The notes below the pieces were generated by a model. That model saw only the letters and a list, made by a program, of their open reading frames with translations, was not told the origin of the DNA and made no database searches. A stretch of DNA of 64,000 bases from Prorocentrum cordatum (Eukaryota > Sar > Dinophyceae > Prorocentrales > Prorocentraceae): the NCBI GenBank assembly GCA_963575745.1, contig CAUYUJ010002099.1:1-64000 (forward strand). Reading direction: 5' to 3'. A program made the position numbers and the translations under genes. Each line of letters starts with the position of its first letter. Position 1 is the stretch's first letter. Shown in pieces: positions 1-64,000 of this stretch.

Positions 1-378
1 AAGGCCTTTCGAGCCTGGCGCCCTGAGCTTGAGGGCGTGGACGTCGCGCCCTGCCTCAATGCTCTGGCGATGGGCGACAACATGGCTGTGGAGATTGCCA
101 ACTCTGCGCATGAAGGCGTCTTGCACAGCTTCGGGGCTTTGCGGCCTCACGAGCAGGTTGTCCACCGCTCGCCGTTCCCGCGGGGCCCGTTTGTCGAGAT
201 GCTAAATATTGATGACCACACAGGTTTTCAGAAGCTCTCGTGGCGTGGCTCCGCTCCTCGCCCCGACGATCCGCGTCGCCGTGATCGCGAGGTCTTCGCC
301 GCCTGTGATGCGGGCTACCCGCGCGTGGGCCTTAATACGATACATCCGAGGGGGGTCAAGCGTCGCCGCGCGGCGTAA
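1..378 (+). pseudogene. Reverse transcriptase fragment of the DIRS-like element
   Basis: The frame reads a polymerase-like segment with MGDNMAVEIANSAHEG and then LNIDDHTGFQKL near 202-237. The IDDH stretch occupies the place of the YxDD catalytic motif in DIRS-type reverse transcriptases. The frame stops at 376-378, and the downstream RNase H is in a different frame, so at least one frameshift lies between them. The N-terminal part of the enzyme lies upstream of the window. I treat this as a decayed remnant, not an expressed protein. The match is by motif and context only. Confidence 0.6.
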
Positions 379-638
379 ACGCACAAGGTTGTGTGGGCGG
401 CCGAGGTGGAGGCTGGCGCATAGTCATTCGTCTGGCGCTCCTCTTGTGCGAAAGCGGTGGGCTGCGCTGTGGCATGCTGACCCTGTCCGGAATGCTACCT
501 CGGGATCACCCCGCCCTCCCTCGAAAGAGCCTCCTCTGGGTGGGCTGGTGTTTCCTGAGGTCTCTTAATCGCCCGCCGATGCTCGCATCTTTAGCGCACT
601 CCTTACAACATTCTTGTCGGCGCCTTGGCGACTGGTGA

Positions 639-3458
639 GGACGCACTACGATACGACCTGCCCCCTATGTTCGCGACGAGCTCCTGGCCTGCACCTTCTT
701 AGCCTTTACGGCTATAACCGACCTTCGGGCGCAGCCTTGCCCCGAGTTGTTCGGTACGGACGCGTCTCTCGGCTGGGGGGGCGTTGTCCGCGCTCCTATC
801 AGCCCGCAGCTCTCTGCCGAGCTGTGGCGCAGATCGGAGCACGGGGGGTGGCACACGATTCTGCACAATCGGAGCCTCCTCGCCGTGCTCAGCCGCGGCG
901 TGCCCTTGGGCCCTGAGCTCACCCAACTGCATCAGGACCTGGGGCTCCCTTCTATTGAGCCCCCCGTCGCGCCGCGTTGGGTCACCGAGCTATCAGAGGC
1001 GCTGCGCTTTCGGCTCGCGTACAAATGGGAGTTCCGCATGCCTCGTCACATCAACATCCTTGAGACAAGAGTGTATAAGAGTCTGTGCAAATACTGCTGT
1101 GTTCGCCTCCCTGACTCTCGGATCCCCGTTCTCCTGGATTCAAAAGTGGCTTTGGGCGCGACCGCGCACGGGCGCAGCAGTTCTCCTGGTCTATCTCATG
1201 TTCTCTCGACCACTTTGCCCTATGTGATAGGAGGAGGTTTATATATGGGAGGCATGTACGTGCCCACGGACGTGCATAGGGCCGACGATCCCACGCGCAA
1301 CCGCGCGGTGAGGCCCCCGTCCCGTGACCCTCCCGCCTGGTTAGTGGAATCCGAGAGAGGAGAATTTACTCGCTTTGATTGCATCGCGTACGCCGACTCT
1401 CGCTCGCCATTCCCTACCTGTCTCTGGGGCCGATTTGTTGCGCAGCTTGTGGCTCGAGGCCCCGAGGGGTTGCTCAGCCACCGTTGGGCGGCCGCCCCCC
1501 CCCTCCCGGTGGGTGCGGGCATGGCCGCCGACGCCGCCGGCGACGGCGCCCAGGGCGAAGCCCTCGACCCCTCGGGCGCCGCCGAGAGCATCAGCGAAGC
1601 TGCTCTCGCCAGCGGAGAGCGTCGCGGGCCTCGCAACGCGCTCTTCGCTGACTGCGATCGGCGTCTCACATCCACAGCAGACGCCACGCCCAAAGCGTCT
1701 GCGTCCTCGGCGGGCGGCTCGCACGGCCCCGACCCTGTCGCCGCCAGCGCTGGTTCGGCTCCCCCCGCCGCCAAGCGTGCGCCGCCCCTGGCCCTCCGTT
1801 CCAAGGCCGCGGCGGCCCCTCCGCCTGCGATCGGGGGGGGCTCGTCGCGTGTCGGCTCGCGGGAAGCGCCAAAGGGGGCCACGGCTGCTACCCCCCGCGT
1901 CTTCCAGCGAGCGGCCAGGGTGAGCGCCTCTCGCCAGCTGCTTGGCGTCGTGGACGGGGCCTCGCGCAGCACCATTGAGGCCGCCTTCAGGCGCCAGTCC
2001 CTGGTCTGCCATCCAGACAGGACTCCTGCACACTTGGGGGCCGACGAGCGAGCAGCCCGCGCGCTCAAGTGGAAGCAGCTCTGCGACGCCAAGTCAGTGC
2101 TGCTCCAGGCCCTCTCGCAGGCCGCCGCGCCGCCCGCCGCTCCCAGCACGGGCGGTGACGGTCCTGCCGCTCGCGCCTTCGCCCAGGCAAAAGCGGCAGG
2201 GAAGGGCGCCCGCAAGGGCAAGCTGGCTCCTGGGTCGGCGATGGCCCTTCAGGCGCTCGAGGAAGCGGTCTCTTCGCGGGTCGCCCTGGCGAGTGCCGAG
2301 CTGGCCCCTCGGGCTGCCCTCCCCGCCTCGGGTGCGCCTCTCCCAAGCAGGGTTTCGTCTGCCCTCGCGACGCGGGCGGCTGAGTCTGATGCCATCCTCG
2401 CCTCCGCCGTGTCGCGCGGCCGCGTGGAGCTCGACGCGCTCCGCACCGCGCGTGCCGACGCCACCAGGCGCACGGTGCAGGCTCCAGCACGCGGCGAAGG
2501 CGAGCGTGCCGTCGCTCGTGCTGAGCTCGCGGAAGGGATGGCCGACCGCGCCTACTTCCGTCGCTTGCGCGAGGCCGCCAGTCGTGAGGCCGCGGGCTTG
2601 CCGCGTACGGCTCCCGTCCAGCTGGGTCGGGATTGGCGCAAAACTCTCCGCGCCGTCCTACACAACGCTGAGGTCTCGACGGGCCTCGCCAACGCGGATC
2701 GCGCCGCTCGTGCTGGGGACGCCCCCGCGTCGTCTACTGGGCGCTCTCTGGCCGAGGTGGAAGCTGTGGACCCGCGCACCTTGGCGAGGCCTGCCGACGA
2801 CCCAGCGTCCAGCTTCAGCCGTCGCGAGGGGCGCGCGGTCCGCGCCCGCCAGGGCCCGCGGGACGAGGCTGTCGAGGACCAGCCCAATCGCGGTGATCAC
2901 GCGCCACACTCCGCCTCGCGCACGGGCGCCGCGCGCAACAAGCGCGCCAAGAAGCAGCGGCGAGCTTCGACGGCGGCGCTACCCGCCCCTGAAGAGGGAG
3001 CCGCCACGACGCCGGGCCGCAGGGCACGTCGCACTGCTAATGCGCGTCGCTGGGCAGGCGCGGCACGCCCCAGCTCCGCCGCGGGAGTGGGCCCTCCACC
3101 GCGGAGCCGCAGCCCTGCCCGCAGCCGTACGCGGTCTCCGAACCCGTACGGGACTGATTACACTTCCCCCTCGGGAGGCTGCTCCTCGCCTCCCATCGAC
3201 GTCTCGAGCGCGCCTGAGGAGCCGTCGGGGCCGCCGGCGGGGGAGGCATCGGAAGGCCCGCACCCTCCTGAGGGGTCTCCTCCAGCGAGCGCCCGCAGCC
3301 GCTCGAGAGCGGAGCCCGCGTGCGAGGAGGACTCACCGACGGAGCTCGAGGACGTCGTTTTGAGTGCCCTCACTGACTCCTCGGTGGACCTCGAGCGCGT
3401 CGTGGCGGGCCTTAACCCTGAGGCCCTCCGCCCTCGAGCGCGTCGTGGCGGGCCTTAA
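639..3458 (+). CDS. RNase H plus J-domain part of the DIRS-like polyprotein
   Basis: The open frame starts just after a TGA at 636-638 and has no credible own start, so it is an interior piece of a polyprotein. Its first 200 codons resemble the RNase H of DIRS-type elements: TDASLGWGG near 753, HINILETRVYKSL near 1048, LLDSKVALGAT near 1132 and VPTDVHRADDPTR near 1261. After this comes a low-complexity Ala/Arg/Pro/Ser linker. At 1923-2111 a J-domain is embedded in it: LLGV, then AFRRQSL, then the HPD signature at 2010-2018, then a final helix. J-domains normally stimulate Hsp70 ATPase. The C-terminal half is again low-complexity and Arg/Ser-rich. The frame ends inside a 43-bp tandem duplication. 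Without that duplication it would continue into the recombinase frame. Confidence 0.65.
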   Translation, partial: GRTTIRPAPYVRDELLACTFLAFTAITDLRAQPCPELFGTDASLGWGGVVRAPISPQLSAELWRRSEHGGWHTILHNRSLLAVLSRGVPLGPELTQLHQDLGLPSIEPPVAPRWVTELSEALRFRLAYKWEFRMPRHINILETRVYKSLCKYCCVRLPDSRIPVLLDSKVALGATAHGRSSSPGLSHVLSTTLPYVIGGGLYMGGMYVPTDVHRADDPTRNRAVRPPSRDPPAWLVESERGEFTRFDCIAYADSRSPFPTCLWGRFVAQLVARGPEGLLSHRWAAAPPLPVGAGMAADAAGDGAQGEALDPSGAAESISEAALASGERRGPRNALFADCDRRLTSTADATPKASASSAGGSHGPDPVAASAGSAPPAAKRAPPLALRSKAAAAPPPAIGGGSSRVGSREAPKGATAATPRVFQRAARVSASRQLLGVVDGASRSTIEAAFRRQSLVCHPDRTPAHLGADERAARALKWKQLCDAKSVLLQALSQAAAPPAAPSTGGDGPAARAFAQAKAAGKGARKGKLAPGSAMALQALEEAVSSRVALASAELAPRAALPASGAPLPSRVSSALATRAAESDAILASAVSRGRVELDALRTARADATRRTVQAPARGEGERAVARAELAEGMADRAYFRRLREAASREAAGLPRTAPVQLGRDWRKTLRAVLHNAEVSTGLANADRAARAGDAPASSTGRSLAEVEAVDPRTLARPADDPASSFSRREGRAVRARQGPRDEAVEDQPNRGDHAPHSASRTGAARNKRAKKQRRASTAALPAPEEGAATTPGRRARRTANARRWAGAARPSSAAGVGPPPRSRSPARSRTRSPNPYGTDYTSPSGGCSSPPIDVSSAPEEPSGPPAGEASEGPHPPEGSPPASARSRSRAEPACEEDSPTELEDVVLSALTDSSVDLERVVAGLNPEALRPRARRGGP

Positions 3459-5943
3459 CCCTGAGGCCCTCCGCCGCTTGCAGGCGGCCTTCCCTCGCCG
3501 CGCGGAGGCCTCTCCGCCCGCCGCTCACGCTGCGGCTCGCAGCCGCTCTCGGGGCCGCGGCACGCGTGCTGGCTCCGAGACGCCGCGGCCCGTCCCCCCG
3601 CCGCCATCGCCACCCCGTCACCACTCTGGTGGGCGTGCGGCGTCGCGTTCCCGTGCGTCGCCTGGGCGTCGCGTGGCGCGCTCCCCTCGAGTCGCTCCGA
3701 AGCGTCGCCCGAGCCCCGCCACTTCGCAGCGGGCAGCCAGCTCCCGCGCGGACTCCGCTGCTCAGGCCCCTCCGACTTCGGTAGGCATGCGCTCTTCCAG
3801 CGATGCTGTTGCGGCCCCGCAGGGAGGAGGGCGTGCCGCCGACAAAGGGGGGTCTTCGAGCGGCTTCGCGCTTGGTCGAGCTTCTGAGCCCGAGCTGCCT
3901 CTCAGCGGCTCTCACAGCGGTGACGCTGGAAGCGCCGCGGCTGCAGCCTTCGCAGCGCGGCGCACGGCCTCGGCGGCCACTGAGCAGCCCTTGCCTCCAG
4001 GGGCCGCCAGCGCCCTAGCGTGGCGCCTCAACCTAGGCGGTGAGAAGATCACAGTGGTGAGGTGGGGACCCGCCTGGCAAGGTGCTTTCCAGAGCGCGGC
4101 GTCGTGGCTGAGGACTTTTGCACCCGCAGGGGCCGCCGAGCCCGAGGGCAAGGATGACCTGCACTGCCTCCTGCGGGCCTTGCACGCCTACAAGCGCCTG
4201 TTTCAGACAGGCGGCGCCGAGCCGATTGACGAGGCCTCGTGGCTGCATCCTTACGTGGCCATCGTCGAGCCCGAGGCGATCCCCGCGGATGCTGACCTCC
4301 AGGCCATGGGGGCGGGCGCCATCCGTGGCATCGGGCTCGGCTCAAAGATCGAGCAGCGGCGGCGCGCGGGCAAACTGGCCTGCCTTTTCGACCTTCTGTA
4401 CCACGTGCAGGACAGTCACGGCGCCATCCCAGCAGCGCTGTGGGGATCCCATTCCCCTCCGTCCGAGATCCTCGACGCCTTCGCGGAGGTGGTGCCCGTG
4501 CCACATCATTCGGGCCTCACGTCCTCGGCAGCTCGTTCCGAGCTTGCCGAAGCAGCCGCAGCTGCGCGTGCCGAGCCGCGCCCGCCTTTTGACTGGCCGA
4601 CCCTCGAGAGAGGGGACGCTCTGCCAGCCGAGATCGAAGCAGGGGCTCGCCGTGCCTACCGTAACATGGGCGGGTCCTTCAGCTCGGCGCGGGCGATGCT
4701 GGCGGAGGCGTCGGGGTTCGAGACCGACGGGCGGGACGCCCTCGTTCCGCCCTTCTACGCGTCCAGGCGCAGGAGGGCCGCCACGGTGATCAGCTCTCCA
4801 AGCCCTGGCCGCCCTGCGCTCATCCTGTGGTGCGTCTGCGGCCTCTGCATCTCTCTGGGAGCCGCGGCGCCGACCGCAGGCCAAGGGCTTAGTCGGGCTG
4901 CGCCGTCCGCGCCCGCTCGCCCTCCGCGCACTCCCTTCGTGCGCGATTCTCACCTCACCTCCGCGTATCTCGACCGTCGCTCGAGATCGATTGATGCCTT
5001 CGAGCTGTGGTTAGCAGAACACACTGGCGTGCCACCCGCCACACTTTACCGAAGCGGGATACTTCTCGCTCGTTTCCTCGCGACCTTCGGCGCGTGGCTT
5101 CATGATGCAGGTTTCCCTCATTATATTTTGGTCCATGCCATCTTGGGAATCCAGAGCGCCCATCCGCATTGGAAGGCCTTTCTGACAGAAGCTTGGGACG
5201 TAGCGAAACAATGGAAGCTTGCGGAGCCGCCAAAGCTCCGTCCCCCCTTGCCACGCGCGCTGCTGCGCGCCATGGTCGGGCTCTGTCTCGCCTGGGACTG
5301 GCCTGTGATGGCGGCGCTGCTGCTCATGGGCTTCACGATGTTCCTCAGGCCTGGCGAACTGCTGGCGTCACGCCGCTGTGACCTGTCGCTTCCATGCGAC
5401 CGTCTCGAAGTCGAAGGGGATGCTTTTCTTTCAATTCTTGTTCCAAAGACCAGAAGAACGTACCCGACGCAACATGCTCGCTGCTCCGATCGGGGCACGG
5501 TGAAGATATTGAGTCAAGTGTTTGGAAGGTTGGCTTCCACCGATCCTCTCGCCCCCTTCGGTGCGAGCGGCTTCCGTACTCGGTGGAATCATCTGCTTTT
5601 GGCTCTGGGCGTCCCTCTTGCCAAAGCAGGTCAGGGGCTCAACCTGACGCCCGCTTGTCTGCGGGGCTCTGGCGCAACAGACTTTTATATCGCTACGGAA
5701 GACGTCCCTCGCGTCTTCTGGCGTGGGCGTTGGCGTCAGGCTTCCAGTGCCGAGCGCTACCTGCAAGCCGCCGCCGCCTCTACAGTTCTTGCTGCGCTGC
5801 CCGAGCACGCGCGGGCTCGTATCTTGTTCTTCGCCACCGCCAGCGACCGCCTCGTCGCTTCTTTCCTCCAAGTCGGCCCCGCCGCTTGGCCTGCCCTGCT
5901 TGCGGCCGCCCGCCAAAACCTTGTCACTTCGCAAGGTCCTTGA
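3364..5943 (+). CDS. Tyrosine recombinase part of the DIRS-like polyprotein
   Basis: The last 350 codons form a tyrosine recombinase, the enzyme that integrates the circular cDNA of DIRS-type elements. Recognisable elements are LRPGELLASR with Arg at codon 662, CLRGSGATDFY with Arg at codon 767, and RGRWRQASSAERYLQ with the candidate nucleophile Tyr at codon 799 (5758-5760). An N-terminal helical core-binding domain precedes it (about codons 540-650). The first 450 codons are linker, partly low-complexity, and contain a conserved-looking block near codons 220-450 of unknown role. The frame overlaps the upstream one by 95 bases because of the 43-bp duplication. The stop at 5941-5943 lies just before the first 158-bp repeat. 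Confidence 0.75.
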   Translation: MPSLTPRWTSSASWRALTLRPSALERVVAGLNPEALRRLQAAFPRRAEASPPAAHAAARSRSRGRGTRAGSETPRPVPPPPSPPRHHSGGRAASRSRASPGRRVARSPRVAPKRRPSPATSQRAASSRADSAAQAPPTSVGMRSSSDAVAAPQGGGRAADKGGSSSGFALGRASEPELPLSGSHSGDAGSAAAAAFAARRTASAATEQPLPPGAASALAWRLNLGGEKITVVRWGPAWQGAFQSAASWLRTFAPAGAAEPEGKDDLHCLLRALHAYKRLFQTGGAEPIDEASWLHPYVAIVEPEAIPADADLQAMGAGAIRGIGLGSKIEQRRRAGKLACLFDLLYHVQDSHGAIPAALWGSHSPPSEILDAFAEVVPVPHHSGLTSSAARSELAEAAAAARAEPRPPFDWPTLERGDALPAEIEAGARRAYRNMGGSFSSARAMLAEASGFETDGRDALVPPFYASRRRRAATVISSPSPGRPALILWCVCGLCISLGAAAPTAGQGLSRAAPSAPARPPRTPFVRDSHLTSAYLDRRSRSIDAFELWLAEHTGVPPATLYRSGILLARFLATFGAWLHDAGFPHYILVHAILGIQSAHPHWKAFLTEAWDVAKQWKLAEPPKLRPPLPRALLRAMVGLCLAWDWPVMAALLLMGFTMFLRPGELLASRRCDLSLPCDRLEVEGDAFLSILVPKTRRTYPTQHARCSDRGTVKILSQVFGRLASTDPLAPFGASGFRTRWNHLLLALGVPLAKAGQGLNLTPACLRGSGATDFYIATEDVPRVFWRGRWRQASSAERYLQAAAASTVLAALPEHARARILFFATASDRLVASFLQVGPAAWPALLAAARQNLVTSQGP
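3389..3474 (+). repeat. 43-bp tandem duplication that breaks the polyprotein frame
   Basis: The 43 bases at 3389-3431 are repeated exactly at 3432-3474. Because 43 is not a multiple of three, the upstream frame stops at 3458. Removing one copy joins the RNase H/J-domain frame to the recombinase frame without any other change. This is visible directly and looks recent, since the copies are identical. Confidence 0.95.
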
Positions 5944-5954
5944 GCACGGGTATG

Positions 5955-6358
5955 GCTGCCTCGCCGACATCGGCGACCAGACGGACTCCACCGTCTGACG
6001 CGCGGCGCCCCGGCTTGAGCGCGCGGGACGGGCCTGCCCATTTTGGGCCGCCCCGCGCGCGCACGCCGCGGCCGCGCACGGAGACAGCTCGCTAGCGCGC
6101 GAGCGGGAGAATGCTTCTTCTATTCTCTGTGAGCAAGCTCCTGCTGTCTCCGCAGCTTCTCTGCCCCCCTCCCTCCTCTCCCATTCTAAGGCTGACGGGC
6201 GCTGCCTCGCCGACATCGGCGACCAGACGGACTCCACCGTCTGACGCGCGGCGCCCCGGCTTGAGCGCGCGGGACGGGCCTGCCCATTTTGGGCCGCCCC
6301 GCGCGCGCACGCCGCGGCCGCGCACGGAGACAGCTCGCTAGCGCGCGAGCGGGAGAAT
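5955..6358 (+). repeat. Pair of 158-bp direct repeats downstream of the recombinase
   Basis: The block at 5955-6112 recurs at 6201-6358 with an 88-bp pyrimidine-rich spacer, and the copies look identical. Each block is rich in small palindromes: GCCGACATCGGC, AGACGG-ACTCCA-CCGTCT, GCCCATTTTGGGC and GCTCGC-TAGC-GCGAGC. Split direct repeats at the 3' side are typical of Ngaro/PAT-type recombinase retrotransposons. I infer this is the terminal repeat structure, but the matching 5' end is outside the window. Confidence 0.7.
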
Positions 6359-6689
6359 CCTCGTCCTCCTCGTCCTCTCCCGGCTCCTCCATTGCCCCCT
6401 CCCCCTCCTCGATCAGATTCGCTCATATACATATTCCCGTCCTCCCTCCTCGCTCTCCTCCTCCTCCCCCCGTGTTGCCTCCTCCCCCTAGCAGGATGTT
6501 CGCAGGAATCCAGAGAAGGGTAGCGGAGTCAACGCAGGAAGGGGAAGGAGTTAACTCAGCGGGGATTCTGCTTCAACTCCGGAAGGGGACGGGCTGGAGG
6601 AGAGCGTCAATTGCAGGATATGGGGAGGCTGGGTTAATTCAGGAAGGGGAGGGGAGTTAATTCTTGATGCTTCGCGTATCCCCACCAGT
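6359..6689. other. Non-coding stretch, pyrimidine-rich then purine-rich
   Basis: The first half is C/T-rich. The second half holds several AGGAAGGGGA-type purine blocks alternating with TTAACTC-like pieces. I see no gene. From about 6669 the sequence (CTTCGCGTATCCCCACC) is shared with 41001-41017. Confidence 0.5.
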
Positions 6690-6735
6690 TCCGTAGCCTG
6701 GCTCAAGCCCTTGGCTCAAGCCGCTCTGGCTCGAG
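6690..6735 (+). repeat. Relict dinoflagellate spliced-leader sequences, nested
   Basis: Dinoflagellate mRNAs carry a 22-nt trans-spliced leader that begins with CCGTAGCC and ends with TGGCTCAAG. At 6690-6707 the sequence reads T-CCGTAGCC-TGGCTCAAG, the leader with four internal bases missing. At 6708-6720 a second truncated copy reads CCC-TTGGCTCAAG. A weaker third (CTCTGGCTCGAG) ends at 6735. Tandem truncated leaders are the known footprint of repeated mRNA trans-splicing, reverse transcription and reintegration. They sit upstream of the LHC fragment that follows. Confidence 0.7.
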
Positions 6736-6846
6736 GGAGCCCAGCCAGCTTGCGCCTGCCGGGCCTGCCCCCCTGTTCCTGGTCTGGCCGCCGACGAGGG
6801 CCTGGAGGGAGCCCCGCTCCTCCCTCCACGCCCTCGTCCCCGGGCC

Positions 6847-7413
6847 ATGGAGTCTCGCTCGGCGCGGCGGCGGCGGCTGCGACGTGCTGCCGCTGGTCGC
6901 GCCGCCGCCCGCGCCGCCGGCGCCGCTGGTGCCGCGTCGGCTGCGGGCGCCGGTGGCGCCGCGCCCACGACCGGCGCCACGGGCGCCGCCGGCTTCGCGG
7001 CCGCTCCGTGCGCCTCGCCGCCTCCCCGGGCTGGCGCCTCGGGCTGCCGCGGCGGCCGCCGCCGCCGCCGGCGCCGCGGCCGCCGTGGCCGTCGCGGCGG
7101 CCGGCCGAGGCGAGGCCGCCGCGGCCGCCGGCGCTGTGGCGCGTGCTGCGGCGCTGGGGTCGGGCCGCGGCGGCCGCGGCCGCCGCGAGCGCGGGCGGCC
7201 GCCGCTGTGGCCGCCGCGGCCGCCGGTACGCCTGCCGAGGCCGGCGCGGCCGCCGCCGCCGCCGTCGCCGCCGCCGGCGGGCCGCTGGCGGCGGCCGCTG
7301 ATCGTGTCGCCGGGGGCGGCGGCTGGCTGGCCGCGGCCGCGGGTTCCGCCGCGCCCGCCGCGGCGCCCGCAGCGGCGGCCGCCGCCGCCGCCGCCGCCGC
7401 CGCCGAGGTCCAG
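6847..7413. repeat. GC-only low-complexity tract (GCC/GGC-rich)
   Basis: Nearly 570 bases of GCC, GGC and CGG-type triplets keep several frames open on both strands, giving Ala-, Arg- or Pro-rich translations. In the LHC frame it reads as an Ala/Gly/Arg run that does not look like a plastid targeting peptide. I regard it as expanded simple sequence fused to the LHC fragment. Confidence 0.7.
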
Positions 7414-7935
7414 CCTGGGCTCGTGAACATGCTCGCCACGACGGGCGTCCCGAGGGTGCCCATCGGCAACACCCTGCCGGACGACGAGACCAAGTCCCGC
7501 AAGCTAAACGCCGAGACCGCGAACGGAAGGCTGGCCATAATGATTGCCATAATGGCGATCAGTGGGATGTTCCACCAGGACAGCCTCTCGAGCAGCGGGT
7601 GGGGCGACGGGGCGCTGTACACGGACTCCCCGCCGCGCGCCTTCGAGAGCAATCTGGGCGTGCAAGCGCCAGTTGGCGTCTGGGACCCCGCAGGCTTCAC
7701 GCAGGACGGTGACGCCGCGGCCCTCAGGAGGCGCCGCGAGACAGAGAGCAAGGATGTGCGCGTTAGCGTGCCCGCTACGAAGGGATACATCACGCCAGAG
7801 GTCGCTGGCAAGTCTCCTGGCGAGATCCCCCCTACGCTCGAGGTGAAGTTCGATGACAAGCTGAACGCCGAGTCCGCGAACGGAAGGCTGGCGATGATGG
7901 CGATCATCGGGATGTTCTACCACGGTGTACGGTAA
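7414..7935 (+). pseudogene. Truncated light-harvesting chlorophyll a/c-binding protein (LHC) fragment
   Basis: The frame contains hallmarks of the dinoflagellate/fucoxanthin LHC family: LNAETANGRLA (first helix), WGDGALYTDSPPRAFES, LGVQAPVGVWDPAGFT, and a second helix ending KGYITPEVAGKSPGE. These thylakoid antenna proteins bind chlorophyll and are commonly polyproteins in dinoflagellates. The second-helix pigment motif usually reads E-x-K-H-x-R, but here it is ESKDVR, so the histidine ligand is lost. After KSPGEIPPTLEVKF the sequence jumps directly to NAESANGRLAMMAIIGMFY, skipping most of one repeat by an internal deletion. The stop codon TAA at 7933-7935 is made from the TA target site and the first base of the 24-kb element, so the insertion itself ends the frame. 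Confidence 0.75.
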
Positions 7936-7962
7936 TCCAGAAGCCGCATTAAAGTGATCATT
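7935..7962 (+). repeat. Left terminal inverted repeat of the 24-kb element
   Basis: It begins ATCCAGAAGCCGC and ends GATCATT. It is the exact reverse complement of 32078-32105. Including the TA and two further flanking bases, the match is 32 bp. Confidence 0.9.
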
Positions 7963-8080
7963 GAGGCCCTCTGTGACAGAGGGGGTGTTTTTCGGAGGCC
8001 CTCTGTGACAGAGGGGGCGCGTTCGGAGGCCCTCTGTGACAGAGGGGGTGCGTTCGGAGGCTCTCTGCGACAGAGTTGCT
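7963..8080 (+). repeat. Left subterminal array of CTCTGTGACAGAG palindromes
   Basis: Four units of about 33 bp each contain CCCTCTGTGACAGAGGG or a variant; the fourth has CTCTGCGACAGAG. The same palindrome recurs inside the right end and in the middle of the element. It is a candidate binding site for the element's own transposase, by analogy with subterminal sites in other DNA transposons. Confidence 0.8.
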
Positions 8081-8500
8081 CGTCATCCCGTTCCTCGTCA
8101 TCCTGCTTCTTGATTTCGGATATGTCATGCTACCACTGCGCTCATCATCTTTGCGTCTGTGATCCTCGTCGTGTTTTTCCATGCGTCCTTTTCACAATTT
8201 CCACCACGTTATCCTCCGTTGCCGTTCTGGCCCGCCATCTACCTCGTCACTCTCCTTCGTCTGCATGTCCTCATTCTTTTCCGCTATTTTTTCGCCTCCC
8301 CTCTGGTTCGATTTCCGCTCTTCGTCCACTTCGTTCATTCGTTTCCAACCCCCCTTCCTTTCAAGTTCTCCGCCGTCCAATCACGTCGCGTCGTCCGCCG
8401 CCGCTATGCTCAAACCATCCCGCGCCCGTGGGATCGCCCGCGAGCACCGGTGCAGCTGGGCCCGTCGCGGCCTAACGCGCGCCTGCGCCATCGTCTTGCA
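8081..8500. other. Leader region without a supported gene
   Basis: The stretch is T/C-rich with CGTCATCC-like pieces. It is open in one frame, but the translation is hydrophobic or polar low-complexity. I take it as non-coding upstream sequence of the 8501 gene. Confidence 0.5.
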
Positions 8501-9523
8501 ATGGGCGATGCAGGCGGATACACATGGGATGGCGCGGGAGGATGGTGGGATAGCCGCAGCAGCGGCTGGCGTGGCTGGGAGGGCGGCCATGATTGGTCAG
8601 CGAGGGGTTGGAGAGACTGGCGACAAGACGGGCACACGCCAACGGAGGACGCCAAATGGCGCGATGGCCCTGCCGCCGCAGCAGCGGCGGCGGTCTCGCC
8701 TCAACGGCCGTCTCGCTTCGCCGCGCTTAGCGTTGTGAGCCCCCGCGCCCCTGGTCTCGGCATGCCCGAATTCGATAATTTCGTGAGGGCTGCCCTCCGA
8801 AACGTACCAGAACCTGGGAACACAGTTTCAGGAGAGGGGTCGGGATCCCGAGCCGCGCCTGCGGCGCAGGAGCCCCGCGCCACCGCAGCGGCGGCGGCGC
8901 GCGGGCCCCAGGATTTTGAGAAGTTTGATGTTAATTATTTTTTGAGTTATGAAGAGAGGCTCGGCACTTCGTTTAAGCAACACAATCAAGCGTTGAAATG
9001 GTGGCGCCATCTGAATGAAGACCCAACTGCCCCGTTCGAGTCAGAAGCCAAGTGGTTTGACAATGCGGAGCCCACCATGGTCGCTGTTTGCGACCACGGT
9101 GCGAGGACGAGCTTTGGTTTCAAAAGCGACGAGGAAGTCCCTTGGCGGTGGCAAGAGATGGTGGCGACGCTCAGGGAGGAAGATATCAGGGAGGTCGTGG
9201 AGGGGCCCCGCAGCAGCGGGGCTCTGATCGGCTGTTCCCTCGAAGTCCGGCCAAACAGCTACGACCACATGCGTCAGAGTATTGTGCGCGCGCGACAGTT
9301 CGCGGGGCAGCGGGTGAAAGTGAAGCTGCCGATGTGGGATTTCGTGTTGCACCGCGACGACGGGACAGGCGTCCGTTTACACCCGCACTGGGGCGACAGG
9401 AAGGTCGAAGCTCTGCCCCTCGTCCCCCCGCGCGGACACGGTGAGGCCACCAACCGCGGGTTTGGGCGGGAGCGACGGGTCAGGAACTTTTCGCTGGTAC
9501 AAGGACCTCGGTGTGGAGCGTAA
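8501..9523 (+). CDS. Unknown protein with Trp/Gly-rich N-terminus, first cargo gene
   Basis: I chose the ATG at 8501 because the protein-like composition begins there and the upstream codons are low-complexity. The first 45 residues are a Trp/Gly/Asp-rich segment (GGWWDSRSSGWRGWEGG). A conserved-looking globular part follows at codons 140-330 (FEKFDVNYFLSYEERLG, LKWWRHLNEDPTAPFES, VKVKLPMWDFVLHRDD). No family is recognised. Near 9455-9465 a +1 frame change would extend the protein to 9647 through GTFRWYKDLGVERKVKFD, which reads more naturally than the in-frame tail. Three element hairpins lie inside the 8501-9523 frame or its extension, read as AAAA or RSSG. Confidence 0.55.
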   Translation: MGDAGGYTWDGAGGWWDSRSSGWRGWEGGHDWSARGWRDWRQDGHTPTEDAKWRDGPAAAAAAAVSPQRPSRFAALSVVSPRAPGLGMPEFDNFVRAALRNVPEPGNTVSGEGSGSRAAPAAQEPRATAAAAARGPQDFEKFDVNYFLSYEERLGTSFKQHNQALKWWRHLNEDPTAPFESEAKWFDNAEPTMVAVCDHGARTSFGFKSDEEVPWRWQEMVATLREEDIREVVEGPRSSGALIGCSLEVRPNSYDHMRQSIVRARQFAGQRVKVKLPMWDFVLHRDDGTGVRLHPHWGDRKVEALPLVPPRGHGEATNRGFGRERRVRNFSLVQGPRCGA

Positions 9524-9647
9524 GGTCAAGTTCGACGCCGCCAGAGAGAAGGGGGGGCCGACGCCCTCTCAGGGGCCCCGCAGCAGCGGGGCCGCGGCGC
9601 CCAGCACCAGGCCCTCGGCGTCCGCAGCAGCGGGTGGCAAACAGTAG

Positions 9648-10640
9648 TTTTGGGACCGAATAACTCCCCAGACGATTTGGTTGCGGAGTAGATGGCTCCG
9701 CAGCAGCAGCGGGGCTCGAATGAAGGGCGCGTTGCATTTCTGCAGGGGCGCGCGCGTCGGCCGCCGAGATCGGGAGCGCTCGTGCAGGCGCCGTGGCGCG
9801 ATCTTCGTTAAGAAGTCTTCCCTCTCCTCCCTGTCCCCCCATCCCGCCGCCCTCAACGTCGGCTCCTCGCCGCCCGTTCCTCGTCGCTCCACGCCTGTTC
9901 GTTCTCCTCCAATTTCCTCTCCCGCTTCCTCGTTCTCTCCTTCCCATTTTTCCCTCCATCCCATTGCGTCCCTGGCACCCCAGCGAAGTTCGCAGTTCAA
10001 AGTTTGAAGTTCGGAGTTCGAAGGTCGCAGTTTGAATTTCGAAGCTTCGCACTTCGAGGTTCGATCTTCGAACCTTCGTCATCTCGTCGTCGTAATCGTC
10101 GTCCTCGTTCGTCGTCGTCGTTCCTCGTCGGCGTCGATTGTCGTTGTCGTCGTCGCTCGTTGTCGTCGTCGCCGTCGTCGTCGTGGTCGGCGTCGTCGTC
10201 GTCGGTCGTTGTCGTCGCTAGTCGTCGTCGCTGGTCGCCGTCGTGGTCATCGTCCTCGTCGTCGTCGTCGTGGTCGTCGTCGCCCTCGTTGTCGCCGTCG
10301 TGGTCATCGTCGTCGTCGTTGTCGTGAAACGCCCCACGTAGGAGGAGCAGAGAAGGGAGTAAGGAGAAATGAGCACGGTGGAGGGAGGAGGGAGGATTGA
10401 ACAGGAAGAGGAGGGTGCAGATGGAGGTAGAAGGGATGAGGTAGCTCAGAAGTGGGAGCAGCAGAGTGGCGCAATGGGAAAAGCCATGTGAGTGCAGGGA
10501 GGGATGGAAATGCGATAAAGTGAAGCCGCAGCCGTTGCAGGTCTGCCTCCCGCCGCGCCCGCCCGCCTCCGCGACTGGAGCCGCGCAGGAGCCTCTGCCG
10601 AAGTCTCCGCAGCAGCGGGGACTGCCAGAGGAGGCTCCTT
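9648..10640 (+). repeat. Copy A of a 1-kb direct repeat
   Basis: It is homologous to 11490-12532 with scattered differences. It contains one element hairpin, a pyrimidine tract, a region of interleaved TTCGAAG-like motifs (9985-10075), a (GTC)n tract (10085-10325), a conserved GAAACGCCCCACGTAGGAGG block (10325) and a Pro/Ala-coding end with a second hairpin (10602-10623). It follows the first cargo gene and leads into the second, so it may be a shared intergenic or leader unit. Confidence 0.85.
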
Positions 10641-10658
10641 CGCGGTTTGTGCGCCGCT

Positions 10659-10958
10659 ATGGCGAGCATCGCGGGCAAGTACGACGCCGATGACTTCGAG
10701 CTCATCACGACGGAGGGCAGTGTTTGGCACTGGGCGACCATGGTGGTGCGGTTTCTCCAGCGGCGCAATCGTTGCCGCCATGCACGCGCCGTTGGAGTGA
10801 AGGGCCAGATGCTCGTCGACCAGGCGCGGCAGATGATGGAGGAGGCGCGCCGCACCGAGGAGATGGGCAAGATGATGCTTGAGATGTCGAAGAAGAAGGT
10901 GAAGGACATCCCAGGCAATATTCGGTACTTTTGCCGCCAGCCGCACCAGGAGAGCTGA
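10659..10958 (+). CDS. Small coiled-coil-like protein of unknown function
   Basis: The 99-codon frame starts at ATG 10659 (MASIAGKYDADDFEL), just after copy A of the 1-kb repeat. The middle is helical and heptad-like (QARQMMEEARRTEEMGKMM), ending in a basic stretch (KKKVKD). No catalytic motif or transmembrane segment is visible. The position matches that of the 12296 gene relative to copy B, so the two genes may share a leader. Expression is not shown by the sequence. Confidence 0.4.
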   Translation: MASIAGKYDADDFELITTEGSVWHWATMVVRFLQRRNRCRHARAVGVKGQMLVDQARQMMEEARRTEEMGKMMLEMSKKKVKDIPGNIRYFCRQPHQES

Positions 10959-11129
10959 GCGGCGATCGGAGCTGGGCCGATAGAGGAGGATGAGGAGGAA
11001 GAGGAGGGGGGATGAGGAGAGGAGGAGGAGGGGGATGAGGAGTTGGAGGCAGCACGCGCACCCGCACTAAGAGCCGCCAGCCGCGCCCGTCTCCGAGCAT
11101 GAAACCCGAGCTTGGCTGGAAGGGGGGAG

Positions 11130-11358
11130 GGCGGTAGCAGAAACAGCGCAGGACAGGGATGGGAGAGGTCACGCATCCGCCGCATTAGCGGCGGTGGTAC
11201 GACAGTTCTCATGGCGGCGCGGCGGTCGCTGAGAAATGGAGCACGTGCGTGGGCCTGCGTGCGCTTAATTATGAGTGGCTCTCGTCCCCTCCCCTCCTCT
11301 TCCTCCATGAGATCTCTCTCCTGGTGCATATCCCCTGCCAGTGCTCGTCCTGCTCCTC
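11130..11358 (+). repeat. Dispersed intergenic repeat, copy 1 (second copy 19506-19735)
   Basis: About 225 bp with high similarity to 19506-19735, including GACAGGGATGGGAGAGGTCA and CCATGAGATCTCTCTCCTGG. Each copy lies after a cargo gene, so it may be a shared 3' or intergenic unit of the element. No gene is seen in 10959-11490. Confidence 0.8.
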
Positions 11359-11386
11359 TATCCGCCCCCCCTCGTCCGTTCCTGCC

Positions 11387-11479
11387 ACCAGCCACATGGG
11401 GCGTTCTCAATCAACACCCCATTGAGTGTCCCCATGTGAAGGTTGCCCTTGTCATGAGGGCGGACTCGCAAGAGCCGAG
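11387..11479 (+). repeat. 93-bp repeat shared with the interior of the 16873 gene
   Basis: It aligns without gaps to 17841-17933, where it is coding (ATWGVLNQLPIDC and following). Here it lies in non-coding sequence, so one of the two is a copied gene fragment. Confidence 0.85.
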
Positions 11480-11489
11480 TGGCTGAAGA

Positions 11490-12532
11490 ACTAGTAGTTT
11501 GGGGTCCGAACAGCTCCCCGGACGATTTGGCTGTGGAGTGGGTGGCTCCGCAGCAGCGGGGCTCGAATTAAGGGCGCGTTGCATTTCTGCAGGGGCGCGC
11601 GCGTCGGCCGCCGAGATCGGGAGCGCGCGCGCAGGCGCCGTGGCGCGATTTTCGTTTTGAAGTCTCCCCTCTCCTCCCTGTCCCCCCATCCCGCCGCCCT
11701 CAACGTCGGCTCCTCGCCGCCCGTTCCTCGTCGCTCCACGCCTGTTCGTTCTCCTCCAACTTCCTCTCCCGCTTCCTCGCTTTTCCTTCCCATTTTCCCT
11801 CCATCCCAGTCCATCCCTGGCACCCCAGCGACGTTCGCAGTTAGAAGCTGGAAGTTCGGAGTTCGAAGATCGAAGTTTGAATTTCGAAGCTTCGCACTTC
11901 GAGGTTCGATCTTCGATCCTTCGTCATCTCGTCGTCGTAATCGTCGTCCTCGTTCGTCGTCGTCGTTCCTCGTCGGCGTCGATTGTCGTCGTCGTCGTCG
12001 CTCGTTGTCGTCCTCGCCGTCGTCGTCGTGGTCGGCGTCGTCGTCGTCGATCGTCGTCGTCGCTGGTCGTCGTCGCTGGTAGCCGTCGTGGTCATCGTCC
12101 TCGTCGTCGTCGTCGTGGTCGTCGTTGCCCTCGTTGTCGCCGTCGTGGTCATCGTTCTCGTCGGCGTCGTCGTCGTCGTTGTCGTGAAACGCCCCACGTA
12201 GGAGGAGCAGAGAACGGAGCAAGGAGAAATGAGCGCGGTGGAGGGAGGAGGGAGGACTGAACAGGAAGAGGAGGGAGCAGGCAGAGGTAGAAGGGATGAG
12301 GCAGTTCAGAAGTGGGAGCAGCAGAGTGGCGCAAGGGGAAAAGTCATTTGAGCGCAGGGAGGGATGGCATTGCGATGAAGTGAATCCGCAGCCGCTGCAG
12401 GTCTGCCCCCCGCCGCGCCCGCCCGCCTCCGCGACGGGAGCGGCCCAGGGCATGGAGCAGCCTGGCGCGACTGGAGCCGCGCAGGAACCTCTGCCGAAGT
12501 CTCCGCAGCAGCGGGGGCTGCCAGAGGAGGCC
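11490..12532 (+). repeat. Copy B of the 1-kb direct repeat
   Basis: Same content and order as 9648-10640: hairpin at 11545-11562, TTCGAAG-like region at 11835-11925, (GTC)n tract at 11935-12185, and hairpin at about 12500. The homology ends at GAGGCCCC near 12532, where copy A instead reads GAGGCTCC and runs into the 10659 gene. Confidence 0.85.
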
Positions 12533-14191
12533 CCTGATGCAGTTCCGCATGGAATGGCAGATCCAGCACCGGCCTCCGCAGCAGCGGGGGGGGAGGTTGC
12601 AACGAAACTTCGGTCATTGTTTTCGTCGATGTCTGGTGCCCAGGAAAGCGTTTCGCAGAGCCTGCTGGTTGCTCAGGAATTGATGCAGAATGGCCCGATC
12701 GAAGATGCGCGGAAGTTAACGGCCGCCGCCAACCGCCTTGTAGTCATAACGGCTAAGGAGGCGGCTTGCGCAGCAGCGGGGGCATCCGTGGAGCCAGGCG
12801 CCGCCGCAGTGGTAATCGAGCCTGGACAGGGTGGCTCCGATGACCCGAGACCGAGATCTCCCTGCACGACTAATTGGCGACAGCGGCAGGCTCTGATCGC
12901 AGCGCGCAAACTGCGTGAAAGCTCCTCCGCAGCAGCGGGGGCCCGCGTGATCAAGACTCTCGCCTTGACCTCGAAGGCTCGGTCGCCAGCGCTTCCTGTC
13001 CAAGAGGGCTTCCCAGAGGAAGGCCGCCCGCACTTCCCATCGGAAGAGCGCGGCCCGAGCCATTCCAAGCCTCTTGTGCCCCTGCTGTACGACGACGAAG
13101 ACCAGGTGCAGGAGGGGCAGACAGAGGCGCGCGTGAATCTGGCTTTTGCTTCCCTCGTCCTGCGCGCGGGCGCCTCCCTGTCGGATTGGGTCGCAGCTGT
13201 CAGGGACAGGCGCGAAGGGGTCGTCTTAGTCTCCTTCGAGCCTGGTGCACGCATCAATCGCGATCGGCGGAAGCAACATCTCGACGATCTCATCCGCCAA
13301 AGTGGCTTCCACGGGGAGGTCGCGCGCGAGTGCGTCGGGGCTCTCCTCTGGGTTCCCGAGCGCGTCGAGCAGTGCGAGGTGCTTCGCTGGCACTGCCACG
13401 GGAAGTTCCTGGTTCAGGCCTGGTCGGTGACCCTGGCAGCGGTGGCTCACAATCCGAAAGCAAAGGAAGGCAAACTCTCCATAGCAGTGGGGGGCGTGTT
13501 CTTCCGACACCAGACGAGCCTCGCGGGACACCCGTGGCCCGAAAACTTCCGCAACGGGCTGCGGAACCTGGCGTTGTGGAACCGAGTGCGTATTCTCGCT
13601 GGGATCTTTGACGCAGGCAGGGAGGATCTTTCGGAGCTGCTCAGAAGTTGCGGCGCGTCTGGTACAGGCGTACTCGGCTTGGCTTTGTGGTGCCCGACAA
13701 AAGGTTGTCACGTGACGCACCCGCACTACATCGTGATTCTTGGCCCCGCTCAGGTTCGCGAGTGCCCTGCGGGCGGGCAGCCTGATCTGCCGCACTGGTT
13801 GAATCAGGATTCCCAGCCTCCGCAGCAGCGGAGGCTCCTCACCAGCCTGCAGTACCGCCAGTTGGATTGGGTGGCGCGTCCGACCTGGGTCAGGCTCACG
13901 GACGCGGAGCGCAAGGAGCAGGATACATATGACTGGCCGCACTTGCACAGGGTGATCCACAAGGCCCAGGATGCGAACCGCCTCACGGAACATTGCCACA
14001 CATTGTTCGTTTTTTATAGAAGCCAAGAACAGGAAGTCTGGCAAAGGCGCCGCGGCCAGGAAGAAGGATCGGAAGCGGGAAGCCAAGTGGGAAAAACAGC
14101 GGGGAGAGTGGGCGGAGACAGAACCCGAAGCAACAGCCTCAGCAGCAGCGGAGGCGCACGGAGACCAGGAGGAGGCGGAGACAGAATCTGA
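12296..14191 (+). CDS. Unknown cargo protein, N-terminal frame (631 codons)
   Basis: The frame opens inside copy B of the 1-kb repeat at ATG 12296, so the true start may be further in. Residues 1-90 are Pro/Ala/Gln-rich with hairpin-encoded PQQRG. A helical part follows (SLLVAQELMQNG). A more globular region spans residues 280-530 (LRAGASLSDWVAAVRDR, CVGALLWVPERVEQC, NGLRNLALWNRVRILAG). At least six element hairpins are embedded in frame. I recognise no family. After about 14009 the in-frame tail becomes an implausible Arg/Gly/Ser mixture, while a +1 shift in the T-run at 14010-14015 leads into the Lys/Glu-rich frame that ends at 15053. The real product is probably the joined frame, about 919 codons. 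Confidence 0.5.
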   Translation: MRQFRSGSSRVAQGEKSFERREGWHCDEVNPQPLQVCPPPRPPASATGAAQGMEQPGATGAAQEPLPKSPQQRGLPEEAPDAVPHGMADPAPASAAAGGEVATKLRSLFSSMSGAQESVSQSLLVAQELMQNGPIEDARKLTAAANRLVVITAKEAACAAAGASVEPGAAAVVIEPGQGGSDDPRPRSPCTTNWRQRQALIAARKLRESSSAAAGARVIKTLALTSKARSPALPVQEGFPEEGRPHFPSEERGPSHSKPLVPLLYDDEDQVQEGQTEARVNLAFASLVLRAGASLSDWVAAVRDRREGVVLVSFEPGARINRDRRKQHLDDLIRQSGFHGEVARECVGALLWVPERVEQCEVLRWHCHGKFLVQAWSVTLAAVAHNPKAKEGKLSIAVGGVFFRHQTSLAGHPWPENFRNGLRNLALWNRVRILAGIFDAGREDLSELLRSCGASGTGVLGLALWCPTKGCHVTHPHYIVILGPAQVRECPAGGQPDLPHWLNQDSQPPQQRRLLTSLQYRQLDWVARPTWVRLTDAERKEQDTYDWPHLHRVIHKAQDANRLTEHCHTLFVFYRSQEQEVWQRRRGQEEGSEAGSQVGKTAGRVGGDRTRSNSLSSSGGARRPGGGGDRI

Positions 14192-15053
14192 AGCAGCAGC
14201 CTCCGCAGCAGCGGGGGCGCACGGAGCCCAGGAGGAGCTTGAGGGCGACGGGCGCGACGCCGTCGACCTCTGCAGCCCCACGCCGCCCCAGGACGAACAG
14301 AGCAACCCTGACAGAGGTGAGAGGGAGGAGAAGAAGGAGAAGGAGAAGATGAAGAAAAACAAGAAGAAGAAGAACAAGAAGAAAGATATCAGGAGCAGAA
14401 CCCCAAAGAGGACGAAGCCCTCGCAGCAGCGGGGGGGCAGCCGTTCCACGCGCAGAAAGCGGGAGCAGAGGAGCAAAGACCGAATGAGGAGAGTGCCCTC
14501 GCAGCAGCGGGGGCGCAGCCGCTCCAGACGCAGAGGGCAGGAGCAGAGGGGGCGCAGCCGCTCCAGACGCAGTGGGCAGGTGGAGGGCGGCGACCGCAGG
14601 GCGGCGTGGGCAGGGCGGTTCCTGCCCGCGCCGCCCGCGCACCCACCCCACACAGGTCAGGTGATGCTGAGGCCGAGGGCATGGCGCCCGCTCCTCCCAG
14701 GCCAGATATGCCGTCCGCCAGGCATGCCGCCAATGATGCCACCACCACCGCCATCTCCCCCGCGTGGAGGAGGACGCCGCGGGGCCCCCCCGCTGGAGGA
14801 GACACCGCACCCTACGCCACCGCGGCTCGTCCCGAGCCAGCCGCCGCACCCTCCGCCGAAGCGGCTCCTGCCAAGAGAGTCGCAGACGCCCCGCCCTCTG
14901 GCAGCGCCGCTCGTCCCGAGGCCGCCGCCGCAGCCTCCCCCGCCGCAGCTCCTCTCCAGGGAGTCGCCGCTTCCTGCGGACACGTTTGCGTTCAACAGTG
15001 ACGCGTTCGAGGCATTGTCGCGGCGCCGCAGCCCTTCAAGCGGCTCCAGCTGA
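13971..15053 (+). CDS. C-terminal frame of the 12296 gene: Lys/Glu, Arg/Ser and Pro-rich tail
   Basis: From 14016 this frame reads IEAKNRKSGKGAAARKKDRK, then an acidic block, a Lys-run (MKKNKKKKNKKKD), an Arg/Ser-rich block with two RGRSRSRR-type repeats, and a long Pro-rich tail ending at 15053. Such tails are usual for nucleic-acid-binding or nuclear proteins, but this is composition only. Hairpins at about 14196, 14427 and 14495 are translated as AAAG or PSQQRG. There is no separate start that I trust. The upstream frame with a +1 shift in the T6 run at 14010-14015 is the better source. Confidence 0.45.
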   Translation: MRTASRNIATHCSFFIEAKNRKSGKGAAARKKDRKREAKWEKQRGEWAETEPEATASAAAEAHGDQEEAETESEAAASAAAGAHGAQEELEGDGRDAVDLCSPTPPQDEQSNPDRGEREEKKEKEKMKKNKKKKNKKKDIRSRTPKRTKPSQQRGGSRSTRRKREQRSKDRMRRVPSQQRGRSRSRRRGQEQRGRSRSRRSGQVEGGDRRAAWAGRFLPAPPAHPPHTGQVMLRPRAWRPLLPGQICRPPGMPPMMPPPPPSPPRGGGRRGAPPLEETPHPTPPRLVPSQPPHPPPKRLLPRESQTPRPLAAPLVPRPPPQPPPPQLLSRESPLPADTFAFNSDAFEALSRRRSPSSGSS

Positions 15054-15600
15054 CGGCGCGCGGCTGCGGAGACCTCCGCAGCAGCGGGGGTGGTCTCCGC
15101 AGCAGCGGGGGGTAGCATAAGAGATCTGAGGCGCGGGCTCGGCGCGCGCGCGCGCGCGAGGAGGCAGGCGCTCGCATTGAGCGGCTGAAGAAATCGTGGT
15201 CGTTGTCGTCGTGCTCGTCGTCGTCGTTTGCTTTTTGCTGGGGGGGAAAGGAGGACGAGCAAGAGGAGGAGGAGGAGGAGGGGTCTTGCAGGGACCAGGA
15301 CCGACACCGGGACCGGGACCGGGACCAGGGGGAGAGCGGGACCGGGACCGGGAGCGGGACAGGGACGGGGAGCCCTGGACGAGCAGCAGAACCGACCACG
15401 GGACCGGGGCCGGGACCGGGGCCGGGACCGGGACCGGGGCCGGGAACCGGGACCGGGAACGGTGGTGCTGGTCCCGGTCCCGGTCCCGTGGTCGGTCCTG
15501 CTGCCCGTCCTGGGCTCCCCGCCCCTGTCCCGCTCCATGTGTCAGCTCTTTGTCCCGCTCCCAATCTCTGCCGTGCCGTTTGGGTTCGAGATCGCCAGCC
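15054..15600. repeat. Simple-sequence region with GGGACC minisatellite
   Basis: Two element hairpins occur at 15073 and 15095. A CGCGCG run and a CGTCGT block follow. From about 15295 to 15500 there is a GGGACC/GGGCCG hexamer array, partly followed by its inverse (GGTCCC). The array can fold back on itself. No gene is supported. Confidence 0.75.
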
Positions 15601-16071
15601 ATGGAGGTTAGGAAGCCCGACACAAGGATCGGGCGATGCCGCGTCGGCGAGAAGAGGAATAGGAAACCCGACACAAGGACGGGGCGATGCCGCGTCGGCG
15701 AGAAGAGGGGTTTTCGGAAACCGGACCACAGACCTCATTCGAGCAAGCGCGCTGGGGCGGCGGCTCGACCCACGGCAGCGTCGGCGGAGGCGGCCGCGCG
15801 GCCGCTAGCTCGGCGCAAGGCGAGCTCCAAGAAACAAACCCTCGCAGTAGCGGGGGCTGCTGTAGCCCTCGCAGCAGCGGGGGCTGCTGTCTTGGAGCGT
15901 GGTGGGTTGTGGGATGAGAAGACTGCTCGGAGGACAGGCGTGGAAGATGACGATGGGTTCGATCAGGCACTTTGGTACCGCGACCATTGGGGCAACTGGT
16001 GCAAACTAGGGTCCAAGATGCCGCCAGTCGGCAGCTCCTGGCAAGAAGGCGCCGACCCCCTTCGCATGTAA
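15601..16071 (+). CDS. Small basic protein with two 17-residue tandem repeats
   Basis: ATG 15601 starts a 156-codon frame. A 51-bp tandem repeat at 15610-15711 encodes RKPDTRIGRCRVGEKR twice, then a degenerate third start (RKPDHRP). An Ala-rich part with two hairpins (15839, 15867) follows, read as AVAGAAVALAAAGAAVL. The C-terminal end (DQALWYRDHWGNWCKLGSKM) is Trp-rich and looks folded. The function is unknown. The Ala-rich hydrophobic run could be mistaken for a membrane segment, but it is hairpin-derived. Confidence 0.4.
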   Translation: MEVRKPDTRIGRCRVGEKRNRKPDTRTGRCRVGEKRGFRKPDHRPHSSKRAGAAARPTAASAEAAARPLARRKASSKKQTLAVAGAAVALAAAGAAVLERGGLWDEKTARRTGVEDDDGFDQALWYRDHWGNWCKLGSKMPPVGSSWQEGADPLRM

Positions 16072-16872
<801 letters not shown>

Positions 16873-19362
16873 ATGTCCGAGGACATCAAGTCAGGTCCCC
16901 TGAATGATGCCGCCACGTTGCGCAGCCGCTATGCCTTGAAGGACTCCGAGGGCCAGCGGCTGAAGGCCAAAATTTCCTTGGAGGATATCTGCGTCCACCC
17001 GCAGAACAGAGGTGGGACGTACCCCTCCGCTGCCAGAGTGGTTAATCTCCTGTGTGGCATTCTGAAAGACAGGTTCCTCTTGAACGAGGCGCAGCACGAA
17101 GCAGTGGTTGTTCAGGAACTCCCTGCGGGGAAGAAGGCCGATTACGAGCGCCTCCATGGCAGGCCGTACACGGCGCACGCGGACCACAACTTGCAGAAAA
17201 CGAAGTCCGTGGAGGCTCTACGCTCGGCGTACACAAGCTTGTCAACGTTCAACTACGGGGCGCTGAGCCACTGCACCCTAACCCTTGGTCTGCTGAACCT
17301 CAAGCACGGCGCAGTGTGGGTCATTCCCGAAGACCACAAAGGATGTGGTTTGGAGGAGTTCCAGACAGGTACAGGTGGTTCCTGGGATATCCCAAAAATG
17401 CGTCGCGCACCGAAGTTCACAGAACTCATGGACGTGCTCGATAACGGTTTGCTTTGCGAGGTGCTCTCGTGGGAAATTCACTTCGATGCCGTCTTCGCGC
17501 AAGGCCCCGCGATCATTTCCGCGGCCCTGAACGACCCACAGGGAAAAGGTGTGACCTCTCACGAAATCGAGGTCCTGACGTCCGTCGCTGGTTTCGTCGC
17601 CACCGCAGCAGCGGCGGGCAAGAAAGCATCGCGCGGATCTGAGACAGGACACCCCGTGAATATCTCGTACGACACTGTTCTCAAGGCTTGCGCGCAACGA
17701 CATCCCGAGTACGCCAAGGCCAAATGGTTCGAGGACATGTTTACTTTCGTCATCAACGTGGGGGCCGCATCAGGGCAGCTCATACCGCAAATTCTAGATT
17801 ATGATCGACGTTGGGTGGATCACAAAATACGTTCCCTGGCACCAGCCACCTGGGGCGTTCTCAACCAACTCCCCATAGATTGTCCCCATGTGAAGGTAGC
17901 CCTTGTCATGAGGGCGTACTCGCAAGAGCCGAGGTGCGGACAGTGCCCCGCGGAAACGGCTTGGGGACACAGCGAGGGCAACAGTCGGATACAGGAGCTC
18001 AATTCTTTGTTGGGGTATGTCCGTCGCACATTGGCCCCCGCAGCAGCGGAGGCCCACGGGGAGGAGAAGAGCGCGACTTTGACCGCGGGGGCGGTTCTGA
18101 CTGCGACGGACACCTTCTACCAGGCGTACGTAAGGGTGAAGGCTAACAAACCTCGTCTAGAGGCAGTTGTGGAGGCCGTGCGCGAGACAGTGCGTCCGCA
18201 CTATGCTGAAGTACGCGAGGCCTGGCAGAAAATGAAAAAGAACGCGCAGAAAGAGTTCCCGCTCCCTCCTGCGCCGTGGACCGACAAGTTGCCCGCGGCC
18301 CCCGAGAAACCCGCTGGCCCTCGCAGCAGCGGAGGTGGCGAGGGCTCTCGCCCGCAGCCAGTATTGATAGAGTTCAACGAAGAAGACAAGCCTCTGAACA
18401 GGCAGATGTCTGAAGTGTCCAAGCCCGTGAACAGCCTGATGGTGGTCCCAGTGAAATCGTGGCACGCTTCGGCTCCGTCTGGCAATCTCGACACAGACAG
18501 GTGGCACCAAGCAAGCATCGCGGAAGTCATGACTGGCTTCCATCGTCACGCGGACACTTGCGCCCAACCCGTCCAGATGCAATATGACGTTCAAGCCAAG
18601 AGTGTCCATGTGGTGGCTACTGGGGACATCGCCGAGGGGAAACTGATGCTCTTCCCTTGCTGCCCCACCGCGAAGATTTTCCCGAAAGTCTCGAGCAATC
18701 CGCGGGCAGTGGAGGTGCTAGTCGGTGAGAAACGTCCGACTCCTGTCGAGAAAATGGAAACATATTGGGCACAACCTGATTTCAAATTACCAGAGCTGGA
18801 GCTCAAGCCCGCGCCGCAGGAAGCGGCCTCCGCAGCAGCGGGGGCTGCGCAGGGCGAGGCGCCCGTGGGTCCGCAGCTCGACGAGGCGGCCCCCGCAGCA
18901 GCGGCGCCTGCACAGGGCGAGGCCGAACAGGAAGAGAATCCGTACCAGTTTAAGTTCGGAGGTACCGAGTCCTTGCACTTCTTTTGGGGAGTTGAGAGGA
19001 TGACACCAGAAGAACTTGCCCGAGCCCAGCTAGTGCAGGGACAGGAGCACTGGAAGTTCAACGTTGCACTTCAACCGCACGAGTTCCAGACAATGACAAA
19101 GTGCCACCCAGGCGCCCCCCTCCGCGTCTGCAGCGTGCTTGTCCCGTGCATGCACAACACGGTGCCGCTGGTGCGCGGAGATCGGCTGATGCTGCAGATC
19201 ACAAAGGAGAAGAGGGCCACCGACACCCAAAAGGAGAAGCAGGCATGGCAAAAGGAGCAGAAAGAGCAGGAGAAGAAACGGAAGAAGGACGCCGAGGAGG
19301 GACGGAAAACCCCCAAGAGCGGCAAGATGACAATCCCTGGCCAGGGGGCCCACTTCGTGTGA
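16873..19362 (+). CDS. Large unknown cargo protein (829 aa)
   Basis: ATG 16873 follows two hairpins and opens an uninterrupted 829-codon frame. The first 330 residues look like a folded domain (MSEDIKSGPLNDAATL, HGRPYTAHADHNLQK, LCEVLSWEIHFDAVFAQG). Residues about 324-354 are encoded by a 93-bp segment also present in non-coding DNA at 11387-11479. A helical middle follows, then a second folded part (VPVKSWHASAP, AEGKLMLFPCCPTAKIF) and a Lys/Glu-rich coiled tail near residues 780-815. In-frame hairpins at 17602, 18032, 18318, 18827 and 18889 sit in linkers. No family is recognised. The length and clean frame suggest a functional gene. Confidence 0.6.
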   Translation: MSEDIKSGPLNDAATLRSRYALKDSEGQRLKAKISLEDICVHPQNRGGTYPSAARVVNLLCGILKDRFLLNEAQHEAVVVQELPAGKKADYERLHGRPYTAHADHNLQKTKSVEALRSAYTSLSTFNYGALSHCTLTLGLLNLKHGAVWVIPEDHKGCGLEEFQTGTGGSWDIPKMRRAPKFTELMDVLDNGLLCEVLSWEIHFDAVFAQGPAIISAALNDPQGKGVTSHEIEVLTSVAGFVATAAAAGKKASRGSETGHPVNISYDTVLKACAQRHPEYAKAKWFEDMFTFVINVGAASGQLIPQILDYDRRWVDHKIRSLAPATWGVLNQLPIDCPHVKVALVMRAYSQEPRCGQCPAETAWGHSEGNSRIQELNSLLGYVRRTLAPAAAEAHGEEKSATLTAGAVLTATDTFYQAYVRVKANKPRLEAVVEAVRETVRPHYAEVREAWQKMKKNAQKEFPLPPAPWTDKLPAAPEKPAGPRSSGGGEGSRPQPVLIEFNEEDKPLNRQMSEVSKPVNSLMVVPVKSWHASAPSGNLDTDRWHQASIAEVMTGFHRHADTCAQPVQMQYDVQAKSVHVVATGDIAEGKLMLFPCCPTAKIFPKVSSNPRAVEVLVGEKRPTPVEKMETYWAQPDFKLPELELKPAPQEAASAAAGAAQGEAPVGPQLDEAAPAAAAPAQGEAEQEENPYQFKFGGTESLHFFWGVERMTPEELARAQLVQGQEHWKFNVALQPHEFQTMTKCHPGAPLRVCSVLVPCMHNTVPLVRGDRLMLQITKEKRATDTQKEKQAWQKEQKEQEKKRKKDAEEGRKTPKSGKMTIPGQGAHFV

Positions 19363-19917
19363 TCCCGCCGCAGCAGCGGAGGGTGCGCGAAACGGAGCGG
19401 CAGATGACAGCGGCCGATGATCCACCCGTCGCAGCCCGCAGCCGTCAGCTGGAGGGGAGGAGGAAAAGGGCGGGGAGAGGAGGTCGAAGAGGGAGGGGGG
19501 AGGGGGGCAGCAGAAACAGCACAAGACAGGGATGGGAGAGGTCACGCATCAGCCGCAGTAGTGTCGGTGGTACGTCAATTTTCATGGCGGCGCGGCGGCC
19601 GCTGAGAAATGGAGCAAGTGCGAGGGCCTGCAAATGCGGAAAATGTGAGTGCCTCTCGTCCCCTCCCCTCCTCTTCCTCCATGAGATCTCTCTCCTGGTG
19701 CATATCCCCTGCCAGGTCTCGTCCTGCTCCTCTCCCTCTATGTTCGTCCTGCCCTCCCCTCGCGCCTCGCCTCCGTCTCCGTCCCCCCTCGTCCGTTCCC
19801 GCCTCCCTCCCGTGTCCTGGTTTCCTCTCTCCGTGCTCATCGTCCTGCTCATCGCCCTGCCGTCCTGTTCGCGGGACGCTCTGTGGGACAGGGGGGCGGT
19901 CGAAGCACGCGAGGCCG
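19363..19917. other. Intergenic stretch with the second copy of the dispersed repeat
   Basis: A hairpin lies at 19366 just after the stop. The segment 19506-19735 repeats 11130-11358. The rest is C/T-rich and without a supported gene. Confidence 0.6.
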
Positions 19918-20180
19918 AACCCCTCTGTGACAGAGGGGCTCCCGCGCTTTTCCGCCCGAGCCCCTCTGTGACAGAGGGGCTCCCGCGCTTTTCCGCCCGA
20001 GCCCCTCTGTGACAGAGGGGCCCCCGCGCTTTCCCGCCCGAGCCCCTCTGTCACAGAGGGGCTCGGGCGGAAAAGCGCGGGGGCCCCTCTGTCACAGAGG
20101 GGGTGGGGTCGTGCGTTTCCGCGCGCCCTCCTCTGTGAAACAGGGGTGGTCGTTCGATCAGGGCGCCCCCCCCTGAGGGA
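19918..20180. repeat. Central cluster of CTCTGTGACAGAG palindromes with a 101-nt inverted repeat
   Basis: Five units with a 42-bp period carry CCCCTCTGTGACAGAGGGG (or GTCAC in the inverted ones), linked by CTCCCGCGCTTTTCCGCCCGAG or its inverse. Orientation switches in the middle, so 20002-20102 forms one inverted repeat with 50-nt arms, a single-base centre at 20052 and one mismatch. Degenerate units continue to about 20180. The same palindrome lies at both ends of the element. Confidence 0.9.
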
Positions 20181-20461
20181 CAGAGGGTCGGTCAGAGCGC
20201 ACAAGGCCCCCCCTCAAGGGGCAGAGGGGCGGTCAGGGGGCAGGGAAGGCAGCTGTGCTCGTTCGGAGAGAAGGAGGGGGATGGGTTGGATGAGATGGAA
20301 AGAAGCTCGTGGAGGGAGCATGATGCGGATGAGGAGTAGGAGGATCTGTTCGAGACGAGGAGTCCGCTTTCCATAGCCGTTTTCAGGCGGTTCACTTGTG
20401 AGGGGGGCCGACACCTAGGACGCGCGCGCCTTCGCAGCAGCGGGGGCTTGCGCACGGCGGC

Positions 20462-21418
20462 ATGAAACGCAAGGCAGAGGACGCATGGCGGGAGGTCGCT
20501 GTCGGGAAAGCAGCGCGCCAAGATGGCGCGAGCATGGGGGTGCTCTGCGCGACGGGCGGGCTGTGCCGAAATCACGAGGGAGCAGCGGGATTTGCTCTGG
20601 AATGCGAGGGGCGCTGTGTTGTCTTGGGCGGCGAGATGAGCATAGAAGCCTTCGTGCCCGTCGGAAAGCACCGCCTGTGGATGCTCAAAGTGGTCGGTGG
20701 ACACAGTGCCGCGAAGGGCGCCTTGAGCGAAACAAACTTGTTAGAACAATTGTATGAGAAGCTTCGCGCTGGAGAAGGGTACGACGTGGATGAAGCGGCG
20801 ACTCCTGTGAAAGAGGCCCCCGCAGCAGCGGGGGCTGCAGCAGGGTCTCCCGCAGCAGCGGGAGAAAAAGGCCGGAATCCCATGGCGGATCTCCTTGGCA
20901 CCGTCAAGGCCGCATCGAAAGCGAAGAAAACCCCTGAGAAACAGAAAGGGTTTCCTCGAGGCACGCTCTGCAGAGTAACCATGCCGATGTCGCCTAAGCC
21001 AGATGAGGCCGACACGAAAGAGGTTTGTGTGTATGAGAACAGATATGGGCAACTGCTCGTTCAGAGTCAGGACCTGCCTTGGCTTCTGCATTACCTGTAC
21101 GAGGAGAGCCAGGGCAAACGCGTCCCCGAACCCAACGACGACGACGAGGACGACGCTTTGGACGAGAAGCGCCCGTGGACCACCAGGTGGTGCCCGTCTG
21201 GGATGTGGACACTGGAGGTCAAAGGAGGGCCAATGGCAGGCCGAACATGGGCCTCCAGGATTCAGGATCTGAACGAGGAGAAATGGTCCACAGGCGTGGC
21301 GTTGACGGAAGTGACGACGCCCTTGAAACAGTCCACCCGTGCGCAGCAAAAGCAGGTTCTTCTAGCGTTCTTGGAGGACGTGGTCCAGAAAGCCATCAAA
21401 CAGGACACAAAGCAGTGA
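20462..21418 (+). CDS. Gene A: unknown cargo protein (318 aa), intact copy
   Basis: ATG 20462 starts MKRKAEDAWREVAVGKAARQ, identical in design to the decayed copy at 22325. Residues 1-110 look globular (GVLCATGGLCRNHEG, EAFVPVGKHRLWMLKVVGG). A linker with two hairpins (20815, 20847) follows, read as PAAAGAAAGSPAAAGEKG. The C-terminal half is compact (RGTLCRVTMPMSPKPDEADT, LLVQSQDLPWLLHYLYEES) with an acidic patch (NDDDEDDALDE) and a helical tail. The function is unknown. The clean frame and perfect hairpin arms contrast with the decayed paralogue and argue that this copy is maintained. Confidence 0.6.
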   Translation: MKRKAEDAWREVAVGKAARQDGASMGVLCATGGLCRNHEGAAGFALECEGRCVVLGGEMSIEAFVPVGKHRLWMLKVVGGHSAAKGALSETNLLEQLYEKLRAGEGYDVDEAATPVKEAPAAAGAAAGSPAAAGEKGRNPMADLLGTVKAASKAKKTPEKQKGFPRGTLCRVTMPMSPKPDEADTKEVCVYENRYGQLLVQSQDLPWLLHYLYEESQGKRVPEPNDDDEDDALDEKRPWTTRWCPSGMWTLEVKGGPMAGRTWASRIQDLNEEKWSTGVALTEVTTPLKQSTRAQQKQVLLAFLEDVVQKAIKQDTKQ

Positions 21419-21693
21419 TGCCCTCGTTATCCGCTCGCTGGCGCGCGCCGCAGCAGCGGCGCGCTGACCGCTACAGCGGCTTTTTTTGTGCAAACAGACT
21501 CGGTGTATGCACCGCGCCAGCGGCGCGCTGACCGCTGAGGTGGATGCCTGCGGGTTCCTGTCGACTGGACAGGGGTTAGGGCACGCGCGGGGGATCGCGA
21601 GCCTGCGGCTCTCCAGCGCTCGCGCGCTAGAGGACAAAAAGGAACTCGCGGAATCTGGCGAGGACGGGGCGGAGGGGTTGGGACCAGTAGGAT

Positions 21694-21727
<34 letters not shown>

Positions 21728-21787
21728 AGGAGGAGCAACAGCAGCAGCAACATCACACTAGCAGCACCGACAGGAGGATCATTGCGA
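21419..21787. other. Short intergenic region with a strong hairpin and a (GGA)n tract
   Basis: One of the longest element hairpins (GCGCGCCGC-AGCA-GCGGCGCGC) is at 21443-21466, followed by a repeat of GCGCCAGCGGCGCGCTGACCGCT at a short distance. A GGA-rich run lies at 21690-21740. No gene is supported. Confidence 0.6.
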
Positions 21788-21869
21788 GGATGCGGCCGTT
21801 TGCTTGCCCTGCGGCGCTGGGCTCGAGACAAGAGGGCGGCCGCGTGTGCGCGCGCATGGCTTCGGCATC

Positions 21870-22165
21870 ATGGCCGCCGCAGCCGCTCCGCCCCCAGACC
21901 CAGGCGACGCTCGCCCTGCAAACGCGCCTCTGCGGGTCGGGCACGACCGCGAGGTCAACGAATGTGGAGTTTTTATAGCAACACGACAAAACTAAAGACC
22001 CCGACAGAGTGCTCATGAATCCACGGAAACTACAGAGACCAATATTCGGATTCGGGCAATTACGTTATGCGCCGCAGCAGCGGCGCGGCTTGCCATTATG
22101 AATATGGCAAACGCACATGGAAGAATATTCATTTATGCTCGCAGTGGCCGTGGAAAAGCGACCAC
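21870..22165 (+). pseudogene. Decayed copy of the gene B start (copy 1)
   Basis: It begins at ATG 21870 with the same first residues as gene B (MAAAAAPPPDPGDARPANAP). Indels soon break it: the frame stops at 21995, and the later homology (ATATTCGGATTCGGG, then the GCGCCGC hairpin near 22071) is in other frames. The homology ends near 22165, and the next copy of the gene A leader starts at 22190. Confidence 0.8.
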
Positions 22166-22324
22166 AAGAAGTGGTTAGGTTTTGGAGTCCGATGAGAAGT
22201 AGGAGGATTTGTTCGAGACGAGGAGTCCGCTTTCCATAGCCGTTTTCAGGCGGATCACCAGTGAGGGGAGTTGACACCTAGAACGCGGGCGCCTTCGCAG
22301 CAGCGAGGGCTTGCGCGCGGCGGC

Positions 22325-22860
22325 ATGAAACGCAAGGCATCGGAAACATGGCGGGATGTCGTTATCGGGAAAGCAGCGCGCCAAGATGACGCGAGCATGG
22401 GGGTGCTCTGCGCGACGGGCGGACTGTGCCGAAGTCACGAGGGAGCATCGGGATTTGCTCTGGAATTTGAGGAGCGCTATGTTCCCTTTGGCGGCGAGGA
22501 AAGCCTAGAAGCCTTCGTGCCCGTCGGAAAGCACCGCCTGTGCATGCTCAAGGTGGTCCGTGGTCTCAGCGCCGTGAAGGGCGCCTTGAACGAAACGACA
22601 ATGTTAGAGCAAGTGCTTGGGAAGCTTCGCGTCGGAGAAGGAGACAACGTGGATGAAGCGTCGACCCCTGTGAAAAACGCTTCCGCAGCAGCGGGGGTTG
22701 CAGCAGGATCCCCCGCAGCAGCGGGAGAAAAAGGTCGGGATCCCATGGCGGATCTCCTCGGAACCGTGAAGGGCGCATCGAAAGCGAAGCAGGTGGCGGC
22801 GCGTCGCCAACCAGAGAAAACCCCTGAGAAACAGAAAATATTGTCTCGAGGCACGCTCTG
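22325..22860 (+). pseudogene. Decayed copy of gene A (copy 2), truncated
   Basis: ATG 22325 begins MKRKASETWRDVVIGKAARQ, clearly paralogous to gene A, and the alignment continues for about 175 codons. Near 22855, after ILSRGTLC, the sequence diverges into unrelated DNA, so the C-terminal half is missing. The first linker hairpin has lost arm pairing (CTTCCGC against GCGGGGG), and the second is imperfect as well. The frame happens to stay open into the next gene, but I do not think it is a fusion protein. Confidence 0.75.
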
Positions 22861-23665
22861 CCTCTCGCTCCGTGCGGTCGTCTTGGGCGGCGTCGGGCCT
22901 CCGCTGACTGATTGCATGATGCATATATGTATATATTGTGTATGTATGGTGTGTCGACGTATATGTATGTACATACGTATATGTGTGTATTTATATATGT
23001 ATGTATATATAACACGGTCGCAGGGGCGTGGCCCGCGGCCCAGGGCGGGGCCCGAGACTCTGGGACAGGACATAGGGCCTCATCATCGTAGGATGCTCAT
23101 CATTCTCATCATCGCCATGATGGGGGGGGAGGAGGGGACAGCTACCAGCTGCGCGCTGGCGCCACCGCCGCTCCCCCGCGCCCGCTGGCGCATCCGCAGT
23201 GCGGCTGCGGGAGGGGCTGCGCCTCAATTCCTGCAGAGGCGGCCTGCAGGGATGTTGCACTTTTGGCGTCTAGTACAAACGCCCGAGCGGCCCGCTTTTT
23301 TTTTGGGGGGGGCTCTTGCTTCACGGTGGAAGAGGAGACTATCATCATCCCCCGTGCCGCGTTCGCCTTCCCTCGACGACGATGTCGACGACTTCCTACA
23401 TTCTGGCCTTGTTTTCTGGGGAGTGTTCTCGGAGTCGTTCGGGGCGTTCGTTCGTGTGCGCATGCTTCTGAGTTTTCTGCGCGTCGTTCGGGCCGCTCGT
23501 CCTGGTGTGAGTCGTTCGGGCCCCTCCTCACCAGCCCATCTCACAGCAGCAACCCTCGCGAAGCATGCCGACGGTCGTGTTTTTTCAGGCGTGTGTCCGC
23601 TGGTCCCCGCATATCTCCCTTGTTCCTCGTTCCTCCCGCCCCCTTGTACATCCTCCTTGTGGGGG
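22861..23665. other. Insertion-like stretch with a TA/TG-rich microsatellite
   Basis: From 22918 to 23012 there is an AT-rich alternation of TATATG, TGTATG and TACATACG units, which stands out against the GC-rich surroundings. The remainder is mixed GC-rich sequence with no supported gene. This block replaces the C-terminal half of gene A in copy 2. Confidence 0.6.
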
Positions 23666-23746
23666 GATGCGGCCGTTTGCTTGCCCTGCAGCGCTGGGCT
23701 CGAGACCAGAGGGCGGCCGCGTGTGCGCGCGCATGGCTTCGGCATC

Positions 23747-26700
23747 ATGGCAGCCGCAGCCGCTCCGCCTCCAGACCCAGGAGACGCTCGCCCTGCAAAC
23801 GCGCCTCTGCGAGTCGGGCACGACCGCGAGGCCAACGAATTTGTGGAGTTTTGGTACCAAGAAGACAAAAAGAAAGACCCCGACTTCGTGCTCATGAACC
23901 CACGGAAACTAAATGGGGCAATATTCGGATTCGGGTACGTTATGCGCCGCAGCAGCGGCGCGGCTTGCCATTATGACTCTGGCAGACGCATATGTAAGAA
24001 TATTGATTTCTGCTCGCAGTGGCCGTGTCCCAGCGACCATCGTCTGGCGGACGGTTCCGTGGACTACAATAAGTGGTCAGACTTGCAAGCGCCCTGGCAT
24101 ATAGTGCAATGCGCGGGCGGGTGGCCCGCAGGAGCGGGAGCCCCCGCAGCAGCGGAGGCGCCGGCCGAGGCGTGCGAGGCCCCTGGTGAAGCGGCAGCGG
24201 CGCCGTCGGTGGGCCCTGCTGAAGGCCCCGCAGCAGCGGGGCCGTCAGCGGAGGCGTGCGTGGCCCCTGCTGAAGTGGCAGCGGAGCCGTATGTGGGCTC
24301 TTCTGACGGCCCCGCAGCAGCGGGTGCGTCAGCGGAAGCGTGCGTGCCTCCTCCTGAAGTGGCGGCGGCGCCGTGCGCGTGCCCTTCTGCAGAGCCCGCC
24401 ACAGCGGAGGCGTCCGTAGGTCCTGCTGGCGCGCATGGCGCCGACGCAATCGCCGAGGCCGCTTCCGCAGTGGAGTCTGCCTTGAAGGACTCCGCGGCAA
24501 CAGCAGCTCTCTCAGCAAAGGAGGTTGCCCCTGTCGCTTTCCCCCAACCCGCCCCGCTTGCTGTTCGCGACGTAGCGGAACCCGTGCTTCCAGGGGCGGA
24601 AGTTGCTGCAGTTACCGCCTGTGAACAGACAGCCGCGACAGCAGGCGCTGCGGTTGCCCCTGCAGGCGCCCCCGCAGCAGCGGGGGCGCCTGCAGGGGCA
24701 CTTTCAGAACAAGGCCAGAGGTGCTTCGAGAAATTGATGAAGTTGTCGCGCAGTATTCGCGGAAGGCCGGGGGGAGGCCGAGAGTGGATAGGATATTCTG
24801 CTTTCGTAATCTTTGCGCTGTTGCGGAAGGTGCGCGTCTACGTGTGGGAAGGACGCAACAGAGTCGACCTTTGCAAAGCTGTCTTGCCGCCGTGGAAACT
24901 AGAGCAGTTAACCCGCGAGCCTGCGGTGGACGCGATCGCGTGTTGCGCCGTCCCCCGAGACTCGGGGCCACCGGACTGGGCCCCCGTGTCGGAGGAGTAT
25001 CCTTTGTTTCGATGCAATCATTTTATCGCAGGCGTCTCCACCGACTTTGTGGATTTCACGGGAGATGCTTCGACGGTGGACGGTTTCTATTCGGCTCTCG
25101 GTGTGTTCGTCGTGTCCACAGTCGCAGACGGGGACTGCGGTTTGGATTGCATGTTGCAGATGACCCAGGAGGTTTCCACGCGAGAGTCTCGCAGGGAGCT
25201 CCGCCAGGACAGTTGCTCTCTCCGACCACCCTGATCCTTCGCTTCCATCTCTGCTGCCCCCACATGCTCTTCCCCTCCTTGTCTCCCCATTCTGCCTTCA
25301 TGCCTCTCCCATCCCGCCCTTCTCTCCCCTCGCGCCCTCCCCGCCGAGTCTCCTTGCCCCTCCTCCATGCCCGCCCGCCAGGACATCGCGGACTACATCG
25401 TGCAAAGGGTGCGTCTGGCGCGGTTCCTCGACGCGATGGTCCTGACACAAGAAGTCAGGAAGGATGACGTCCAGGAGCTTCGTCGCCTGCAGAGCGCCTT
25501 AGACGACGAAGAACTTGTCCCGCAGCCTGGCCACGCCGCCCCTCCGAGAGCACAGGGCGTTGCCGCCGCAGCAGCGGCGGCGCCACCTGAGGACTTGGCC
25601 GTGGTGGAAGTCGACGCCGAGGCTGTCTGTCAGGAGCTCGTGCAAGCCATCCAATGGTGGACAGGACTGACAGACGCTGCGTGCGCCCTGGACGTAGCTC
25701 GGGAGTTGATGCCCGCAGAGCGGGAGGAGCAGCTCTTGAGGTACAGGAACCGCGGCTGCGAGCGCAAAGCCCCCGCCCAGAACAAGAAGCGCGTGGTGGT
25801 CCCGTCGCTCCTGTGCTCGAGGATGGAGATAGCGGGTGCTTTCGACGAGCACATGCGCTCTTTAGGCTGGACGCCTGGAGACCGCTTTCCGTATGGAGGG
25901 GCGCGTTCATTCATGGATGCGTGGGACTGGGGTTCCATGTCCCGTCTCCCTCTCAGGAAGCGCACGCACGTTGTGCGGCGCTGGCACAAGGCTTTTCTGT
26001 CGTCGAAATACGCCTCCGCAGTAGCGGAGGCTGTTCGGCAGCCGCGGGGACACGAGAAGCAGCACGGGCAGGGGCGCCTCCTGAAGTGGAAAGGGCGGAA
26101 AAGGATACCACAACAGGGACAGGGCCCAGCTCGAAAATGCCCTTGGTTGCGGCAAGCTCTGTTTGAATGGTGGAGTTCCATTCGGCACAGTGTGGATTGG
26201 AAGATGATCAAAAGTGGACTGCGAAGTACCCAAAGAGAGCCAGCGAAGATAGCAAGGTTCACGCAAAGCATGCTCCAGACCAAAGCGTTGGAGCTCATGA
26301 GCGAGTACGTCACGCAGCAGCTGCGGATCGGGCAGCGACCCGCCGCCGTGGAGTTGAGGTCGCGCTGGTGGGCCTCCTGGCGCAAGGAATACGGCCTCAG
26401 CATGCGGTACCCGAACAGGAAGTACAAGTGCCCGCTGCCCGTCTTGGAAGAGCGCCTCGAGCGAGGCTGGCTGAACGTGTTTAGGGTGCGCGCCGCGTGC
26501 GTGCTACTCAACGAGCAGGATCCCGAGATGGAGAACTTCGACCAGTCGCCTTTCCACCACAATGAAACAGGATCAGCTGGCGTGAGGACCCTCGCAGTAG
26601 CGGGGGTCGAAGTGCCACTGGTGGAGTGCCACGGCGCGGTGCGGGAGCGGTGGACGGCCAATTTCATGACAATGAGCGACAAGGATCGACTGCGGAGAGA

Positions 26701-28420
26701 AGGCCCCCCACCGATGGAGTGCATGTTCAAGGCGGAGGGGGGAGGAGAGAAGTTGAGGCCGCGCCTGCTCGAACACCTTCGGCGCCGAGGGTTCGGCAGA
26801 TGGGTGTCGGCGACCACCAGCACCAAGGGGTCTTACCGGACACCGTGCGTGCTCGCGTACCTGGACCGCCACCTCCCTCATCTGCCAGAGCCTCCGCAGC
26901 AGCGGGAGTGGAGAATTATGATGGCGGATGATCATGGCCCTCACTTGTCCCCGCTTGTGAGTAAGCTATGTTGGTCTCGAGGGTACGTGTTCATCCCGCA
27001 CGGGGGCGGCGTAACCCCAATCCTCCAAACTGTGGACACACATCTGAATCAACACGCCAAGCGCGAGTACATGAAGAGAGAAGGAGCCGCGCTGCTGAGA
27101 GCCATGAGGCTGGGCCAGTGCGTCCCACAGCTGGACAAGTTAGAATGCATTGACTTGATGGTGGAAGTGATGTCCCAAATGAGTCTTCACTTGGCTGCGG
27201 CAGACGGGTACTGGGAAACTGGTTTCAAGGCAAATCTGTGGGATGTGGACTTGGACGCGCGCATATGCAAGGAGGTAGGCCATTTCTGGAGAAAGTTGGG
27301 GATGCGTAAGAAGGTCGCCGCCGCAGTAGCGGAGGTCGAAGAAGAGGTACAGGCGGGGCGCTTGAGATGGACTTACAAAGACATCATGCGATTGGTCCTC
27401 CCGCACCCTCGACGCGGCCACTGCGACGACGTGTTCGCAAACCTTGGAGACGACACGGCTCTGGACGAGGGCGACAAGATTTGGCATGGCATGGAGGGGG
27501 CGGAAGACGCAGCCGAGGGTCTCCGCAGCAGCGGGGGCACTGAGGGTGGCAATTCCGTCGACGCCCTCGAAGGAGATGAAGATGATGGGAGTGAGGGCGA
27601 CGACGGGTGGAGCGCCGCTGGCGAGTTTGACTACGAATGGGCCAATCAAAGTCTCACCGCAGCAGCGGCGGGGGAGAGCGCGCTGGAGGCACCGCCTGGC
27701 CTGTCGATGTCTCGTATGGAAACTGCGGAGCAGACGTCTGAATTGATGAGAACGTATTCGTCGATCGCTGAGGAGTTGCGCAGCTGGGGCGACATCGCGG
27801 GGGCCACGTTCATGGAGACGCAATTACGGAAAGAACGGAGGCGAGTGCGTGAAGTGTCGAAGGAAGATCCTGGGGTTCAGCGAGCCCTCGCAGCATACGA
27901 GGACGCCCGCGAGGCGACGCTCAGAAACGAGAAACGACAGCGGGATGTCGAGGCGCGGCGCAGAGAAGAGCTAACCCGCCTGGGGGACGACGTAAAGAAA
28001 GCGCGCAAGCTGCTGAGGACACAGCAAGCCAAACTCTTAGACGCAGAGGCAGCCATAGATATCAAACACAGGATGAAGCATGTCGGGTTATCCGAGCTGG
28101 GCGCGGGCCTTCGCAGCTGCGGAGGCGTGGCGGGTCGAACGTCGAGGTGCGACGCGCTGAATCGCCTTGCGATTTTGGGTTCTGGGCTTTCTGCAGCTCA
28201 GCGGTCAGATTTTGATTGGTTTCGGCGGGAATGGGACGCCGCTGGCATGGAGGACTTCGGTGGAAAGTGGCCGGAGACGTTTGCCACATGGTTGCAGAAC
28301 GTCATAGACGAGTACTTGGGGGGCAACCCGAGAGCTTTCAGCATGTTTGTGCACAGTGAGACGCGACGCCGTCTGTCTGGCTCCCTGGCGCTTGCGCTCC
28401 CTGCAGCTGGGGGCCTCTGA
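23747..28420 (+). CDS. Gene B: OTU-like segment fused to a DD35D (Tc1/mariner/pogo-like) transposase
   Basis: Two exons (23747-25207 and 25382-28420) give about 1499 aa. Residues 1-130 form an unknown conserved block (VGHDREANEFVEFWYQEDKK), followed by an Ala/Pro linker with several hairpins. Near residue 460 VSTVADGDCGLDCML resembles the catalytic start of OTU cysteine proteases, but I see no convincing partner His. The second exon holds a helical DNA-binding-like part and then a DDE core. Asp874 lies in NFDQSP. Asp1003 lies in MADDHGPHL, with the usual Asp-x4-His pattern. Asp1039 lies in LQTVDTHLNQ, preceded by IPHGGGVTP. The spacing is DD35D, as in Tc1/mariner/pogo transposases that target TA. 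The C-terminal 350 residues are acidic then coiled-coil. It is the likely transposase of the 24-kb element. Family assignment is by motif only. Confidence 0.7.
25208..25381 (+). other. 174-bp intron with direct-repeat borders in gene B
   Basis: CCGCCAGGAC at 25201-25210 is repeated at 25375-25384. Joining the repeats restores a continuous frame (RRELRQ-DIADYIVQRVRL) across a C/T-rich stretch that contains an in-frame TGA. With the cut after CCGCCAG the intron begins GA and ends AG, a non-canonical type known in dinoflagellates. Exact borders can slide within the repeat. Confidence 0.75.
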
Positions 28421-29057
<637 letters not shown>

Positions 29058-31128
29058 ATGGCCGCGGCCGCCAGCAGCAGCAGCAGCCCATTGGGCCCCG
29101 CAGCAGCGGGGCCTCGGGGCCGACTGACGGCAGTGTTCACAGCGAAATCTGGGAAGGTTTGGCGACCTGTAGGTGGTCAGGCAGAACCCTGGAAGGGCCC
29201 TTGGGCCCTTGTGCCAGAGGGCGCCCCCGCAGCAGCGGGGGCTGCGCCGCCTGGCGTCTCAAGCTCAGCAGCGGCGGCGCGATCAGAAGTTTCTACGATA
29301 CGCACCCGCCCAGGCGACTCCGTGGTGGATCCGAGCGATGACGAAGAGCCTCAGGAATTTAGGGGCTGCAGGCCGCCCAACGACGTCGAGCGGCGCGAAC
29401 GCGTTCTTCGCGACACCGTCCCGCCAAAATTCTTCTGCGAAAGAAGGGCGGCTGACGTGAACAGGCCACGGAACGACAACGTGGGCAACCTTTCCGTCCT
29501 GTTCGGGAACTGGGGCCCCATGCCGAGCGAGACCAACCACGCGGACCAGCGGCGGAGACTTGAGTTGCAGCTGCGGCATTGCCCTGCTCTCGTGGCGTGC
29601 TTTGCGGAATGTGAGGAGCAGATGGAGTCAATCCTACAGCGGCCAGGGAGACCACCGCCGCTGCAGGCGGACGCCCCCGCAGCAGCGGGGGCGTCAGCAG
29701 CGGAGGGCCAAAGCAGCAGCAGCGGTGGGCCTTTTGTCGCCCCCGCAGCAGCGATGGCGACAGCAAGAGGAAGTCGTGCTGCGAGTGTTGGCGATTGCCA
29801 ACAGCTCCAGAATCGACCAGAGTACGAATACTTGACCCTGCGCGGGCGTGAGGACAAGTCCTTGTGCATCGCTGCGCGCGCAAATCTGTGTTACGAAATG
29901 CGGCTGCTCCACTGGGAAAGGAGTGTCGACGGCCACTACAGAACAGCAAGAGGGCGCAAGATGGAAGCGTTCTCGAGGATCATGGTGGTTGAGATCTACT
30001 TCGATCAAACCTACGCCCACTTCGGCTCGAAAGTGCGGGTGTGCGCGGTGCACCTCCACCGCGACACGGCGAAACAATTCCAGAGGCTTCAACGAGGCTC
30101 ACAAGACGTGGTGGCCGAGGTTGGCGACCATCTTGCAGGACAACAGCGTTGACATCCTTTGTGGGGATTTCAACATGGCGCTCACACAGACGCTGCCGAG
30201 TCTTCGGGGTCTAGGCATGCGATTGGAGACGGCAGCAGCGTACTTCTGGCGCGGATTGGACGGCACTCCGTGCTTGGACAGCTGCGGCATCTTCGTTCTC
30301 AACAGGCCTGGCGAGTACACCCTGTGCTGGCCGCTGAGCGCCGTGCACGACAGAGACGAGACGGGGTTGCTCTTCGCACGCAAGTCGGTGATCGGTGAGA
30401 TCGGGTACCGTAACAGAAGCAAGGCAGAGGCCCCCGCAGCAGCGGGGGCCCCCACCAGCCCATCATCGCAGCCGACGTACTGGCACCACAACCAGAACGG
30501 AGGCCCTGGGATGCCTTACTCTTGCTACTACCCGAAAAAAGACGCCCGCGAGCACCTCCAGGATTCACTGACTCAGTCAGAGGAATGCCAACGCAAGATC
30601 CAAGAGAAGGAGCGTGAGAAACTGAGGCGCGCCGAGGCTGAGGCTAGAGGGGACCACCGCTTCTCTAGTAATCGCGAGGTGACCCTCTTCCGCGCGTTGC
30701 AGAATACGTTCCCGCCAGAGACCGTGGAGGTGGAGGGGCGCTGGCACGGCGGCGCCCACTACCCTCTCCTGTTCCAAATGCGCATGGCCAGCGTGCGTTC
30801 GCAGGGGAGGAAGCAGGAGAGAGCCAAAGAGAAGAAGGACAGGCGCGCCCAGAAACAGCTGGCAGCTGCGCTCAGGGCGCCGCTGCCGCCCGAGCAGCAC
30901 GGATCCGAGCGCCAGGCACCAGAGCAGCACAGCGAGAGGGGCGAGCAAGACGAGCGCGCCCAACAGGCGTGGCGCCCACCAAGATGGGCAGACGAAAGCG
31001 CGGACGACGGCCGCGACATGCCCGCGGCTGGCGATGGAAGGTCGCGGCGGGGGGTTGAAAGGGGGAGGGGGGGAGAGGGGCGGTGGAGCACGGGGAGGGC
31101 AGGAGGGAGGAGAGGGAATGAGGAATAG
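29058..31128 (+). CDS. Endonuclease/exonuclease/phosphatase-like (EEP) cargo protein, needs a +1 frame change
   Basis: ATG 29058 begins MAAAASSSSSPLGPAAAG, with the first hairpin in frame. Residues 130-360 show an EEP-like layout: NVGNLSVLFGNWGPMPSE at the N-terminal motif, KVRVCAVHLHRD as an inner strand, and DILCGDFNMAL with the catalytic Asp/Asn pair near 30150-30182. The first frame stops at 30152. Near 30085 a +1 change (skipping one base in CAGAGGCTTC) links it to the frame ending at 31128, which contains the GDFN motif and a Lys/Glu-rich tail (EKEREKLRRAEAEARG). EEP proteins cut nucleic acid or phospho-substrates. Here a nuclease role for the element is possible but unproven. A sequencing error, decay or programmed shift cannot be told apart. 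Confidence 0.55.
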
Positions 31129-31158
31129 GCTGAGCAGGACGAGGGATGACATAAGGAA

Positions 31159-31668
31159 ATGAGTGTCGGGAAGGGGCGGGAGTTGACAGGGAGGGGATAT
31201 AGAAATAATTATTTATCACCCCCAAGGTGGCAGCCGACCCCGCAGTGCCCATCTCCAGGGCCTGCGCCGCTGGAGCAGCGAGGGCAGCGCGGCGCCGCCA
31301 TCTACATCTCGGACGCGATCGCTGCCCTCGGCCACGAGCCGCCAGAGCCCCCGCAGCAGCGGAGGCCACAAACGCCACGGCAGCAACCAACAGACGGGGA
31401 GTGGCGCAGGGATGAGTGGTGGCGCACCAAGGAGGGCGAGGAGCGCGAGTGGCAACAGCCGAGCGGCGAGGCTTCCTCGCTGCAGGACCGCATGGTCGAC
31501 TCCGCCTGGCGCGACATGCAAGTTGCATTCGGCAGCGACCAACGCCCCAGTGACTGGTGGAGCAGCCACAGTGGGTGGAGTAGCGGCCAGGGGCACTGGG
31601 AGGTCGCGACCACGACTTGGAGGTGGGTCGAACCCCCCCCCCGAAACCAATCCCTGGGAAAAACTTAG
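31159..31668 (+). CDS. Small Trp-rich protein of unknown function, last cargo gene
   Basis: The 169-codon frame from ATG 31159 is Gln/Arg/Trp-rich (EWRRDEWWRTKEGEEREW, DWWSSHSGWSSGQGHWE). The Trp/Gly/Ser style recalls the N-terminus of the 8501 protein. One hairpin (31346) is translated as EPPQQRR. The start overlaps nothing and lies 30 bases after the preceding frame. There is no recognisable domain and coding status is moderately uncertain. Confidence 0.4.
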   Translation: MSVGKGRELTGRGYRNNYLSPPRWQPTPQCPSPGPAPLEQRGQRGAAIYISDAIAALGHEPPEPPQQRRPQTPRQQPTDGEWRRDEWWRTKEGEEREWQQPSGEASSLQDRMVDSAWRDMQVAFGSDQRPSDWWSSHSGWSSGQGHWEVATTTWRWVEPPPRNQSLGKT

Positions 31669-31984
31669 CTGAACCATCGCACAGGAGCCGCCCCTCCGCA
31701 GCAGCGGAGGGAGGCCTCATCGGCCGAACGTCGACCCTCCGCAGCAGCGGAGGCCTTGCCCATGCATCGTGAGCGGCGGCGACTCGCGCGCGCCGTCGTG
31801 ATCGGCGACCGCTGCCCGAGCGGAGAAGCAAAAAGAAACGGTGCTTTCATCGGTGCTGTCGTTGCCTCCTCTCCTTCATCGTTTTCTTTTCCCTCCCCCT
31901 CCAATCCCCCATCCCGCTATCACATTTTATCGTCTCCAATCGTATCGGGAGCTCCCGTGGCAGAAGAGCACCCAGAACGAGGTC
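31669..31984. other. Right-end non-coding region with the last two hairpins
   Basis: Hairpins at 31692-31713 (CCCTCCGC/GCGGAGGG) and 31736-31757 are the last ones in the window. The remainder is C/T-rich with no gene. Confidence 0.6.
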
Positions 31985-32067
31985 CTCCGTGACAGAGGGG
32001 GGGCATCTCAGACCCCCTCTGTGACAGAGGGGGGGCATATTTGACCCCCTCTGTGACAGAGGGGGGG
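31985..32067 (-). repeat. Right subterminal array of CTCTGTGACAGAG palindromes
   Basis: Three units of 31-32 bp carry CCCCCTCTGTGACAGAGGGGG (the first is truncated to CTCCGTGACAGAG). They mirror the left array in position relative to the terminal inverted repeat. Confidence 0.85.
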
Positions 32068-32077
32068 CCAAAAAACA

Positions 32078-32105
32078 AATGATCACTTTAATGCGGCTTC
32101 TGGAT
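32078..32105 (-). repeat. Right terminal inverted repeat of the 24-kb element
   Basis: It is the exact reverse complement of 7935-7962 and is followed by TA at 32106-32107, matching the TA at 7933-7934. Confidence 0.9.
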
Positions 32106-32248
32106 TACCTGGTCCAAGTCCACACCGGGAATCGCAGCAGGTCCCACCTCCTCTCCTCTTCCTCCTCAGCATCTTCATCAGGCTTATTTCACATCATCTC
32201 CACCAGCTGCGACAATGGTACCACTGTCTCACACGAGGCACACCCCTG

Positions 32249-35200
32249 ATGCCTCAGCGGCTGCATGGTTTATCTCGCCGGGCGCACCATGCAGCCCAGG
32301 AGCTTGCTCCTGACACTACTTACCCGGTCGGTGCGCATCCGACATTCTCACCTTCGAGTGGCCCGCACATGAGTCCCATGGATCCCAAGGATCGGACACC
32401 GTGCGGCCGCCGCCGCCACCGAGTCCGCCGGCAATACCGACCAAGTCGTTGCCGCACACGCTCTGGAGCCCTCCGAGTGGGGACCATGAACGTCCAGGGA
32501 CTTCGTTGGCAGCTCCTCCACTATCGCGACAAACTGCAAGCTCTTGTTTCCACCCTTCGTGCTCAGAAGTTTGATTTGACCTTTTTGACTGATTTGCATG
32601 GCACATCGACCTGGCAAGTGGTTTGGATTGAAGAATTCTGTTTCATTCTGCACGGCCGAGTTGGCATTGTTCTTACCCGCGCGTGGGCCAAGGAATGGGA
32701 GACGCAAGGAGCACAGAAATGGCAACAAAGTGACCGCATTGCTGGGATCGGGCTCACCATCTCCGACCAGCAGCTTGCCTTCCTGGCGGTGTACATGCCT
32801 ACTACACCCACCGTCGGACCACGTCGGGAAGCTTACGCTCAGGCCACCCTGTTGCTGCAAACGCTACGTCCGGACTGGGCGCCTATCTTGGGAGGCGATT
32901 GGAATGGACACATCGGGCGGGACTCCATCTCCGATCACATCGGACCCCACGGCCTCGGTCAAACGACCACCATGGGAGGACGGATTCTGCTGCAATGGCT
33001 AGCACAAGCATCCCTAGAACACGTCGACTCTCGCCGACCCATCAAATGGAGAGGCACCTGGAGGCACGACCAAACGGGGTCCTGGTACGAGCTCGACTCC
33101 TTCGTCGCGGCCGGCCCTCTGGTCTCGGCATTTCAATCTATCCACACTTTTGCGGGAATCGCGGACCACATGGGAAAGGCCAGTTGGCTCCACATCGGCC
33201 GCGCCGGTTCACTACCGCGGAAACAGCATCGCAAGCAGCGTTTTGTTGCACGTGCCAGCCGCAACCGGAGCCGACAACAACAAGGCCTCCAGGAAGGACG
33301 TCTTCAACTAGAAGGCCTCCGTGGACCCAGCGAGCGAGCCAAACGCAATCGCGACCGCTATAGCCAGACAGTCGAGCAATGCCTGGCCGATCGAGGGGTG
33401 CCTCCGGCGCCTTCTTCCACCGACCCCAACGACACCTACGTTGAAGGTTGGCTAACCACCGACCCCTGCCAAGCCCACATATGCACGGATGGATCTGCCT
33501 CTCACCGCCCCGGCACTGGGTGCCCTGTATCCGCGGGCTGGGGATTCGCAGCGTGGCACCAGGGTCAAGTCGTCGATGACTACGGCCCGGTCAACACCAC
33601 CACGGGCACTACGGACGTCATTGCGGAGCGGGCTACCAACAACACTGGCGAACTCTCCGCAGTTATCTGGGCTCTCCGATGGGCCCGGCGTATCTTGCCC
33701 ACTGGTACCACGGTCCACATCCACTACGACTCCGAATACGCTTGCTCTATGACTCGAGGCCGATGGAAGGCTACGCGCAACGTGATCCTCGTCAAATTAG
33801 CTCGCAAGGAGCTGCAAGCCACACTCCCAACGCACCCAGTATGCTGGCACTGGACCAGAGGACATTCGGGCAACGTGGGCAATGAACGAGCCGACCGCAA
33901 TGCAGATCGAGGCCGCACCTCCCGGGCGCCCAATTCTGTTTCCACCCCTGGCCCGAGCCGCCGCCTTCGCCGCAAGGCTCCCCCGTCGGCTTCCCAGCCA
34001 GCGCCGCCCACCTCCACAGCACTCACCTCCACGCCCTCGCCGCCGCCCGAACCTCCCACACTGGGATGGACCGAGCTGGCCGCCGTCCTCCGGGAGGCCG
34101 CGACTACTACGGTCGGCCGCCGAGCGCGTAACACAGTCGGCCGGCCGTGTACCCCTGAAGATGACGCCACCCTCTCGACTCTGCAGGAGGCCGTCTCCAC
34201 CGCTTGGGACAAGGTCAGACGAGCACAAGGCCATCCCTCCGAAGCCTCCCTGCGAGAGGACCACAAGCGAGCGAAACGAGCACTACAGACCTTCCGACGC
34301 CGCTGTCGCAGCCGTTGGCTTCGACGCACCACTTCCCTCCTACACGAATGCATGAACTGCGGTGACTGGGGTCGCTTCTACCAAACCCTCCGGAAAATAA
34401 GCATTGCGATCCAAGGAGTGTCCTATGAAGGGACAGAACCTTTCTCCCTCGAGGACATCCGCACACACAACATGCGCATTGCCGAAGACGAATTCCACGT
34501 GGCTCCCGAGCTGATCGAGCAGCTGGTTCCGGCGCTCCCAGAAGCCTCCTGGCTTGCGGACACGCCAGCCGAGGACGAGATCCTCGACGCGATCGCGGCC
34601 ACCAAAGAATCGGCACCTCGGGAGGACGAAGTCACTATCACAATGATAACTGCAGCTGGACCACGAGCGAACCACCAATTCCGCCTACTCATCACTCAAC
34701 TCTGGCACACGCCTCCAGCGCAATGGGAGCCATCAGTACACCGATGTCTCGGTACAATGCTTTACAAAGGCAAAGGGGCCCGCGACGACCTGGATAACTA
34801 CCGTTGTATCATCCTTATCAGTATTATTTCACGTGTCCTGGGCAAAATCATGGCGGGCCGACTTCGGAAGTGGTCGGAACAGAGCGGCCTACTACCGGAA
34901 TACCAATGGGGCTTTCGTCCTCACAGGAGCACGCAAGACACCCTCTTCCTGGTTCGCATCTTACTCGAGGCCGCCGCCGAGGCGCAGACATCTTCGGCCG
35001 ACACGGCTGCTCCACTTCCTGAACCACTCACGCTCTTGCTCATCGACATCATGAAGGCCTACCCACGGATCCCGCGGCCCTCTGCCTGGCAAGTATTCAA
35101 ACGTGTCGGCTTTCCACCGCACTTCATGACGATTCTCAGTGGCGTGCACGATCTTGCCGAATACGTTGTTCGTACCAGAGCCGGCACCGGGGAACCGTAT

Positions 35201-37084
35201 ACCCTCGCACGCGGCTTCCGCGAAGGATGCTGTACCAGCCCGTGCTGCTTCAATGTGTACCACACGTTCCCTATTCGACATGCGGAACAACGGATCTCAA
35301 AGTTTTTGGCGGACAACAACCTCGAACCCTTCCGAGTCCACAGCGTGGAGGGTCGCAAATTCCACCTCCGACAGCCTCCGGGCAACCGCGCTCGCAAAGC
35401 CCTGAACCACAACCTGGACATCTTCGAGTTGCTCACCATCATGTTTGCCGACGACACGACGCAAGTGGGCCGCGAAGGCAGCCGCGAAGCTCGAGAGCGC
35501 ATCCTCATCAACACGCTGACCGAGTGGGGCGAAACGGAGAAGCCAGAAAAACGAAAGAGACTCCGGATAGCCACTACCAGGGACCCCAACCTCTACAAGG
35601 ACTCTGCCAAGCTTCTCGGGTGCATCCTGGACTCCACGGGCAAACGCCAGCGGGGCACAGACAACCGACTGGACTGCGCCAAGAAAGCGTGGGCTCAGCT
35701 ACGACGCCGCCTACCGCAATACGGGCTTACGGACCGCCAGAAAGGGGCCTTGGTTTCAGCTGTGGTAATGCGATGTTTACTATACGGAGCCGAAACACGC
35801 CACTTCACTTCGACACAGATCCGCCAATACCAGACCTTCCAGAACAAGGTTGTACGAGGGATTACGGCACAGCGCATCAGCACAATGCAAGAGGACGAGG
35901 TCACCATGCAGGACTTACGTCGACGTGTTGGTATCGACCCCATACATATCCTGATTGGACAAGCTCAGCTACGGTACCTGGGCCACCTCGCGCGCATGCC
36001 CGCCGACCGGCTCGAGAGACGCATCCTTTGGGCATGGCTGCCGCCTGAGACGGCGGTACGATGCAAACGCACTCCTGGACACACCCGCCGCCAGCTACGG
36101 GCCCGACTCGAAGAGCTCCTTGGCCACAGCTCCCTCCAAAAGTCCCAGCGGGCACAGCAGTGGACAGCGATTGCCCAGCGCGACGGAGGAGCGGAGTGGG
36201 CCCGCCTACTACGCCTTTGGGTCAAGGACCAGCGCCGCCGCGCCGACCAACAAACCTTTGGAGCCAGACGCCAAGATGCAGCTACAGCAGCACGCCGTGC
36301 CGCAGCGCACTCCCGAGTCTTTCAGGAATTCGGCGCTCTGCCCGCTCCGGGGAGCAAGTATGTCTGCCCGCACTGTCAGAGCAATATGTACTTACGTTCC
36401 TTACGATCCCACGTCGCACCCTGTTCCCGCCTCCCCCCAGAGGCGCGCGCCAACTCTGCATCATCCACTTCGGCCGACCCGAGCGCTCCAGGAGGAGAAG
36501 GAGGAACTGGCACCAGAAGCACCGCCCCGATCCCGGCCAACCCTCCCTCTAGAGGGCGCAGCCGAGCAGCCGCTGCTGCAGCGCACGCCGCCAGACCCCA
36601 AGCCACCACCTCGAAGCGCCGACTCGGTGGGAAACAGGCTCGCCCTCCAGGACTCCCCGCCCCCGCACCGCCCCCACCTCCATGGGATCCCACGGCAGTG
36701 CGTCTTGATTACCAAGCAAGACAGGCGGGGCGCCAGATGACGCTGACGGACCTCCCAATCCCACCCCCTCGCCCCGGCTATCCTCGCACAGCCTGCCCCT
36801 ACTGCAACAAGCTGTTTGCGAACTCGACGCGTAGAGCGACTCACTCGCTATGCTGTCCAGAGATGTCCTACAACGAGTGGTTGTTCCGCGTTCGGGTGTG
36901 TCAATGGGAGGCACGCGAGGGGCCGGCGGCTTGCCCTCACTGCGCCACTCGCTTCTGGAAGCCCCACGCCAGGGGCAAACATGCCACCTCCTGCGCCGCT
37001 CGCCGCGCCGCTGCGGGCTTACCCAACAACGCGGCGATTTGGCGCGATCTTGACAGGGACCCTGGCGGATCCACTTCGGCGTAA
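32249..37084 (+). CDS. LINE polyprotein: EEP endonuclease, RNase H, reverse transcriptase, C2HC fingers
   Basis: ATG 32249 starts 1611 codons without interruption. Residues 75-300 are an APE/EEP-type endonuclease (GTMNVQGLRW at 79, GGDWNGHIGRD at 215-225, ADHMGKAS near 307), which nicks target DNA. Residues 408-555 are RNase H (ICTDGSA at 411, NTGELSAVIWAL, HYDSEYACS, RGHSGNVGNERADRNAD). Residues about 830-1130 are the reverse transcriptase (Asp933 in LLIDIMKAYP; FADD at 1066-1069). Three C2HC-type fingers follow near residues 1371 (CPHCQSN), 1516 (CPYCNKLF) and 1565 (CPHCATRF). RNase H between endonuclease and polymerase is unusual, since in LINEs that have it the domain normally follows the polymerase. 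All catalytic residues that I can check are present. Confidence 0.9.
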   Translation: MPQRLHGLSRRAHHAAQELAPDTTYPVGAHPTFSPSSGPHMSPMDPKDRTPCGRRRHRVRRQYRPSRCRTRSGALRVGTMNVQGLRWQLLHYRDKLQALVSTLRAQKFDLTFLTDLHGTSTWQVVWIEEFCFILHGRVGIVLTRAWAKEWETQGAQKWQQSDRIAGIGLTISDQQLAFLAVYMPTTPTVGPRREAYAQATLLLQTLRPDWAPILGGDWNGHIGRDSISDHIGPHGLGQTTTMGGRILLQWLAQASLEHVDSRRPIKWRGTWRHDQTGSWYELDSFVAAGPLVSAFQSIHTFAGIADHMGKASWLHIGRAGSLPRKQHRKQRFVARASRNRSRQQQGLQEGRLQLEGLRGPSERAKRNRDRYSQTVEQCLADRGVPPAPSSTDPNDTYVEGWLTTDPCQAHICTDGSASHRPGTGCPVSAGWGFAAWHQGQVVDDYGPVNTTTGTTDVIAERATNNTGELSAVIWALRWARRILPTGTTVHIHYDSEYACSMTRGRWKATRNVILVKLARKELQATLPTHPVCWHWTRGHSGNVGNERADRNADRGRTSRAPNSVSTPGPSRRLRRKAPPSASQPAPPTSTALTSTPSPPPEPPTLGWTELAAVLREAATTTVGRRARNTVGRPCTPEDDATLSTLQEAVSTAWDKVRRAQGHPSEASLREDHKRAKRALQTFRRRCRSRWLRRTTSLLHECMNCGDWGRFYQTLRKISIAIQGVSYEGTEPFSLEDIRTHNMRIAEDEFHVAPELIEQLVPALPEASWLADTPAEDEILDAIAATKESAPREDEVTITMITAAGPRANHQFRLLITQLWHTPPAQWEPSVHRCLGTMLYKGKGARDDLDNYRCIILISIISRVLGKIMAGRLRKWSEQSGLLPEYQWGFRPHRSTQDTLFLVRILLEAAAEAQTSSADTAAPLPEPLTLLLIDIMKAYPRIPRPSAWQVFKRVGFPPHFMTILSGVHDLAEYVVRTRAGTGEPYTLARGFREGCCTSPCCFNVYHTFPIRHAEQRISKFLADNNLEPFRVHSVEGRKFHLRQPPGNRARKALNHNLDIFELLTIMFADDTTQVGREGSREARERILINTLTEWGETEKPEKRKRLRIATTRDPNLYKDSAKLLGCILDSTGKRQRGTDNRLDCAKKAWAQLRRRLPQYGLTDRQKGALVSAVVMRCLLYGAETRHFTSTQIRQYQTFQNKVVRGITAQRISTMQEDEVTMQDLRRRVGIDPIHILIGQAQLRYLGHLARMPADRLERRILWAWLPPETAVRCKRTPGHTRRQLRARLEELLGHSSLQKSQRAQQWTAIAQRDGGAEWARLLRLWVKDQRRRADQQTFGARRQDAATAARRAAAHSRVFQEFGALPAPGSKYVCPHCQSNMYLRSLRSHVAPCSRLPPEARANSASSTSADPSAPGGEGGTGTRSTAPIPANPPSRGRSRAAAAAAHAARPQATTSKRRLGGKQARPPGLPAPAPPPPPWDPTAVRLDYQARQAGRQMTLTDLPIPPPRPGYPRTACPYCNKLFANSTRRATHSLCCPEMSYNEWLFRVRVCQWEAREGPAACPHCATRFWKPHARGKHATSCAARRAAAGLPNNAAIWRDLDRDPGGSTSA

Positions 37085-37139
37085 CCTCGCCGTTCTCTCT
37101 CCCCTTCCACCCCATTTACCCCGCCCACTTCCACACCAT

Positions 37140-37395
37140 CAACTTGTGCAGACACCGCGGCTCCAGCAATATGTGCAGACTCACACCACACGCCCATTCC
37201 CCACAGCAACTGCATTGACACCACCACACCGCACCGCACCCCACAGCTTGTGCAGACTACGATTCCACCAGCTTGTGCAGACCCTCACCACAACAGCGCA
37301 CACAACCTCCACCAGCTTGTGCAGACTCCACCAGCTTGTGCAGACTACGATCCCACCAGCCTGTGCAGACTCCACCAGCTTGTGCAGACCTCACA
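37140..37395 (+). repeat. Clustered CCAGCTTGTGCAGAC repeats
   Basis: About nine copies of a 15-16-bp motif, most often CCAGCTTGTGCAGACT, are separated by short CACCACA-type spacers or joined directly (37310-37390). They lie in the 3' region of the LINE, and no gene is supported there. Confidence 0.8.
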
Positions 37396-37832
37396 CTCCT
37401 GACACCACCTCCAGACTCCAGACACCACGCTCCAGACACACATGTTGGGAGGGGGAAGCTATGCGGGTATCTGGAGGTAGTCGTCCCCCTCTCATTGCAG
37501 CATTACACTATGTCAGTATGTCTGGGGACCGTTGGGTGGAGCATGTGGTAAGCATCGTCAGCATCAGTACACATATTTTTTCTTCATCGTTATCCACATC
37601 TGCATGTCCTTCATCGTTATCCACATCAACATGCACATATGTCTGCTCGTTCATCACTCGTGCGAAGATAAGCGAGGACGCGCAAGGTAACCGTGCTCGC
37701 CTGGGCCCCGGGGGTTTTGCCGTGAAGGCCGCCACAACAATCGACAATATCATTGGCAGCTTCCGTCGGCCCGCTGGCTGTCGATCCCTTTTGCCTGAGT
37801 CGCCACAACAGAATCTATTCGTCACGACCGCC

Positions 37833-38606
37833 ATGCCGTCGGCTTCCGAGATGCTCGCCGCCGCGGCGAGTGCGGGAGGTGCCGCGACCGCCTCGGCGGA
37901 CGACCGCAAGCGCTTCCGCGGCGCCGATGGCGGCCCGCCAGTGCGCGCAGCAGCACAAGCAGACCGGTTCGAGCGGCTCTTGCGCTTCTGCCTGTACCGG
38001 AGCTCGTCGCTCGAGACCGCGCTATGCGCCTCCAGCCTTGTCTTCGTCTTGCGCGAGACCACCATCAAAGCCGGCACCGAGACGGCCAAAGGGAAATGGA
38101 AGGAGAACAGGCCCGTCGTCGAAGAATCCATGCACGCCCAGAGGAACTACCCCAGCCACCCGCTCGGCGAGGAGCGGGTGTTTCTGTTCATGACGGTGCT
38201 CGAGCATGCGGAGAAATGGTACGATGCCGACACGCAGGCCCTCATCACCAAAGTCGAGCAGATCCCGACGAAGTTGCTGAACTCCTCGATCGCGGCCTTC
38301 CAGCCGCGCTACCCCACCGCGAAGGAGGGCCGGGCGTGGGTCTTCGACTTGCAGCTCCACACCCTGATGCACGACGACGTGAAGCTCCTGGCCTTGCAGT
38401 TCCTGGCTCACAAGCCGGTGGCGGAGCTTGGCATCGAGTTGCACCGGAAGCGCCAGGACGGCCTGGAGAAAGCCCTGTGGACCGACCTGAAAGAGATTCA
38501 ACAGGCCCGGATGGCGCGACCATGCCGCGACACTTGTGGCCACCAGGGCGGGACGATTTTTTGTGGACAGTGCTCGCCATTGGTACTCGGCGACGGCTTG
38601 TTGTAG
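37833..38606 (+). CDS. Small unknown protein (257 aa)
   Basis: ATG 37833 begins MPSASEMLAAAASAGGAATA, then an acidic/basic linker and a helical body (FERLLRFCLYRSSSLETALC, EERVFLFMTVLEHAEKWYD, LHTLMHDDVKLLALQFLAHK). The last 15 codons run into the 38577 minisatellite, so the original C-terminus may be lost. It does not resemble a retroelement product, and I cannot name a family. Codon composition and the compact body make it a credible host gene. No membrane segment or motif is evident. Confidence 0.55.
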   Translation: MPSASEMLAAAASAGGAATASADDRKRFRGADGGPPVRAAAQADRFERLLRFCLYRSSSLETALCASSLVFVLRETTIKAGTETAKGKWKENRPVVEESMHAQRNYPSHPLGEERVFLFMTVLEHAEKWYDADTQALITKVEQIPTKLLNSSIAAFQPRYPTAKEGRAWVFDLQLHTLMHDDVKLLALQFLAHKPVAELGIELHRKRQDGLEKALWTDLKEIQQARMARPCRDTCGHQGGTIFCGQCSPLVLGDGLL

Positions 38607-38970
38607 AGCCGCTGGTTCTCGTCGACGGCTTGTTTAGAACCACCGGCACTCGACGACGGCTTGTTTTAGAGCCACTGGTACTCGGCGACGGCTTGTTTAA
38701 CACCACTGTACTCGGCGACGGTTTGGTTTAGATCCACTGGTACTCAGCGACGACTTGTTTAGCACCACTGGTACTCGGCGACGGCTTGTTTTAGAGCCAG
38801 TGGTACTCAGAGACGGCTTGTTTAGCACCACTGGTACTCGGCGACGGCTTGTTTCGCACCACCGGTACTTGACGACGGCCTGTTTAGAGCCACTGGTACT
38901 CAGCGACGGCTCGTCTAGAGCCACTGGTACTTGTCGACGGCTTATTTTAGACCACTGGCTTCGGCGACGG
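38577..38970 (+). repeat. Minisatellite of about 31-bp units
   Basis: Around 12 degenerate units have the pattern CACTGGTACTCGGCGACGGCTTGTTTAGAGC, with variants at most positions. The units are directly adjacent, so there is no repeat-spacer structure. Confidence 0.9.
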
Positions 38971-39423
38971 CTTGCCGGAAAAACGCATTATCATCATCTT
39001 CATCGTCTCTGGGCATATCTCTGGCGACTTATGGACACAATTGGTACGGCAGCCACACAGGATTATAGAGTTGGCGGTTTGAGTTTCCCTGGAAAGGTAC
39101 CCGCACGGTTTGCAGGATATGGTGCGCCATCCTCATGTTTGCTGGCATTGCAACGGCTTCCACACCTTTGCTTTCTCATCAGTACAATCAGCGAATTCGC
39201 ATCCAACTTGGTGGGCGTTGTTTCACCCATTGCAGTGCGTCCTCACCTTGTTCCTCCTCCTGATTCTGCTTTCCCCTCCCCGCACCACTATCTGCCCTTG
39301 TCGGCGGTGGCGGGGCAACCGGCATCCCCCACACGACCGGGGGCTGCCGTGCACGAGGGGCAGTCCTAAACGTCTGGGACGGCCCCGCGCCGCCCCGAAG
39401 GTGCAACGTTCGTCTACAGCGCC
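38971..39423. other. No supported gene
   Basis: Mixed sequence with lower GC than its surroundings. Short frames are present, but none has protein-like composition or a recognisable motif. Confidence 0.5.
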
Positions 39424-39470
39424 TTGGTGAAGCTGGGTATCCACCAGCTGCAGACCTCACCTATTCCCGG

Positions 39471-40004
39471 ATGTTCTACCAGGATGGCCTCTCGAGCAGC
39501 ACGTGGGGCGACTGGGCGCCGCACACGGGCCCCCCGCTGCGCTCCTTCGGGAGCGAGCTGGACGCGCAGGCGCCAGTGTGCCTCTGGTACCCTGCCGACC
39601 TCGCGAAGGATGTCGACGCCGCGGCCTTCAAGAGACGCCGCGAGGCAGAGAGCAAGGATGGGCGGGTGAACACGCTCGCCATGATGAGCTACAACACGCC
39701 AAAGGCCGCTGGCAAGTCTCCTGGCGAGATTTCCCCGTCTTTCGAGGGGGAGTTCGAGGACATCCCAAACGGTCTGGCCGCCCTCCCCACGGTGCCAGGA
39801 CCAGGCTGGCTGCAGATCGTGGCGCATTGCCTTTATTGCGAGTCGGGCCCGTTTGGGTACAACCCGGACCCCAACGGCTCCGAGGTGGGCATCGGAACGT
39901 CGTACCTCGGGGCCCTCAATGTGTACAAGGGGGACGACGCCGCGGGCCCTGAGAAGATGAAGCGGTCCCTGAACGCGAGCTGGCCAACGGCCGCCTGGCC
40001 ATGA
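39471..40004 (+). pseudogene. LHC polyprotein fragment, first repeat
   Basis: The frame reads MFYQDGLSSSTWGDWAPHTG, a QAPV...LW stretch, EAESKDGRVNTLAMMSYNTP, GKSPGEISPSF and IPNGLAALPTVPGPGW, all typical of dinoflagellate LHC repeats. As in the 7414 fragment, the second-helix His is replaced (ESKDGR), and the two fragments are closely similar in DNA. A single missing G near 39977 (GCGAGCTGGCC for GCGGAGCTGGCC) shifts the frame so that NAELANGRLAMMAIIGM is split across two frames. It therefore belongs with the next entry. Antenna function is unlikely for this copy. Confidence 0.75.
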
Positions 40005-41569
40005 TGGCCATCATCGGGATGTTCCTCCAGGATGGCCTCATGGGCTCCGCCTGGAGCGACTGGGCGACCTACACGGATTCGCCGCTGCGCGCCTTCGAGA
40101 GCGAATGGGACCTGCAGCCGCCCGTCGGCTACTGGGACCCGCTCGGCCTTGCGAAGCACGTCGGTGCGGACGTCCTCCACAGGAGGAGGGGCACCGAGGT
40201 CAAGCACGGCCGCGTCGCCATGTGGGCCGCCATAGGGTACATCGTGCAGGATTTCTTCCTGTGGCCGGGAGGTGTCGTCCTCGAGGGGCCTGCCCTTGCG
40301 ACTCTTCCGAAAGGCTTGAGCGCTCCGGGCAAGGTGTCTGGTGCCGACTGGGGGCGAATGTTCCTGTTCTACGGCTACCTTGAGCGCCGCGCGGCCAGGC
40401 AGGGCCCAACGGATCCTCCGGACAAGCTCAGCAGAACCGAGGCGGGCTTCGGCAAGTCGCACTTCGGGGCCCTCGGCGGGTTCAAGGGGGGCGGCATAGG
40501 GGACCCTGAGAAGAACAAGCGGTCTCTGAGCGCGGAGCTGGCCGAAGGCCGCCTGACCAGGACGGCCATCATCGGGGCGCTCTTCCAGGACAACCGCGCG
40601 GGCTCCGCCTGGGGCGACGGGGTGACCTACGCGGACTCGCCGCCGCGCGCCCTCGAGAGCGAGCTGCGCGCGCAGGCGCCCGTCGGCTACTGGGGCCCGC
40701 TCGGCCTCGCTGAGGTCTACTTTCACAACCACGTCGACGACGACCACGACCACGACGGCTACGAAGACATCCGAGACCCATGCGAGCTCACATCGCCGAC
40801 CCCTCCCTCTCCTCCTTCAATTTGCCAGATCTTGCGGCTATCGGCTGCGCCTCCTCTTCCCCCCCTCCCCCTACTGCGCAGGGCACTCTCGCACCGTCCC
40901 CTGCGGTTGGAAACGAGGCCCGGGGACGTGCCTGCGGGGCGGTTGTGGCAGGATTACCAGACGAAGATCGAGTTGTATCCAGAGAGGGAGTTTCTTGGCG
41001 CTTCGCGTATCCCCACCGCGTCCGTAGCCCCCTTGGCTCAAGCCGCCTGGTGGGCCTGCCCCCCTCGGTGCAGTCCCCCGTCGCTCAAGGGGGCGCCCGG
41101 GCGCCGCTTTCCCGCCAGCTCAGGACTGCTTTCCCCCCAGAAGGCGGCGCAGGCGACGGCTGCTCCGCGCCGGGGTATTCTTGGAGATGATGATCCAGCA
41201 GTACGCGGCGCGGGAGACTGCGCACTGGCCCCAATGGAGACATCTCCCCCGCAGAGTGCGCAACCACCGCCGATGCGCGAGGACGAGCCAGCACTGAGAT
41301 CAAGACCGCCCTCGAGGCGCGAAGGGGAAAAACACTTGCAGTTGCTGGTGGAGGGACATGCCCCTGAGAGGAACCCTGAGCGCATTCCATTCCCCCCTGC
41401 CCCTCCCGCCTCCCCTCGCAGCGGAGCGGGCGAGCCACAGTGGGCACGAGCAGCGGACACTCCTCGGCCCACAACGGTCGGAAATAGGGATGGGGAGCAG
41501 GCTCGGGAGGCAGCCCTGGGAGCTTGCCCAGTTGACACAGCCTCCCCCCCCAGCCAGAGTGGGCGCTGA
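40001..41569 (+). pseudogene. LHC polyprotein fragment, second and third repeats, with non-LHC tail
   Basis: From MMAIIGMFLQDGLMGSAWSD the frame continues through TDSPLRAFESEWDLQPPVGYW and GTEVKHGRVAMWAAIGYI, which keeps the E-x-K-H-G-R pigment motif. It then gives a third repeat start (LSAELAEGRLTRTAIIGALF, GSAWGDGVTYADSPPRALES). After GLAEVYF near 40712 the similarity stops, and the frame runs on through unrelated Pro/Arg-rich sequence, including a relict spliced leader, to 41569. The polyprotein arrangement is normal for dinoflagellate LHCs. The frameshift and abrupt end mark this one as decayed. Confidence 0.75.
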
Positions 41570-42006
41570 CCCCCCACAGGACGGCGCGGACCGAGGCGTT
41601 CATGCTCCCCCTCTCTCATCCTATGATCCAGCAGTTGCCGCGGCTATCGGCCGCACCTCCTCCTCTCCCCACCCCCTTGGGTGGCAGGGTTCAAGAGCCG
41701 CGCCACCTGGAGTGCGCCAGGTCGATCAGAGCGCGGGCGATGGAGTGTCCAATGCTGGGGGAGTTCCGTCAACGACGGAAGCGGCCCTCTCGCAGCCCCA
41801 GGACAGAGATGCGGCGAGTAGAGAACCAGCGCTCCCCGACGGTGACCCCCCCATTTCCGTGCATTTCATCAGATCCAGCGGCTATCGGCCGCGCTTCCCT
41901 TTCTCCTCCTCCAATTTCACCAGTTAACGCGGCGATCGGCTGCACTTCTCCCCGCTCTCCTCCTCCCATGCCGTGCGACTTGCCAGATCCAGCGGCTATC
42001 GGCTGC
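40834..42006 (+). repeat. Left cluster of the GCGGCTATCGGCTGC hairpin family
   Basis: Copies are at 40834-40848, 41640-41654, 41878-41892, 41929-41943 and 41992-42006. The last three have a spacing of 51-63 bp. Each can fold as GCGGC-TATCG-GCTGC. Most are preceded by CCAGATC-like and followed by CACCTCC-like sequence. Other copies lie at 55062-55076 and 62717-62841, all in the same orientation. Confidence 0.85.
41001..41042 (+). repeat. Relict spliced leader with shared upstream flank
   Basis: At 41021-41042 a 22-nt match to the dinoflagellate spliced leader differs at three internal positions (CCGTAGCC then CCCT then TGGCTCAAG). The preceding CTTCGCGTATCCCCACC is also found before the relict leader at 6690. 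A further partial piece (CCACCGCGTCCGTAGC) occurs near 63849. Confidence 0.7.
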
Positions 42007-42393
42007 ACCTCCCCCCCAGCTCCCCCACGCGAGACGATGAATGGCCCAGCCACGGCGCATAGACCCCATTGTGATGCCGAGGCGCACGCGCCCGTACCTC
42101 CGAAGTAGCAACGGTGGGCAATGCCACCTATGTTGGAGCTACGCGGAGGGGAGGCGCACGACTGGGGTGCCGACGATGAAAGCACCTGATTCGGACGCTT
42201 GGGGTCGGCACAGCCCCCCCCCCCCCCGCCGCGCATCTGGTCGTCCCGAGATGCAAGGACAAGGGCGCGCAGCCCTGCAGGAGGGGAGGATTATCGCGAG
42301 CAAGGGAGACGAAACCCCCAGTCTAGGCCTCCCCCGTCAACGGGAGGGGAGGTGTCTCGCAATATCGACGCCCCCTGCCAAGCCCCCACAGCG

Positions 42394-43209
42394 ATGGACC
42401 CTAGGAATACCATGAGAGGAGGCCCCCTCTCAGCCCTTCTCTCGCGACACGAGCCTAGGGGTGGGCCATGGAGGATGCACAGGGTCTCCCCCCGCAGTCA
42501 AGTAATGAAAGAAGGGTTGGTCGGGCTGATAAGGCGGCGTTGGCTCTGGCACCCCCCGGGAAATGCCGACCCCCCAGCGGCAAGTGGAGAAAACCGGCCC
42601 GACAGGGACCAAACAATACGGAGGGGCACAGGGAACACCCGCAGCGTCGCAACAGCCATGACTCACCTAGACCTTACATGGCTGGTTTGGTCCATCACGG
42701 GCTCCGATCACGATGCTAGGTTAGGTGGAATCGGGCCAGACCCTGTCCAGCTGCTTGCCTTCCGATATGCCAGTCTCGCACAAGACCTGGACATCGGGGG
42801 CGACATGCAAGATGTTCATGAGCCTACACCGGAGGAAACCTTAGCGACGGAAGCAGAGTATGACACTCTACACCACGCCGCCCTCTACGTGGACATTGGG
42901 ATGTGCGAACCTACGGACCAGATATTCCCCCCAACCCTCCTGGGCATATCCAGGTGGCAGCATGGCCCTGCGCCCGACGCGGCGGATAATAGACTTACTG
43001 ACACGAACTTGGAACGAAAGGCCAGGATCTGCAAGCATCTAGTCCACGAGCACCGCCCTAACTCCGTGCACTTTCCGGACCACGGTGAAGTCCGACGTTG
43101 GGCCATCAGCAGAGGACACTGGGTCGAGGCCGGCACAGACGTCCTCTCAACACCGCAACACGGCCTAGGCCGCGACGGGTGGGCTATGCCAGCTATTCAC
43201 AGCGCTTAA
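42394..43209 (+). CDS. Unknown N-terminal part of the decayed element
   Basis: ATG 42394 opens 271 codons. The first 80 are Pro/Arg-rich. The rest looks folded (HLDLTWLVWSITGSDHDARL, LLAFRYASLAQDLDIGG, ARICKHLVHEHRPNSVHFP). No family is recognised. It lies about 390 bp after the hairpin cluster, and the following frames continue in other phases, so it is probably the start of the broken polyprotein. Confidence 0.4.
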   Translation: MDPRNTMRGGPLSALLSRHEPRGGPWRMHRVSPRSQVMKEGLVGLIRRRWLWHPPGNADPPAASGENRPDRDQTIRRGTGNTRSVATAMTHLDLTWLVWSITGSDHDARLGGIGPDPVQLLAFRYASLAQDLDIGGDMQDVHEPTPEETLATEAEYDTLHHAALYVDIGMCEPTDQIFPPTLLGISRWQHGPAPDAADNRLTDTNLERKARICKHLVHEHRPNSVHFPDHGEVRRWAISRGHWVEAGTDVLSTPQHGLGRDGWAMPAIHSA

Positions 43210-43227
43210 CCGCAGCCCCCTGGCATA

Positions 43228-43623
43228 TTGGGGCCCAGAAACTTCGAGGGCGACAACCCGACAGGACCGTGGCCCGTCAACAGCACCTCCCAAATGATCA
43301 TGAGTGGGGCTTTCTTTCAGCCCAAAGACAGATGTGGAAACTGCGGGTGCTGGCACATGAGGCAGGACGCGAGCAACTGCATCGTGTGTCACAGACTAGG
43401 TTCAGCATGGACCACTGATACGGACAGCTCTCCCACCACCGAGTTGGAAGCCCCCAAACACCCCCAGGACCTGCTGGGCACGAGGCCCACGCTCCAGCTG
43501 GCCAGGGTGGAGGCCCGCTACGCCCCCATCGCCAGCCACGTCGACAACGAGCGTCACCCATCAGAGACCACCAATTTCTCTCCGTCTTGGCTGTTGCGAA
43601 CGACAACATTCCACCAAACATGA
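43228..43623 (+). pseudogene. Cys/His-finger fragment of the decayed element
   Basis: The frame contains DRCGNCGCWHMRQDASNCIV, a CxxC/H/CxxC pattern compatible with a small zinc-binding unit. It breaks near 43600, where the natural continuation (WSRLVVPFMWRAATEEGRA) is in another frame. It starts without a credible ATG. Confidence 0.4.
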
Positions 43624-43756
43624 CGTGGAGTCGGCTGGTGGTGCCCTTCATGTGGAGGGCAGCGACAGAAGAAGGAAGGGCCACGCTCGAGCATGCGTTT
43701 GAAGCCGCGGGGATCCCCAGCTCCCTGGCGAGGAGGGCCGGCGAAACAGGCAGCAG

Positions 43757-45163
43757 GTGGGAGTCGCCACCCTGGAGGGGGCGCGCCGCAGACTCGGACT
43801 AGCGGCAGCCAACCTGACGACAGAAATCGGAAGGACGGTCGCATCCCCCCATCTGGGTGGCTACATCGACCCCCCGCTGCAGGAAAGCATGATGAGGTGG
43901 CTTGACTTCCGCGGGCAACTCCAGGAGGCGGTGCTGACAGCAGACAGACAGGCGGTCGAAAGCGGCGCGCGGTTGCGTAACGCTCGGACCCAGGACCGAC
44001 GCAGCGGGTACGGGGGCGGCGCAGCAGGTAGACAGCGGCCCACCTCCCCCGCACTAGGAAGGGCACAAAGCACCACCACCCCGTGGCACGAGAACACCAG
44101 ACAGCAGCCTGAGGGGCACACCAGCGACAGCGGCAGGGGTGCCGCACAGGTATTCAGTAGGGGAGGAACCCTGGACGCCTTGATGCGGACGCTCGACGCG
44201 ATGCAGAGAGACGACGAAGCGGCGGGTAGAACCAGGCAACAGAATGTGGACCGCACCTCCCTCAACGGGCCAGAGGCCCAGACAGTGGCAGAAGGACTGC
44301 TCAGAGAAACCAGAACTCGACTGGACCCAGCGAGCTGCATATCGAGAGGCATGTGGCTCTGCCTCGCGCCCCACTATGGCCCCCTATTGAGACCGGTGCT
44401 CCAGGTACGAGGCATAGACAACCGGCCCTTCGAAGTCCTCACCAGATGGCTGCAAGTCGCCGACGCGCACACCCCAGATGACATCAGGTGCCTGTTGGAA
44501 GAAAGGGGGAAACAGCCCCCCACTGCCTACTCTCCCTTCGGGAACCACCTGATATGTCTCCTTCTCAAAGCTACGTCGCTTCGGGCGTGCTTAACAGAGG
44601 AAGAGGCACGCGTTACAACGCGGATCCTCACGGGGAGCTTCTATTCGGCCATTGCCTGTGCGGCTGACCCACCGGGCGACGCGGAGATTGCCCTCCAGGC
44701 AGGCCAGCCCGAGCACATCCTGCCATGGGACACCGGGGAAGGTGAACAGACATGCGCCATCTGCGCTGGGGAGCCTCGAGGGGCGGTGGAAGTTCTGAGC
44801 CTGTGCGGGCATAGGTTCCACAAAGAATGCCTGGAACAATGGAGACTGAGTCAGCCAGGGGTCTTCAGAGGAGGAGACAACGCCATGCCAGTCCGATGCC
44901 CCAATTGCAGAGCAAATGACAGAGGCAGCATAGCTGGGCTGCCCCCAGGACACCCCCCCCCCCAGAGAGACGCAGGCAACGCTGCAGCTGAGGGGCGGGG
45001 TACTAACCCCAATCAGCCCCCACATCACATACGTGGAGCTGGCAGCTGCGACAAGTGCAAGAGCTTCGGAGCTGGACTACCTGAGGGCGGACCTATTGAC
45101 GATACGGAGGCCCAATACATACCTCACGGTCAGGGACATGCAGAGAATACAGGAGCACGCTGA
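43757..45163 (+). pseudogene. RING-H2 finger segment of the decayed element
   Basis: The open frame of 468 codons has no own ATG start. After a helical, Arg/Gln-rich part, a RING-type finger is clear at 44753-44911: CAICAGEP, then LCGHRFHKECLEQW, then VRCPNCR. The order is C-x2-C, C-x-H-x2-H-x2-C, C-x2-C. RING fingers usually mediate ubiquitin transfer. Such a domain in a retroelement is uncommon. The frame is lost near 45030, where a second frame (AAATSARASELDYLRADL) takes over. Confidence 0.6.
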
Positions 45164-46406
45164 AGACAGCAGGAGGCCCGCAGCACAACCTGACGACATG
45201 GACGTGGAGGATGACATGGACTACGGCCCAGACACAACTACCCCACCCTCCGAATCCGACCTCGACGGTGAAGAGGGGCAGGGGGGCAATAGTGCCCCAG
45301 CCCCCCCATCCAGGCAGGAAAGGATGAACGCAACCCCGAGCATTACACAGGGCAGATGGGCGGCCAGCCTTGCCAGGCACCCCCCAGGGGACGCCAGTGG
45401 AAGAGGGCCGGGAACCTTCCCAACGCCCCTCCTGATGGCAGCAGTCGGGGAGCTGAGAGCCGAACTCGTCATTGCAAGAACCCCTTTGGTTGGAGACAGA
45501 CATGCGGACGATACGGGCACCACCATAGCATTGTTCAGCCCGAGCGCTTACGAACATATCAAATAACTAGTTTGCAGTAGGGGAGTCCAGGACGAAGGGC
45601 AAGACACACCAACCATCGTCGTGGCGGACGCCAACGCGTCCCAGCTGCAGGCCACATTGACCGCGGCAGCTTCAGGAATGAGCTCCTGCAAGGTCGTGGC
45701 ACTGACGGGACACGGAGTCCCTACCCCGGGGGGCGCGGACCCAACCGAGCTCATCGCCATCGCCAGTGCGCAATGGGGATACAGAGCCACCAACATGATC
45801 ACACACCTGCTCCCCATAGGAAACCCGATCATAGCTGGGCGCAGCACCCCTCCCCTGTTGCAGCTGGTGGCGGCACAGCTTGACATCGCTAGCCACCCCC
45901 AGAGAACGGTATGCCCGCCCTCAGTGGTGGCACATTAAGGTGGTGAGGATCCGGACACCAGCGACGCGCTACACATACTGACGCCTGAACAGAACAACGA
46001 CGCGGTGGTGGCACAGATTCTAAGATGGAGGCGAATGACTGATGACCTGGAGCGAGCGGCCGTAAACGTGGAGTGGGCTACCACTCAAATCTCCCTACCG
46101 ATGGACGAGACCCTCCTGAGGGAGGGACTGGAGACATTTTACCACCACGTGATTCGGCGCTCTCACAACGGAGCGACACGGGGCCTGGCACAGAGCGACC
46201 CCCACATGGAGGCCCTGCAGGTAGCCGCTCAGACTGCCTCACCGGGGACACCAACGGAAGCACCTGGAGATCCAGGGAAGCCTCAGACGCCGTACACATC
46301 CCTGTATCCAGAGCTGCCACCTGCGTTGCACTGGCAACCGCGGCTGAGGCAGCAGCAGCCCTCGGGCACAGAGCGGGCCTCAAGGGGGGTGGAATCCTCT
46401 TACTAA
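45033..46406 (+). pseudogene. Uncharacterised coding remnants after the RING segment
   Basis: Three successive frames (45033-45566, 45621-45938, 46005-46406) have protein-like composition. Examples are GELRAELVIARTPLVGDRH, VVADANASQLQATLTAAASG and WRRMTDDLERAAVNVEWATT. They are separated by short gaps and stops, as expected for a decayed polyprotein. I recognise no domain. Confidence 0.35.
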
Positions 46407-46527
46407 AGACTCCTGAAAGAATAGCGGCCCCCATACTGAGATATCTCAGGGAGAAGCTCCCCCTAGTCCTTGGATCAGCAAGCGGCTCTCCCGCGCGCTG
46501 CCCCCGAAGGATCCTTCTGGAAGGAGA

Positions 46528-49259
46528 ATGGGACGGGGGTCCACATTCATCAGATTTTCGGACCCTGAGGAAGGCCATCACCTCAGATGGAACCTCGCCG
46601 ACCTGGGGCAGACAAGCAGGCAAGATATCACAAGGGCTGTGGAGGCTACAGTCGGGACACGGGCGGTCGAGCAAGTCACGGCAGTCTTCGCCTGGTTTTC
46701 TGACACCAGGGACTATCAACACATGGCGCAGGTCAGAATCCGACTCGGGGCGGCGACTAACATGTCGGCGGCCTTTTGCGGAACAAGCTGCATCGCAGTA
46801 GGCTCACAGGTGGCGGGGATATTTCCAGCCACCCCCACCAGAGAGCAAAGCAGGGGGGACGCAGGATCGCCTAGGGCACAAGCGGGGCACATCGCGGCCG
46901 TAGCAGAGCAAACAGTAAGACGGGCCCCAAGGAGAGCGGCGCAACCGCAGATACTGGAGGCCACGGCATTCGACCGGCAAGGAAGTCGATTGGTTCCCCC
47001 AGAACGAGGCCTACGCGCCCCGACCTTTGGATTCCAAGCCACACCAGGTTACGGATGTTCTCGGCGGCAATTGGCTCTGCCGGAGCCAGCTTACACACCG
47101 GAGCATGGCCACTCCTTGAGGGAACGACCAGAGGACATGGAGACAGCATGGCAAGAATCCCCCCCCCGACATCCCAGAGGATTGGCTCCACGAGGTGGGG
47201 CGCGGCTTTGAAGGGCAATTCCCCACAAGGCGGGCAGCGGTGGAAGGCAGGGGCGGCCTGCGGGACTATAGCGCCGTACTACACCCAGGGGAGCACCTCT
47301 CAGCGGCGGCGGCGGCGGGCGGAGCTGCGTCGGTCACCACTGGCGGAGAGGACGGACACCTCTACACCTCCACCCCCATGTGGATCACTATCGCCCTGCC
47401 AGCGGACGCCGACTTGAGAGCGGCCAGCCGGTGGGCGGACCGACCGATGAGAGTAGCCATACAGCTATTGCACGGGACCGTGCATCTAGCGAAACTAGAC
47501 GCTGCATCGACGCCAAGACCAACGCCTCGAGACTTGGGGATCAGCACTAGCCAGCCTCGGGAATCGATGATACGCCCAAGAAGGCATGCGGCAGTCGACT
47601 CTCTACCAGGCCCAGCCCGACCAAGAACATGCCCCCCCTGGCTGCAGTGCTCGCGCACAAGATGCGGATAAGTGCCCGCGCAGACGGCACGCTGGTCAGA
47701 GCAGACAGCGATGCAGTCGCGCGCGCACAAGGCATACTCGGTAAGTTCCAGGCGTGTATCGATGAGCAGAGCACGCACGACCTGGCAAGAGGTATTCAAA
47801 CCAGGTTGGTACTCGAACAGCGGCGACAGGACGAAGGCAGACCCATCAGAAGATACAATTGGGACCTATACGCTGCCATCTGGATACTTCAGCTAACGGA
47901 CCCTGCTACACTGGAAAGAGATCACCTAAACCAAGTCATCAGGGAGTTAGGCATAAAGGAGGAGGTCACCAGACAACTTCCTTTCGCTCAGTGGCTACCA
48001 CCTGAGCCAGACCACACATATACTGCCCACCACCCCTGGCTCGAGGTCCCTGGGAGCCGGGGGGCAGACGTCGACAGCGACACTGCACACAGGTTGGTGC
48101 CAGGCGCGCTGGAAGGCATCCAGGCCTTAGATGCGAGACTCAGAAGGGCAGCCAGCGAAGACAGGTTGCGGCACGACCCAGGGAGGGCCCCCAGGCCCCG
48201 AAGGACTCATAGGAACAGCAGCGCGAACCTCGCGGGTGAGACGGGGGCGCAGAGTGCGCGGGCCAGACAGGGCCACGCACAGGGAGTACACCGCGGAGAA
48301 CGGAGCGAGCCGCAAGCGTCGCATCGAAACGTGCCACGGGAACCACAAAACCAACCCAGCGACCCCCGGGCCGACAGTCTAGCCCAGGGACAGCCGCACA
48401 AGCAGGGGCTCCGCAAGCAGAGCGCCACAGCAGTCTGGACTCCCAAACGGCATCAGGCATTCCGAGACGACGGCAAGGTGACAACAGAGAAGGCAACGTT
48501 ACGTCCTCGGCGCCCCCAGGAGGTTCCTCCGTCAACGCCTCCCCGAGGGGGAGCGCTGCAGATGAGCCCGTGCAGGGGGCGGATGAAGGACGCCGAGAGA
48601 CCGAGCAGACGAGAGGGCAGAGCCAACGAGCACAGGCTTCCCCACGCTCAGACCTGCCCTCGGAAACAAGACCCCCGCAGGAGCGACAAGCAGAAGCTAA
48701 CTCAGGGGAGCCGCCTCCACAGAGACAGGCCCCCCAGCCGGAACGCGCGAGAGGCTCACGCACGGTTATTGCGCTTCCTACCCCGCAAGCAGATAGTAAC
48801 GACCGGGTAGGTGCAAGGATGGGGGGCAACCCCGACGGTCGCCAGCCAGCAGACGAGACTCGGGCCGCGAGGACTCCAGTGGCACAGGCGGGTGCGGCGA
48901 GGCCACCCCCGGACAGTGTCGCGCGCTCCCCACCTGGAGACCCGCTGGGAAGAGGAGGCACCCCCCGGCCGAGCACTCACCTACCCCCCTGCATGAGACG
49001 CCAATGGGAACGGCTCCTCGACATCACTGCTGAGACGCTCCGCGCCCGAGGCCCACCAGCTCAGTGGAGCGGGCTGGGGTGCAATGACGAGACAAGGTGG
49101 AGAACCGTTCTAAGCGCCTTCTGCTGGGGCACGAGCATGGTGCAACTCGAAAAGCAAATACGACAAGTATTCACAAGGGCGCGCGTCGCTCACAGGCTCT
49201 TCGCCCCACTCAAGGCATACTGGACACGGCATCCCCCCAACCGGCACGAGGAGCCTTAA
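46528..49259 (+). pseudogene. Uncharacterised coding remnants upstream of the methyltransferase
   Basis: Overlapping frames (46528-47211, 47195-47671, 47629-48810, 48570-49259) alternate phase. Parts look folded (GSTFIRFSDPEEGHHLRWNL, YTSTPMWITIALPADADL, ARAQGILGKFQACIDEQ, LERDHLNQVIRELGIKEE). Others are Arg/Gln/Pro-rich linkers. Phase changes tend to lie near C-runs. No domain assignment is possible by eye. Confidence 0.35.
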
Positions 49260-49756
49260 TGGAAGAAGCATTACATCAAAGAGTGCTGCCCTTTCGGCAG
49301 ACGACGCATGTGCGCACCTGCAGGAAGCGGTGGGCAGGAACTTCGACGCAGGAGGACCCACAGTCCCCTTTTCAATTTTAACCACTGAGGTAATAGAAGG
49401 AATACTATCTGTGGCTGCTGGGTCGATCCCACCTGGCCCAACTTCAGGGGGGGCCTACCCTGGGGATCCCCCCGGAGCCACCGCAGGCGGCTGGGACAGA
49501 ATCCACTCCGAGCCCACAGCAGAGAGGGACACGCGCTCCAGGGCAGCAACGACCGCGAGCAAGAAGTGCCCCAGCAACCGAACCGCAGCAGCAAACCACT
49601 GAGCAGAGGGAGGACCCAGGCAGAAGCGGGACCAGGAAGGGCGCGGAAAGGGCACACAGCAGGAGCCGTAGCAGACGGAATCGGCAAACAGGCCAACAGG
49701 AACCTAGACCGAGGCGCAGAACAGGGACGAGGGCCTCGAGGGCTGCGAGAGGCAAT

Positions 49757-51036
49757 TTGCCAACCCTGATGACAATGTGGATGACCCGTCCAAGAGCGCC
49801 TGCGCAGGCGCGAGCGGTGAGAAGACGCGCGCGCACATTATCTGACCAACAAGGGACAAGGGAGAGAACGAGGAGGGTGATACCTAGAACCAGCCCCCAC
49901 CCCCCCAACGGGCCCACTGCAGGCCCGCAGCCCATTGACGTCCTGCAACAGGTCTTGTCACAGCACAGGGACAGCGAAACCGGGCTCGCCCCGATAGCCC
50001 CACCCAATCAGGTGCTGGCCCCCTACCAGGTAGCAGGACTGGACAACGACACCATTCGGGAGACCGCGCAGTCGTTGCACGAACAAGGCACGGCCCACCT
50101 AGAGCCCAACCAGGCGGCCAACGACATCACGGGCAGACTGCAGGTCCAGGAACCGACTGAACGGGACTTCACACAGCAGGAACAAGGAGCAGAAGGGGTC
50201 GGACCCGCGGCCCAGTCCACCGCGGACGGGGGGGGAGCCCCGCTACATCTGGTCTCGCTGTTCGACGGGTGGGGCATCGCCAGGCTCGCGATAGGAGACC
50301 TCACCCAAAAGCTGGACGCAGTCAGCAGTTTCCGACGGCGGCTCAGGCGGTGGCGCGCAGATGGGCCAACACGCCAGACCCCCAGGACGGAGGCCCGCAG
50401 CACAGGCAGATAGCAGAGGACGTCTGGGACCTGTTCAGATGGAAAGACCCCCAGGACAATAGATCCCCATGGGAAATACACATAGAATCGCTGGAGCAAG
50501 GCAGCACCCTCCCAATAGTCGCAGGACCGCCATGTAACAACCTGTCGGCCGCAGGCAGGCACGCCGGCAGGGATGGACTGGCAGGCGCACAGTCTCACCA
50601 CTTCTTCGCCATCCCCACAGCGTGGTACCTCGCTAACAAAAGGAGACCAGACGTCAACACGCTCGTGGTAGTAGATCACGTGGCCCCCATGCCTCTGACA
50701 CATCGAGATGCCATGAGAGCCGCCATGGGCGATCTCAACCCGGAATGGGCTGTCAAGATGAACGCAGGAGACCATGTGGCCAGCCCAAGAGAGAGACTGT
50801 GGATGGCGAACTTCCCCCCTCCCTCTAACGCAATAACGCACCACCGGCCCCCAGCCCCTGGGAACCAAGATGGGCGTACAGGTCCGACGGAAGAATACCC
50901 GCATGGACACAGTCCAGGGTGGCCCAAGACGACCCAGACGCCATACTGCCCAGTAGCTACCAGACTCATCTCCTCTGCCTCCTGTACAACGAGGACAGCA
51001 CCCACAGATGGTTCCTGCGAAATCCGACGGAGCTGA
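49757..51036 (+). pseudogene. DNMT3-like cytosine-5 DNA methyltransferase of the decayed element
   Basis: In the first frame (to 50413) motif I reads LHLVSLFDGWGIARLAIGD near 50247. Around 50330 the frame changes, and the second frame (from about 50330 to 51036) continues TAAQAVARRWANTPDPQDG. Motif IV reads VAGPPCNNLSAAGR, with the catalytic Cys codon at 50533-50535. VVVDHVAPMPLTHRDAM follows in the place of motif VI, and RERLWMANFPPP as motif VIII. The PCN-LS form of motif IV is like DNMT3. The ENV of motif VI is DHV here, so the catalytic Glu is replaced. Together with the frameshift, this copy is unlikely to be active. Its role would be de novo cytosine methylation, possibly of the element itself. 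Confidence 0.7.
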
Positions 51037-51439
51037 GGCTAGGGGCCGCGCAGATACTCGCAGAATGCGGGGCAGAACAACGGTTCGAAGGATGTACGGA
51101 AGGCCTCGGACTGGTGGTGTCGGGGATGGAAAGAGAGACCCGGCTGCAGAGCCCAAAGTCAAGGCCTAGGGTAGATGGCTGGTCAAGGAAGGAAGGGCCC
51201 ATGGGCTCAGACCCCCTAACGCAGAGGAGAGAGCCCGGGCCACCAGCCAAGCGGGTTACTACCGTGGGCTCGGAATAAACGGCAGGGCGCTATACGACGC
51301 TGTCGGCATACACTTCGACCCGAGGTGCCTCCAGCGAAGGGTGGTAACTGCGATGCAAGCATGGAAGGCGGGGAGCACAGTGCCATGGCCCGGGCCACTG
51401 CCTCCTCGCCCAGACTTGGTACGCAGCGGACCTCAACCT

Positions 51440-52265
51440 GGACCTCATCGACGAGGTACTGGGGCCCTCAGTCGACCTCCTGGCCTGGATTGGGAAGAAA
51501 CCAGGCGCTGAAGGACCCAACGACATGAGGCCGCTCCAGCTCCCCACCTGCATGCGGCGTCTCTACGGAGCATCCCTGGCCGACCTTATTGGCTCAGTCG
51601 TCGAACCACTCTGGAGTCCCAATTAGGCGGCCAAGAGAGGGGGACAGCTTGGTCCCAACATCACCAAGGTTACTCACCACTTGAGCGCTACCCCCAGACC
51701 ACCAACCGCACCGGGTCCCCGTTGGGCCGCCCTAACTACTCGGTCGGCATCACGCGGTGGTAGAGGACTACATCGAGCGCACCGCCTCAGGTCTGGGCGA
51801 GGCCCCCTGCACTGCCGTCATCTTCTGCGATCAGAACAAAGCGTTCGAAAGGATTTCGCTCCAATGGGTTGATGCCCTTCTACCGAGGTGGGGGCTCCCC
51901 TCATGGCTACTCAACGCCCTATAAGCCTTGGTTATCGAGCGGAAGGTTAAGACGTGTAAGGGCAAGTACAAAGGGCCAGAGCGCCGCCTTCTCAGATCCG
52001 TCGGCATGGGTGGCACCGCCTCCCCCCTCCTGTGGAGCTAGGGATACGACCCTCTCATAAGCGCCATCGCATCCATCACAGGAGAAGACGACCCCACATA
52101 CGTAGACGACCTCGCCGCGCTTGTAAGCACAACAAGACAGGCTCTACGCGCAGCAATCGCACTCCCCTGGGCCGCCAAGGCCGCCGGGCTCCTGGTCGAG
52201 GCGCACAGATATAGGGGGGCGCGCACCGATGACTCCCCCGACATCGATGTCGGGGGAGTCATCGG
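51440..52265 (+). pseudogene. LINE-type reverse transcriptase with in-frame stops
   Basis: The fingers region reads MRPLQLPTCMRRLYGASLAD near 51530. In the main frame, motif A is TAVIFCDQNKAFERI (Asp codon 51829-51831), followed by VDALLPRWGLPSWLLNAL. A TAA is at 51922-51924 and a TAG at 52039-52041. The catalytic box TYVDDLAAL has its Asp pair at 52105-52110. Between fingers and palm the frame also changes. It is a clear but dead reverse transcriptase. The downstream frame is disrupted at the twin palindromes. Confidence 0.75.
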
Positions 52266-52321
52266 ATCCGCGCGCGGGGGGCTCCTCCAGCGCCGCGCGG
52301 ATCCGCGCGGCGCTGGAGGAG
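52226..52321. repeat. Two perfect 40-nt palindromes 16 nt apart
   Basis: 52226-52265 is a perfect inverted repeat with 20-nt arms and no spacer, centred on ATC-GAT. 52282-52321 is a second perfect one with 20-nt arms, centred on GGA-TCC. They share no sequence with each other. The reverse transcriptase frame changes phase here. Confidence 0.95.
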
Positions 52322-53940
52322 GTCCCCGTACACTTTGAGCAGGATGGAGACAGCGTGCTCATCTCGGGGCTCCCTGCACTCTTGAACCAGGCTCTGATCA
52401 ACAGCTACATGGGGGATCGTGGTCCCATACGGGGCACGCACTACCAACGCACCTGCAGCTGCGCGTTCAAGACAGCGCTCGTGCCTGCGGGAAACCAAAG
52501 ATGGTGGCGCACACTCATGGAGCACACCCCCTCTGGAGGATCGGCGGCGAGGGAGCAATGGCCGTACCTGGGGGCAGTGGTAGTATCCAGAGCAGCAGAA
52601 GGGGACGAACCCCCGGAGAACGGAGGGCTCACAGGAGAGCAAGAAGAGGTATTACGCAAGGGCACGTGGAACCGCCCCCTCCCCAGGATGAGGGAGAGAT
52701 CCCTTGCGCTGCACCTGGCCAAGATGTCTCCTTCCAGGACGGCCGCTGCGTGGAACGCGTACCTGGTCTCCCTGATCCCCTACGCTGCCCACTACGCCCC
52801 CCCGGGCGTGACGCAGGAGCGTGAACTGCGCGCCCAGTTGAGAACTGCCCTCGGGCTGGCCGGGGCATCCTGGGTCCCCGACATAGTCCTGACCGGACTT
52901 GGCATACGCTTCCAGGTGCAGGGCGCACCCAGGTGCCCTGCAGCAACAGCCCGCGCTGTTGCCGCAAGAGCGTTCGCGCTCGGGGACTTCTGGGTGCCCT
53001 GCACACTCAGGAAGCGGGCCAGCACCAGATGCAACAAGCTGCTGTACTGGAGTGGCCGAGCAGCCCAGGCCCCAGACGCACATCCCCCGCGGCCCAAAAT
53101 TATCACAGAACGAAAGGCCGCCCATGCCTTGCTCACCTTGAGGCAACGACCTCACCTATTGGGGGGCAGGCAATACGGCATATCACCTACGTGGCGGCCT
53201 GGGCGCAGATGAAAAGTCATCACTTCACCGCCTGGCTTCAAAAAACAAGCCAAGGGAGAAGATGGCAGCCCTCGTTGGGTGAGGAGTGGCAGCTGCTACG
53301 GCACTGCGTCACCTTCACCTGCGCGTACCACGTGCTAAGGGTGCTCAGCAACGGCCTGCCAGGCCCGGCAAGGCGCAGGGGGAATGGCGAAATAGTACCC
53401 CGCAGATGTCCCTGCGGGGCGCCGGCCAGCAGAGTGTGGATCACAGCCGGCCCGAATGACGAGGGGGCTGCCTGGTGTAACGCATGCATCGGCAACGGGC
53501 CCCACGCCCTCGCCCTCCGGCAAACGCTCCCCCCTGACATTCCCCCCCCCCCTGAGATCACAAGCTTGCGCCTGCGCTAGCTCGGGGGGGCTCCGACCAG
53601 GGAAGGGCCGCGCGGACGTTGCCCACTCTGTGGGCTGGGAGAAGCCACGACCGAGCACGTCTGGCACTGGTGCCCGGCGGCCGCTCTCGTCTGGGACACC
53701 ATCCGCGGGCCCGACGATCCGCCCACCCTCGCCCAAGCGATCACAAGCAAGGGCGGGCACCAACCGCTGCTGGCCAAAGTGTTACACCAGATCTCCTTCC
53801 GCTACTGCGTCAACCTTACTGCCACTCCCCTGGAAGCAAGCGACGCGGCCACTCTCATCCTACGAGAGTTGGCCACCCCAGACATTGACCCCCACGAAGA
53901 GAGCGACGAGGACGAACAGACTGAGAGCGACCCCTCCAGG
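52322..53940 (+). pseudogene. Thumb/connection and zf-RVT-like region of the decayed LINE
   Basis: The frame to 53212 reads LEEVPVHFEQDGDSVLISGL, LPRMRERSLALHLAKMSPSR and APPGVTQERELRAQL, in the usual position of the post-polymerase domain. Phase changes near 53110 and 53580 follow. At 53610-53670 GRCPLCGLGEATTEHVWHWC has the C-x2-C...H-x3-(H/W)-C look of the zf-RVT finger common after LINE polymerases. Confidence 0.5.
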
Positions 53941-54363
53941 AGTGGCAGACACGACGAAGCGGCCGCGTGGACCGTGCGGCGCGACCGTTGTTGCCACACG
54001 TGCAACCCGAATCCCCCGCCTACAGGGCAATTTGTGGGGCTGCCGGGCCCCGCGCACAAAGGCACGCAGACAGAGCTGGAGGCGAAATACGGAGGCTCCC
54101 GGTGGTCAGCAGGCACTGCAATCCAGACGACAGGCTGGTGGTGGTGCAGGCCACACATAGCCGCGCCGCGTGGATGCCTCCCGGCAGAGGTTGGTTCCCA
54201 TGCCCAAGGACTGACAACTCTACAACTGCGCGCTGGTCGTCGACCTTTTGCCGCGAATGTCGCTTGCACACCACCACTCTCAGGGCCAACATCAGACTTG
54301 AGCCAGGCGACGAGATAACCCTTCGCGACTCCCCCTTTCCCGATTCCGACTCCACCCAGTGAC

Positions 54364-54830
54364 CTTACGAGGTCACTTTTGACAGGGGGGCAAGATCCAT
54401 CGAGGACGGCGAGAAAGTCTCTGGTGCCGGGGCCATTCTCTGGCGCCACAACCCCAGCACCGGGGCACCCCGTGTGCTTGCCATTGCCATAGTCGCTCTC
54501 CCAGACTGCAGCAACGCCCAAATGGCCGAGGTTGCAGGCTGTCGTGCCGGGCTGGCACTGCTTCCCCACATCGACAGCCCCACCCGCACTGCGCGGATGG
54601 TCGGCGACAACCTAGCCGCGGTAAGGCACGGTGCTGGCACAGCCAGATACCGAAGACTACACCTGGCTCAGTAGATGGAGGAGGCCTTGGGACAGGTCGA
54701 GGGGGCAGGCTGGGTACTCACGTGGCAAGCCGTCAGACGCAGACTTAACAAAGCGGCTGACAGTCTGGCCAACATAGGGGCGCATTGGACAGACGCCCTC
54801 CACAGGGAAGGCGTTACGCCAGGTTTTCTT
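54364..54830 (+). pseudogene. RNase H domain with an in-frame stop
   Basis: Elements in order are EVTFDRGARSIEDGEKVSGAGA, NAQMAEVAGCRAGLALLPH, RMVGDNLAAVRHGAG and, after a TAG at 54672-54674, RLNKAADSLANIGAHW. These correspond to the four acidic positions of RNase H: D in FDRG, E in MAEV, D in GDN and D in AADS. The position after the polymerase is normal for a LINE. The stop and the surrounding decay make it a pseudogene. Confidence 0.65.
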
Positions 54831-55061
54831 ACACTCAGTGGAGTGGGGCCGTCCATCCCATTCCCGCCCACTCCCCCCCCGCAGTGCCTGCCTGTGCGAC
54901 CCCGCTGTGGCGGCTGAGGTTGCCCGCTCTCTCGCGCGTCCCCCTCCTGTCCCGTTCCCTGATCCCCCTCAATGGCCCCCCGTCCGTCCGATCGCCGCAG
55001 CATCTGAGCCCGCGCCGTGTCGGCTCAAGCTACTCCCCCCCTGCGCATTCTTCCAGCACCC

Positions 55062-55076
55062 GCAGCTATCGGCTGC
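55062..55076 (+). repeat. Single copy of the GCGGCTATCGGCTGC hairpin family
   Basis: It reads GCAGCTATCGGCTGC. The third base A pairs with T at position 13, so the stem is perfect here, whereas most copies have a G-T pair. It lies between the RNase H remnant and the next coding region. Confidence 0.8.
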
Positions 55077-55089
55077 ACTTCCCCCCATT

Positions 55090-55510
55090 GCGCCGCCACG
55101 GAATGGTAAACAAGAACAACACTGGGCCCCTTGCCAGATGGCAATCTCCGTTCGAGCCCTGCAAGAGTGGCCCCAGTGCAGAAGGTACGACGAAGCCCTT
55201 TCGGGCCCGTGATTGCCCCTGGATGCGATGGGCGCATTTCCACACAGAGTGGCGTTGGTGGTGCGAGGTCTGCCAGAAGCACTGCGACGGCAACGCGCAT
55301 CTCATGAGTATCGAACATTACCCGGAGGCCGCCACGCAGAAGGAACACGGATGGCCTGACCCCAAGCGCTACACTCAGGCGGGCAACGCGGGAACTCCTT
55401 TGTCCAGACGTGAGAGGGCCATCTGCACCTGCCGGGCTGGACGTTCCCGGATGATTGGGACCATGTACCGGTCGACTTTCCATTTCGGGATGACGATTTC
55501 AGCTTCATAA
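55090..55510 (+). pseudogene. Zinc-finger fragment at the start of the helicase region
   Basis: The frame reads RWAHFHTEWRWWCEVCQKHC and continues DGNAHLMSIEHYPEAA. The C-x2-C and following H/H spacing resembles a U1/matrin-type C2H2 finger, which binds RNA or DNA. A second phase continues it (PLPGWTFPDDWDHVPVDF). It follows the single hairpin copy directly and may be the N-terminus of the next decayed element. Confidence 0.45.
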
Positions 55511-55822
55511 CCCCCACCGACACGATCCCGTCTGCCAACCTGCGGCCGGCGGACTTGTACCGACGTGGCGGGAGGATCAACCCATGGCTCAGCATAAGCA
55601 CTGCGGGAGGGAGCGGCCCGCCTCCCCCTCGCAACAGCGCAGAGGGACCGCCTCCCCCCAACCTGTGCGACAGGCTGGTCGGATCCAGCAGGGCGTCGTC
55701 TCAAGACCCCACCGAGCGGGGCGGGTCGCTAAGGGGGGAGGACCTCGGTTGGACCAGCAGCCGCCACCCGCTCCCCGCGCTGACGTCCCCAGACCCCCCA
55801 GCTGATACCGCGGCCAAGGCCA

Positions 55823-56794
55823 TTGTGCAGATGTTCTCCGTGCCAGCGGAACGCCCTGGAGCCCAGTTCCGTCTGCATGTCCCCCTGGGGAAAATCTCAG
55901 AAGTATTGGGAGCAGGACCTACGACAGAGGGGGATCACTCTGACCAGACTGACATGGACGGAGACCATGGCCCCCGCAGAGACGACATGGGACGGCTCAG
56001 TAAAAGCCAGAACAGATCTGGCACGCAAGAAGAGCTGTGCCGTGGAGGTGGCGGTAATCCCCACACACGAGCTGTCGGTCTGCCACGCGCTCGATAAATA
56101 CAAGCTTCGCCAGGCGTCCCCCCCCCCCCCCCAGGACGGGAAGACACTCCTACACCTGCAGTGGCCTAGTGAATTCCGGTTGTCGCTCAAGGGAATGGAC
56201 GGCGCACAGGACTCACAGTCACGGGCGCTGCTCCTCAGCCTCACCAATCCGACAGAGGACCAGGTCGCCTCCCTCAGGCTTGTGTGGCCCCCGGAATTTG
56301 GTGGCCACATCCCCAGCAACGAGTGCGTCGAAATGGAGCTCAGGGAAGGCACAAGGCATCCCACCAACCAGGCCCTGGCATGGTGCGACTCCAAGGAGGC
56401 AGAGGAGCTACTGGCTCTCGGCAAGGAACCAAGTGCAGGCAGCAAGGGAGAAGTCTTGTTCCGACTTGACAGAGCGCCATCGAGGCCGCAGCACTGGAGA
56501 ATCTACCAGGCCAGCAGCGAGATCTACAAGCTGCAACAGGCATCGGACGACTTGGTGGGCTCTCCACTGGACGTGATAACGTTCTACTTCAATCTGCGGA
56601 CCACCCAACGGAGTGACAGGCTAAGGGCCAACGAAGTGGAGAATACGAGGGCGCGCAGCATTTCCCTCCTGGCAAGGGCGAGGGCCACCATTGAGAGCAG
56701 AGGGCAGGGCCTACCGGGCGTAACGGCGGTGGAAGAGACGAGGCTGCAGCAGCACAGCAAGGCGCAAGCGGTCACACCGTTCATCGGACGATGA
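55823..56794 (+). pseudogene. Uncharacterised segment upstream of the helicase
   Basis: The 323-codon frame has no credible ATG and continues a frame that starts near 55555 with a phase change around 55890. It reads like a folded protein (ITLTRLTWTETMAPAETTWD, CAVEVAVIPTHELSVCHALD, YQASSEIYKLQQASDDLVGS). The last part (RARSISLLARARATIESRGQ) is basic and helical. It includes a ten-base C-run near 56119 that may be prone to slippage. No domain is recognised. Confidence 0.4.
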
Positions 56795-58576
56795 GGTTGA
56801 TGGATCTATCGGGCAGGTCCTCCAGCGAGTGCGCAACCTTCCTCCCGTCGACAGCCTCGAAGAGGCCGCCAGACGACACCGTCTAAACGACAACGCGGCC
56901 AAAGCACTGACCGCCACCATCCTACACCACGTGACGATTGTGCATGGACCCCCAGGGACTGGCAAGACTCTGTTCACGGTGGCCACCATGGACGCATGGG
57001 CTAGTTCACTTCCCGCGAGGCAGTCGGTGGCCCTCACAGCTGGATCGAATACGGCAGCCGATCAGCCAGCTATTGAGCTCGGGGTTGCACACAAGGAGAA
57101 CAGGCTGGCTGGTGAGACTGGCTTTCCCAACAGGTGTCAGGCTCGCGAAGGACGCCAGAGTGGCGCCGGAGATTGCGTCCCTGACCCCAGTGGGGCACTT
57201 TCAGAGGACCCATGACCGCCCGCCCACGCAGAACGGACCATCCAAGAAGCTCCAGTCCTTCCGCTCTCAGCTACTCAGCGACGCCAAGCTGGTTATCGCT
57301 ACCCACGAGGCGGCTGAGTCGCTCAAGCTGGCACCAACAGCTTTGCTCATCATCGACGAGGCGGGACAGGCCCACGAACTCATGGCGGCAATGTCCCTCG
57401 TCAATGTCATACGGTCAGGAGGGCACCTACTACTGGTTGGTGACCCCAGGCAGCTACCCCCCACGGCTCTCTCCAGGAAGGCGGCTGATAGGAGACTTTG
57501 CCTCTCCATATTCGACAAGCTGTGCAATGCACTGGGCGGGGACAACCCAGCAGTGGTACAGCTGAACATGTGCTACCGCATGCATCCTCTCCTCCTTTCG
57601 TGGCCGAACGTGGCCTCCAACAAGTCTATTCGGACAGGGCTCACCAATCCCCTGGCGCAGAGGCCTATCGTGGAAGGACTACCGTGGCAGCAGGTGCGAC
57701 CCTGGGACGAAGGGAGGCGCTGGACGCTAGCTGAGTCGGCCAATACCACCGCAGGCGATATGGAAACGTTACTACGGGACCTTCAACCCCCACCGCAGCC
57801 CTCTGAAGAAAGGCGCCGGTTTCTCCTGGTCGACAACCCCTCAGTCGAGGTCACCTCCAATCTTCATTCTGGCTACGCGAACATCCCAGAGGCCGCACAG
57901 ACGGTGGACGTGGTGAGGGCCCTCATGCCTGCCATGGAAAAAGGGACCACAGTCCTGGTCGCAGCTTCAGTGCGCGGTGCTCGAGAGGGGCTGGCCCCAG
58001 TCAGGTCGCAGCATCATCGGCTCCCTCGGACAGGCTAGGAGCAGGGATAAAGGAGATGGCAAGGGCGAATTCAAAGGGCCATGCGACCCCCCTCTCCACC
58101 CCCGGGACCAACGAGGACACGAACAGGCCTTCGAGCAATGGAGCTGCCAATCCAGCGGAATCGGTTTACAATTCCAAGGGATATGCCAGGTAGCCGGGAA
58201 ACACTTGGCCAGCAGCAGGCTCAGCATCTCCACCATCGACTCCAGCCAGGGCGGTGAGGCAGACATCGTGATCTAACTGACCACACGGTGCAACTACTTC
58301 CACGACTGGGGTTTCATGGACAATCCCAATAGGGTCAATGTCGCTATCACGCGTGCCAGGTTACACGTTATCATAATCGGGGATGGAAGAATGTTCGGCA
58401 CGGCCACTGGATCGCACCTCAGGGAGCTCTCGGAATATGGGAGGATGGCCGGGCTCTGGATCCGCTTCCAAGAGGACGACCTGGGCAACCGGACCTCACT
58501 AAGCTGCGACGAGGGATTTGACCCCATCAAGGACCTGGATCCCCGCTGCTCCCACATGACGGGGGCGACAGTGTAA
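56790..58576 (+). pseudogene. SF1 (UPF1/DNA2-like) helicase, broken
   Basis: Motif I is IVHGPPGTGKTLFT (56937-56978) in the first frame. After a phase change, ALLIIDEAGQAHE (motif II), LLVGDPRQLPPTALSR (motif III) and LNMCYRMHPLL (motif IV) lie in the second. After another change near 58020, STIDSSQGGEADIVI (motif V) is followed by a TAA at 58274-58276, and then NPNRVNVAITRARLHVIIIG (motif VI) in the same frame. The set and order are those of UPF1-like superfamily 1B helicases, which unwind RNA or DNA 5' to 3'. All motifs survive, but the frame needs at least two corrections and one stop removed. Confidence 0.8.
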
Positions 58577-58614
58577 AAGGCCTGGACGACGCCATCAGGA
58601 AGGCCAAGGCCAAA

Positions 58615-59695
58615 GTGGAGAGCTCATTCACGGACCGCATCGCAGCACCACTGGAAGAGCAGTTCTCGTGGGCAAAGCTTGGCGCCGCCCTCTCGGACAG
58701 CGTCCAGGCGCTAGTCGACGACCCACTCATGGGCATCCTGCTGTGCACCATCTCTGGACTACACCCCCACCCATGGCAAACGGGGGCCACGCCCAGGCAG
58801 CCAGGCAGTCTTGACAGGAAGGCATGGAGCCATCTGGGTTACTGCTTTGACCCGGAAGTCGGGATCGACGCGAGCAATCGGGTGTACAACCTCACGTGGG
58901 CGGCCATCGTCTGGTTCCTCGGGCTCGGCACGCCATGGAACGACAAGCAGTTTGGGGTCGCGTACGAGTCGCTCCCACCCCTACATCATGGTGGGCTCCA
59001 ACAGGGTTCCCAAGAAGAAAAAAGTAACTGCACCCCCCGTGACACGCTCCATCAGTTTCCAGCGGCATGGAGCTTCACCACCTGCAAGTGCCGTCTGCAC
59101 AGGTTGCACCCAGGTATGGAGAACCTGAACGCCTTGTTCAAGCACGATGGGGATCGATACAGAGCTCACAGATGCGCTTATCAGTGCTGGCCGACAGCCG
59201 CTCTCCCCACACGCACTCAGAGTACTACTGGTGGTCATGATGCTGCAGTTACGTAAGCCCCGGGCCACGCTATGGCCCTTCCCAAACCCTGAGGTCACTG
59301 GCGACATTTTCGAAGCAATGATGGGCCTGTGCCTCCCGTGGCAGGAAGCGCACAGAGAGTTCCGCACGCTGTTCGCCGCGACGCGGGGTTGCCAACTGGC
59401 GGACCTCGAGAATCCCCATGCTAAGCTCGCCAAGGTCATTCGCCACACGGGTACCTTGGTAACCTTCGCCCGCCACCGCGAGATCGCAGACAAGCACGGC
59501 TGTCCAAAGACTTGGGCAGGGATGGAGTCGCACGACTTCACTTCGGAAACTCCTCTACGCGTACTAGAAGACATTGTGCAGCCAGCTGACGTGAACCGGC
59601 TGCGCGACGGAGAGTGCTCCATCTGCCTACTTCACACCGCGCTGGCAGGGTCGGGCTGGGATGCCCACGTATCATGGAGCACCTACAGTACATAG
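58615..59695 (+). pseudogene. Uncharacterised coding remnants after the helicase
   Basis: Two overlapping frames (58615-59256 and 59147-59695) read as a continuous protein after a phase change near 59150: HLGYCFDPEVGIDASNRVYN and WAAIVWFLGLGTPWNDKQFG, then ELTDALISAGRQPLSPHALR and TGDIFEAMMGLCLPWQEAHR. The second half resembles the shape of a small helical RNase III-like or similar fold (FEAMMGLCL), but I cannot support a family from this. Confidence 0.35.
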
Positions 59696-62380
59696 GCGGA
59701 GGGATAGCCATCTCCACCACCGCCTCGACGAAGACATCCCCGCCTCACCCGCCCCAGGTACTGCGCTGGTCCCCCCCGTTGTGCACGATGGGCGCTTCAG
59801 CAGGCTTCAGAAGGAGGCCACGTACAGCTGCGATGGATGCCACAGCGGGGGGCTCCAAGGCTCCGCAGGCACTTGGGAAGACGACTACACCCGCGAGCTA
59901 CTCGCCCAGAACCGCCTGCAGGCGCACACGAAGGGGAAAAACTGCAGACGGCTCTGCGAACGCTGTTGGGTAGCCTCATTGGAAAAGAAAAGCATTTCTC
60001 ACCCTGAACCGGACCCCGCGGAGCGCTTCAGCAAGAAGTCCATGCAGTGGTTACTGCAGGAGCACAAGCGCAGGCTACTGGACAACCGGGAGCAGAAGAG
60101 GGCAAGAACCCTCCCATCCCTGGACGGGCTCCCACTGGGGTTGCAGGGACCAAAGGACACAGCAGCCGCGGTCTCCTCAAGGAGCTCCTATTTCGTACGA
60201 CGCGCCACTACCGCCCCACCTGCGCAGGCACCACGCTGCCACCACAAAGACTTCCAGACAGCAGGTTCGGTGCAGAGGCGCACCGTAGCAAATGCTACTC
60301 GGCCAAGTGCGACTTTTGCCCCCCGCACACCCCAGGTCTCGAATGGCCGGCAGGCTCACCCGCCCTGGGGTGCTTCATTTGGCGCCCTGACGAAGGCGCA
60401 GAGTGCTGTGACCGCACAGGCCTCCCAGCATGGGGAGCAATGCCATCGCTGTGGATCAAAAGGCAATGGAACGCCAGCTGGGCCTGCAGGAGATGATTGG
60501 TGCACATTTGGGACGTCGCACCCAGCACTCTCAACAATGTGCTTGACGCATACTCCAACGAGATCTACCCTCCCAGCCCCGTCCCCACGGCGACATAGCG
60601 AAGGCGCTGAGGAGTGGGACATCTACGACCCGAGTGCACACCTGTCTCCTGTCAGCACATCCGCAAACGAGGGCTCCTCCGCAGGCAATCCCCCCGGGCT
60701 CGGGGCGCGGTCGGTGAGGATCCTCAATGACAATGCTACACTCGGGTGCGCCCTGCCTGCGCTCCCTCCACCCGACGCCCCCCAGCTGCCCACGCACGCG
60801 ACACTCCGCCTGGAAGGGGGGCAGTCGTACCGGCCAGTCCGCAAACTTGTGAGGTTCCTGCTGGAATGGAACCACGAGGTACACATTCGTTGGTCGACTT
60901 TCGGTGGGGAAAGGGATGGAGACAAAGTGGGTGAAGACAGCGATGAATCGGATTGGCCGCGCAACCAGCTGCTGCGCTTCCTCTGCTCCTTCTACGGGGA
61001 CCAGATCCCCAAGAATGGACACCCCCACACATTCCGCGGGACGGCCATAGAGCTGCAGCAGCCAATGTCATTGCGCAGCTGGTTGGGAGGAATGAAAAGT
61101 TCCGGGAGGCCTGGCGCTCCTTCTCTGCCGCGCTCGACTGCCAAAGAGGGCAAGACCCCCGACGGCAGCCGTTGGAAACGCTGCACCGCTTCTTATCCCT
61201 CAGGAAGGACGATCTCGCAGGGGGAACGCTGGAATTCCTCGCTGGCGAGCGTAACGCCGGGAGCAGCAACGACGCCGGAGACCGCCCCCCCGCCGCTGCC
61301 TGGCACAAGCGCCCACCAGCCTTGGACGGCCGCACCCCTGGCGATGACCTCAGCCAGCAGCCCCCAGGAGCCACAAAAGCGACCGAGGAGATAAAGGAGG
61401 AACCATCCCCTGACAGGGGCCCCCACGGCAACGGCGACAATCCGTTCGAGGTAGATTGGGATGAGGACAATCCAGAGAGGACCGTCTCCATGGTCGACAG
61501 CCTCCGCAGCAGGCCGAGGAAACCGAAATCAACGGCCCCAGCGACAGAAACGGCTCCCACAAGCGGACAGCGCTGTGGACAGTCCCCCCCGACAAGGAGG
61601 AAGCGGCCACTTGGGCGCCTTGCGCGACGGCCCGCTTCCGAGAGGACATGGAAGAAATCCGTGACAAAAGGAAACAAAGAGGGAAAGGGGGCAAGCCAGA
61701 CTGCCGTCAGGAGACTATCCAGGAACTCGCAGCTCCAGCGCACGAGACCCGCCAGACGCCCAGCCTCCGGCAGGACAGCAGCCCAGAGAGTCGGCCGCGC
61801 CCGGGATGAGCCAGCCCAAGAGAAAGTCACCAGACTACAGAAGACACTCGGAGGCGCATTCAACGGGGCGTGGACAGGCTGGGCCCGCAGGGCAGGCAGC
61901 CTGCAAAGTCTGCCTTGGGTCGACATCCATTCGGACCCCAGGAGGAACACAAGGGAGCTGTGCGAAGAATTCCTGCGGGCGTGGGAAGCTGCGGGCTACG
62001 ACGCCTATAAGTTGGTGAGGCACCACCATCTCCGGGTGGAATGGCAAAAGGTCGCCGATAAATATCGTAGCCTACTACATCGCGGCGTAAGGGCCAGCGC
62101 ACCCAAGGGGCAAGACAGCAAGGGCCACCCATACCCTTGGTCCGACAGAAGCAGGAGAGCACCCACCCACCCCCGTCCCACCCGACAGGGCAGGCCACAA
62201 CGAACATACCCAGCCCTCCAGCACACACAGCGGGGCTTTGCAGCAGCACCCGTGGAGCAGGCCCAGAGCCGGCACAGCCGCCCCGCCAGCGTACACCGAC
62301 CACAGGGTGACGGGAGCATCCAGCTCTGGAGCCCCATAGCGCCCAAGGCCGCGCTGGGAAGGGTGGGACCACCGGGATAG
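59661..62380 (+). pseudogene. C-terminal remnants of the helicase-containing region
   Basis: Frame 59661-61394 contains a Cys-rich unit (ATYSCDGCHSGGLQGSAG, CRRLCERCWVASLEKK) and later a folded stretch (PVRKLVRFLLEWNHEVHIRW, RNQLLRFLCSFYGDQIPKNG). Around 61060 the natural continuation moves to the frame 60953-62380 (ANVIAQLVGRNEKFREAWRS), which ends in a basic Arg/Pro/Gln-rich tail. There is no known domain apart from the possible zinc-binding cysteines. Confidence 0.35.
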
Positions 62381-62716
62381 GTCATGGAGGGGAGCTACGT
62401 GGGGGAACAGGGAGAAAAGGACCGCCCCGAAAAGTGACGAGCAATACGCCGACTAGCGGCAGCGAGGAAGGGAACTCGCGCGCTGGTAGCCCGGCAGCCG
62501 ACCTGGCAAGGCCCCCCGACGAGGGCGAGGCCGGCCCTACCAAAAGCCGCCAAGGCGCACGGCGTTGGGCTTCTGGGACAACGAGTGACCCCCTTCGCGG
62601 AAGACTTGCCGCGCACGTGTACCGTGGGACTGTCCTCCCCTAGGACGGCCCCACCTCAGACGATGTCTTGCGGCTCAGGCCGCTCGCCCCGACCTCTCGC
62701 TTCACTTTCCAGTTCC

Positions 62717-62841
62717 GCGGCTATCAGCTGCACTCCCCTTCCCTCGTCGCCACGTGCTATCTGTTGGCCTGCGGCTATCGGCTGCTGACCCCCTTTCTCG
62801 TCGCCACTGCCTCTACATTCAAGACTGCGGCTATCGGCTGC
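62717..62841 (+). repeat. Right cluster of the GCGGCTATCGGCTGC hairpin family
   Basis: Copies at 62717-62731, 62771-62785 and 62827-62841 have a period of about 55 bp, and the units share CTCGTCGCCAC. The orientation is the same as in the left cluster. Confidence 0.85.
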
Positions 62842-64000
62842 TAACCCCCCTTCCTCGTCGCCACAGGGGAGCGACATCCGCCTGAAGATGAGTTGCGGTG
62901 GGCCCCAGGGCCACTGGGTTCCCACCAGGCGGCTACACCTGTCGACACAGCCAGCGACAGGACGTGTTTCACCGATGCAGTGGGCCACGGGGGCGGACTG
63001 ATGTTACCTCCTGGGGTTGAGGTACCCCCCCACCACCGCGATAGTTCCTGCGTTCTCGTGGGCCTTTAGCCCGTGCGGCCGGCTGAAATAATCCCGTCGT
63101 CGGTTTGGCCGCAGTGGCGGCCCGTGGTGCTCCGAGGTGGCTCGCTCAAGGCGCCCTCCCCCGCTCTCTGCGCGCTCCACTCAATCACTTTGCCCGCGCC
63201 GTGTGCGGGCCGGGACGCATCGGACGCTGGCCTTAGCCCTTCCAGGTGCCCCATCCTTTGGAGTCGGCAACGCGCAGTGACTTCCACGTCGTCGCCCGCA
63301 GGAGCGGCGATCACCCCTGACCCCCTACACATGGGCGTGTAGACAGTGCGGTCGGCAGTTTTGGACTCATAGGTTGGCCGCTTGCTGGCTGCGGCGGACA
63401 CGGTCGTCGGCCAAAGGCACCGCCCGGTCGCTTGTGTTAAACGTTGGCTCCTGCCACAGTTGGGCCTTCTGGGAGCGGAGGCTCCACGCCGCCTTGGTAC
63501 CTGCGGTTATCGCGGGCGCCCTCTCCTGTGGTTGGCTGGCACCCTTCAGGCATCGGCCCGAGCCTTCTCGGTGACTTGAGGCAAATGAGTGATTTTGGCA
63601 CGTTCCGCCTTGCAGTCTGACTCCACCTGCGGGTCCGACCTATTTCTGCCCGCCCCCCTTCTGCTGGCACACGCTCAGCGGCTTTTGGGGTCCGCGTGGT
63701 GCCTCTTTTGCTGGCACATGTCCAGCGTCGTTAATTATCTGCAGGTGCACTCTGCGCGATGTCGCGCCAATTATCTGTCGCTGTGCCCCAGCCTCGGTCA
63801 CCCCGCCCTCTGGACTTCTCCTTGCGGGCCGCGAATCAAAAAGTGCCCCCACCGCGTCCGTAGCTCATGCAGATCCACATGGGGGTGGCGTCGACGGGGG
63901 GGGCGAAAGTTGAGCGCGCCGTCCGGCGCGAGATGATTTTTATCTTCCTCGGAGGGTGCCAAGTGCGCGCGAGTTTTTCACCGTCGCGGTGCCCATATTG
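62842..64000. other. No confidently supported gene
   Basis: Short protein-like pieces occur, such as DRTCFTDAVGHGGGL near 62960 and YTWACRQCGRQFWTHRL near 63325, which could be remnants of another retroelement. A fragment of the relict spliced-leader flank (CCACCGCGTCCGTAGC) lies near 63849. Nothing longer is convincing. Confidence 0.4.

Follow-up and report, generated by a model that had tools for sequence, protein, structure and literature searches.

A giant dinoflagellate DNA transposon carries a single-strand array of stem-loops with co-varying arms

Why should a DNA transposon carry dozens of short stem-loops along its whole length, on one strand only, both within and outside its open reading frames? 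The window analysed here is a 64-kb stretch of DNA (64,000 nucleotides), in which a 24-kb element spans 7931-32109 between terminal inverted repeats (TIRs) that are identical at 32 of 32 positions. This element is a DNA transposon flanked by TA on either side: the window copy reads GG-TA on its left and TA-CC on its right, TA is present at 99 of the 100 genomic ends listed, and among the 41 listed ends having a mismatch, 37 vary in the two bases outside the TA, this evidence coming from occupied ends, with no empty target site seen. The 4.13-Gb genome holds 419 such ends (about 200 copies' worth) against 0 for the control, and a second copy, at C114:693992-718089, is ~98% identical to that of the window. 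None of 15 chosen element ORFs scored above the curated cut-off in Pfam, Rfam gave no match at gathering score within the 64-kb window, a plasmid search gave no match, and IMG/VR scans with the TIR, the transposase (as a single sequence and as two alignments) and the 829-aa protein found no relative. Outside the element, ORFs of the window gave LINE, chlorophyll-binding and helicase-like Pfam matches above cut-off, with DnaJ slightly under it.

Within the element, CGCAGCAGCG (CGC-AGCA-GCG) occurs in 53 exact copies and CGCAGTAGCG (CGC-AGTA-GCG) in four, all on the + strand and none on the - strand (Table 1). When the element was resampled 100 times under a first-order Markov model, the mean count was 0.29 and the highest 2. 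The original observation of about 57 hairpins of one family is borne out. All 57 lie on the strand of the transposase, in every frame (16/23/18 by position modulo 3), as first noted, and also outside the chosen ORFs. Their placement along the element is uniform (KS p 0.95), and their spacing, 414 bp on average, is compatible with exponential (random) spacing (KS p 0.38). The copy at 8672 that had been taken for the first, 0.7 kb inside the left end, is in fact the second; the first core stands at 8555, 0.6 kb inside the element, and the last at 31740. In the remaining 39.8 kb of the window, said to hold none, the core is indeed absent from the + strand and occurs twice on the - strand.

Table 1. 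Coordinates of the transposon, its ORFs and its stem-loops in the window
Feature	Loop	Position	Strand	Remark
Giant DNA transposon, TA target copies included		7933..32107	+	body 7935-32105
Left TIR		7931..7962	+	outermost 2 bases are flank matching fortuitously
Right TIR		32078..32109	-	
Second conserved ORF, 829 aa		16873..19362	+	function unassigned
ORF upstream of transposase		22325..25234	+	
Transposase-like ORF, 1017 aa		25367..28420	+	same strand as stem-loops
Stem-loop 1	AGCA	8550..8569	+	
Stem-loop 2	AGCA	8672..8691	+	
Stem-loop 3	AGCA	9204..9223	+	
Stem-loop 4	AGCA	9574..9593	+	
Stem-loop 5	AGCA	9618..9637	+	
Stem-loop 6	AGCA	10603..10622	+	
Stem-loop 7	AGCA	11544..11563	+	
Stem-loop 8	AGCA	12499..12518	+	
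Stem-loop 9	AGCA	12572..12591	+	
Stem-loop 10	AGCA	12764..12783	+	
Stem-loop 11	AGCA	12923..12942	+	
Stem-loop 12	AGCA	13816..13835	+	
Stem-loop 13	AGCA	14199..14218	+	
Stem-loop 14	AGCA	14417..14436	+	
Stem-loop 15	AGCA	14495..14514	+	
Stem-loop 16	AGCA	15072..15091	+	
Stem-loop 17	AGCA	15093..15112	+	
Stem-loop 18	AGTA	15838..15857	+	
Stem-loop 19	AGCA	15865..15884	+	
Stem-loop 20	AGCA	16164..16183	+	
Stem-loop 21	AGCA	16793..16812	+	
Stem-loop 22	AGCA	16843..16862	+	
Stem-loop 23	AGCA	17599..17618	+	
Stem-loop 24	AGCA	18034..18053	+	
Stem-loop 25	AGCA	18317..18336	+	peptide PRSSGG
Stem-loop 26	AGCA	18826..18845	+	
Stem-loop 27	AGCA	18889..18908	+	
Stem-loop 28	AGCA	19364..19383	+	
Stem-loop 29	AGCA	20428..20447	+	
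Stem-loop 30	AGCA	20816..20835	+	
Stem-loop 31	AGCA	20846..20865	+	
Stem-loop 32	AGCA	21444..21463	+	
Stem-loop 33	AGCA	22068..22087	+	
Stem-loop 34	AGCA	22291..22310	+	
Stem-loop 35	AGCA	22679..22698	+	
Stem-loop 36	AGCA	22709..22728	+	
Stem-loop 37	AGCA	23943..23962	+	
Stem-loop 38	AGCA	24140..24159	+	
Stem-loop 39	AGCA	24224..24243	+	
Stem-loop 40	AGCA	24308..24327	+	
Stem-loop 41	AGCA	24668..24687	+	perfect 21-bp stem extending past these coordinates
Stem-loop 42	AGCA	25562..25581	+	
Stem-loop 43	AGTA	26012..26031	+	
Stem-loop 44	AGTA	26588..26607	+	within conserved protein motif TLAVAG
Stem-loop 45	AGCA	26890..26909	+	PPQQR; L052 has its own stem-loop ~2 residues off in the alignment
Stem-loop 46	AGTA	27317..27336	+	within conserved motif AVAEV
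Stem-loop 47	AGCA	27519..27538	+	
Stem-loop 48	AGCA	27653..27672	+	
Stem-loop 49	AGCA	28430..28449	+	
Stem-loop 50	AGCA	29094..29113	+	
Stem-loop 51	AGCA	29223..29242	+	
Stem-loop 52	AGCA	29673..29692	+	
Stem-loop 53	AGCA	29739..29758	+	inner arm pairs degenerate
Stem-loop 54	AGCA	30430..30449	+	
Stem-loop 55	AGCA	31347..31366	+	
Stem-loop 56	AGCA	31692..31711	+	
Stem-loop 57	AGCA	31735..31754	+	

The arms of these stem-loops pair more often than chance allows when the Watson-Crick pairs observed are compared with arms re-dealt among the 57 copies (4000 shuffles), as had been claimed. There are 48 pairs at position 4 against 34.9 shuffled and 40 at position 5 against 26.2, neither value being reached by any of the 4000 shuffles, and the excess extends to positions 2 (31 against 21.1, p 0.0015) and 3 (51 against 46.7, p 0.0027); the nearly invariant position 1 has 48 against 46.6 (p 0.26), and position 6 pairs at chance. 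Summed stem extension over 53 copies is 146, where 5000 shuffles average 87 and reach at most 125, and these 53 extend by 4.34 pairs on average, against 0-2 pairs in eight background core matches (the eight that head the list, each on contig C1). The claim that the arms co-vary thus stands, while its corollary, that structure and not sequence is conserved, goes too far: the inner 10 nt hardly vary, and even the outer arms keep to a consensus, GCCYC...GRGGC, with compensating departures. Outer-arm pairing is a strong tendency and no strict rule, since with G.U counted all five outer positions are paired in 33 of 57 stem-loops, four in 20 and three in 4, and 11 of the 57 extend without interruption by at most one pair. 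With the encoded peptides taken as fixed, the choice of codons contributes no more than a modest amount of pairing (single-site p 0.009-0.40).

The transposase-like ORF has 62 homologs, and its 45 scored copies in the genome are all 98-100% identical and stop-free. D392, D522 and D557 are invariant across 24 sequences, two of which matched HTH_Tnp_Tc5; the transposase had no match to a Pfam DDE domain and no credible relative in a PDB search. The 829-aa ORF has nine homologs (34-80%), and in the seven aligned the peptide at stem-loop 24 is APAAAE in three, PAAA in two more and SAVAD in P0078, and is absent from P0075. It might be supposed that Ala/Gly/Ser-rich linkers (PAAAG, RSSG) are what the protein needs and that GC-rich palindromes result by accident, and many sites do fall within linker-like segments. 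We find this hardly credible, because the array yields three unrelated peptides in three frames, includes sites outside the chosen ORFs and has co-varying arms, and because reversed and look-alike peptides stay near chance. In 61 transposase homologs, [PSTLA]AVA[GE] occurs 171 times against 3.4 expected, RS[SCGR]G 128 times against 5.0 and PQ[QLSW]R 32 times against 2.1, counts that, like the shared sites below, are inflated by conserved motifs (TLAVAG, and RSxG ahead of the K-ARF/GRF motif); the controls gave 3 against 1.5 for AIA, 4 against 3.9 for ALA, 4 against 2.2 for VAV, 8 against 3.4 for reversed AVA, 5 against 2.9 for KSxG, 0 against 5.0 for reversed RSxG and 0 against 2.1 for reversed PQxR. 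The abundant peptides of these homologs would then be three-frame readings of AGTN loops. A simple codon repeat or Ala linker is ruled out by the frames and the peptide controls. In the window's transposase all three A-V-A tripeptides are encoded GCA-GTA-GCG, two of them inside motifs conserved far beyond the family (TLAVAG, AVAEV); outside stem-loops, GTA makes up 7% of Val codons and GCA 18% of Ala codons in six ORFs of the element.

A relative from another organism, L052, whose transposase shares 35% protein identity and is fused to a region resembling the end of ORF 22325..25234, carries an array of its own on one strand with a different loop, GYCCG-CAATNA-CGGRC. All 23 matches lie on its transposase strand and 0 on the other, and among the 22 fully flanked copies position 2 co-varies (p 0.0008), positions 1 (p 0.05) and 3 (p 1.0) being nearly invariant. 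Among the 120 stretches listed in an IMG/VR scan for AGTN palindromes, none came near the 21 versus 2 in 7.7 kb of L052, the runners-up being L152 (8 versus 0 in 12.5 kb) and then smaller ones. The peptides A[IM]T and RN[NHDY]G occur 9 and 3 times in L052 and its 97% relative and are at chance level in 88 others (2 against 3.9 and 1 against 1.8). Sites of L052 are shared with P0082 (5/7), P0081 (4/9), P0043 (4/9), P0084 (3/9) and P0083 (2/6), where random means are 0.15-0.50, and within one clade matching sites give differing loop readings: RNNG/RTSG/RSCG, RNDG/RTSG/RSCG/RSGG and PQSR/PHSR/PQWR, of which PQSR fits two loop types. The loop seems to follow lineage, AGCA/AGTA in the window element and CAATNA in L052, both read from DNA, and probably AGTN in most relatives and ACYN in P0082, as read from peptides, most relatives being known as protein alone. 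The peptides suggest that loops were replaced in place at matching sites; loop bases are mixed within P0019, P0027 and P0060. When P0011 and P0039 were used to query the window's own genome, the 45 and 46 scored matches all belonged to the window element's family.

Recent copies were compared over the 3' 6 kb of 30 near-identical copies (that of the window and the 29 scoring next to it), which include 17 stem-loop sites. All 17 are occupied, and the exact core is present in 504 of 510 cells, while of the six exceptions five are changes of a single base and the sixth comes from a copy where a paralogous segment is read; no new + strand core was gained among them, which argues against present hopping. 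The original proposal of a tiny foldback element, multiplying and carrying along an inverted copy of its flank, is not supported by these data, nor by relatives that keep sites and change loops. Some sites were likely gained earlier, through insertion in linker regions, and L052 site 3292 falls in an insertion. A related possibility is that the stem-loops are selfish micro-repeats, born by insertion or template switching, whose cores are overwritten in place by short-tract conversion so that loops homogenise with no reader. This would explain why an element has uniform loops and families have different ones, why insertions or tandem duplications hold some of the sites and why peptide-rich linkers vary among relatives, and conversion of old cores could likewise swap loops in place. 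We nevertheless consider it unlikely, though deserving real weight, given the absence of gain in these 30 copies, outer arms that differ yet pair (which long conversion tracts would erase), cores carried through codon choice by the ancient motifs TLAVAG and AVAEV, and a single orientation in 57 of 57. The fraction of polymorphic sites is 0.067 in outer arms, 0.064 in the rest, 0.044 in the core CGC/GCG and 0.067 in the loop, and with 29 synonymous and 67 nonsynonymous changes the latter are not depleted, so present selection is invisible at this depth of copies. Their mutation spectrum is skewed (44 C>T, 22 G>A).

Genome-wide, the perfect 16-nt form occurs 2639 times against 32 for its control, and 96 of the 100 places listed lie within element-like clusters, with four alone. 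The 11-mer CGCAGCAGCGG reaches ~2109 per Mb in the element against 6.4 per Mb genome-wide, an unequal density that agrees with a signal private to the element; the 11-mer core totals 26,467 against 31,870 for the reversed control. A host-wide repeat is ruled out by these counts. Together with the enrichment, the single strand, the covariation and a relative with its own version, this confinement upholds the proposal of a structural signal belonging to the element. The reader might instead be the host's, the stem-loops recruiting or evading a host RNA pathway (processing, silencing, editing) and the loops drifting with the host and not the element. The two loops known from DNA do belong to separate organisms, one to G000 and the other to the source of L052, and dinoflagellates are described as trans-splicing multi-gene transcripts (PMC11453091). 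Such a reader is rather improbable in our judgement, as the perfect form in this genome seldom lies outside the element and no core lies on the + strand of the neighbouring LINE ORF or the remaining window, which suggests that the host genes covered here make no use of the stem-loop.

Any explanation has to accommodate the enrichment, covariation, single strand and confinement observed here and the loops by which two families differ at the DNA level. From these we infer an RNA level, a reader and a purpose: the stem-loops may be selected single-strand tags, probably of RNA, with a trans-acting reader that diverges as the transposon does, an explanation we hold to be evenly balanced between right and wrong. 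The tags would most likely lie in the sense RNA of the transposon, sense being taken from the transposase ORF, and a factor that binds the stem-loop, taking its specificity from the loop, would read them along the whole transcript. This reader would probably be encoded by the element and diverge with its lineage, whereupon a lineage's loops would shift together and each family would come to have its own; the product of the 829-aa ORF is a speculative candidate. The likely use is that the element recognises its own RNA, whether to export, protect, translate or package it. At positions 1-5 there are 39 wobble pairs on + against 11 on -, and the strands show no difference in predicted RNA energy (-14.96 against -14.17, p 0.17); strand wobble as proof of RNA was dropped given the skewed mutation spectrum and the equal energies. 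Strand-specific loops would equally suit tags on a + DNA strand that folds during transposition or replication, and the energies fail to separate the RNA strands, but we know of no single-stranded DNA stage in the TA-target cut-and-paste elements of the IS630-Tc1-mariner group, and regard this as very improbable.

More tentatively, and with confidence short of even, the RNA-tag reading might be extended to a superfamily of giant DNA transposons in which a lineage-specific barcode on the transcript serves self/non-self RNA recognition, possibly with particle-like packaging. The code would consist of the second loop base and the closing pair (AG.., AA..A, AC..), dozens of stem-loops would change jointly at all sites when the reader changes, and the signal would be strong enough to dictate amino acids of the transposase. 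As generally understood, a eukaryotic DNA transposon has no means of telling what it has produced itself from the products of dead copies. If true, a co-changing stem-loop array with precedence over protein sequence would make a selfish-element signal of a new class, the different loops of different families would offer a built-in natural experiment for finding the reader, and the recurrent AVAG/RSCG/PQLR peptides of such proteins may be nucleic-acid signals rather than protein motifs.

In a search of openly licensed PMC papers such a system was not found described, and its parts resemble several known ones. With IS630-Tc1-mariner/pogo the element has TIRs, a TA target, DDD-like conserved residues and high copy number in common, but it differs in its 24-kb size, several conserved unassigned ORFs and the stem-loop array. 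In positive-strand RNA viruses, dispersed packaging signals are sense-strand stem-loops that share a loop motif within coding sequence, and the array is like them in its several sense stem-loops with a common loop motif, spread across coding sequence; in contrast, it belongs to a DNA transposon with no known capsid or particle, and its loops vary between the lineages of a superfamily. Rickettsia palindromic elements, like other palindromic repeats read in frame, are also short palindromes tolerated inside ORFs, whereas the stem-loops studied here show no presence/absence polymorphism (17 of 17 sites in the 3' 6 kb of 30 copies), are confined to one transposon (96 of 100 listed places in clusters), and combine one orientation and variable arms with a constant loop. 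Dinoflagellate introners (PMC10666404) share the kind of host, inverted repeats and mobile DNA, while the stem-loops are 16-20 nt long and many are read through in frame by ORFs.

The stem-loops recur in the element as a set confined to one strand: 57 of them (53 with an AGCA and four with an AGTA loop), all on the + strand, where 0.29 cores are expected by chance. They occur at about one per 414 bp with a spacing compatible with random, in all frames as well as between ORFs, and the ~98% identical element copy on contig C114 carries 56 on one strand and 0 on the opposite one. The covariation of the arms claimed in the original prediction holds beyond the core at positions 2-5, with none at position 6. 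Stem-loops are also common to internal tandem duplicates of the element, and in five duplicate pairs, compared by eye, five of six arm differences still pair, via G.U.

The assembly (4.13 Gb, 21,875 contigs) was searched for both stem-loops and element ends. The 11-mer core alone shows no genome-wide excess (26,467 vs 31,870 in the control), and eight background matches to it have unpaired flanks, whereas the perfect 16-mer stem-loop form occurs 2639 times vs 32. Among the first 100 places listed for this form, 96 lie in clusters on eight contigs and 4 are solitary (hand count); within the clusters the spacing resembles that in the element, and each contig uses a single strand. The terminal 30-mer, with up to two mismatches, gives 209 and 210 matches and 0 in the control, the equivalent of about 200 element copies. 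Since TA adjoins 99 of 100 listed ends and the two bases outside it vary in 37 of the 41 mismatch-bearing ends listed, the element inserts at TA. Some paired ends suggest a target palindromic around TA, namely GGTACC (window copy), GCTAGC (C225) and TGTACA (C1232); this holds for four of the nine end pairs that could be picked among those listed.

The transposase-like ORF is 98-100% identical and without stops in all 45 scored full-length genomic copies, and has 62 protein-database homologs. Residues D392, D522 and D557 are invariant in its alignment, and two of 24 such sequences match HTH_Tnp_Tc5; both observations point to a putative transposase of the Tc1-mariner/pogo group. The window ORF upstream of it has no Pfam match; its DGDCGLDCM-like motif is reminiscent of OTU-type cysteine proteases. 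The arrays of CCTCTGTGACAGAGGG palindromes may serve as transposase sites or mark a nested end. The window also encodes a chlorophyll-binding protein. Because the left flank of the element resembles a light-harvesting helix, this copy may lie in or next to a light-harvesting gene.

Features of the element and its surroundings (window positions unless L052 is named)
Feature	Position	Description
Left flank	7841-7930	ANGRLAMMAIIG
Element	7931-32109	perfect 32-bp TIRs at both ends
Subterminal tandem repeats	7963-8075; 31984-32068	period ~31-32 nt, CCTCTGTGACAGAGGG palindromes, both ends
(CT)n tracts	16578-16689; 28697-28927	long, in element
829-aa ORF	16873-19362 (+)	second conserved ORF
Inverted array	19915-20107	mid-element, 41-nt period, same CCTCTGTGACAGAGGG palindrome
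DGDCGLDCM-like motif region	22325-25234; L052 1009-5832	upstream of transposase
Transposase-like ORF	25367-28420	
1611-aa ORF	32249-37084	adjoins element; RNase H ahead of reverse transcriptase, an unusual order
31-nt tandem repeat	38577-38974	12.8 copies, containing GGTACTCGGCGACGGCTTG

Multiplication of the hairpin within the element, as originally proposed, is not borne out by the 3' 6 kb of 30 element copies (at least 45 exist): each of the 17 stem-loop sites is filled, and no core is gained on the + strand. The exact core is kept in 504 of 510 cells; the other six comprise five single changes plus a copy with a paralogous segment. Over the 30 copies together, one core lies on the - strand. 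Polymorphism is 0.067 in the outer arms vs 0.064 in the rest (20-bp flanks, 0.103), and selection on the stem-loops is not visible among these recent copies. Rare variants in them (A>G 84, T>C 93 vs C>T 44, G>A 22) show an AT-to-GC bias of young transposon copies.

A second family is seen at the DNA level in L052 (NHDG01000044.1), a contig of 7.7 kb assigned to a Planctomycetia MAG, very likely as eukaryotic transposon contamination, which encodes a transposase 35% identical to that of the element. Its GCAATNAC motifs number 23 on the strand of the transposase and 0 on the other, and form GYCCG-CAATNA-CGGRC with compensating arms (GTCCG..CGGAC, GGCCG..CGGCC, CTCG..CGAG); the architecture is like that in the window, while stem length and loop differ. 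At TLAVAG, where a CAATNA loop is not encodable, the L052 sequence is CGCTCGC-AGTT-GCGGGCG. This may be left over from an AGTN state, although such pairing is not unusual given the peptide (p 0.14).

For most families the loop was deduced from protein sequence. The GCAGTNGC core reads as AVA, RSxG or PQxR in its three frames, and across 61 homologs these peptides are 15- to 50-fold above composition vs 0- to 2.3-fold for control peptides (look-alikes and reversed). In 95 transposases, RS[SRCG]G occurs 206 times (7.6 expected) and the AVA form 509 times (16.9 expected). Frame sets are consistent inside several proteins, such as P0091 (six RSGG plus PQWR, loop AGTG) and P0024 (four RSCG, AGTT), and mixed in others, e.g. 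P0027 and P0060; P0082 lacks AVA and has ALA/APA forms, two RTSG and one PHSR, which are the three readings of ACYN. In the second conserved ORF, the site LAPAAAE corresponds to SAVAD in the homolog P0078, whose two RSRG imply an AGTC loop. In a quick tree search, L052 and P0080 nest among P0082, P0081, P0083, P0043 and P0084 (SH-aLRT 99-100), and the relatives carry their own versions at several L052 sites: ARNDG/ARTSG/ARSCG/ARSGG/SRSCG, RARNNG/RARTSG/RARSCG/RARSGG, GPQSR/GPHSR/GPQSR/GPQWR and QPAITG/QPAPAG/QPAVAG. Since such matches exceed random placement, the sites appear to last while the loop switches within this clade, not every site being common (2/6 to 5/7 are shared with a given relative).

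Confinement to one strand, covarying arms, a private distribution and loops that switch together at sites that endure are as expected for a structure recognised by a specific factor that itself diverges, and we consider this the leading candidate explanation. The main rival is that cores were converted from one another, and the second is that the host reads the stem-loops. For a structure read by such a factor, RNA is favoured over single-stranded DNA, solely by the orientation of the stem-loops and by the known biology of this kind of transposon.
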